A stretch of 64,000 bases of DNA, from the NCBI GenBank assembly GCA_017590115.1, contig JAGGNK010013558.1:19320992-19384991 (forward strand), read 5' to 3'. The notes below the pieces were generated by a model. The model was not told where the DNA came from, made no database searches, and was given only the letters and a program-made list of their open reading frames with translations. Both the position numbers and the translations under genes were made by a program. Within the stretch, counting starts at the first letter, position 1. Each line of letters opens with the position of its first letter. This DNA comes from Montifringilla adamsi (Eukaryota; Chordata; Aves; Passeriformes; Passeridae). Positions 1 through 64,000 of this stretch are shown piece by piece.

Positions 1-435
1 TCCCTTTGGAGTCTCCCCAGATCTGTTGGAGGTGAAGAGGAGAGTGGAGATGGGAAAAGGCTCCTGGAAGCTGGATTTTCCTTTGGATCCTGGGGAAATC
101 TGGGATGCTGGGAAGTGCTGATGGATTTCATGGAGCGTGGGGGATTGGAGGAATTTTGGAGGGCTGGGGAAGGAGAGGATGGGAATGGGGAAGGAAGGAA
201 TGGGAGATGATCCCTGCTCAGGTTTTCTGGGAAAATGGAACCCCCAGGGATGTTCCCATGGGCCCTGTGATTATCCCAGGGCTCAGTAGCTCCATGGAAA
301 TTTGGGATTCCATGGAACGCAGCTGATCCCTGCAGGATCCAACTTTGGGATGCTCCATGCTGGGAGCTCTCTGGAACGAGGCTGGGAGGAGATGCCAAAA
401 AGGGATTGTTGGGATTTAGGAATCTCTCCAGAACC
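1..435. other. Sequence upstream of the NOX5 start codon
   Basis: No exon with protein similarity is recognisable here. The sequence is rich in GGGAAT-type words like the introns that follow. A polypyrimidine-AG (ctctccag) ends four bases before the NOX5 ATG, so the ATG may lie in an internal exon whose 5' UTR partner is further upstream or outside the window. No TATA box or CpG island was seen. Confidence 0.4.
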
Positions 436-3400
436 ATGGGAACGGCGGCGGACGCGGAGTGGCTGCGCTGGGTGAGCAAAAAATTCGGGAATGTCGCTGG
501 GAAGGAGAAGGAAATCAGCCTGGAAGAGTTCAAATCCGCCCTGCAGGTCAAGGAGGTCAGGGATCCGTGGGAAGAGGGGAGGGATCCCTGAGAAAGAGGG
601 GAGAGATCAGTGGGAATTCCCTGCTCCCTGGGAACATCCTCTGATCCATTGGAACGTTCCCCATTCCCTGCTCCACGGGAACATTCCCGCTTTTCCCGCA
701 GTCCTTCTTTGCTGAGAGGTTTTTCGCGCTCTTCGATTCCGACGGGAGCGGCTCCCTGAGCCGGGAGGAGCTGCTGGGATCCCTGAGCCGGCTGCTCCAC
801 GGGAATTCCACGGAAAAGCTCCGCTTCCTCTTCCAGGTGTACGATGTGGACGGTGAGAGGAGAAAAATGGGATTCGTTGGGGTTTTTTGGGATAAATTTG
901 GGATTTGGTCTTCTCTGAGCATCCGGCTTTGGCTGGGATGAGGCTGCTGCCCTCATTCCATGTGGAAATGGAAAAATTCCAGCAGGAAGACAAGGATTCC
1001 ATTGGTCACACCTGAGGATTTCCCAGGATTTTCCATCAGCCGGGGAGAGCGGGATCTGCTCAGCTCCAATCCCAACTCCCCATCCCACTTTCCTGAAATT
1101 GTGGGATTGTTTGGGTTGGAAAAGCCCTCGGAGATCGAATCCAACTGTTCCCACCCCCGACCCCCTTCCAATGCTTTCCTTTCCATGAAGGAATATTCCC
1201 AAATATCCAACCTCAGCCTCCCCTGGATGCCATTCCCATTATCCCATTGCTTGTTCCTGGGAGCAGATCCTGACCCAGCCAGGATTTTGCACTGAAATAT
1301 CTGTAGGACTGTGGAATATCGGGATGGAGGTGACACCGTAGGAGTGTGGAATATTGGCATCAATCTGATTCTCCAGCGAGCAGATCCTGACCCAACCAGG
1401 TTTTTCCTCCCTGCAAGGAAACTTCCTGGATTAGGACTGGAAAATTGGGATGGAGGTGACTCCATGGGGCTGTGGGATATTGGGATGGAGGTGACTCCAT
1501 GGGGCTGTGGAATACCAGGATGGAGGTGACTCTGTAGGGCTGTGGGATATTGGGATTCTCCCGGTTTCCAGGGAGCGGCTCCATCGACGCCGAGGAGCTG
1601 CGGGTGGTGCTCCGGGGGTGTCTCCGGGAGAGCTCCCTGGCCCTTCCCGAGGAGCGGCTCGGGGCCCTGAGCCAAGCCCTGCTCCAGGCCCTCGACCGGG
1701 ATCACAGCGGCTCCATCACCTTCCCGGAGCTCCAGGAGCAGCTGGAAGCATTTCCGGAACTCCTGGAGAACCTGAGCATCAGGTGGGGAGGGGACCTCTG
1801 GGATTTCTGGGAAAGGATTCCATGGGGAGCCCACAGTGGGGTCGGGAGCAGCTGGAGAGGTTTGGGATTGGATCAGGGATAGGTTGGGATGGGTGCAGGG
1901 TTTGGATCAGGGATGGTTTGGGATGGGGCAGGGTTTGGAATTTGGGATGGATGGAGGGATGCTGCCACTCTGGCTGTAGGACTGGCCATCACTCCGGGCT
2001 GGGTATTTCTCCGGATCCCTGTTCCCCATCCAAACCCCAATTCCCATTTTCTCAGTGCTGCCAGCTGGCTGAAGCCCCCCAGTGCCAGTCCCTCTGAGCC
2101 CTGGCTGTGCTGCTTTTCCCGGGAATCCCGCGGGGGCCAGCGGGCCGGGATGTGCTGCTGCTCCCGGGAATCCCGCGGGGACCAGCGGGCCGGGATGTGC
2201 TGCTGTTCCCGGGAATCCCACGGGGACCAGCGGGCCGGGATGTGCTGCTGTTCCCGGGAATTCCACGGGGACCAGCGGGCCCGGCGGTGCTGCCTGGGGG
2301 GCTGGCTCGCCACCACGGCGCTCCTGCTCGCCCTGGGCGCTCTGTGGCACCGGGAGCGCGGCCCCGTCCTGGCGCTGGCCCGGGGCTGCGGGCAGAGCCT
2401 CAACCTCAACTGCGCCCTGCTGGCCGTGAGTGCCCCGCGACACCGGGGACACCGGGGGACACGGACGGGAGGGAGCCGGGAAGGCCGGGAGAGTCCCGGG
2501 GTAGCCAGGAGGGACGCTGGCCCAAAGTTTCATGTTGTCCCCGGCGTTTTCCATGGTTCCCCAACATGTCTCGTTCCCTCTGGAATTTCCCAATGTCCCC
2601 CAACATGTCCCGTTCCCTCTGGAATTTCCCATTGTCCCCCAGCATTTCCCATTACCCCGGAATCTCCCAGTGCCTCCCATTTCCATTTGCCCCCCGCTAT
2701 CTCCGGGTGCCCTGGGCACTCCCCTCGCCCACGGCTCGTCCCTGTCCCTTGTCGCCATCACTGTCCCTGTCCCTCGCCCCTGATCCTGCCCTCACCTCCG
2801 TCCCTGTCTCCTGTCCCTGTCCCCTCTCTCGCCCCCTCTTTGCCCTGTCCCTGCCCTCACCCCTGTCCCCTCTTTGCCCCCTGTCGCTGTCCCCAGGCGC
2901 TGATGCTGCGGCGCTCTCTGACCTGGCTGCGCTCCACGCCGCTGGCGGAGCTGTTCCCGCTGGAGCTGCACGTGCGGGGCCACGAGCGCGTGGGACACCT
3001 GGTGCTGGCCCTGGGGACCGCGCACGCGGGGGCACACCTGGCACAGGCCGGTCAGTGACACGGGGCACACCTGGCACAGGCGGGTCAGTGGGACCGGGCA
3101 CGGGGCACACCTGGCACAGGCGGGTCAGTGACACGGGGCACACCTGGCACAGGCGGGTCAGTGGGACAGGGAGCCCAGGGATGGGGGATCGTGGCCCGAG
3201 ATCCCATGGGAGGGGTGTCTGTGTCCCAAGGAAGGGGAGATGCCCTGGAGGAGGGGTGGCCGTGCCGGGGGGTGCACGGGCGGGGACAGGGACAGGGACA
3301 AGGACACTGGCCGAGCAGGGGACATTGGCCAGACAGGGCAGGGCACGGACAGGGGACAGGGCACGGACAGCAGCCGCGGGCTGTGATCCCCCTCTAGCGG

Positions 3401-6400
3401 CTCCCGCCGGACAGCCGAGGTCCTGAGCGAGATCCCAATCCCGGTATTCCCAAATCCCGGCACCCCACATCCTGGTACCCCCAGTCCCCATCCCAGAGCG
3501 GGTGCCAGGGCTCTGTCCCCCCAGGGGCCACCTCTACTCCCCGTGCCCCTCGCGTGCCAGCACCCCCGGGACAGGCCCGGGCCGGGCTCTGGGCAGGACC
3601 GGGGCATTCCCGGCGGGCATTCCCGGCGGGGCAGCAGGGGGTGGCACGGCGGTGCTGAGCTGTGCCCGTGTCCCCAGGCCTGGCACAGCGGGACTGGCTG
3701 GTGGCGCTGGGCGAGTACGCGCGGCGGGCGCGGCCGGGCGCTGGTGGCGTTGGTGGCACTGCCCCGCAGACCGGGCTGGCACTGCTGGCGCTGCTCCTGG
3801 CCATGCTGGCCTGCTCCAGCCCCTGCGTGCGGCGCGGCGGCCACTTCGAGGTGATCCCATGGGAATTCCCGGCTGGAATGCCGAGGGTGCCGTGGTGGGA
3901 AGGGAGTCACCCCTGGGTGCCCATCCTGGTACTGCCCCGTGGGACCCCGGGAGCCCTGGGCACGCCACACTCGCAGTTCGGGGTTCCTGGGATTTTCTTC
4001 CCCATGGGACCCACGGAATGGTTTCCCAGCGCCACAGGGATATTGGGATGGAATTCCCAGGGAAGCTGTGGGTGCCTTTGGATCCCTGGGAGAGTCCCTG
4101 GAGCAGCCTGGGATAGTGGGAAGTGTTGGGATTGGAACTGGATGGGTTTAAAGTCCTTTCCTTATCCCCAGTCCCAGAGATTCCAGGACTGCCTTGGGCT
4201 GCCTTTTCCCACTGGGATACCCAGGCAGCCCCACCAGGAAGCACCATTTGGGTCCAACACTTCCCATTCCTGTTCCCATTCCCATCCCCACTCCCATTCC
4301 CAGGTTTTTTACTGGAGCCACCTCTCCTACATCCCCGTGTGGATCCTGCTGCTCCTGCACGGTCCCCACTTCTGGAAGTGGTTCCTGATTCCCGGCTCCC
4401 TGTTTGTGCTGGAGAAGGTTCTGGGCTGGGCGTGGCGCCGGCAGGGGGATCTGCACATCCTGGAGGCCAAGCTGCTGCCCTCCAAGGTGGGAATAAATCC
4501 CAAATCTCAAATATCCCACATCCCAAACATCCCAAATCCTATCCATCCATCCATCCATCCATCTCAAATCCCACTATCCCATCTCCCACCTCCTCCTGGC
4601 ACTCTGGGAATGAAGGAACAAACACACACAGAAAAGCTGGAGGTGACAGTGGGAGGCCAAAGGAATTCCTTTATTTCCAAGCCTTTTTCCTTATTTTTTT
4701 TTAAATGAAAACTCATGGAACAACCAGAGCAGAACAAAAACTCAGAATTTTTTCTCCAAATCCTGTAGTTTGAGCCCAGTCTGAACTGGGATTTTGTGCA
4801 ACCCAAACTGGGCAGGGAATGGGGAACAAACTCAATGGGAGGCAGAACCCAGAATTTCAGCTCCACAGGAACCAACGGGAGATATCCTTTGGACATTCCC
4901 AGTTTTCCTGCTCCCGTTCTCCTGCAGGTGACCCACCTGGTGATCCAGAGGCCAAAATCCTTCCGCTTCCAGCCGGGGGATTACGTCTACCTGAACATCC
5001 CGGCCATCGCCGCCTACGAGTGGCACCCCTTCTCCATCAGCAGTGCTCCGGAGCAGCCAGGTTCCTCGTGTTCCCTGCAAATTTCCCTGGAACATTTCCC
5101 ACCCCCAGGATCTTCTTTCCACCTGTTTCCCACCCTTGGGATCTGTTTTTTCATCCCCAGGATCTGTGAGCCACCACTGGGATCTGTTTCCCATTCCTGG
5201 AATGTTTTCCATTCCTGAGATCTGTTTTCCATCCCCAGGATCTGTTATCCCACCCAGGATCCGTTTCCCACCCCTGGGATCATTTTCCATCCCTGGATCC
5301 ATTTCCCACCCCCAGGATCTGTTTTCCATGCCCACAGTGATATTTTTCCAGCTGGGATGGGGCTTGGAGAGAGCGGGGCTATGGAAGGCAGTTTCATGGG
5401 ATGAGTTTGGTTTGAAGTTCTTCTCTATCCAGAGAATTCTAGGATTTTGGGATTGATCCCACAGAAACCCTGTGGCTGCACATCCGGGCGCGGGGCCAAT
5501 GGACCACCAAGCTCTATGAGTACTTCCAGCAGCTGGAATTGCACGGTCCGGAGCCAAATCCGCCCAGGAAAAGCTGGAGGGAGCGGAGGAGCCGGCACTG
5601 GGAACAGGTGGGATTGGGAGCAGAGCAAAGGGATGGGTGCAGCTGCATGTGGAGTGGATCCCATGGGATCATCCCAGCCGGGGAATCCCTTGGGATGAAC
5701 ATTCCCTGCTTGTCCAGCCTTGAAGGGTTTGTGTCCTATGGAACGGGAATTTGTGCCCCATGGAATTTGTGCTCCATGGGATGGTGGGATTTGGGATTGA
5801 TGGGATTTTGTGGATTTTCCATGGAATGGGAATTGTTGTGACCCTGCTGGAGGCCCAGCAGATCCCTGGAGCGGTGATCCCAGCGCTGATTCCAGCCTTT
5901 GTTCCCAGGAAGGATCCGTGGCCTTCAGCAGGGACGGAGCCGTGGAGCTGACGGCGTTCCAAGCCTCTGGAGCCACTTTCCCAGGAAAGGACCCAGAGCA
6001 GGGGGTGAGCACTGCCCCAACCCCAGGGGACAGGGACTGCATCCCAAATTGGATAAAGCTCCTTAAAAAGCTCCTCTTCAGAAAGAAATTCCTTGGATAT
6101 TATTGTGGCATTGGCAGCTGGAATTGTGTGTGCAGCCCAGTGGGAAAATGCCCAAATCCAGGGAATTTTGGGAGTGCTTGGGAAGTGCGGGTGGTCACTG
6201 CTCCCCTCTCCTGCAGGGCGCTGGGCCCGGGGAGACCCCGCGGAGCTGCAGCGTCAAGGTGAGGATGTTCCTGCCTTTCCTGGATCCCGGGAAATGGGCT
6301 GGGATCAGCATTCCCACCATCCCATCCCCGATCCCGTCCATCCCATCCTCATTCCCACCATCCCATCCCCATTCCCAGCTGCTCCATCCCTGTGCATGGA

Positions 6401-8979
6401 TGATCCCAGCTGGGGATGATCCAAACCCTGCCCTGCTGGAAATCTCCAGTCCTTCCCACCCATTCCTTGCTCCCACAAAACCCCGGGAAGATCCCAAATT
6501 CCAGGATCCCCTTTGTGCCCTTCTCCTCTGCCCGGGAGCTGCTCCAGCCCCTGGAATTGCTGGATCTGTCCCCGAGTCTGGATCTCTCCCAGTGCTTCCT
6601 GGACGGTCCCTACGGAACCCCGAGCCGGCGGATCTTCACCTCGGAGCACGCCGTTCTCATCGGAGCCGGCATCGGGATCACCCCCTTCGCCTCCATCCTG
6701 CAGAGCATCATGTTCCGGTGGGTCCCACCGAGCCCCCGCAGCCTGGGAATGTCCCAGGGATTCGGGATGGATGCCCAGGTGGAGCTGTCCTCCAGTCCTC
6801 GATCCTTGGGATTCATTCCCATGGGCACAGGTGCCAGGATTTTCCTTGGGAATTTGGGCTGCGGGAAGGGCGCTGGAGGGAGCTTGGCCATGGGCAGGCA
6901 CCGGGAGGGAAGGGGAAGGAATGGGCAGGAAGGAGCAGGAAAAGGAAGGAGGAGAATGCAGGAATGGGCAAGAAAGGGAAGGAAGCAGCAGGGAAAGGTA
7001 GAAAGGGGCAGGAAGGAGGGAGCAGAAATGGGAAGGATGGAGCAGGAATGGGAAGGATGGAGCAGGAAGGAGCAGGAATGGGAAGGAAGGAGCAGGAAGG
7101 AGCAGGAATGGGAAGATCATGTTCCGGTGGGTCCCACCGAGCCCCCGCAGCCTGGGAATGTCCCAGGGATTCGGGATGGATGCCCAGGTGGAGCTGTCCT
7201 CCAGTCCTCGATCCTTGGGATTCATTCCCATGGGCACAGGTGCCAGGATTTTCCTTGGGAATTTGGGCTGCGGGAAGGGCGCTGGAGGGAGCTTGGCCAT
7301 GGGCAGGCACCGGGAGGGAAGGGGAAGGAATGGGCAGGAAGGAGCAGGAAAAGGAAGGAGGAGAATGCAGGAATGGGCAAGAAAGGGAAGGAAGCAGCAG
7401 GGAAAGGTAGAAATGGGAAGGAGGGAGCAGAAATGGGAAGGAGGGAGCAGGAATGGGAAGGAAGGAAGGAGCAGGACAAGGCAGGAAGGAGAAGGAAAAG
7501 GAAGGAGGGAGCAGGAATGGGAAGTATGGAGCAGGACAAGGCAGGCAGTGCCGCTGCCCCGCGCAGGTACCGGCGGCGGAAGCAGAGCTGCCCCAGCTGC
7601 CATTTCTCCTGGAGCGAGGAACGGCGGGATGATGAGATGACGCTCCGGAAGGTGGGAACGGGAGTGAGAGGGGATGTGGGATCCAGGCTTGGCCTGGGAT
7701 GGGGCTGCAGGGTCTGGAGGTGGAGAGCTCAGGAGCATCCCTCAAATCTGGGAGCTTTGGGAATGGGGGCTGGATCTGGTATCGGGATCTGGTGCCGGGA
7801 TCCAGTGAGATCCCAAGGCGAGGCTTTCCCGCCCTGCCAGGTGGATTTCATCTGGATCACACGGGACCAGCAGCACCTGCAGTGGTTCCTGGGCCTCCTG
7901 GCCAAGCTGGAGACGGAGCAGGCGGAGCTGGAGCCGGGAGGTGAGCAGGAGCATCCAGGTCATTCCCGGGAAAACCCCCAGCCCAATCCAGGCCCCGGAG
8001 TGGGGCCGGATCCCGGCGGGCGGCTGGAATCCCTGGGATTGCCAGGGAAGTTCCTGGAGCTGCAGCTGTACATGACCTCGGCGCTGGGCAAGGGCGACGT
8101 GAAGGCGCTGGGGCTGCAGCTGGCCCTGGACCTGCTGGCGGCCCGGGAACAGCGGGATTCCATCTCCGGGCTCCGCAGCCGCACCCAGCCCGGCCGCCCC
8201 GACTGGGCCAAGGTCAGGGAGCCCGGGAACGGGAATGGGAATGCTGGGGTGTGGAGAGGGTGAGCGGCGCCAAGGCAGGGATCAGGGAATCGGGGAATGG
8301 GATCATGGAATGGAATAATGGAATGGGATCAGAGATTTGGGGAATGGGATCACGGAATGGGATCAGGGAACTGGGGAACGGGATCAGAGAATCAGGGAAT
8401 GGGATCATGGAATCAGGGAATGGGATCAGAGAATTGGGGAATGGGATCATGGAATGGGATCAGGGAACTGGGGAATGGGATCATGGAATCAGGGAATGGG
8501 ATCAGAGAATCAGGGAATGGGATCATGGAATCGGGGAATGGAATAATGGAATGGGATCAGAGAATTGAGGAATGGGATCATGGAATGGGATCATGGAATG
8601 GGATCAGGGAATCGTGAAATGGGATCAGAAAATCAGGGAATGGGAAGATGATCTCATTCCAAGCTTCTGATCTGGGGCAGGGATCATGGAGTCAGGGAAT
8701 GGGTTGGGTTGGAAGGACCCCAAAGATGACCTCGTTCCAAGTGTCTCATCTGGCCCAGGGATGACGGGATGGGATCAGGGGATGATGGAGTGGGCGGGGC
8801 TGGAAGGGAACGGCGCGTTCCCGGATCCCGGCGCGTTCCCGCCGCAGGTGTTCGGGAAGGTGGCGGCGGAGCGGCGCGGGAAGGTCCGGGTGTTCTTCTG
8901 CGGCTCCGCGGGGCTGGCCAAGGTCATCCGCGGGCACTGCCGGAGCTTCGGCTTCCGCTTCTCCAAGGAGAACTTCTGA
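436..8979 (+). CDS. NOX5: NADPH oxidase 5, Ca2+-activated (16 coding exons)
   Basis: Exons: 436-555, 702-852, 1572-1782, 2056-2425, 2897-3050, 3678-3850, 4304-4486, 4928-5060, 5465-5607, 5909-6004, 6217-6258, 6593-6717, 7567-7651, 7841-7940, 8046-8212, 8848-8979. Together they give 794 codons with the frame closing at every join. The enzyme passes electrons from NADPH through FAD and two haems across the membrane to O2, making superoxide. EF-hand loops are at residues 52-63, 88-99 and 132-143; the first hand is degenerate. Six membrane spans follow, with haem histidine pairs H313/H327 and H399/H412. The FAD motif HPFS is at 487, and the NADPH motifs GPYGTP (597) and GAGIGITPF (616) are intact; the C-terminus is ENF. 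Human NOX5 is about 765 aa; most of the excess is a Cys-rich repeat at residues 179-240. The 5909-6004 and 6217-6258 exons, which form a poorly conserved insert, are the least certain. The start matches the MSAEED-type human start but could lie further upstream. Confidence 0.93.
2108..2293 (+). repeat. NOX5: In-frame 45-bp coding minisatellite in NOX5 exon 4
   Basis: Four 45-bp units each encode a 15-residue unit of the form CCCSRES(R/H)GDQRAGM; the first begins CCF and the last ends in ARR. They fill the linker between the EF-hand domain and the first membrane span (residues 179-238), and the next two codons continue with CC. Human NOX5 has a short non-repetitive linker here. The exon's splice sites and frame are intact on both sides (SAASWLKPP before, the TM1 sequence after), so the array should be translated. 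Confidence 0.88.
3027..3171 (+). repeat. Tandem array copying the end of NOX5 exon 5 and its splice donor
   Basis: The last 20-odd bases of exon 5 (GGGGCACACCTGGCACAGG) plus the donor GTCAGT recur three more times immediately downstream, with unit lengths of about 33 to 40 bp. Each copy keeps a GG|GTCAGT donor-like site. Confidence 0.85.
4040..4180 (+). mobile_element. CR1 LINE 3'-end fragment
   Basis: Reads 'ggatccctgggag..ccctggagcagcctgggatagtgg..tttaaagtccttt', the pattern I recall for the last part of avian CR1 (a block ending in 'ctttaaggtcccttccaacccaaaccattc'). It is degenerate, noncoding and lies in a NOX5 intron. The family call rests on recalled consensus. Confidence 0.6.
6707..7420 (+). 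repeat. 409-bp tandem duplication including the donor of NOX5 exon 12
   Basis: The segment beginning with the last 11 bases of exon 12 (ATCATGTTCCG) and its donor GTGGGT at 6718 is repeated almost exactly 409 bp downstream, from 7116, with a second donor at 7127. Identity runs to about 7000/7409. The second half of the unit is a purine-rich GGAAGGAGCAGGAATGG satellite that continues to about 7540. Confidence 0.9.
8270..8650. repeat. Minisatellite (gggaatgggatcatggaatca units), NOX5 last intron
   Basis: About 20 degenerate units of 17-24 bp, alternating GGGAATGGGATCA and GAATCAGGGAATGG, fill most of the intron before the final exon. No exon sequence is recognisable in the unit. Confidence 0.85.
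8684..8750 (-). mobile_element. CR1 fragment (extreme 3' end)
   Basis: 'Tcagggaatgggttgggttggaaggaccccaaagatgacctcgttcca' is the reverse complement of the terminal CR1 block, with the usual 'gggttggaagg' core. Confidence 0.55.
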
Positions 8980-9069
8980 GCGGAGCCGATCCCGCGGCAT
9001 TCCAGCCGGGATCCGCTGGGGCTGCCAGCGGGGGATGGGGCCCGGGGAACGTTTCCTTCGGATCTGGGG

Positions 9070-9075
9070 AATAAA
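9070..9075 (+). terminator. NOX5: NOX5 poly(A) signal AATAAA
   Basis: A canonical AATAAA lies about 90 bases after the NOX5 stop codon. It is the only perfect hexamer seen close downstream and implies a very short 3' UTR. Confidence 0.6.
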
Positions 9076-9079
9076 TCAG

Positions 9080-9840
9080 GAAAAGATGGGAAAGTTTCCT
9101 TTGGATCTTGAGGGAAAGATGGGAATGTTGAGGTTCGCGGAAGCCATTCCAGCTCCTTGGCAAAACCAAGGAAAAACTGGGATGGGAATCGGTGTCCGAG
9201 AGGCGCCACTCCTTCCAACGCGCTGGAATCTGCGCTGGATTGGGATTGTTTTTCCTGGAAAATCAAGGGAATCCAGGAATCAGGAGCTGGCGAGGCCGTG
9301 GATAACAATTCCTCTTGGAATTCCTGATTTTCCAGCCTTTCCCAGGCCTGGGATCTCCTCCGAAGCAGCAGCTCCTGGTGGGCAAGGTGCAGAATTCCCG
9401 GGGTTAGCGTTGGGTCGGGATTGAATCGCGTTCATCCAGGCTCTGTTGGGTTTATCCCCGGCTGGGTGGTTTCTAGGGATGGAGGATCTGGAATTTGTTT
9501 GGAATCATGGAATTGTTTCTGTTGGAAAAACCCTTGGAGATCCTGGACTCCAACCATGCCGCTGCCCCAAGTGCCACATCCAAAGGGTTTCAATCCCTCT
9601 GGGATGTGATTCCAGCCCTGCCTGGCAGCTCCTCCATGCTTGGAGCTTTTCCAGGTGGGAATTTTCCAGGTGGGAATTTTCCCAACATTCCCAAACCTCC
9701 CCTGGCGCAGCCGCTCCACGCCCCCCGCTCTCCCTGAGCCGCCTTGCCCAGCCCGCCGCTCTCCCGGTTCCTTTCATCAGTTATTCATTAATTACTCATT
9801 AATTATTCATTAATCCCCGTTAATTATCGCGATCAAAGCC
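9080..9840. other. NOX5-GLCE intergenic region
   Basis: No coding potential beyond chance open frames. It contains a CR1-like fragment on the - strand and an AT-rich stretch of TTAATTA/ATTCATTAA words at 9780-9830, just before the GLCE CpG island. Confidence 0.6.
9500..9620 (-). mobile_element. CR1-like fragment
   Basis: 'Ggaatcatggaattgtttctgttggaaaaacccttggagatcctgg' followed by 'ccaaccatgccgctgccccaagtgccacatccaaag' parallels the CR1 subfamily whose 3' end reads 'gagttggaaaagacctttaagatcatcgagtccaaccatt'. Divergent. Confidence 0.5.
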
Positions 9841-10290
9841 GGCGGCTCCCGCCTCACGCGGCATCGCCACGTGACCACGCTGTGGGCGGGACCTCAACCA
9901 GCCAATCAACGGCACGCTCCGCCCGGAAGCCCCGCCCCTTAAAGGCGCGCTTCTGATTGGTCGCCGCCGCTCTCGCGGGAAGCCGGGGCGGGGCCGCTCC
10001 CGCCGCTCCCTCCCGGCCGCGCCNNNNNNNNNNNNNNNNNNNNNNNNNNNNNNNNNNNNNNNNNNNNNNNNTAGCCGGCGCCGTTGTGGCGGCGGCACCG
10101 CCGCGCCGCGCTTTCCTATTGGCTGGCTGCCGGCTCTCGCGCCGCCCCTCGCGCGCTCCCATTGGCTGCGACGCTCGAGGGCGGAGCCCCGGCGCGGCCC
10201 CTCCGTGCTCCCCCCGCTGCCCCGCGCGGGGGTTCCGCCGCCCGCCAGGCCCTGGGCGCAGGTGAGGAGCGGGCCGGGATTCCCGGGAAT
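9840..10290 (+). promoter_or_regulatory. GLCE: CpG-island promoter of GLCE, with noncoding first exon
   Basis: This is a sharp CpG-dense block flanked by much less CpG-rich DNA. It holds an E-box/USF-CLEAR-type palindrome (GCCACGTGAC, core 9868-9873) and several CCAAT boxes in both orientations (9902-9906, 9956-9960, 10118-10122, 10161-10165), but no TATA box. A splice donor GCGCAG|GTGAGG ends a probable noncoding exon at 10261. The 48-base N gap sits in the middle of the island, so part of the core promoter is missing. Confidence 0.7.
10024..10071. other. Assembly gap (48 N)
   Basis: Run of N in the GC-rich GLCE promoter, a typical sequencing drop-out position. Confidence 0.99.
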
Positions 10291-10559
10291 TCCCGGGATA
10301 ACGGGAATGATGGGAATGGCGGGAATGCTGGGAATCACGGGAGCGGGAGAGAGAGAGGGCAGCGGGATTACCCGGGCTGGGCGTGCTCGGGCCGCCTCGG
10401 GGTTGCTGCCAGAGCCTGGAACGAGGGAATGGGAGCGGTGGGAATTTGGGAATCCGAGCTGGGAATGCGGGAATATCGGCTGGGAATGTGCGGGAATACG
10501 GGATATGGGCTGGGGGAATGTGGAGTGCAGGAATCGCGGCTCTGGGATTCGGGAATATG

Positions 10560-10775
10560 GAAGCTGGAATTCCTGGGATTCCCTGAGGATTTTCCTGGAA
10601 TTCTGAAGCGTTTCCTGGGAATCAGAGGAGTTTCCTGGGAATACCAGGATTTCCCTGGGAATGTCAGGATTTTCCTGGAATTCTGAGGAGTTTCCTGGGA
10701 ATACCCGGATTTCCCTGGGAATGTCAGGATTTTCCTGGAATTCTGAGGAGTTTCCTGGGAATACCAGGATTTCTC
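10560..10775. repeat. Minisatellite (tttcctggaattctgaggag units)
   Basis: Units reading roughly 'gttttcctggaattctgaggagtttcctgggaataccaggatttccctgggaatgtcag' repeat at about 65 bp for at least three copies in GLCE intron 1. Confidence 0.8.
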
Positions 10776-10831
10776 AGAAAAAGCTCCATCTGGAGCTGCT
10801 CCAGCTCCATTTTCCCCGGTTTTCCCTGCAG

Positions 10832-10928
10832 GAATCCCAAGAGGAATCCGTAAATCCCAGGATTTTTGCCTCTGGAAGCTCGAGATGCGTTAGAATTCCA
10901 AGAATTCCCAGATTTCCCTTTCCCTAAG
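10832..10928 (+). other. GLCE: Possible second noncoding exon of GLCE
   Basis: A good acceptor (TTTTCCCTGCAG) and a strong donor (CTAAG|GTAAGA) bracket 97 bases containing stop codons in the frames available. It has the form of a 5' UTR exon between the CpG-island exon and the ATG exon. There is no protein evidence; transcript data are needed. Confidence 0.35.
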
Positions 10929-11039
10929 GTAAGAGTGGAGCTGCTTTTCCCCATTCCCATTTGTTCCCGGCTCTGCTGGGATCCCTGGAGTTCCTGTCCC
11001 AGCTTGGATCCCACTTTTCCCTGATTCCTGGGAATGTTG

Positions 11040-12060
11040 GCACTGACCCTGCACAGGGGCACCATTCCCCTCCAGGAAATCCCAAATCCATGTCCTGATC
11101 CCGTTTTTCCATGGTTTTCCTAGGATTTCAGGACTGTGTGCTGACCATTCCCCCTCCAAATCCCTCTCCTGATCCCGTTTTAATTTGTTTTTCCCCATTT
11201 TTCCCAGGAATGCAGGACTGTGTGCTGACAATTCCCATCCAGAACATCCCAAATCCCTCTCCTGATCCCGTTTTTCCATGTTTTTCCCTGTTTTCACAGG
11301 AATGCAGCACCGTGCCCTGACCATTCCCATCCGGAACACCCAAAATCCCCCTCCTGATCCCATTTATCCATGTTTTTCCCAGGATTTCAGGACTGTGTAC
11401 TGACCATTCCTACTCCAAATCCTTGTCCTGATCCTGTTTTTCTGTGTTTTTCCCCGGAATTCTGCACCGTGTACTGACCATTCCCACCAGGAACACCCCA
11501 AATCCCTCTCCTGATCCTGTTTTTCTTTGTTTTTCCCCATTTTTCCCAGGAATGCAGGACTGTGTGCTTACCATTCCCACCCCAAATCCCTCTCCTGATC
11601 CCATTTTTCCCCGTTGTTTTTCCCAGGAATGCAGGACTGTGTGCTTACCATTCCCACCCCAAATCCCTCTCCTGATCCCGTTTTTCCATGTTTTTCCCTG
11701 TTTTCACAGGAATGCAGCACCGTGCCCTGACCGTTCCCATCCGGAACACCCCAAATCCCCCTCCTGATCCCGTTTATCCATGTTTTTCCCAGGATTTCAG
11801 GACTGTGTGCTGACCATTCCTACTCCAAATCCTTGTCCTGATCCTGTTTTTCTGTGTTTTTCCCCGGAATTCTGCACCGTGTACTGACCATTCCCACCAG
11901 GAACACTCCAAATCCCTCTCCTGATCCCGTTTTTCCCCGTTGTTTTTCCCAGGAATGCAGGACTGGGTGCTGACAATTCCCATCCAGAACACCCCAAATC
12001 CCCCTCCTGATCCCGTTTTTCCCTGTTTTCCCCCGTTGTTTTTCCCAGGAATGCAGCACC
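11040..12060 (+). repeat. Minisatellite seeded by the acceptor and start-codon region of GLCE coding exon 1
   Basis: About 12-14 units of 60-75 bp read 'tttttcccaggaatgcagcaccgtgccctgaccattcccatccggaacaccccaaatccctctcctgatccc'. The final unit is the true acceptor and start context, CCCAG|GAATGCAGCACCATGCG; in the copies ATG has become GTG or the region has diverged. A higher-order repeat of about 410 bp is visible (for example 11271 and 11681). Many units retain pyrimidine-rich CAG acceptor-like sites. Confidence 0.88.
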
Positions 12061-15000
12061 ATGCGCTGCCTGGCCCGCCTCAGCTCCAAGGCTCTCCTGG
12101 TGCTCTGCTCCCTGCTGGCTCTGCTCTCGCTGCTGCTCTGGACCCGCTGCTCCCACCACCCCCAGCCCCCTCCCGGCCCCCCGGAGCGCCCCGGCATTCC
12201 CGACAGCGAGGAGGCCTCGCCCCAGGACGCGCCCCGAGCGCCGGGAATGGCGGGAAGCGCCGGGAGAGCGGCGGGGCCGCGCTACGAGGAGATCGACTGC
12301 GTCATCAACGAGGAGCACACGGTGAAGGGGCGGCGCGAGGGCGGCGAGGTGTTCCTGCCCTTCAGCTGGGTGGAGAAGTACTTCCAGGTGTACGGGCGGA
12401 TCGCCCAGGCCGACGGCGGTGAGAGGTTCGAGTTTTCCCACAGCTATTCCAAGGTCTACGCCCAGCGCGCTCCGTACCGGCCCGACGGCGTCTTCATGTC
12501 CTTCGAGGGCTACAACGTGGAGCTGCGCGACAGGGTCAAGTGCATCAGCGGCGTGGAAGGTGCGAGGCAGCGGATTCCCGGGAAGCTTTGGGCTTGGGAT
12601 GGTCCTTAAAATGTGCTGGAAGTGCTCTGTAAAACATTCTGGAAGTGCAGAGTGAGCTGGATGTTCTGGTGGGAATGGGGGTAGGGTCAAGTGCATCAGC
12701 AGCATGGAAGGTGCGAGCCTGGGCATTCCCCATGGGGAATTTTAGGGGTTGGGATGAGCCCAAGAATGTGCTGGAAGTGCAGAGTGAGCTGGATGTTCTG
12801 GTGGGAATGTGGGAATGGGAGTGGTGACACAGTCGAGTGCATCAATGGTGTGGAAGGTGCAAGGCAGCAGATTTCCGGGAAGCTTTGGGCTTGGGGTGGT
12901 CCTTAAAATCTCCTGGAAGTGCTCCATAAAATGTGCTGGAAGTGCAGAGTGAGCTGGATGTTCTGGTGGGAATGGGGGTAGGGTCAAGTGCATCAGCGGC
13001 GTGGAAGGTGCGAGGCAGCGGATTCCCGGGAAGCTTTGGGCTTGGGATGGTCCTTAAAATGTGCTGGAAGTGCAGAATGACCTGGATGTCCTGGTGGAAA
13101 TGTGGGAATGGGAGTGGTGACACAGTCAAGTGCATCAGTGGCGTGGGAGGTGCAAGGCAGGGCATTCCTGGGAATCTTTGGGGTTGGGGTGGTCCTTAAA
13201 ATCTCCTGGAAGCGCTCCATAAAATGTGCTGGAAGTGCAGAGTGAGCTGTATGTCCTGGTGGGAATTTGGGAATGGGGGGTGGTGCTGGCAAGATCTGTG
13301 ACAGTGTCAAGGGCATCAGTAGAGTAGAAGGTTTTGTGGGATTGGGATGATCCCAAAAATCTCCTGGAAGTGCTCCTTAAAATGGTTTGGAAGTGGGAAG
13401 TGACCTGGATTTGGTGCTGGGAATGTGGGAGTGGAGTTTTGTGGTAGCACCTCCAGCCTTGGGATCATCAGAGATGAGTTGAGTGGGATGGGACACAGGG
13501 AATGGCTTCCAGTGCCGGAGGGCAAGGATGGTTGGGATTTTGGGAAGGAATTCCTGGCTGGGCTGGAATACCCAGAGAAGCTGTGCCTGCCCCTGGATCC
13601 TGGGAATGTCCAATGCCAGCGTGGAGCATCCTGGGATTGTGGAAGTGGCCTTGCCCTTGGAAGGGGTGGAATGGGGTGGGATTGAGGTTCCCTTGCACCC
13701 AGCCCATTCCACAATTCCATAAAAGTCGGGAAGACCACGCCAGGGATTCCTCTGCCAGCTAAAACCACAGAATTCTGGATTTTAGTGGGAAAGGGCCCAA
13801 CCCCCTCCTTCCCCAGGACTTCCCTCTAACCTCCAACCCCGTTGATGGAGCTCCCGGAATTTTGGGGTGCAGAGGAGGAATTTTCCCCTCATTCCAACGC
13901 TTTTTCCCTGTTTTTTCCGGGCAGGAGTTCCTCTCTCCACGCAGTGGGGCCCTCAGGGCTACTTCTACCCCATCCAGATCGCCCAGTACGGGCTGAGCCA
14001 CTACAGCAAGAACCTGACGGAGAAGCCGCCCCACGTGGAGGTGTACGAGACGGCGGGGGACGGGAATAACGGGAACAACGGGAATAACGGGAACGGGGAG
14101 TGGACGGTGCCCAAGGGCTGCTCCCTCACCACCGTCTGGGACAAGTCCCGGCTCACCGGAGTCAAGCAGTTCTCCTGCCCAGGTGGGTGGTGGGAATTCC
14201 AGCGGGTGGTGGAGCAGGGAATGGCAATTGTTAGGTGCTGGTGTTTTGTTTGGCTTTTGTTCCCAATCCTTGATTCCAATCCTTAATTCCCAATCCTTTT
14301 CGTTCCCAGTCCTTTTAATTCCCAATCCTTCATTGCCAATCCTTCGTTCCCCACCCTTTTAATTCCTAGTCCTTCATTCCCAATCCTTCATTGCAGTCTT
14401 TCATTCCCAGTCCTTCATTCCCAATCCTTTTCACGCCTTATGCTTAATTTCCTGTCCTCTTCATCCTTTTCATTCTCCATTCTTTTTATTCCCCATTCTT
14501 TTTCTTCCCAATTCTTTGTTCCCAGTCCTTCATTCTCGGTTCTTCATTCCCCATCCTTTTCATTGCCAGTCCTCCATTCCCCATCCTTTTCATTCCTTAT
14601 CCTTCATTCCCAATCCAGTCAGGTGGAACAGCCCAGAAACGTTGAATTATTGAAGGGCTGCTCTAAAAGCTTTGGAATCCCTCTCGGGAGCGGGGACGGC
14701 CTCTGGAATCTGCTCCAACCCTTTGGAAACGGGAATCTTTCCACGCTGAGCGAGCCTTTTTCGGGGTTGCTTTTGCAGAAAGCTCCGAGGGCGTCTCCCT
14801 GGAGCTCAACAACGGCCGGGATTTCATCATCTCCTTCGACCTGAAGCTGCTGAGCAACGGCAGCGTGTCCGTGGTGCTGGAGACCACGGAGAGGAACCAG
14901 CTCTTCACCGTGCACTACGTGTCCAGCACGCAGCTCATCGCCCTCAGGGACAGGGACATCTTCTACGGCATCGGAGCGCGCAGCAGCTGGAGCACGCTCA

Positions 15001-15803
15001 CCCGGGACCTGCTGACGGATCTCCGCAAGGGCGTGGGGCTCTCCAACACCAAGGCGGTGAAGCAAACCAAGATCATGCCCAAGAGGGTGCTGCGCTTGGT
15101 GGCCAAAGGCCGCGGCTTCCTGGACAACGTCACCATCTCGGCCACCGCCCACATGGCCGCCTTCTTCGCCGCCAGCCGCTGGCTGCTGCGCAACCAGGAC
15201 GAGCGCGGCGGCTGGCCCATCATGGTCACCAGGAAGTTGGGAGAAGGCTTCAAATCCCTGGATCCGGGCTGGTACTCGGCCATGGCCCAAGGCCAGGCCA
15301 TGTCCACGCTGGTCAGGGCCTACCAGCTGACCAAGGAGCCGGCGTTCCTGGGCGCGGCGCTCAGGGCCACGGCGCCCTTCAAGCTGCCGGCGGAGCAGCG
15401 TGGAGTCAAGGCGGTGTTCATGAACCGGCACGATTGGTACGAGGAGTACCCCACCACGCCCAGCTCCTTCGTGCTCAACGGCTTCATGTACTCCCTGATC
15501 GGCCTCTACGACCTGAAGGAGACGGCCGGAGAGAAGCTGGGCAAGGAGGCGCGGCTGCTCTACGAGCGCGGCATGGAGTCGCTCAAGGCCATGCTGCCGC
15601 TCTTCGACACCGGCTCGGGCACCATCTACGACCTGCGGCACTTCATGCTGGGCACGGCGCCCAACCTGGCGCGCTGGGACTACCACACCACGCACATCAA
15701 CCAGCTGCAGCTGCTGGGCTCCATCGACGACGCGCCCGTCTTCAAGGAGTTCGTCAAGAGGTGGAAGAGTTACCTGCGGGGAGGGCGGGCCAAGCACAAC
15801 TGA
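12061..15803 (+). CDS. GLCE: D-glucuronyl C5-epimerase (three coding exons)
   Basis: Exons 12061-12559, 13925-14182 and 14779-15803 give 593 aa (human 617). This Golgi type II membrane enzyme converts D-glucuronic to L-iduronic acid in heparan sulfate and heparin chains. The MRCLA start is shared with the human protein and has a good context (CACCATG). A signal anchor lies at residues 11-27, followed by a Pro-rich stem shorter than in human. The rest is strongly conserved, including [56 protein letters not shown] and [14 protein letters not shown]476, Y536 and Y554 correspond to the human catalytic tyrosines 500, 560 and 578. The ending, RAKHN, is as in human. An Asn/Gly repeat occupies residues 213-224 where the human protein has a short charged segment. 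Confidence 0.97.
12535..13345 (+). repeat. Tandem array copying the end of GLCE coding exon 1 with its splice donor
   Basis: The exon end GTCAAGTGCATCAGCGGCG + TGGAAG|GTGCGAG recurs downstream with donor-like sites at about 12711, 12857, 13008, 13150 and 13331, spaced 142-181 bp. The copy at 12979-13030 matches the real exon edge over at least 45 bases. The rest of each unit is intronic ('gggcttgggatggtccttaaaatgtgctggaagtgcagagtgagctgg'). Confidence 0.9.
13480..13725 (+). mobile_element. CR1 LINE 3'-end fragment
   Basis: 'Gggacacagggaatggcttccagtgcc', 'gggaaggaattcctggctggg' and 'gaagctgtgcctgcccctggatcctgggaatgtcc' follow the order of the CR1 3' region. Located in GLCE intron 2 of the coding part. 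Confidence 0.65.
14055..14098 (+). repeat. GLCE: Coding microsatellite (GGGAAYAAC)n in GLCE exon 2
   Basis: Repeats of GGGAATAAC/GGGAACAAC encode Gly-Asn-Asn units at residues 213-224, on the luminal side. The 9-bp units change length in whole codons. Confidence 0.85.
14260..14625. repeat. Pyrimidine-rich minisatellite (ttcccaatccttcattcc)
   Basis: Degenerate 12-24 bp units of TTCCCAATCCTT and TTCATTCCC fill the second coding intron of GLCE. Nothing else is recognised in it. Confidence 0.8.
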
Positions 15804-16299
15804 GCTCTTCCCCGTCCTTCCCGCGGTTTCCACGGGTCCTTCCCAAAAATGTGGGGCCTTAAAACTGCTCCGGGGAGGGTTTAGGATCGGGACGCTCTCC
15901 CGCGTTGAGGTTGAGGTTGGGTTTTGTTGGGATTGGTTTTTCCTTTTCCAAGGAAAGCGTTTGCAGAAGCCATAGAAGTCTCGGAAGCGCGGTCGCTGCC
16001 TGGAGAGCTCATCCAGGGCCTCTTAAACCGGGATTTTGTGTCCGTGTTGGAGCAGCTCCCGTGGGATGAGCGCCGTCCACGGGAATCACTCGGAGCCTGG
16101 GATTGCGAAGTGTGGCTTTAAAGTGGGGGGGGGTTTCCTAGGGATTCGCTTTTTTGGGATGAAAAATCCGCGGTTGGAATTTTTTGCCAGTTCTCTGCCT
16201 GGAGATCCTGGAGCTGGAGGGTTTCTTCATGGAAAACACGTGCCCGGCATCATGGAAGCACAACTGGGAGCCTGGAGCACACAGCCCCGGGCCACCAGC

Positions 16300-16450
16300 A
16301 CCCGTGTCCCCTTGGAGCTGGGATCCCTAATCCTGGTGTCCCCTCGGAGCTGGGATCCTTATCCCCGTCACTGGAATTCCCTCGGAGCTGGGATCCTTAT
16401 CCCCGTCACCGGTGTCCCCTCAGAGCTGGGATCCTTTTTCCTGGAGCTCT
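16300..16450. repeat. Short tandem repeat (ctcggagctgggatcc units)
   Basis: Four to five units of about 35 bp of the form 'cccctcggagctgggatccttatccccgtcaccggtgt'. Confidence 0.75.
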
Positions 16451-16639
16451 GTGTTTTCTGTGGGATTTTGGGATTCCATCTGGGAGGTTCCCCAGAGCAT
16501 TGGGGACATTTCTGGGAATTGCTGAGCGGGATGTGGAGCTCGTCTGGAGTTCCTCAGGAAATTTAAAAATTTGGGAATTTTCATTTTTCTCCTGCTCCAC
16601 CCCATCCAGCATTTTAACAATTCCATCCCAGAGGTTTTT

Positions 16640-16800
16640 CCAGCTCTCCCTGGGCTGGAATTCCCAGAGAAGCTGTGGCTGCCTCTCGATCCCTGGAATG
16701 TCCAAGGCCAGCTTGGAGCAGCCTGGGACAGTGGAAGGTCCCTATGGAATGGGATGAGCTTTAAGGTCCTTCCCTCCAAAGCATTCCGTGATTCCATGAA
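16640..16800 (+). mobile_element. CR1 LINE 3'-end fragment
   Basis: 'Cccagagaagctgtggctgcc', 'ggagcagcctgggacagtgg' and 'gctttaaggtccttccctcc' lead into 'attccgtgattccatgaa', the expected 3' terminus with a degenerate ATTCCATGA repeat. Inside the GLCE 3' UTR. Confidence 0.7.
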
Positions 16801-17328
16801 CCCACCGGCTGCCTGATCCTGAACTCAAGGATGGACTTTGGGAATTCCCACTGCTTCCATTCCATGGTGGAGCTGATCCCAATCCCAAAATCCCGGGCAC
16901 AAGGACAACACCCATCTCCATCTTTTTATTGCTTTCAATTTTTGAGGCTTTTCCTTCATTTCTCACCGATCTCGGAGCGACTTTTTCCCAGCTTTAATCC
17001 GCGCGCTCCGGTCAGATCCATCCATCTGATGGATGGCAGAGGAGAAATTCCAGTACCAAAGGTAGCAGAGGGGAATTTTTTCCATGCCCATGGAAACTCA
17101 ACAGACAAAAACCCACCCCAAACCTGGGATTCCTTCCCAAAAATCTGCTCCATCCTCCCCTTGCGTGTTCTTTCCATAGTTTTCCCAGTTGGAAAACCCG
17201 GAGAGCCTCCTTGGATGCTGCTCCAGGATGGTGTTGGTGCCTTACAGAGGCCGGAATTCCTCTTGATTGGGTTTTTTGGGAATTGATGCCGATGGTGGGG
17301 TTGGAGCCGATTTTCCCACTCCGGAAGT

Positions 17329-18035
17329 GCTCGGAAGCGCGGGATGGGCGTTCCAAGGTTGTCCCTCCTGTCCCACCTCTCATCCTTCCATCACCTTCTG
17401 GTGGCCTTAGACAGGTGGAGCTTCCAGGAATCCCCAGAGGCTGTAAGTCCATGGAGAATCCATGGGGATATTCCTGATATTCCCTGAATTCCGTTGTGCA
17501 TTGGAAGAGGATCCTTGACCATGCCGGCAGTGCCCAAAACTTCATGGAATTCATTCCAGTTTGGGATCTTTTTGTTCATTTTCTATCTTCAAACTCCCAA
17601 AGATCTTTGGGACCAAGATCAGCTTTGGTCCCAGATTTTCCTCCGGAGATCCATTGGCTCTTCCCATGGGATCCTTTCTCCCTGGACACCGCTGGAAGTT
17701 TGGGATGGGCGTTCCAAGGTTGTCCCTCCTGTCCTTCCATCACCTTCTGGTGGCCTTAGCACAGGTGGAGCTTCCAGGAATCTCCACCAGAGGCTGCAGT
17801 TCCATGGAGAATCCATGGGGAATTCCTGATATTCCTTAAATTCCATTGTGCATTGGAAGAGGACCCTTGGCCACGAAGCCGATCCCCAAAACTTCTTGGA
17901 ATTCATTCCAGTTTAGGATTTCTTTGTTCATTTCCATCTTCAAACTCCCAGAGATCTTTGGGACCCAGATCAGTTTCTATCCCAGATTTTCACCCGGAGA
18001 TCCGCTGGCTCTTCCCATGGGATCCCCTCTCCGGG
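17329..18035 (+). repeat. 361-bp tandem duplication in the GLCE 3' UTR
   Basis: The block from 'gggatgggcgttccaaggttg' (17341) through 'gctcttcccatgggatcc' recurs at an offset of 361 bp (17702 onward). The two copies differ by scattered substitutions and small indels. Confidence 0.85.
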
Positions 18036-18369
18036 GCTCCCCCACCCCAACAACACAAGCACAACCCTCCCTGGGATCCAGACATTCCCTGGAATCCAGG
18101 CATTCCCTGGAAGCCGCTCATTCCCGTTCTCCTCCTCCCCGGGCGTGGCTTGGCTGGGATTTTGTTGGATTTTCCGGGATTTTCCCGAGGATCCCGATGG
18201 AAAATATGCAATAATTTGTTTACAGGATGCTCCGGGCAGGGCGCTCCTTTAAGCACAATGTGCACAGGATAGTTTTGTATTCCGCCCCTCCGGAATTTTT
18301 GGCGGGAAGAGGTTCTCCTACGTTTCTATGGGACATTGGGAATGCTTGGAAAGCTTTCTAAGACTGGGA

Positions 18370-18375
18370 AATAAA
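18370..18375 (+). terminator. GLCE: Candidate GLCE poly(A) signal AATAAA
   Basis: AATAAA followed 16 bases later by a genomic run of 16 A. The preceding sequence ('tttacaggatgctccgggcagg..aagcacaatgtgcacagg') is non-repetitive, consistent with a conserved 3' UTR end. Confidence 0.55.
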
Positions 18376-18759
18376 TTTTTTTATCTTAAGAAAAAAAAAA
18401 AAAAAACCAAAACGTGGGACGTCTCCCTTATTTGGGGATTTTCCAAGTATTTTATTTTCCAAATGTATTCCAAGTTTTTTTTCCTGTGGTGGCTTTGAGG
18501 TGTCGTGCTTTTAAGGAGGTTTTCTTCTGGAAAAGTGGGAAAACGTGGATTTTTCCCATTAATTAAAGCTTTGCTGAGGGAAGGAGCACAAGTGGTGGAT
18601 TCCTGCTGGGAATTATTCCTGGTAAATCCAGCTCCTTTGGAGTTTTTTGGGATTTGGTAAATGAGGATTTTAACGGAGCGGTCACTAAAAAGATCCCACT
18701 GTTGGGAATGGGGAAATGCAGTTCCAGGGAATTCCAGAGCCCCTTCCAGGAATCCAGGG

Positions 18760-18990
18760 AGAGCTGGAGAGGGATTGGGATCAGGGATGGAGGGGCAGGA
18801 CACATGGAGTGGCTGGAAAAGTGGAGATTTAGATGGATCTTGGGAAGGAATTCCCGTCTGGGATGGAATTCCCAGAGAAGCTGTGGCTGCCCCTGGATCC
18901 CGGGAATGTCCAAGGCCGGGTTGGAGCACCCTGGGGTAGTGGGAGGTGTCCCTGCCCATCCCACCCAAATATTCCGGGATTCTCCCGAGT
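18760..18990 (+). mobile_element. CR1 LINE 3'-end fragment
   Basis: 'Gggatggaggggcaggacac', 'gggaaggaattcccgtctgg' and 'cctggggtagtgggaggtgtccctgcccat' appear in CR1 order, truncated before the terminal repeat. Confidence 0.65.
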
Positions 18991-19399
18991 GATTCCCATT
19001 CCTTGGCACGTTGGGATTGAAAAGAGCCTTGGAGCATCGCTGAAGGTGGGAAGGGAATTCCAGAGCCCCAGGAAGCCGTGTCCAGGGAAAAGCCGTGTCC
19101 CAGTGCTGGCAGGACGGGGTTAATCCCAGGAATTCCCAGGACTTTCCCGTGGGATTGATGTTCGGGATAGAGCTGGGAATCCACCAGCCCTGCCCAGCTC
19201 CGCTTTTCCCAATTCCTAAGGAACTATGGGATAATAATTAATAATAATTAATAATATTACTTAATGAACCGCTCATCCCTCTCCACCCCACTGGAACCTC
19301 CCGCTCTCCGAACTTTGGGAAAGCCATTCCCAGCGGAACACTGCAGGAAAAGCAGAGAATTTTTGGGAAGCAGAACGGGAAACCCGCCGGGCTGGGATT

Positions 19400-20340
19400 C
19401 ATTCCCATCCAGCTGGGAATAATCCGGGAATGAGCAGCGGCGGGAGGGCTGGGATTGCCAGGCTGCTCTGGAGGAGCTCCGGGAGTTTTCCAGAGGCGCT
19501 GCGAGCGGGAGATGCTCGGCAGGGCTGGGAATTGCTATTTTTTCCTGCTTTTTTTCCACTTCCTCGCCGCTGGATCCGATCCCGGCCGCGTTTGGCCGCG
19601 CTGATTTCCGGGTTTATCTGGGAACCTTTTTTCCTTGGACGAGCCGGCGTTCATTCTCTCCCAGAACCTGGGAATTGCCGGCTCTGGGATCATCCCTGGG
19701 GGCGCTTCCTGGCGGGATCGTGCCTCTGGAAAAGCCGCGCCCGCCCGGCCGGGAATTCCATGTGGGCAGTGTTTGTTCCCAGTTGAGTAATCCCGGGATT
19801 TGGAGGCAGCGCTGGAAAACGCCGCATCCAGCGGCGGCTCCGAGCAGCGCCGTAAGTCCCGGCTTTCCCCTCTCCGGCATTCCCGCGGATCCCGAGGGTC
19901 GGCTCCCGGGAAGTTCGGGAATGCGGGAATGGGAATGGGAAAAGTGCCGGAGCAGCGGGAGCATTCCCGGCCCTCCCGCGGCTACCGGTGCGGGGATCGC
20001 GGAATTCCCGGGAGGTTTCACTCGGGAGCGGGATGGGGTCTGGGATCCCCGGTCCCGCGGGAAGGACGGGTGGGAGCGGCGGGTTTTTGGGATGGAAAAG
20101 CTGCTGCTCCAGGCGGATCCCGGCGAATTCCAGCGGCAACAACAACAACAACAACTCCCACAAAGCCGCCGTTGTCCCGCCGGGAGCGGTCCTGGCACGG
20201 CCCGCGCCGCTCCCGGAGTTTTCCAGCGCTGCTCCCGCACTCCCGGCGCCGCTGGAAACGCGTCCGGGGCTGCTCGGGAATTCCCGAATATTCCCGGCCC
20301 GTGGGAAAGCCGCTGGAGCTGGCACGGAGCGAGGGATGAG
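19400..20340 (+). promoter_or_regulatory. PAQR5: GC-rich region, probable PAQR5 promoter and noncoding exon 1
   Basis: CpG density rises relative to the flanks. A strong donor (GCGCC|GTAAGT) ends a possible noncoding exon at 19851. The block lies between the GLCE poly(A) site and the PAQR5 ATG on the same strand, so PAQR5 is the natural candidate. No CCAAT/TATA arrangement stands out. An AT-rich (TAA)n-like stretch (19228-19262) marks its upstream border. Confidence 0.4.
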
Positions 20341-20404
20341 CCAGGGTGTGCCAGGGGGTGGGATGTGCCATGGGGAAGGATATTCCATAGGGAAGGATGT
20401 GCCG

Positions 20405-20472
20405 AGGGAAGGGAAGGGAAGGGAAGGGAAGGGAAGGGAAGGGAAGGGAAGGGAAGGGAAGGGAAGGGAAGG
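20405..20472. repeat. (AAGGG)n microsatellite
   Basis: About 13 perfect GGGAA pentamers in a row. Confidence 0.97.
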
Positions 20473-20619
20473 TAAGGTGCCATGGGCAGAGGACGGTGAC
20501 AAGGTGACAGGGCCGGGCGGGTGGCAGTGGTGCCAGGTGGGGACATTCCCCAGGGAAGCCTGGGGTGAGCCGGGAGCTCCCGGGCTGGAGCTGCGGCTGC
20601 AGGGCCGGGAGGGAGAGGA

Positions 20620-20722
20620 GGAGGAGGAAATTAAGGAGGAGGAGGAAGAAGAAGAGGAGGAAGAAGAGGAGGAGGAGGGGAGGAGGAAGAAGAGGAGGAG
20701 GAGGAGGAGGAAGAGGAGCTGT
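20620..20722. repeat. Purine-only (GGA/GAA)n tract
   Basis: About 100 bases of almost uninterrupted GGAGGA/GAAGAA on the + strand, able in principle to form a triplex. A second shorter GAGGAGGAG tract follows at 20830-20860. The open frames here (poly-Glu) have no other protein character. Confidence 0.9.
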
Positions 20723-20954
20723 TGCAGCCACCTGAGCGCAGCCGCAGCGCTGGCAGAGGTGACTCGCAGGGGGCACGGCCCCCATCCTGTCCCATTCCCA
20801 TTCCCATTCCCGGCTGGGAAGAGCCCGAGCAGGAGGAGGAGGAGGAGCAGGAGGAAGCAGGCCCGGCCCGGCCCGGCCCCAGTGACTCACTGCCCTCATT
20901 GCCTCCCAAACCACAAATTCCTGCCTGAGGCTGGGCCTGGAGCCTCCTCCTGCT

Positions 20955-21190
20955 TCCCACAGGGAACAGGGAACGGGAACAGGGAATAGGGAACAGGGAA
21001 CTGGGAGCAGGGAATAGGGGCAGGGAATAGGGAATGGGGAACAGGGAATGGGGATGGGAATGGGGAATGGGGAATAGGAACAGGGAACTGAGAGCAGGGA
21101 ACAGGGAACAGGGGCAGGGAATAGGGAACGGGGAACAGGGAATGGGAATGGGGAATAGGAACAGGGAACCAGGAGCAGGGAATGGGGAAG
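20955..21190. repeat. Minisatellite (gggaacagggaatagg units)
   Basis: Units of 7-20 bp built from GGGAACA, GGGAATA and GGGAATGG. Confidence 0.85.
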
Positions 21191-21359
21191 GGATCCCTGC
21201 CACAGGAATGGCTGGGCTGGGATGGATCCAGGTGCTCCCGGCTCAGGGATCCCATCCAGGGGCTCTGGGCACAGAGGGATCCTGCACCTAGGAGGAGCCT
21301 CTGGAAAAGCCCAAGCCTTTGGAATGGCTCGTGCCTCTGTAAGGGCTCGTTCCTTTGCC

Positions 21360-21700
21360 CTCCGAGAATCCCAGAATTCCAGGTGGGAAGGGCCCTCAAA
21401 ACTCATCTCATTCCAGCCCTGGCCATCGCAGGAATGCTTCCATGAGCAGATTCCAGCCTGGCCTTGGGCATTCCAGGGATCCAGGGGCAGCCACGGCTTC
21501 TTTGGGAATTCCATACCTGCGCCTCCCCACCCTCCCAGCCAGGAATTCCTAATTCCCAATCTCCCATCCAGCCCTGCCCTCTGGCAGTGGGATCCATTCC
21601 CTGTGTCCTGTCCCTCCAGTCCCTCTCCAGCTCTTCTGGAGCCCCTCCAGGCCCTGGCAGGGCTCTGAGCTCTCCCTGGAGCCTTCTCTGGATTCAGGTC
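21360..21700 (-). mobile_element. CR1 LINE 3'-end fragment
   Basis: This is a long copy. The reverse complement of the terminal block ('cagaattccaggtgggaaggg'), then 'ggccttgggcattccagggatcc', 'cccaccctcccagccaggaattcc', 'ctgccctctggcagtgggatcc' and 'ccctccagtccctctccagctc' follow in the order seen in the other copies in this window. Confidence 0.75.
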
Positions 21701-21957
21701 CTGTTTCCACCATGGAAAACTGCAGGAATTCTGTGGGATCCGGGGGCTGCAGACTCTGTGGAGCTTTGAGGCAGCACGTTGGTGCTTCCAGAGCGCTGGG
21801 AAGCCCTGGATTCCTCATTCCCCATTCCCCATTCCTGATTCCCCATTCCTGATTCCCCATTCCCCATTCCCGTCTAATCTTTAACCGGAGGCGTTTCCAG
21901 CGGGGTTTTGTTGGTTCATTGCTCTCCTGCCTCATTAATTTTTCCCTCCCTCTCCAG

Positions 21958-22014
21958 CCGTTCCCGGTGTTCCAGGGCTTTTCCTGGAGCTGCCTCACAC
22001 CGGAGCTGGCAGAG
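21958..22014 (+). other. PAQR5: Possible noncoding exon upstream of PAQR5
   Basis: A 57-base segment has a strong acceptor (TTTCCCTCCCTCTCCAG) and a donor (CAGAG|GTAGGG). It joins plausibly to the ATG exon, whose acceptor ends at 22673. No protein evidence. Confidence 0.35.
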
Positions 22015-22793
22015 GTAGGGCTGGGATGGAATCCAGGGAATTCCAAGGGCTGGGAAAGGGGTTCTTTGGGAATGTCTCCGTGGCACAGCCAAGGGCTGGA
22101 TCCCGCTGGGAAGTTGGGGTGGCTGGAGCAGCTGGAATGGCAGCCCAGGATGCTGCAGCGGCTCCGGGAGCTCTCAGGATTCTGGGAATCCAGAACCTTG
22201 GATCCCTATGGATCCTGGTGGGATCGAGCTGAGGCAGCACCCGGAGCAGGAGCTGCCTTCCCACTTTTCCTGCTCCGGGTGGGAAGGAAGGAGGAATCAT
22301 GGATTTTTCCCTTGATTTCCCAGAGTGGAGGTGGAGCTGCCAGCACCAGGATCGGGTAAGAGCCAGAGCCAGGATATTCCTTGGGAGCGGGAAAGGGGAT
22401 CCAGCTGGGATCCCGTGTCCCTCTGCTTCCCGAGGGACCTTCCTGCATCCCGGGATCTCGGTGTGATCCTGAGGTGATCCCACATCCCTCTACATCTGTT
22501 GGAATTCCCATCCCTCTGGGAAGTGGGATCAGCCTTCTCCTGCTGCTCCCTTGGGATCCCAGCACCCCTCAGGGGATGGGTGCTCCCCACCCCGCTGGGA
22601 TACAATTCCCTGTGGGATTTGGGATTTGGGACTGGATCCCGTGCCTCATCACAGGAATTCTCATTCCCTCCAGGCCGTCCTGATCCCGCTGTCCTGTGGG
22701 AGCAGTGCCATTCCTGCGGGATGTGGCCTTGAGGGCTTTGGGGTGCCGTCCTGTGGAAGCTGAGCTGGGAAATCCCGGGATCCGGAGCCGGAC

Positions 22794-25700
22794 ATGCCGA
22801 GCCCCACGGCCCGGCTGCTCCGCGCCCACCAGGTGCCCGAGGTCAGCGGGAATTCCATCCCTGATCCGGGGATCAGCGGGATTTGGGATGTGACACACGG
22901 GAACGGCGGCAGGGTCACCCCAAGGGGGGCACAGCTGTGTCCCGACTCCGGAATTTTGGGGATGCTCCCCATCCTTTCCCATTCCCATTTCCCATTTCCC
23001 ATCCCCGTTCCTGTTCCCGTTCCCATTCCCGTTCCCATCCCCATCCCTCTCCCCATTCCCATCCGTAATTCCAATTCTCATTACTCCCTTTCCTGACCCT
23101 GTGCCTTTTCCCATTCCCATTCCCATTCTTCTCATTCCCATCATTCCCATCCCCATTCCCATTCCCATCCCCATTCCCATCCTCATTTCCATTCCCATTA
23201 TCCCCATTTGTCCCATTATTCCCATTATTCCCATTATTCCCACCCCCGTCCCCATTCCCAGAGTTACCGGGAGCCGGGAATTCTCTCCGGGTACCGCCCG
23301 CCCCGGAGCTCGGCCTGCGAGTGCCTGCTCAGCCTCTTCGGGATGAACAACGAGACCCTCAACATCTGGACACACCTGGTGCCCGCCGGGTGAGTGCCCA
23401 CGGCCCTGGCACACCTGGGGGTGCCCCTTAACATCTGGGCACGCCTCGTGGGTGTCCCTCAACATCTGGGCACATCTGGTGGGTAACCCTCAGTGCCTGG
23501 GCACGCCTGGAGGTGCCGTCAACATCTGGGCACACCTGGGCACACCTGGTGGGTGCCCCTTAACATCTGGGCACACTGGGGCACACCTGGAGGGTGCCCC
23601 TTAACACCTGGGCATGCCTTGGCACACCTGGAGGGTGCCCCTTAACATCTGGGCATACCTGGGCACACCTGGATGGTGCCCCTTAACACCTGGGCATGCC
23701 TGGGCACACCTGGAGGTGCTGTCAACATCTGGGCATACCTGGGCACACCTGGTGGGTGCCCCTTAACATCTGGGCACACCTGGTGGGTGCTCTCAGCTCC
23801 TGGACACCTCTGGGCACACCTGGGGGTGCCCTCAGCCCCTGGGCACCCCTGGCCCACGCCTGTTGCCCACCCGGCGCTGACCCCCGGCCCATCCCTCCCT
23901 CAGGTATTTCCTGTGGCTGCTGCTGGCGCGGCTCCGGGACTGGGGCTCGGAGGCCGGGGCGGGGCCGTTCCTGGCCTACCTGGGCACGTGCGCGCTGTAC
24001 CCGCTGGCCTCGAGCGCTGCCCACGCCCTGGGCGCGCTGGGCGGGCGCGGCCGGCACCGCGCCTACTGCTGCGACTACGCCGCGCTCAGCCTCTACGGCC
24101 TGGGTCAGCCGGGAGTGACGGGNNNNNNNNNNNNNNNNNNNNNNNNGGGGGAGATGGATGGGATTTGGGGAATTCTGGAGGGTTTGTGGGATTTGGGGAA
24201 TGCAGGGGGGGGTGGATGGGATTTGGGAGTTCTGGGGGGATTGATGGGATTTGGGGGACTACAGGGGGCATTGATGGAATTTGGGGAATTCCGGGAGGTT
24301 TGTGGGATTTGGGAATTCGGGGGGGTTTATGGGAATTGGGGAATTCTGGGGGGTGTGTGGGATTTCGGAGTTCTGGGGGGTTTATGGGATTAGGGGAATG
24401 CTGGGGGTTTTGTGGGATTTAGGGAATGCCAGGGGCATTGGTGGGATTTGGGGAATGCCAGGGACATTGATGGGATTTGGGGATTACAGGGGGAATGGAT
24501 GGGATTTGGGAATTCCAGGGGGTTTATGGGATGCAGGAGTTCTGGGGGGATTGATGGGATTTGGGGAATTCTGGGGGGATTGATGGGATTTTGGGAATTT
24601 GGGCGGTCAGGAGGAGGTGGGAGAACCTGGGTTTATGGGATTTTGGGAATTTAGACTGGATCTGTGGGATTTTTGGAATTCTGGGGGACGGAATGAGCCA
24701 GGATTTATGGAATTTTGGGAATTTTGCCCAGATTTACGGAATTTCAGAAATTTGGGAGCACAGTACGAGCTGGGATAGCCCAGATTTCAGGAATTCAGGA
24801 ATTTAGCCCAGATTTATGGGATTTCAGGAATTTGGTGGGTCAGGAGAAGCTGGGATAGGCCAGATTTACAGCATTTTGGGAATTTAGCCTGGATTTATGG
24901 GACGCCACATCCCGAGGGAAGATTTGGGGGAAATTCCTGCCCTTCCTTTTCCTCATCCCTGCACTCCAGAGCTCAGGAATGGCCTGGAGCTGCTCTGGCC
25001 ACAAATAATTTGGGACAGATCTGGCTGGGTGGGATTTGGAATAACGGGAATGAGGAAAAATCCCAGATTTTACCCAACTGGAGGAGCCTCACTGGGAGCA
25101 CGAGGCAATTCCAGGATATTCCCACAGCCCTCCAGTCCCTCTGGAATGCTGCCTGTTCCAGAGATTCCTGACCCTTCCCGACGTTCCAACCCAGAGCTCA
25201 GAGCTGAGCCCAGGAGGATGAGGAATTGCAGGGGAATTCCAGGGAATTCCGGGATTCAGAGCTGACGGCCCCGCTGTGTTTCCAGGCTCGGCGCTGGCGT
25301 ATTCCGCCTACGTCTTCCCACTGGAATGGGTCGGGAGCACATTCCATGATTTCTACGTTCCCGTGGCCGTACTCAACTCCGTGCTCAGCACTGGCCTGTC
25401 CTGCTATTCCAGGTGGGATCCAGCGGCACCGGGAATTCGGGATGAGGGGTTTTCTCACAGCCGGGAGCTGGGCAAGGGGAAAGAGGGAATTTTTCCACTG
25501 GGAAATGAGGAGAATTCGGTGATGAAAATGTGGAATAATGGGAGGAGCTTGAATTTTTGGGAAGTTCCAAAGGGGATTTATGGAATCCTGGAATTGGTTT
25601 GGATTGGGAGAGAACTTGGAGATGATTCAGGTTCACTATCCCAGGTTCTCAGAGAAGCTGTGGAATTCCCTGTGTATCCCGTGTGGAATTCCCTGTGTAT

Positions 25701-27434
25701 CCCTGTGTATCCCGTGTGGAATTCCCTGTGTTTCCCTGTGTATCCCATGTGGAATTCCCGGTGTTTCCCAGGTTTCTGGAGGCGGAGCGGCCCCGCCTGA
25801 GCAAAGCCTTCCGAACTTTGGCCTTTGTGTATCCCTACATTTTCGACAGCATCCCAGTTTTTTACAGGGTGCGTACCCCACGGAATTCTGGGAAATTTCA
25901 GCTGCCTCAGCCTGGAATTTTTTGGGAAAACAGGCCCAGCTTGGGGTTTGAAAGGCAAACAAACTCCGGCAGGAAAAGGCCCTGGGATATTTTTTCCTGC
26001 TCCGACTGCTGGCGGATTCCTCTCACTTCAAAGGGCTGGAAAATTCCTGCCTTGGGAAGCTGGGAGGGGCCTTTTCCAGGGATTAAACTGCAGCAGGGTG
26101 GGAATTTGGGCTGGCAGGAGTGGAGGTGATGGGTGTGGGGAACTGGGAATGGCTCCTTGGGACTGGTGGATCAATCCTGCTTTTTCCTGGGAAGCAGGGT
26201 TGGAGTGGGGCTGAGGGGAGTGGGGAACTGGGAATGGCTCCTTTGGGATGGATGGATGGATGATGGATGGATGGATGGAGGGATGGATGGATGGATGATG
26301 GATGGATTGAAGCATGGATGGATTGAAGAATTCATGGATGGATGGATGGATGGAGGGATGGATGGAAGGATTCATGGATGCACGGATGGATGGAGGGATG
26401 GATCACTCCCGTTTTTGCTGGCAGCTGTCCCGGAGCGCGGCCGGGAGCTGCTCCGAAGGCTCGCTCCCGCTGCATTCCCGGCACAGCCTCTGCGCCCTCC
26501 TGACCTTCCTGAGCTTCACCTCCCACCTGCCCGAGCGCCTGGCGCCGGGGAGCTTCGACTTCATCGGTGAGCATTGCTGGGAACGCTGGGAATGAACCCC
26601 GGGAATGCTGGGAATGAACCCCGGGAACCCAGGGAATAAACCCTGGGAATGCTGGGAATGAACCCCGGGAATCCAGGGAATCCAGGGAATAAACCCCGGG
26701 GATGCTGGGAATGAACCCTGGGGAATCCAGGGAATAAACCCTGGGAATGCTGGGAATGAACCCCAGGGGATCCAGGGAATCCAGGGAATATACCCCGGGA
26801 ATGGTGGGACTGAACCCCAGGGAATGACCGCAGGGGAATGCTAGGAATAACCCCATGGGATCCCAGGAATGAACCCAGGGAATGCTGGGAATAAACCCTA
26901 TAGCATCACAGGAATAAATTCCTTGGAGCCACGGACATTGGGAATAGGAATTACAAGGAGGATAAAACCCCAGGAATCAGGAATTTGTGGGATAAATATT
27001 CCATGGATGCCAGGTGAAGTGGGCTGAGCGTGATTCAGTCCTGGAATCCTGGAATTCCAGGATGTTTGGATGGGCAGGGACACCTCCCACTACCCCAGGG
27101 CACTCCAAGCCCCCAGAGCATTCTGGGGACGTGGAACCCACGTGGCCCAGCCGAACACCCCTGGAATTTCCATGGAATTTCCATGGAATTCTCAGAGTTT
27201 TCTGTCGCAGGGCACAGCCACCAGGTTTTCCACATCTGCGGGATCCTGGGAACGCTCTTCCAGCTGGAAGCCATCTCCATGGACATGGCGGAGCGGCGGG
27301 GCCGCCTCCCGCTTCCCTCTTCCCTGGAAACCTTCGGATCCCTGGGAATGGGAGCGGCCGCCAGCCTGGCCATCCTCGGGGTCTGCTTCCGCAGCCTCCG
27401 CCCGGAGCCTCCTTCCCGGCAAAAATCCCACTAG
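22794..27434 (+). CDS. PAQR5: Progestin and adipoQ receptor family member 5 / membrane progestin receptor gamma (seven coding exons)
   Basis: Exons 22794-22841, 23262-23389, 23904-24103, 25286-25412, 25772-25868, 26425-26566 and 27211-27434 give 321 aa with frame closure at each join (human about 330). It is a seven-transmembrane plasma-membrane protein of the PAQR family, reported as a steroid (progesterone) receptor. Family signatures are present: [11 protein letters not shown] at the end of exon 2, the SxxxH zinc-type motif (SSAAH) and [11 protein letters not shown] in exon 3, [25 protein letters not shown] across exons 6-7, and the His-containing HSHQ. The start [16 protein letters not shown] aligns with the human N-terminus around HQVP. 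Exon 6 replaces a human Gly/Cys-rich loop with a Ser-rich one. The distal C-terminus ([12 protein letters not shown]) is shorter than and unlike human. Confidence 0.93.
22970..23260. repeat. (CCCATT)n-like simple repeat abutting the PAQR5 exon 2 acceptor
   Basis: Hexamer-type ATTCCC/CCCATT repeats run directly into CATTCCCAG, the acceptor of exon 2, so the array supplies its polypyrimidine tract. Confidence 0.9.
23355..23865 (+). repeat. Tandem array copying the end of PAQR5 exon 2 and its donor region
   Basis: The exon 2 end CTCAACATCTGGACACACCTGG + TGCCCGCCGG|GTGAGTGCCC is followed by about 14 units of the form 'cttaacatctgggcacacctggtgggtgcccc', 27-40 bp each. They are recognisable copies of the exon edge with GTGGGTGC in place of GTGAGTGC. 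Confidence 0.87.
24123..24146. other. Assembly gap (24 N)
   Basis: Run of N 20 bases after the donor of PAQR5 exon 3 and immediately before a G-rich satellite. The exon itself is intact. Confidence 0.99.
24147..24680. repeat. G-rich minisatellite (gatgggatttggggaattctgggg units)
   Basis: About 18 units of 25-30 bp on the + strand, with repeated G4 runs. The rest of the intron to 25285 is degenerate 'gggatttcaggaatttggg' sequence with no gene seen. Confidence 0.85.
25655..25771. repeat. Short tandem repeat (gtggaattccctgtgtatcc) before PAQR5 exon 5
   Basis: Five units of 20-28 bp lead into the exon 5 acceptor (GTTTCCCAG). Confidence 0.8.
26245..26405. repeat. (GGAT)n microsatellite
   Basis: Interrupted GGATGGATGGAT repeat, ending about 20 bases before the PAQR5 exon 6 acceptor. 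Confidence 0.93.
26567..26905. repeat. Minisatellite after the PAQR5 exon 6 donor
   Basis: Units of about 20-45 bp ('gaatgctgggaatgaaccccgggaatccagggaataaaccc') start within 15 bases of the donor GTGAGC. The exon sequence itself is not in the unit. Confidence 0.85.
27035..27125 (-). mobile_element. CR1 fragment
   Basis: 'Gatgggcagggacacctcccactaccccagggcactccaagcccc' is the reverse complement of the CR1 segment 'ggtgtccctgcccat'. In the last PAQR5 intron. Confidence 0.6.
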
Positions 27435-28490
27435 AATCAGGGATTGCCTCGGGTTTCCGGGAGCAGTCCCATTCCAGAGGTGTCCATGGGGGAATTGAGT
27501 CACCTGGAAATATTTCTTTGGGAATTTCCCAAGGGAAAACTACGTCGGTTTTATCCATGGATGGGCTGGGAAACGCTTCCCATCCCGTTGTCATCCACAG
27601 GGAAAGCGTCGAATAATCAGGATTTGATCCCTGAAAAGGGAGGGAAGCGTTCCTGCTTCCCAAAGAATCCGGGATCCCTGAGGTCTGCCTTGGGGAGAAA
27701 TCCAGGGAATGTTGGCATTGCCAGCTGGGAGATTCCTGGTGAAGCCAAGCACTCCCTGATTCCCGTTTTCCCCTTGGATGGATGTGGCATTCCTTTGGAA
27801 TTCCGAGCCTTGCACTCAGCCCAAGTGCCTGGAGAGGTGGGATGGAGGGACTGGAGTTTCCCTCCCGGTTTAATTCCCACTGGTTTTAGTCTTTATCTGG
27901 GAAAAGGGATTCCAGGAGAGCTCCAGTGGGATGTTCCCGCAGGAAAGCTCTTCCAGGGTCTCATTCCGGGAAATCCGGAGAAGTTCAATGCTGTGGGAAT
28001 TCCCAGTTTCCACAGGGAGGGATGGAATTAAGGAATTCCATCCTGGATCCTGGGATTGGGGGTGGGAGATGGGAGAGCTCCACACCCCAGCTTTGTGGGA
28101 TTTGGGATCCTTTAGGAAAAGGTTTTGAATGTTTTGGGATTGGGATCTGCGAGGAGATGCCAGGAGAAAAGCTGGATTTGGGACAGCTCAAGGGTTAAAA
28201 GCACCCTGGAATTTTAAAGAATTCCCAGGATTTTCCCTCTGCCGTTCCTTGTTTTCCTTCCCTGCTGCTCCTGGATTTTGCAGGAAGAGCCCAGAGCTCC
28301 AGGCTTTTCCAGGATCCAGGATTTCCCTGTGGGAACACAGCACACACTTTATTCTTTGGGAATATTTTCCTGGATAATCCCACGGGTCTTCCATTAATTT
28401 CCTTTAATTGCCTTTGCCGAGGTCTGACTGCTGCACTTTGGGAGCTGCTGGAATTTGGGATATCACAATAAAATCTGGGAAGAACGGGTT
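27435..28490 (+). other. PAQR5: PAQR5 3' untranslated region with poly(A) signal at 28467
   Basis: About 1 kb without coding potential between the stop codon and an AATAAA (28467-28472) in 'tatcacaataaaatctggg'. A second AATAAA-like cluster lies at 28610-28620 in AT-rich sequence. Confidence 0.55.
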
Positions 28491-29760
28491 AAATATGGGA
28501 TAAATCAATCCTTGGGAATGCTGAGCGGGATTTTCAGGATATTTATAAGCACTGGAATTGTTTTTTCCAACGGTTTTATTAAATTAATATAAATCACTGA
28601 TTTTATTCTGCTTAATAATAAAAATATTCCTGGGAAAATGAATTCTTTTGGAGATCATTGCTGATAATTCCAGAGTTTATTTCCTTTGGGAGCTGCCGTG
28701 ACCGGGGAGGAATCCGCCTGGGATTGGAGAGCCCGGAAAAACATCGGGAATCATCCCAGAATTATTCCAGGTCATTCAGCTTTTGAACTGAAATCCTCCC
28801 GTCCTCTCCAGTGCCAGAATTTTAGGAACACTGCATTCCAAAGGGGATGGAATGCCAGGATTCCACGGGATCCTCTGGCAGAACCCGTGGAATGGGTGAT
28901 GCTGGATCTTGGAGTGGCACAGGGAGAGGATCTTTCCGGCTTTTTACCAAAAATCTCTGGATTTTCCTCAATTCCCTTCCCAGGAGAAATGAAAGCTCTG
29001 TGTCCAGTCGTTCCAAGGAAATAAACCGGGATATTTATTGGTGGAATGTTGATCCATGCCAAATCCCAAAGGAGTTTGGGATGAAATTCCAGCAGACCTC
29101 CCTCATCCTCCTAAGCCACAGGGATTTGGAAAAGCTGGAAAAAAAAGCAGGAATTTCAGGCTCCTCCAGGTGATTTTATCCCTTTTTTAAAAAATATCCT
29201 TGAAGTACCTTGTGGAAACATTCAGGAATTTGGACTAAAAATGGAAATTCCCTGGAATTTAAAAGGAATTGAATCCCTCTCCCCAGTTCCCCATTGGAAT
29301 CCATTCCCTGGGAAGGAAGTTTGCTTTTCCCTGGACTTGTTCTGCCGGATTTTTCCCACGTGTCCCAACACCGCATTTCCACTGTTATTTTCCACCACGG
29401 ATCATTTCCCACAGGTTGGGAATTAACTAATTTCCATCGGGTTGGGAATTAACTAGTTTCCTGCAGGTTGGGAATTATTTCCAACAGGTTGGGAATTAAC
29501 TCATTTCCAACAGACTGGGAATTCACTCATTTCCTTTGGGTTGGGAATTAACTCATTTTCCACACGTTGGGAATTAACACACTTTCCACACGTTGGGAAT
29601 TATTTCCAGCAGGTTGGGAATTCACTCATTTTCCACAGATTGGGAATTCACTTGTTTCCATTGGGTTGGGAGTTAACTGAGAGACTGATTTGCCTCCAGA
29701 CAGGCACACAGGGAAGCCCTGGCCCTGCAAACGGTCTGCATTCCACCGGTTTTCCTGAAA
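28491..29760. other. PAQR5-KIF23 intergenic region
   Basis: No exon recognised. The first 200 bases are AT-rich, and 29400-29690 is a minisatellite of 'gttgggaattaactcatttccaacag' units (about 26 bp, some ten copies). Confidence 0.6.
29400..29690. repeat. Minisatellite (ggttgggaattaactcatttccaaca units)
   Basis: Ten or so units of 24-30 bp. Confidence 0.87.
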
Positions 29761-29789
29761 GATTGGAATTAGGTGGATAAAAAGCGGGG

Positions 29790-29827
29790 AAAAAAACCTT
29801 GGATCTGCCGGAGCCGGGATTCGAACC
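29790..29827 (-). other. tRNA-like 3' half: perfect B box plus T-run (pol III remnant)
   Basis: On the - strand GGTTCGAATCC (29817-29827) is a perfect internal B box of tRNA genes. It is followed about 20 bases later by a run of seven T (29790-29796), the position of a pol III terminator. I could not fold an acceptor stem without mismatch or find an A box or anticodon arm upstream, so this is not called as a tRNA gene. Confidence 0.35.
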
Positions 29828-29939
29828 CGCGGCCCTCTCCACCACCGCCACCAGCAGGGGGCGCCCGCGCCTCGGGCCGCGCCCCTTTCGGCGTCGCCAT
29901 GGTGACGCGCCGTGCGTGGCGACGTCAGGCGGCGGCCGC

Positions 29940-29970
29940 GCGCGCTGATTGGTCGGATTTGAATCGCGGC
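29940..29970 (+). promoter_or_regulatory. KIF23: KIF23 cell-cycle promoter: inverted CCAAT box and CHR element
   Basis: ATTGG (inverted CCAAT, NF-Y type) at 29948-29952 is followed five bases later by TTTGAA (CHR, 29958-29963), about 95 bases before the KIF23 ATG in CpG-rich DNA without TATA. CHR elements bound by DREAM/MuvB-type complexes with NF-Y sites are the known arrangement for G2/M genes, and KIF23 is one. The CDE-like GGTCGG just upstream of the CHR is imperfect. Confidence 0.6.
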
Positions 29971-30055
29971 GGGCGCGCGGCCGCCGCCCGGTACCAGCCC
30001 CAGCCCCGCAAGCGCGAGCCCCGGGCCCTGTCGCGACAGCGGCGGCACCCGCGAC

Positions 30056-48547
<18,492 letters not shown>

Positions 48548-49180
48548 ATTTTTCCTGCTGGAATCCCGGATTTTCCCAGCCTGAGGAATGCTCTGCTGCC
48601 ACTGCTCCTCAGGAACTGCTTTGTGCTCATTCCCGGAGGCTTTCGGGGAAGCTGGGAAATGGTTCCGTTGGAGATCCCAAAGAGCTTCTGGATGGATCTG
48701 TCCTTTTCCATAGATTTAGGGAAATACAAAAGGTCCCTCTGGAATTCCAAATGGAGCTGGATCATTACAGTCTTCTCCCCGGGAGACTTTTCCAGTGTTT
48801 TCCCAGTTTTTTTTATCCCAAATCCATCCTTTCCGGTCATTCCCCCTCTTTTGGGAGACCCAACCGCTGCTATTCCGAGCTGCAGTCCAGCACTTTAAGG
48901 GTGTTTTTGGCCATTCCCGATTTTACTGGAAGCAGGAAAACCTTGGGAATACGGATTTCTTCTGGCAAGAATGAATTTGGAATATTTAAGTGTGCTATTG
49001 ATCTGTCAGAACATTCCAGAGTCACCCAAAACCCTGGGAGCAGTGGGAATTCACATCCCAGCTGCTTTGGGGTGTGAGGGAATTCTGGAATGTTTTCCAT
49101 ATGGGAATGGGGGGAAAAGGGGATTTCCTCACAGATAGGGTGGGAATTGGATCTCAGCAATAAATAGTTTCAATAAATCC
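48548..49180 (+). other. KIF23: KIF23 3' untranslated region with two poly(A) signals
   Basis: AATAAA at 49159-49164 and 49172-49177 in 'agcaataaatagtttcaataaatcc'. The preceding 600 bases are non-repetitive, fitting a conserved 3' UTR. Confidence 0.7.
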
Positions 49181-49436
49181 TTTTATTTCAAACCCTCTTC
49201 CTGGTTTTTAGGGAATTCCAAGGGGAGCAGCTTCCCTGGCTCTGCAGAAAGCCGGGATCTGAGGCGTTTTTTGGGATGGTAAATCCTGGGATCTGCTTGG
49301 ATCCTGAGGTGGGGTTGGGACAATTTTACCCTCAGGTCTGCAAAGGGAATCTGGGGATATTTGGGGCCATTCTGAGGGATTGCCTCGATCCAAGGGGTTC
49401 CAGCCCATGGAAAAGCTTCTCTTCCCAAGCTTTGGA

Positions 49437-49890
49437 ATCCTCAAACCCCAGAATGGCTTGGATTGGGATTGGAAGGGATTTTAAAGCTCATCCCAAGGGC
49501 AGGGACACTTCCCACTATCCCAGGGTGCTCCAAGCTGGCTTTGGATATTCCAGGGATCCAGAGGCAGCCACAGCTGCTCTGGGAATTCCAGCCCAGCCAG
49601 GAATTCCCAATTCCCAATCTCCCATCCATCCCTGCCCTCTGGCAGTGGGAGCCATTCCCTGTGTGCTGTCCCTCCATCCCTTGTCCCAGTCCCTCTCCAG
49701 CTCTCCTGGAGCCCCTTCAGGCCCTGGAATGGCTCTGAGCTCTCCCTGGATCCTTCCCTTCTCCAGGGGAACATTCCCAGCCCTCCCAGCCTGGCTCCAG
49801 AGCGGAGCAGCTCCGTGACCTCCTCTGGAATTTCTCCAGGAGCTCCAGGTCCTTCCCCTGCTCGGGGGGGACAAAGGGAGAGAGCTTTTC
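49437..49890 (-). mobile_element. CR1 LINE 3'-end fragment (long)
   Basis: A continuous reverse-complement copy from 'ggattggaagggattttaaagctc' through 'ggctttggatattccagggatccagaggcagccacagctgctctgg', 'ctgccctctggcagtggg', 'ctctccagctctcctggagcccc' to 'tccagagcggagcagctccgtgacctcctctgg', reaching towards the end of the ORF2 region without a detectable ORF. Confidence 0.8.
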
Positions 49891-51190
49891 CAGCCCCTCC
49901 AGAATTCCATGAGCTCCAGAGGCAGCTCCTGGCTGGATCCGTGGGAAGCAGCTCTCCCGGAGCGCCGCTAGATGGGGTAGGAAAACCACGGGAATGGCGC
50001 TGCTTCCCGGCCCTGGGATAGGGAATGGCTCCTGGGAATATCCCTGCTCCCATCCCTGCTCCTGCCTCTTGCTGCAGGAGGGTTGGGATAGGGATAACCA
50101 CCGGGAATGGTGCTGCTTCCCAAGCTTTTCCCGGTGGGAATCAGGCTCTGCCCTGGGACAGGGAATGACTCCTTGGAAAATCCCAGCCTGGGCAGATTCC
50201 CTGTTCCCAAACCTCTTCCTGCCCCCGTGGGAGGATTGGGATCAGGATTGGGATAGGGATAACCACGGGGAACGATGGAAAAGTCTGGGAAGGGCTCTTA
50301 TTTGTGGGATTTAATGAGCTCATTAATCGTTAATGAGGAGCCATCTCTTGGATTTGGATTGCATTATCCCGGTGACAAGGTAAATCCCATTGGGAATATT
50401 CCTGTGGAAAACTGGGATACACGAGGAACTGGTGCTCATGGAGATGGTTTGGATGCAGGGAAGGGTTGAAAAGCACTGGGAATTCCGAATCCCTTGGATT
50501 TGAGAATTTTATTTTTGTCATTTTATTTTTATTTTGTGTTTCTATTCTTATTTTGACTTAATTTTAATTTTTAATTTTCTTGTAATTTTAAATTTTTTCT
50601 TCTTATTTTAATTATTTTAATTTAAATTTTGATTTTATTTCTATTTTTATTTTCATTTTCTTTTCCTCCAAAGCCTCAGCAAAGGGCGGAAGTTGAAGGG
50701 GAAATGTTGGAATTTGCAGCTCCAAGATCTCCAGGTTTTCCCAGTCAGATCCTGCTCCCAATCCCTCTGATTCCAGGGAAATATCCCTTTATCCCAACCA
50801 CCTTTATCAGGACAAAGTAGGCAGCAAAATCCAAGCGTTTATCCCAAAAATCCATCCCTGGAGCACTGGAATTGCAACGAGCGTTTTTTCCATGAGGTGT
50901 CAGTGTGGCACCGGGATTCCCATCCCTATTTTCCAGCAAACCATGGAAAAACCTCCTTGGATCAGCAGCGAACCCCAGCTCGTTCACGGCATTCCATGGA
51001 TGGAGCGAGGGTTTGATCCCATTCCATGGGAAGGGATCGCTCTTCTCCGGAGTCAATCCCGGTCTGGCTCTTCCCACCTTGTCCCAAACTTCCATCCCAC
51101 CCACTCCTCCGGGCTCCGCTCACATCCCAGCATTCCAGCTGGGAATGCTCTTTCCCTCATTCTGGAAAAAAACAAGCAGGAAAAAGGAGT
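49890..51190. other. Intergenic DNA downstream of KIF23
   Basis: No gene seen. Contains CGGGAATGGCGCTGCTTCCC-like duplicated sequence (49990-50120) and an AT-rich low-complexity tract of TTTTATTTT (50510-50665). Confidence 0.6.
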
Positions 51191-51465
51191 TCCCTGGAAA
51201 GGGGCGTGGGACAAGGGATGGAGGGACAGGACAAAGGGGATGGAAAAGGGGATTTAGATGGAATACTGGGAAGGGATTGTCCCCTGGGAGGGGCTGGGCT
51301 GGAATTCCCAGAGAAGCTGTGGCTGCCTCTGGATCCCTGGAATGTTCCAGGCCAGGTTGGATGGGGATTGGAGCACCCTGGGATAGTGGGAGGTTTCCTG
51401 CCCATGGAATGGGATGGGATTTAATCCCTTCCCACCCACAGCATTCCATGACATTCCCATCCACG
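51190..51465 (+). mobile_element. CR1 LINE 3'-end fragment
   Basis: 'Gggacaagggatggagggacaggacaaagggg' to 'gatgggatttaatcccttcccacccacagcattccatgac' with all intermediate CR1 landmarks. Confidence 0.78.
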
Positions 51466-52084
51466 GATTTGTCCCCAATGTCCTTAAAATGTCTTTAAGT
51501 GTCCCAGAGCCACTGGGAATGATTTTCACATTCCAGCCAAGCGCCCTTGCCCGGAATTCCACTCTTTTCCTAAAATCCCATCCCGAGCCTTAAATTCCCA
51601 GTAGGATTTCTTTAAAATCCCATCCCAGCCTTCATTCCCAGTAGGATTTCTCCTTGGTGCCAGTAAATGTCACCATCCCGGCTTTTCCCACATCCCCTGA
51701 GCTCTCGGGCGGCAGCCGATTGTTCCAAGGAGTCGGGAGCTGGGAGCGCCTGCCGGAGCCATCCCGGTGTGAATTCCCAGAAATAATCCTAATGGGAAGC
51801 GACGCTGTCGGCTCCCATCCGTCAGCCCTGGCAGAGGCAATTGGCTCCGTCCTTTGGAATTATGGAAAGGATGGAGAAAATGGGAATATCCTCAGCTGTT
51901 GGGAGCTGCCAAGTGGCTGCTCCATGGGAACGGAGCGCCGGGATGCGGCCGGAGCCGGGAAACTCCTGGTGCCACCGGCAGCTCCGAGGGCTCGATGGAA
52001 TTCCGAATTTTCCACCTGGGATTCCTTCCTGCTCCTTGTTTTCCCAGCCACTTCCGTTGGGTTTTCCAGTCTTTTGCACTCCGG

Positions 52085-52425
52085 AATCCCAATTTTAACG
52101 CCTAAACTTTTGGCTCCTGATTTTTGCTCCTAAGTTTTGTTCCTAAATCTTGGGCTTGGAATTTTTCTTCCCAAATCTGGGCTCCAAATTTTTCCTCCCA
52201 GAGGTTGGGCTCCTAATTTTTGCTCCTAACTTTTATTCCTAAACCTTTGGCTCCTATATTTTGTTCCTAGATCTGGAATCCTAATCTTTTATCCTAAACC
52301 CTGGGCTCCTAGCTTTTCTTCCTAATCTTTGAACTTCTCTTTTTCCTTCCTAAATCTGGGATCCTGATTTTTGTTCCCAAATCCCGGGATCCTGATTTTT
52401 ACTCCTAAATCTTCAATCTCATCCA
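52085..52425. repeat. Minisatellite (tttttgctcctaaattttgttcctaaatcttgggctcc)
   Basis: About 14 degenerate units of 20-28 bp. Confidence 0.87.
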
Positions 52426-52620
52426 ATTCCACCCCTGCCATGGGCAGGGACACCTTCCTCTATCCCAGGTTATTCCAATTCCCATCCAACCTGACCTTGG
52501 ACACTTCCAAGGATTCATCCACAGCTTCTCTGGGAAGCCTGTCCTGATTTTTCCAAGGTTTCCCTCTAATGGATATCCTGGGTGAGGATCCTCCTGCCCG
52601 ACCCTGACTCCTGAGCATCC
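52425..52620 (-). mobile_element. CR1 fragment (older type)
   Basis: 'Cctgccatgggcagggacaccttcctctatcccaggtt..ccaacctgaccttggacacttccaaggattcatccacagcttctctggg' is the reverse complement of the CR1 consensus. The sequence following ('tccctctaatggatatcctgg') may continue the element. Confidence 0.75.
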
Positions 52621-54790
52621 CCATCCCTCTCCAGCTCTGCTTCCCTGGGATCCAGTTAATCCATGGAATATTTCATGGATTGCTCATCCCTGCCGTAGGA
52701 ATGTTTTCCTAACCCTTCCTGTTCATCCAGCCGTGGTTTTTTCCATACTGGAAAAAACTTCCCCTTCCTCTCTGCTCCAACAGACTGAGCAGCTTATCTG
52801 GAAAAGCAGGAAAATTTTCCCTGATCCCTCTTGAATCCTGGAATATCAGCAGGTAACGGGTTCAATACGGCACGGGGGTCACGGGGGCAGCAATAAACAA
52901 AGCCTGGATTGAATTACTCCTGGGAAATTCCTTGATCCACACCTGATTAAAGCCTCATCCTGTGGAACCAGACGGTTCCTTTGGATCTGGATCCGGATGA
53001 GATGGAGCTGGAGCCCTGCCCACCCCACACAGCTCGTAAATTCCTTGGGATGTGCCGCAGCTTTGGAGGTTTTTCCCTCCTCTCCTCCCTCTGCTCCCTC
53101 TGCTGATCCCCTTTGGATCCCAAGACTTACCTGGGATGCACCTGGAATCTTTTCGGGTGGAATTTGGGGGGAAAACCCCCTCTGATCATTCCTGGATGGG
53201 AACAAAGGGACTCCGAGACCTTGGTTTTCCAACCGGCTCCTTTGGCAGCATGTCCAAGAGGAAAAATATCCTTGCTTTTCAAGTGGAGCCAGGGCCAATG
53301 TAAATATTTATGGAATATTTTATTACAATCCCAATTTACTCCTTGATTGGAAACATTTCCTAATAACCCTCTGGAAAATCCAATTAAAGTGCAATTTAAG
53401 GGTTTTGCTTTGGGGTTTTTTGGAATCGCTGTTTTGCCAGGAATGCTGATCCATAAGTTGGGTGGAGAGGTTGAAATGTCAGCGGGGTGGGATGTCCATG
53501 GAAGAGCCTGGATTTAAAAATATGGAAAAATATTCCCATTCCTGCTTCCTTGGGAAATCCTGGTTTTCCTTGGGAATGGGGCAGCTCAGCCTTGCCGGGT
53601 ACAAATCCCGGGTGCTTTTTGTCGTTTTATCTTGGCTTGGGGCACATCCCAAGGATCCCATCGGCTCCGGTGGGATCAGGGCTGTGGAAGGACATGGAAA
53701 CCCCCTCAGTGTGAGTGTGGGAGGCTTTGGGATCTTTATCCTGATAGGAATCCCAAAGGATAACGATTCCAAAATGATCCTTGGGGTTTGGGATGCCCAG
53801 CCAGGGCACGGAGCTGCTGCTCCAAGAACTGTGGGATTTATCCTTGGAATTGTCAGTTCCTGGCTGAATTCCCAACTTTATTTAGACTTGTTCCCTGATA
53901 TCTCCCATGGCAGCAGCTCCTATCAAACCTTCCTCTGCTTTCCCCCTTTTCCCTCTGAATCCCACATTCTGGATTTTCCCATCCCAACAAAAGGATGTTC
54001 CATCCAGTGAGGATGCCAGGAATGCTTAGGAAGTTTTATTTTTATTGTACAGGACAAAAAAATTCTTCCTCAGGAATTCCTTGGAGACCCAAGACTTCAA
54101 GCAGGAGGCACAGGCTCCTTTAAAATTGAAAATCAGGGAATGCTGGAATTCTAACAAGCTGGGAAAGGCAATTATCTGCCTGGAAAACATTGGATTCATT
54201 AGGATGAACCATAAAGGCAAACTTTGGGAAGATAATTGGATCTTTTAAATCTCCATGTTCTTGATCCCTGCTCGTCTCATAAATATGGATTTTTATATAA
54301 TCCCTAAAAAAACCCAGGCTCCCGTTAAGGAGCACGAAAAGTGTGATAAATGCTGGAATTTTTGACATGGAATCAAACAAAAAAGGAACAAAAGGGAAGA
54401 GATTTGGGTCCAAAGGCTCCTCCTGGCTGTTCCCGGTACTGGAGGGGATGGATCCTGCTCTGCTCCAGGTGCAGGATGGATCCATCTGGGAGCTGGAGGA
54501 GCATTGGGAATCATTGGGGTGCTGGGGTCAGGGATTCCCATCCCCATCCCAATCCCATCCCAATCCCATCCCCTCCCCTCCCCCTCTGGGAATGCTGCAC
54601 CTGCTGATCTCCACGGGTGATGGGAAAAGGCTTTTCCCAAAAACCCCAGGGTGATGTCCTGCTCCTGGTGTGGCACCAGGAGCTGCTTTCCATGGAAAAA
54701 TTATCCATGGCTACACAATGCCGGGAATGCCTTTTAATCTTTGTCCTGCCGTGGGGAAGATTTCCATGTTTTTGTGCTTCTGTTCCCAGA
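52620..54790. other. Intergenic DNA, no gene recognised
   Basis: Largely non-repetitive apart from short CATCCCAATCCC tracts (54535-54585). Chance ORFs here lack any family motif or splice-supported extension. AATAAA-like strings are not associated with an upstream gene. Confidence 0.6.
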
Positions 54791-55260
54791 ATCCCAAACC
54801 CGTTTGGAGTGGGAGGGATCCATGGGCAGGGGCACCTCCCACTGTCCCAGGGTGCTCCAACCTGGCCTTGGACACTTCCAGGGATCCAGGAGCAGCCACA
54901 GCTGCTCTGGGAATTCCATTCCAGCCCCTCCCCACCTTCCCAATATTCCTGCCCAATATCCCACCCATCCCTGCCCTCTGGCAATGGGATCCATTCCCTG
55001 TGTCCTGTCCCTCCATCCCTTGTCCCCAGTCCCTCTCCAGCTCTCCTGGAGCCCCTTTAGGTCCTGAGCTCTCCCTGGAGCCTTCCCTTCTCCAGGGGAA
55101 CATTCCCAGCTCTCCCAGCCTGGCTCCAGAGGAGCTCCAGCCCTGGAGCAGCTCTGTGGCCTCCTCTGGAATTGCTCCAGCTGCTCCAGGCCCTGCTGAT
55201 GTTGGGATCCAGGGCTGGAGCAGCTCTGCAGGTGGGGCCTCACCTGAGCTGACAGAAGCC
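54790..55260 (-). mobile_element. CR1 LINE 3'-end fragment (long)
   Basis: Parallel to the copy at 49437-49890 and extends slightly further, to 'gctgatgttgggatccagggctggagcagctctgcaggtggggcctcacctgagct', the CR1 stretch 'cagctctccaggtggggtctcac'. Confidence 0.82.
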
Positions 55261-55439
55261 ACAGATTTTCAAACTCCAAGGATTCCTCTGGGATCACTGG
55301 AATTCCCCTGGTGCTTCCATGGAGCTGGATGTGACCCACAGGAGTGAGGAGCAGATGAAGCTCCGGGCATGGAAACCCTGCGGAAAGGTGAGGTCACAAA
55401 CTCTTCCAGCCCTTCCCAGGTTTTGTGCCATTGGAAATG

Positions 55440-55960
55440 GAGGCAAGTCAGGCTTAATAATTAATCCAGGCTTATTTAAACCCACGGCTCCTCTCCGTGC
55501 AGCAATGACCCATCAGACACGTTCTCCTCGTGTATCCAGGGTCATTTTTAGTGGATACTTCAGGACCAAAAGCTGGTTATTCCCTGTTTAATTAAGCCTG
55601 TCATTAGTCTCCGGATCCTGGGTCAATCCTTGGGAAAATCCAATGCCTTTCCCTCCCTTCCAATGATTAAACCATCGATCAAGAGCGGCTGTTTAATCTC
55701 TCTCCCCATAAACAGCCGTTCTTCCCAGGCCCAGCCAGATGGGCAGATAATTTCCAACATAACTTGGAATCTATTGGAGTTTCTGGAAGCCTGGCTCGGA
55801 AAAAGCCTGGAATATCCCAGGGATGCCCATGCAATCACACGGCCAATTTGCGGGAGTAATTACCTCGATTCCGTGTGTGCTCCCGGTAATTGGTGCCCCA
55901 GATGGTGTCGGGATGCATGGATGGCCACTTGTGCACGGAGAGCCACGCCTCGGGAATTGC
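55440..55960. other. Non-repetitive block, candidate conserved noncoding element
   Basis: Sequence composition changes here: few GGGAAT words, many TAAT/ATTA cores (TTAATAATTAATCC, CTGTTTAATTAAGCC, CATTAGTC), no ORF and no repeat. Candidate status rests only on this impression. Confidence 0.3.
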
Positions 55961-56084
55961 ACGTGCAAATCCAGCGTGGATCCCAAATATTCCATGTATC
56001 CCTTGGGTCCCGAATATTGCGTATATCCCGTGTATCTCCCTGGAGCGGGAAGTGCCGTGGTCAGGGTGGGTGTTTGAGGCATTT

Positions 56085-56185
56085 CCATAGGACATGGAAC
56101 GTCCTCAGTTGGAAGGGACCCGCAAGGATCATCCAAGTGCAGCCCCGAGAATTTTGGGAAGTGCCCTGGAGAGAGGGAGGAGCCT
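56085..56185 (-). mobile_element. CR1 fragment (third subfamily)
   Basis: 'Aacgtcctcagttggaagggacccgcaaggatcatccaagtgcagcccc' corresponds to the CR1 type ending 'tatcctgagttggaagggacccacaaggatcatcgagtcc'. Confidence 0.7.
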
Positions 56186-56374
56186 GGAGGACATCCGTAA
56201 GTAACCAGGATCGGGCTGTGAGTTGGGGAAGGCCATGGGCAGCTGGAAGCAGGAGGGTGTTGGAGTGGTGCTGCCAGCTGGGATTCCCACAGGATAAATC
56301 TGCCTTCAAACGCCTTTTCCAAGGCTGTCCTGTAGCGAATCCATGTGCCATTCCATAATTTTGTCCCTTTGCAG

Positions 56375-56695
56375 TCCCCTCCATGTTCCATCCCATTATT
56401 TTATCCCCGTGCCATCCCATCCATCTATCCCTGTGCCATCCCAACCTTTTATCCACATGCCATCCCATCCATGTATCCCTGTGCCATCCCATCCATGCAT
56501 CCATTTTCCATCCCATTATTTTATCCACGTGCCATCCCGTTATTTTATTCCTGTTCCATCCCATCCTTTTATCCATGTTCCACCCCATTATTTTATCCCC
56601 GTGCCATCCCATCCATGTTCCATCTATCCCTCTGCCATCCCATCCACGTTCCACCCCATTATTTTATCCCCGTGCCATCCCACCCGTGGCTCAGC
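56375..56695. repeat. Minisatellite (ccatcccattattttatccccgtgccat)
   Basis: About 15 units of 17-35 bp built from CCATCCCATCCATG and CCATTATTTTATCC. Confidence 0.88.
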
Positions 56696-56889
56696 ATTCC
56701 CAAGCCTCCATCTCCCGCTCTCCTCCAATCCCTGCCGTGGCCGCGGGAGGCTGAGCCCTTCCCGGGAGGAGCGGGTCCATCCCGAGCCGTTATCCCTTTT
56801 TATTGCGGTGCCGTGGCTCTGGAGCTCCGGCAGAAGATAAATTCCAAGGAGCGCTCGGTGCCGGAGCGGCCGGCGGGGCTCAGCGCTAA

Positions 56890-57480
56890 CATTTGCACTG
56901 CGCCGGGGTCGATATCCCGCTGATCCCACTCAATCTGCTCCCTGTGCAAACTCCGGGCCGCCTCCCCCCGGATCAATCCCTCCTCCAAAGGTTACGTGAA
57001 GGTGGCCGGATTCTTCTAAGCTGTTTGCAGAGCCTCCGTTTGCTCTGCTAACACAGCCTGGAACTGCTTCCAAGGATTCTGTTTGCCTTGGATTAGGGCT
57101 GTTTGCCCAAACACCTTCCCGAATCCAATCGAGGCCAGGCTTTCCAAACATTTGGGCACATCTGTCAATCAATAGCAGCAATCGGGTTCCTGATCCAAAC
57201 AGCAAACTTGGCCAAATCCAATATTTATCCAAACTTTTACTGACTCGGGCTGGTTTTAAACAATCCAAAGCCACGGAGCAGCCGTTGGTGCCGAAAGGTC
57301 CTGGATAATGTGTAACTCCAGGCAAACAGAGCTGATTCCAGCAAGGAGCAGAGCAAAACTAAACACTGGAATTATTGTCCCACTTTTATTGCGGATAATT
57401 TGCTTAAATGTCCAGCGATTATCTGCTAATAAGGCTGGGGTTAATTAGGCGGGGCCTAAGAGGGCTTTGGCTGAGCCTCG
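56890..57480. other. Non-repetitive block, candidate conserved noncoding element
   Basis: About 600 bases free of the GGGAAT background and of repeats, with balanced composition and motifs such as GTCAATCAATAG and GCTAATAAGGC. No ORF or splice structure recognised. Confidence 0.3.
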
Positions 57481-57874
57481 CTCAAGGGCAGGGTGCAATT
57501 CCCGGACTTTGGCCCTCGGGATGGGAGCGTGTTTGGGCAGGTGACTTGGGGGTGTTATCGGGGTGGAAAACACCTGAGTCCAGACAGAAAAACAGGGAAA
57601 AAAAATTCCTGGGAGGACTCCAGGCAGAGCTGGATTGGGGCTTGAAACAAAGAGGAACAGGAGATGCCAAATGTTTTTCGGGAGACACTGCCAGGCGGGA
57701 ATGGCCGGCCGGGAATTGGCCCAAGGAGCTGTCGTGAAAATGGGAGATGTTTTTCATCTGCAGCCCAAAGGAGCAGGAGATGCCAGGAATGACACCCAAA
57801 CACGGGCAGGGCCTGGATGCAGCCCATGGGCAGGAGCCGAGGAAGAAAAGGGATGGAAATGTCTTCCCAAAGTC

Positions 57875-58175
57875 ATGGAATCACAGGATGGTTGGGGTTG
57901 GAAGGGCAGGGATGCCTTTCCCTATTCCAGGGTGCTCCAAATCCCGTCCAGCCTGGCCCTGGAAACTTCCAGGAATCCAGGGGCAGCCACAGCTTCTCTG
58001 GGAATTCCATCCCAGCCCCTCCCCATCCTCCTGGACAGGAATTCCTTCCCAATATCCCATCTAAATCTCTCCTTTTTCCATTTCAAACCCTTCCCCCTTT
58101 TCCTATCACCGTCCATGTCAGAATTCACTCTCCCTCTTTTTTGGAATTCCCTTCTAGGCACTAGGAGATTAAAAA
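57875..58175 (-). mobile_element. CR1 LINE 3'-end fragment
   Basis: Starts with the terminal 'catggaatcacaggatggttggggttggaaggg' and continues to 'ttccttcccaatatcccatctaaatctctcc..cccccttttcctatcacc', the order of the CR1 3' region. Confidence 0.82.
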
Positions 58176-58634
58176 AGGAGGAAGATTCCTGGTGTATGGA
58201 AGGAGAAAAGTGGGACAGAGAATGATCCACTCACTTTTTCCTTTGGATACCCAAACATATCCCTGTGACAAGTGACAATCCTCATTCCAGAAGCCTTTTT
58301 CCAGGTGAGACCCTCCAGCTCCGCCGTTTTCCCAGGAAAAGGAGCTTAACTGGGCTCTGATCAAAAGCAAAGAGCACCTAAAAGATGCAGGGAGCGATGT
58401 TTTCCCTGAATAACAGCATTTGGAATTCAGGAGGAACAATGGATGAGGCGCGTTATCCGTCTCCAACGCTTTGTTCCTGGCAGAGGGGATAAATATTGGA
58501 TAAGGGCACTTAGGGAACAATTTGGGAGAGAAAACAGAGGGAGAATAAAGGAGAAGATCCTGCAGGCAGCAACTTTTGGCGGAATCTGGAATGGCAGAGA
58601 GTAAATGGGAAAATTCCAGCTTCCTTCTCAGCTG

Positions 58635-58935
58635 GAAAAGGCTGGAGAGGGACTCGGACAAGGGAGAAGGGATGGGACACAGGGAATGGCTCCCCACTGC
58701 CAGAGGGCAGGGATGCGTGGGATATTGGGAAGGAATTCCTGGCTGTGAGGGTGGGAAGAGGCTGGGCTGGAGCTCCCAGAGCAGCTGTGGCTGCCCCTGG
58801 ATCCCTGGAAGTGCCCAAGGCCAGGTTGGAGCACCCTGGGACAGTGGGAGGTGTCCCTGCCCATGGCAGGGGTGGGATGGGATGATCCTTAAGGTCTTTT
58901 CCCACCCAAACCATTCCAAGATTCCATGAAAACCT
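58635..58935 (+). mobile_element. CR1 LINE 3'-end fragment
   Basis: A well-preserved + copy ending 'gatgatccttaaggtcttttcccacccaaaccattccaagattccatga', the expected CR1 terminus. Confidence 0.85.
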
Positions 58936-60800
58936 TCCCAAACGTCTGTTGAAGTGGATCCATGCCATTCCCATCGGCAGAGCTGTGACAATTCCAGCAC
59001 CACATCCCAGCTCACCCCAGCTCATCCCTGCTGCCACGGCCTTGCTCCAGCCCCATTTTTGACCCCATCCCTGCAGAAATCCCATGGATTTAGGCGGATC
59101 CCTTGATTCCACCTGTGCCAGATCCGTGGCCACCCGAGAGCCCTGACCATTCCCAATCCCACAATTGCAGCCCTGGACACATCCTGAGGGAGCTGGAGGG
59201 TGGGGGCAGCTGATCCCTGGGGAGCAGCCACGTGTGCCGTGCCCAGCAGAAGGGCCATGGAGGGACACACAATTCCCAAAATTTGGCGGATCCGAGGCTC
59301 CGGAGCAGCCGCAGCCGGAGCAGATGGCGGTGGCTCCGTGCCCTGCCGACCCTGGCAGCTGAGGAACAAATTAAATCCGGGGAATCTAGGAAGATTTGGG
59401 ATTTGGGGAGCTGAGATGAGCTCCCTGCTTTTTGTTCAACGTCACCTGGAAGGGTTTGCGTGTGATGGTGTCGGAATTCCGGCTGGGAGATGGGAATTGC
59501 TTCCACAGAGGCTGAGCCCATCCTGTGGCCATCCCTGCAGGGGTTTGGCTCCATGGGAATGCTGGGCTGGATCCATGAGGGTGGAGGATGGAGGGAATGC
59601 TTTGGAAGCTCAGGAGGTGCTCTGTGTGGATCCTGGCTGGCTCTGGAATTCCAGGGAGGAGCAGGAAGTAGAACCTGAGGTGTGACGTGTGTCCATGGTG
59701 CTGTGTCCTTAGATTGCAAGGCTTCCCAGGAATCCGTGAGATTTCCAAGCCTTTCCATGCCCCTGGAAGCAGATCTGCTGTTTATTTAGGCTGCAGTGTT
59801 CCAGATATCCCAGGGCTTTTCCACAGGGATCAGCTCTTGCCTGGCCAAGGGCAGCCAATGTGGGTGGAGAGGACATGGAATGATGTTGGAAAACCCCTGG
59901 AAGTTAACGACAGGAGCTCTTCTGTGAGGGATTCAGCTTGGGAAGAGGAAATGCTCCAGAATCCATTGGCTGGGAATGCTGGAGGTCAGGGCTGGACCCA
60001 CCAATGTTGGGACACAAAGGGCTGAGCTGGAACCATTCCCTGGAAAAGGGGATCCACGCGGGGGAATTGTGTCCAGGGAAAACCCAGGTGGAGGCCATGG
60101 CTGGGAAGCACCAGAAGCCTTGGAATGGGGCCCCATCCCATACAAAATCCTTGGAATGCCACCCAAGGTGACAGGCAGCAGCGGCGCCGTTCCGAAGTAT
60201 TTACGGAGCACACAATTCCATAACCTTGGGATGTTCGGAGGAGCCCGGAGCGGCACTGCCAACACTCCATCCCCCTCTCATACGGGATTTTCCCACCGGC
60301 ATTCCGGCGTTATTCCGCAGCGGGAACGGGTGGGATGGGGGCTGCACACGCCGTTATCTCCGCGTTGTCCCGATGCTCCTCAGATCCCGCTGGGAACGCC
60401 CGGCTCCATGGGAGCCGTGTTGGGAGCAGAGTCAATATTGGCTGAGCAAACACCGCCGGGAAAGAGTCGCTGTTTGCAGAGCCGCGGGATTCGGAGGCTC
60501 GGCTGCCACTTGGAAATCAGAATAATCCGAGGAATCGGGGGTTTTCCAAGGTACGGAGTGGTTTTTATGGAGGGGACAGCGGGCGGCTCCGAGGGAAGTT
60601 CCCGGTTGCTCCGCTCGGGGTTGGAATGGGAGGCGGCTGCACTGTGGGGTTCCTGACCTTGAATCCATAAAAAAAAAAGTGGGAATCCACCAGAGCCAAG
60701 TGCTGAAGCAGGAGGTGGCATGGAGTTATCCATGGAAAGCAGCTTCTGGAGGAACCGGAGTCTCCTGGCATTGCCAGAGTTGCTCGGGAGTGTTTTTATT
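58935..60800. other. Intergenic DNA, no gene recognised
   Basis: Mostly unique sequence. The part 60170-60650 is relatively CpG-rich and non-repetitive (GGCAGCAGCGGCGCCGTTCC; GCCGTTATCTCCGCGTTGTC) and could be regulatory, but nothing in it identifies a function. Confidence 0.5.
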
Positions 60801-60945
60801 CCTGTGATGGATCCCTGGAAAGTCCAGGTTGGATGGGGCTTGGAGCAGCCTGGGATAGTGGGAGGTGTCCCTGCCCATGGAATGGGATGAGATTTAAGGT
60901 CCCTTCCCACCCAAGCCATTCCAGGATTCTCCATGTCCGAGGAAG
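60800..60945 (+). mobile_element. CR1 LINE 3'-end fragment
   Basis: 'Ggatccctggaaagtccaggttggatggggcttggagcagcctgggatagtgggaggtgtccctgcccatgg' to 'ttaaggtcccttcccacccaagccattccagg'. Confidence 0.8.
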
Positions 60946-61990
60946 CTCTTCTGCAGTGGGAAGCATTCCCATTGGATTCCATTTCCATTCCCTGGCACCA
61001 TTCCCCCCTGGAATGCCATGAGCAGCCACCAAACTGGGGCAGAAATCCCAAATTAAAATCCACTTTTAACCATAAATTTCCATAAATATTCCAAGATGGA
61101 TCTTTCCTTCTTTTGTCCTGACATTCCCCTTCAGTTTAAAATGCAGGAAGAGGAAAATAGAAATCCAGGGAAAGAAAAAAAAACAGGAAAAGAAAAAAAG
61201 GAATACAAAGAGGCCTTGAGGAGAAGGGATTTGCCTGTTTGTTTTCTTATTTTTCCAGGGAGGAAAGCGAAGGAAAAGAGTTCAACTGATAGGAAAAAAG
61301 GGATCAAATGGAAGGAAAAAATGGATGAAATGAAAGGAAATGCTGGAATTTCCTTGGAAGGTGCCTGGGAAATGCTGTGGCAGCAGCAGGACTGTGATCC
61401 CAATCCCTGCCTGCTCCAGTCCTCCAGTCCAGGAGCATCCCCTGTCCCTGGGATGCTGATTCCCAGATTCCCAAGGCTGGATTTTTAACCCTGCAGAGGC
61501 CAGAGCGCTGCCCTTTTCCAACCGTATTCCTACAACTTCCCGCTTCCCAGCCATCCCGTTGTGCAATGTTCCCTCAGAACCCATCAGCTCCTGGCATCTC
61601 CTGCATGTTTAATTCTCTTTGGATGAAGGAAATGGAAAAATTGACCAACAATTCCATGCATCCAAGGCCGGCCTTTGGAGCGGGTGTTTATGGAAAGCTC
61701 CCGTGCCAACCACTTCTCATTTTTCCTGCTGCTCTGGCACCAGGAAGGACAAATGTTTATATTCCAGGCTTTTCCGATTGTTTCCATGTTGAGCCGCTTT
61801 CCAAGGAACTCTTCATGTGGTTCCAAGGATTTGCCATTAATTTAACTTCCAATTGGATCCAGCTTTCCTCCAAGATTTTAAAGTTGGGAAAGATTTGTTT
61901 TGGGAATGTGGTGCTAGATTGGCACCACTCAGAGGGTGGGAATGTCATATTCCTGTTTTATTTAAAGGATAATTAAGCTTGGAATTATAT
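60945..61990. other. Intergenic DNA, no gene recognised
   Basis: Includes a purine-rich AAAGGAAAAGAAAAAAAGG stretch at 61145-61330. The Lys-rich open frame across it is low complexity and not credible as a gene. Confidence 0.55.
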
Positions 61991-62115
61991 TCCCAACCCC
62001 TGGAAGTGGTCTAGGCCAGGTTGGAGCAATCTGGATAAGTGGAAGGTGTCCCTCAGAGAGTGAAATGGGATGAACTTTAAGGTCCTTTCCCAAAAGAATT
62101 CCATTATTAAAATAT
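61990..62115 (+). mobile_element. CR1 fragment
   Basis: 'Cccctggaagtggtctaggccaggttggagcaatctggataagtggaaggtgtccct' then 'gaactttaaggtcctttccc'. Confidence 0.72.
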
Positions 62116-63535
62116 TGTTCCTCCTTTGGAGAAATAAATTCAGTGGAAAATCCATCTGAGTGTCACTCCAGCACCTCCAAATCCTGGGAAATGCTCTATG
62201 GGATGCTCAGGTTCATCCATCCCATCCCATCTCATCCCGGGATTTGCCTTTCCCTCCTCTCCGCCTCTTTTGGGAAAGCAGGAAGAAGGAAAGCAGCTCC
62301 CTGATCCCTGACTTCCACATTTAATAAAGGGAATAAAAGATCAGAAACCTGGGAAAAATCCTTAATAATTCACCAGACTGGAGCTGTTTCATTACTTTGA
62401 ATTTGCGAACGTTCTGGCAGCTCCTGACACCTTCCCTCACTCATGATCCAATCCCAAAAAACCTGGGAATGTCGGCTGGATCCACCTGCCCTCGTTACGT
62501 TAATCAGGGATGTGCCTGGGAGTGGCCGCGCTCCCAGGAAAACGCAGCGGATTTGACCCAGAACCTTTGGTAGGAAGAGAAAATCATTCCAGGGCTTTTC
62601 CCACCGCCTGCCGGAATCCAGGGATTATTGGGCGTCCATTCCTTCCGGGTGAACGGGAGCTCCGATCCAGCATTCGATCCCGCCCCGCCTCTCCAAGAGC
62701 TTTTCTTCAGTGAATTTGGGTCGGGACTGGGGCAGCACCAGAGCTCTCTTCCCTTTCCTTGGGCTGTTTCCATTCCTGGTTTCAGGAGCTGGGGGTGGAT
62801 CCCAGCTCCCAAGGTTGTCTTCCCCAGCTAATTCCAATGCCTGCTAGGTGCCGGAGCTTTGGGATGCGGGAGCTTTGGGCTCGGGTAATTATTCTTGGAT
62901 TTTAAGCCGATTATGGCGACTTTGGAGCGGTGTTTGTTGGATTTCCCCACGCTCCGTGTTTGCTCAGCGGCTCCCAAAGTCAACACGGGCCTGATCAAAC
63001 ATCCCCGATTCCTGCCGTGGCCTTTTCCCAAAGATCCGCTCTCAGGAACAGCCCCGGGGAGCTGGGAATGCGCTGTCCAGGTGGCACAAAGGAATTGGGG
63101 ATGATCCCGAGCCAAGGAGGCCGGGATGGAGGTGTGGCCCTGCTCAGGGATGTCACCACGGAGGGGACACGGTGCTGGCGCTCCGGGGAGCATCCTGAGC
63201 TAGACACAGACTCTTCAGTGGCTCCTGGAAAACCAAAGGATTTTCGGGAATGGAGCAGAGATGCTGGACAAGCCTGTGGGATGTCCCTGCAGATCCATGT
63301 GGTTCCAGAAGGAAGCTCAAGCTCCCAAAATCTCGGGGCCAGCTGCTGCGGTTTGCCAAGGTGGGAAGGGGCTGGCAGGAGCCCAGAATTCCTGTGGGAT
63401 TCCAAGACTGGAAAAGCTCCTGGTTCCCCTGGGTGGCTCCCCCTGCTCCTCCCGCTGCCTGGGATCCTGGGATGCGGCTCCAGCCCTGTCCTGCATCCCA
63501 TGGATTGGCCACTCAAAATCCAAAGGAAAAGCTGC
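62115..63535. other. Intergenic DNA, no gene recognised
   Basis: Unique sequence without repeats or exon-like ORFs. The part 62360-63060 has few GGGAAT words and might include conserved noncoding DNA. Confidence 0.5.
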
Positions 63536-63795
63536 TCCTCCTGCTCCAACCTGGCCTTGAGCACTTCCAGGGATCCGGAGGCAGCCTCAGCTGCTCTGGG
63601 AATTCCATCCCAGCCCCTCCCCACCCTCCCAGCCAGAAATTCCTTCCCAATATCCATCTCTTGCTGCCCTCTGGCAGTGGGAAGCCATTCCTTGTGTCCT
63701 GTCCCTCCACTGCTTATCCCAAGTCCCTTTCCAGCTCTCCTGGAAGGTTTTGGAAGTGGCTCTGACCTCCCTGGAGCTTCTCTCAGCAGGAATTC
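63535..63795 (-). mobile_element. CR1 LINE 3'-end fragment
   Basis: 'Ctccaacctggccttgagcacttccagggatcc', 'cccaccctcccagccagaaattccttcccaatatcc' and 'ctgccctctggcagtggg' in - strand CR1 order. Confidence 0.8.
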
Positions 63796-64000
63796 ACCTT
63801 CCAATGGTCAACCACAAACCCCGAAAAAAATCCATAAAAAACCAGGAAGCAACCAACCAACCCCTCCAGCGCTCCGGGAACATCAACTCCCCGGGATTGG
63901 CAGGGAATGAAAGCATTCCCTGCTCCCTGCCAGCGCCGGGCTGCGGAGTGAAATCCCAGCCCCGCTCCTGCCATGCATCGCTGATGAGCCAAGAGCCCCG

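Follow-up and report, generated by a model that had tools for sequence, protein, structure and literature searches.

In 'exon stuttering', a term introduced by Hron et al. 2026 (PMC12954441), a lateral portion of a coding exon is repeated in tandem, and its splice donor or acceptor is carried with it into the adjacent intron; the phenomenon was described for the most part on dot chromosomes of the chicken. In the available part of that paper, 3.4% of dot-chromosome introns pass the exon-stuttering screen, 190 of the 236 stuttering introns in chicken lie on dot chromosomes, and most copies have their source no more than 1 base from the exon border. Median simple-repeat coverage of introns is given as 7–93% for dot chromosomes and near zero for the others, the lengths of stuttering introns vary from one individual to another, and local expansions are mentioned, in some instances, for other birds. 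A literature search for 'sequence stuttering' and 'exon stuttering' found, among the matches listed, no second paper using these words. Three further systems are related. The minisatellite of human IFI6 (6-16) holds several splice donors, and two downstream units are reported to be used as donors (Turri et al. 1995, cited in PMC4526556); tandem repeats fill the introns of the GC-rich bird genes of Beauclair et al. 2019 (PMC6792250); and tandem genomic duplication can change gene structure by intron gain (PMC4974935).

We analysed a stretch of 64,000 nucleotides from the songbird Montifringilla adamsi (contig JAGGNK010013558.1), hereafter the window, which holds NOX5, GLCE, PAQR5 and KIF23 and has two N gaps, at 10024–10071 and 24123–24146. 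Exons of NOX5, GLCE and KIF23 were anchored by matches to PDB sequences, with stops read as serine; those of KIF23 and PAQR5 were also placed by tblastn with human query proteins, and all final limits were fitted to GT/AG and phase. Comparison with bird records revealed two small NOX5 exons (96 and 42 long, frame kept), and exon 12 is therefore the correct number for the site of the 409-bp duplication. KIF23 exon numbers in the original prediction equal those used here plus one. The joined NOX5 model (before the two small exons were added) and the joined KIF23 model are free of internal stops, and the nearest relatives of the NOX5 protein, among the matches listed, are songbirds (Passer, Agelaius, Vidua and others). 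Proteins of human, zebrafish or nematode match the exons, which marks the exon as the original and its copies in the intron as derivatives. KIF23 exon 18 corresponds to the human CHO1-specific exon 18, which gives the CHO1 isoform its 104-residue insertion (PMC4320110); a start at 43490 was rejected on reading the upstream copies and the phase, which place it at 43442. Elsewhere in KIF23, a 14-residue exon at about 36797–36838 is present as an insert in many of the listed vertebrate records, absent from others and presumably alternative.

Eleven exon edges lie in arrays or duplications (Table 1): the nine implied by the original prediction and two more, one of them weak. The prediction that repeat units in all four genes contain real exon ends was borne out at each of the nine, and so was the claim that the true exon stands at one end of the array, as the true edge is in every one of these cases the copy adjoining the exon body. 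The best self-alignment across the edge scores 125–1386 bits at nine of the 11 edges, 200 bits at KIF23 exon 22 and only 36.5 bits at KIF23 exon 7, scores which argue that the edge copies are not due to chance. The putative GLCE exon start at 12049, 12 bases before the start codon, was placed by its splice-site sequence (AG), and the PAQR5 exon 2 copies are clear in gapped alignment only, their ungapped versions barely passing the cut. Separately, arrays at 4261–4302, 2810–2895 and 25666–25769 end one or two bases before an exon, and the polypyrimidine tract there is itself built of repeats.

Table 1. Genes, exon-edge arrays and the coding repeat in the window (positions of the window).
Feature	Position	Strand	Evidence and details
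NOX5	442-8979 mapped	+	PDB sequence matches, bird proteins, splice/phase fitting
NOX5 exon 4 in-frame tandem repeat, 45 bp x4.2, 15-residue unit	2106..2293	+	TRF, exon model, songbird proteins
NOX5 exon 5 donor array	3029..3171	+	TRF; true donor after 3050; 3 copies, decoy donors after 3083, 3123, 3156
NOX5 exon 12 donor, duplicated 409-bp unit (2 copies, 94.7%)	6707..7524	+	True donor after 6717, decoy after 7126
GLCE	Coding 12061-15800; start-codon exon begins ~12049	+	PDB sequence matches, splice/phase fitting
GLCE coding exon 1 acceptor array	11081..12067	+	Exon start 12049; 11 upstream copies, AG in 9
GLCE coding exon 1 donor array	12529..13449	+	True donor after 12559; 4 copies, GT in 4/4; published stuttering screen passed
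PAQR5	23262 to ~27500 mapped, start and end approximate	+	tblastn with human PAQR5, splice/phase fitting
PAQR5 exon 2 donor array	23356..23865	+	Donor 23389; units include exon codons; GT lost in both scored copies
KIF23	30357-47721 mapped, first and last exons outside mapped span	+	PDB matches, tblastn, splice/phase fitting
KIF23 exon 3 acceptor array	30437..30970	+	Exon start 30961; 4 copies, AG in 3; absent from original prediction
KIF23 exon 7 donor, single weak copy 35878-35921	35735..35921	+	GT lost; absent from original prediction
KIF23 exon 18 acceptor array	42565..43473	+	Exon start 43442; 4 copies, AG in 4/4
KIF23 exon 19 acceptor array, 137-bp units	44684..46021	+	Exon start 45958; 9 copies, AG in 8
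KIF23 exon 19 donor array	46165..46620	+	True donor after 46188; 2 copies, both with GT
KIF23 exon 22 donor duplication	47695..48295	+	Donor after 47721; one non-adjacent copy 48073-48295, 223 columns, 80.7%, GT lost

We applied the screen of Hron et al. to the window (exon against introns, blastn-short, at least 20 bases and 42.1 bits; plus strand, with our exon models). It was passed by 2 of 42 introns, on the donor side of GLCE coding exon 1 and the acceptor side of KIF23 exon 19, a rate (4.8%) that is no fair sample of the genome because the window was picked for this feature. All 11 hits fall in the adjacent intron, the other affected edges gave no hit in this screen, and shuffled introns reached at most 24.3 bits. 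The GLCE hit ends at the exon border; of the KIF23 hits, a single one begins at exon base 1, and the other 9 of the 11 hits begin at base 5 or 27–33; the edge copies themselves do extend over the border. The locus resembles exon stuttering, as far as the available part of the paper describes it (PMC12954441), in having copies of an exon edge and splice site in the adjacent intron, a local origin and repeat-rich introns, with a median TRF coverage of 20.8% over the 42 introns. It differs in being from a songbird rather than chicken, in that songbird relatives of its genes lie on contigs near 20–22 Mb, presumably not dot chromosomes, in an array inside the coding sequence of NOX5 exon 4, where the available text reports none crossing into exons, and in that the KIF23 array is treated as exon sequence in gene models of related species. 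As in IFI6, repeat units hold splice donors, although donor use is reported there (PMC4526556) and the donors here are putative decoys, intronic echoes of an exon end. The intron-filling repeats are shared with the genes of Beauclair et al., in the available part of which exon-edge copies go unmentioned (PMC6792250), and the change of gene structure by tandem duplication is shared with intron gain, except that the copies here fall in existing introns (PMC4974935). The locus is a songbird member of the phenomenon named in 2026, and it goes beyond that paper in the NOX5 coding repeat and the KIF23 gene models that read an array as exon.

The introns of the window are repeat-rich in general. TRF arrays cover 34.8% of intron sequence, 14.7% of the sequence outside gene spans and 6.4% of coding bases, and 69% of the 42 introns contain an array; in KIF23 alone the median coverage per intron is 3.5%. 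Array coverage of the introns, which are not fully independent, rises with the GC content of the flanking exons (rho 0.48, p 0.0014) and with intron length (rho 0.50). Hexamers of the GGGAAT/ATTCCC type are about 4–6-fold over-represented relative to first-order expectation in introns of all four genes.

According to the original prediction, an intronic minisatellite would normally have no cause to take in exon sequence; as a check it named a comparison of repeat overlap at exon edges with random placement. We compared the edges with their surroundings in this one window, with its 88 edges in four genes. Probes of 24, 30 or 40 bases were centred on each point, and the point counted as duplicated when a copy with at least 75% identity lay no more than 1500 bases away. 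As the founder of a k-copy array is otherwise counted k times, duplicated points received a weight of 1/k. The raw intron rate was 0.430, 0.378 and 0.355 for the three probe lengths, and the founder-weighted rate 0.158, 0.139 and 0.133 (block-bootstrap intervals 0.116–0.212, 0.102–0.187 and 0.091–0.184). Duplicated edges numbered 12, 10 and 8 of 88 (0.136–0.091), the 24-base set including two marginal edges, the NOX5 exon 5 acceptor and the NOX5 exon 9 donor, and the PAQR5 exon 2 edge, invisible to ungapped probes, would add one edge to each count. Founder-weighted exon interiors stood at 0.022, 0.010 and 0.010. A peak at the edge, sought in exon-to-intron profiles on both donor and acceptor sides, was absent: duplication climbs with small wobbles into the deep intron. 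A gapped version of the test on a list of 80 edges found 8 of them duplicated, against 41% of the 1500 points sampled in introns and 1.5% of the 600 sampled in exons.

A placement test gave a similar picture. In brief, the gene spans contain 54 TRF arrays, mostly non-coding, and a single unit of each was placed at random on collapsed sequence, from which 7.0–7.1, 6.0 or 4.5–4.6 spanned edges are expected, depending on the choice of unit; by TRF coordinates, 6 of the 88 edges are spanned (P of at least 6: 0.76, 0.59 and 0.29). Three further edges (GLCE acceptor, PAQR5 donor and KIF23 exon 19 donor) are recovered by more sensitive alignment only. Counting nine edges brings P to about 0.23, 0.10 and 0.011–0.017, and counting all 11 to 0.049–0.057, 0.014–0.018 and 0.001, in both cases with a detector that differs from that of the null. 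A strong excess of duplications at edges is unlikely, and a mild one may exist within the window.

These numbers bear on the proposal that exon boundaries actively seed duplication, for example through R-loops formed during transcription, breaks tied to splicing, or template switching where exons join. The 11 affected edges speak for it, as does the low P for nine edges when sensitive boundaries are combined with the shortest units; the lack of an edge peak and of a founder-weighted excess, and a like-for-like TRF count of 6 that is what chance predicts, speak against it. Nor do the arrays show the strand bias sought on the coding strand (25 G-rich against 29 C-rich). We consider active seeding improbable, and the special seeding claimed at exon boundaries is not supported in this window, where random placement alone predicts 4.6–7.0 spanned edges. 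The exon-edge repeats are real and not due to chance; on the evidence of this one window, they are not specific to edges.

Instead, the exon-edge arrays are very probably ordinary products of 'sequence stuttering', the frequent duplication of short neighbouring segments in tandem, in the GC-rich introns of songbirds. Such segments would land roughly at random in introns and across edges. One with its start in an exon and its end in the intron, or with the two ends exchanged, would leave the original exon and splice site intact and put the extra edge copy in the intron; as the original junction stays whole, such a duplication would be tolerated and could persist. The original claim that intronic minisatellites lack a reason to contain exon sequence therefore does not hold. 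Slippage or unequal exchange might later amplify the edge copy, and selection on the protein would mostly block the spread of the array into the exon, which would explain why the true exon stands at one end. Random duplication and tolerance of an intact junction would together account for the anatomy without an additional mechanism at edges. The duplications themselves may come from slippage, break repair or unequal exchange. The idea of a shared mechanism in GC-rich avian chromosomes keeps its general part, which agrees with the available text of Hron et al. (PMC12954441); its exon-edge part calls for nothing extra.

The predicted reservoir of decoy splice sites is present at most edges. With a cut of 18 matches in 28 for ungapped edge copies, GT or AG is kept in 34 of 42. 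The copies that have lost it are both of those at PAQR5 exon 2, the single ones at KIF23 exons 7 and 22, two of the 11 at the GLCE acceptor, one of the four at the KIF23 exon 3 acceptor and one of the nine at the KIF23 exon 19 acceptor; intact decoys thus stand at 7 of the 9 originally implied edges, the exceptions being PAQR5 exon 2 and KIF23 exon 22, whose copies lack GT. Edge identity over the 42 copies is 82% (964 of 1176 positions), and at that identity the retention of GT/AG gives no sign that decoys have been purged, the copies not being independent of one another.

Many decoys also score like the true sites, by textbook splice-site frequencies. The true acceptor of KIF23 exon 19 scores 3.2 and its decoys 3.2–3.4; that of KIF23 exon 18 scores 7.1 and its four decoys 7.1–8.4; that of GLCE scores 7.1 and most of its decoys 6.3–7.2; and the decoy donors of NOX5 exons 5 and 12 score like the true sites. 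The KIF23 exon 3 acceptors and the KIF23 exon 19 donors are clearly weaker, as are one GLCE acceptor (3.0) and two of the four GLCE donors. Correct splicing in the presence of such decoys would be best explained by exon definition, the true site being chosen as the copy nearest the exon's other splice site and not for a better sequence.

The number of intact decoys, the decoy acceptors before the CHO1-type exon that score no lower than the true site and the songbird gene models that enter the KIF23 exon 19 array would also suit a different reading, in which arrays are retained because decoys serve regulated splicing, for example of the CHO1-type exon and exon 19 of KIF23. We hold this to be highly improbable. 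Every scored copy would add at least one stop, except in the KIF23 exon 3 and exon 19 acceptor arrays and the NOX5 exon 12 copy (stops count less in the GLCE acceptor stretch, which precedes the start codon). The exon 19 acceptor array is stop-free in all forward frames from 44733 to 45957; this was rejected as a sign of selection, as 16% of dinucleotide shuffles give a stop-free unit. The songbird models, moreover, are not transcripts.

In those models, array-like sequence appears in the protein. Isoform X2 of Vidua chalybeata KIF23, a database gene model, carries 244 extra array-derived residues at the exon 19 junction. A search with its residues 815–1065 found six proteins: that of Vidua, two from Ficedula and one each from Panurus, Melospiza and Cyanoderma. 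The two Ficedula models have no exon 18 and continue in array sequence until they end, and those of Panurus, Melospiza and Cyanoderma have shorter array-like stretches; many other songbird KIF23 records, among the matches listed, have no array insert. These gene models suggest similar array DNA at KIF23 exon 19 in several songbirds. In NOX5, a low-quality Geothlypis model has an 11-residue insert at the end of exon 5 that, on our reading, can be read from the 33-base unit. The records also place the genes: NOX5 and KIF23 of Vidua share one contig of 21.02 Mb, chicken KIF23 lies on one of 20.45 Mb, and other songbird records, where chromosome-scale, are mostly on contigs of 19–23 Mb. The contigs carrying songbird relatives of these genes are presumably not dot chromosomes.

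The same records weigh on the possibility that the assembler inflated or mis-joined repeats. Arrays are the type of sequence that assembles badly, and the window does have its two small N gaps, but junction residues from the KIF23 exon 19 array recur in records of several other songbirds, the low-quality Geothlypis NOX5 model has its unit-like stretch at the end of exon 5, and the copies are diverged, with 964 of 1176 positions identical. An artefact of assembly is, in our judgement, highly improbable.

Finally, repeats occur within coding sequence. NOX5 exon 4, whose start at 2056 is the best of four candidate acceptors, contains the in-frame repeat just ahead of the region that aligns with the first membrane segment. 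Periodicity of 15 residues (at least 9 of 15 identical) was found in 22 of 103 anchored NOX5 proteins, with about 3 to 7 units; these come from 120 proteins listed of 771 found, 17 of the 120 being left out for want of an anchor. All 22 are, going by their names, what we take to be songbirds. In GLCE, a short 9/18-bp repeat at 14060–14094 in coding exon 2 encodes a run rich in Asn and Gly, where the aligned zebrafish protein has a gap. We raise tentatively, as a rather unlikely extension, that songbird stuttering has escaped the dot chromosomes and makes protein, the stop-free KIF23 exon 19 array being read as a lineage-variable exon segment and the NOX5 coding repeat arising by the same process.

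The simple null of random duplication with selection on exons accounts for the exon edges found in intron repeats, and loci with similar true and decoy splice sites offer direct tests of exon definition. The gene models carry a warning, in that songbird KIF23 annotations may contain repeat-derived residues. Together, these results carry a recently described kind of genome instability beyond the dot chromosomes of the chicken, to a songbird and to genes that apparently lie on a larger microchromosome.
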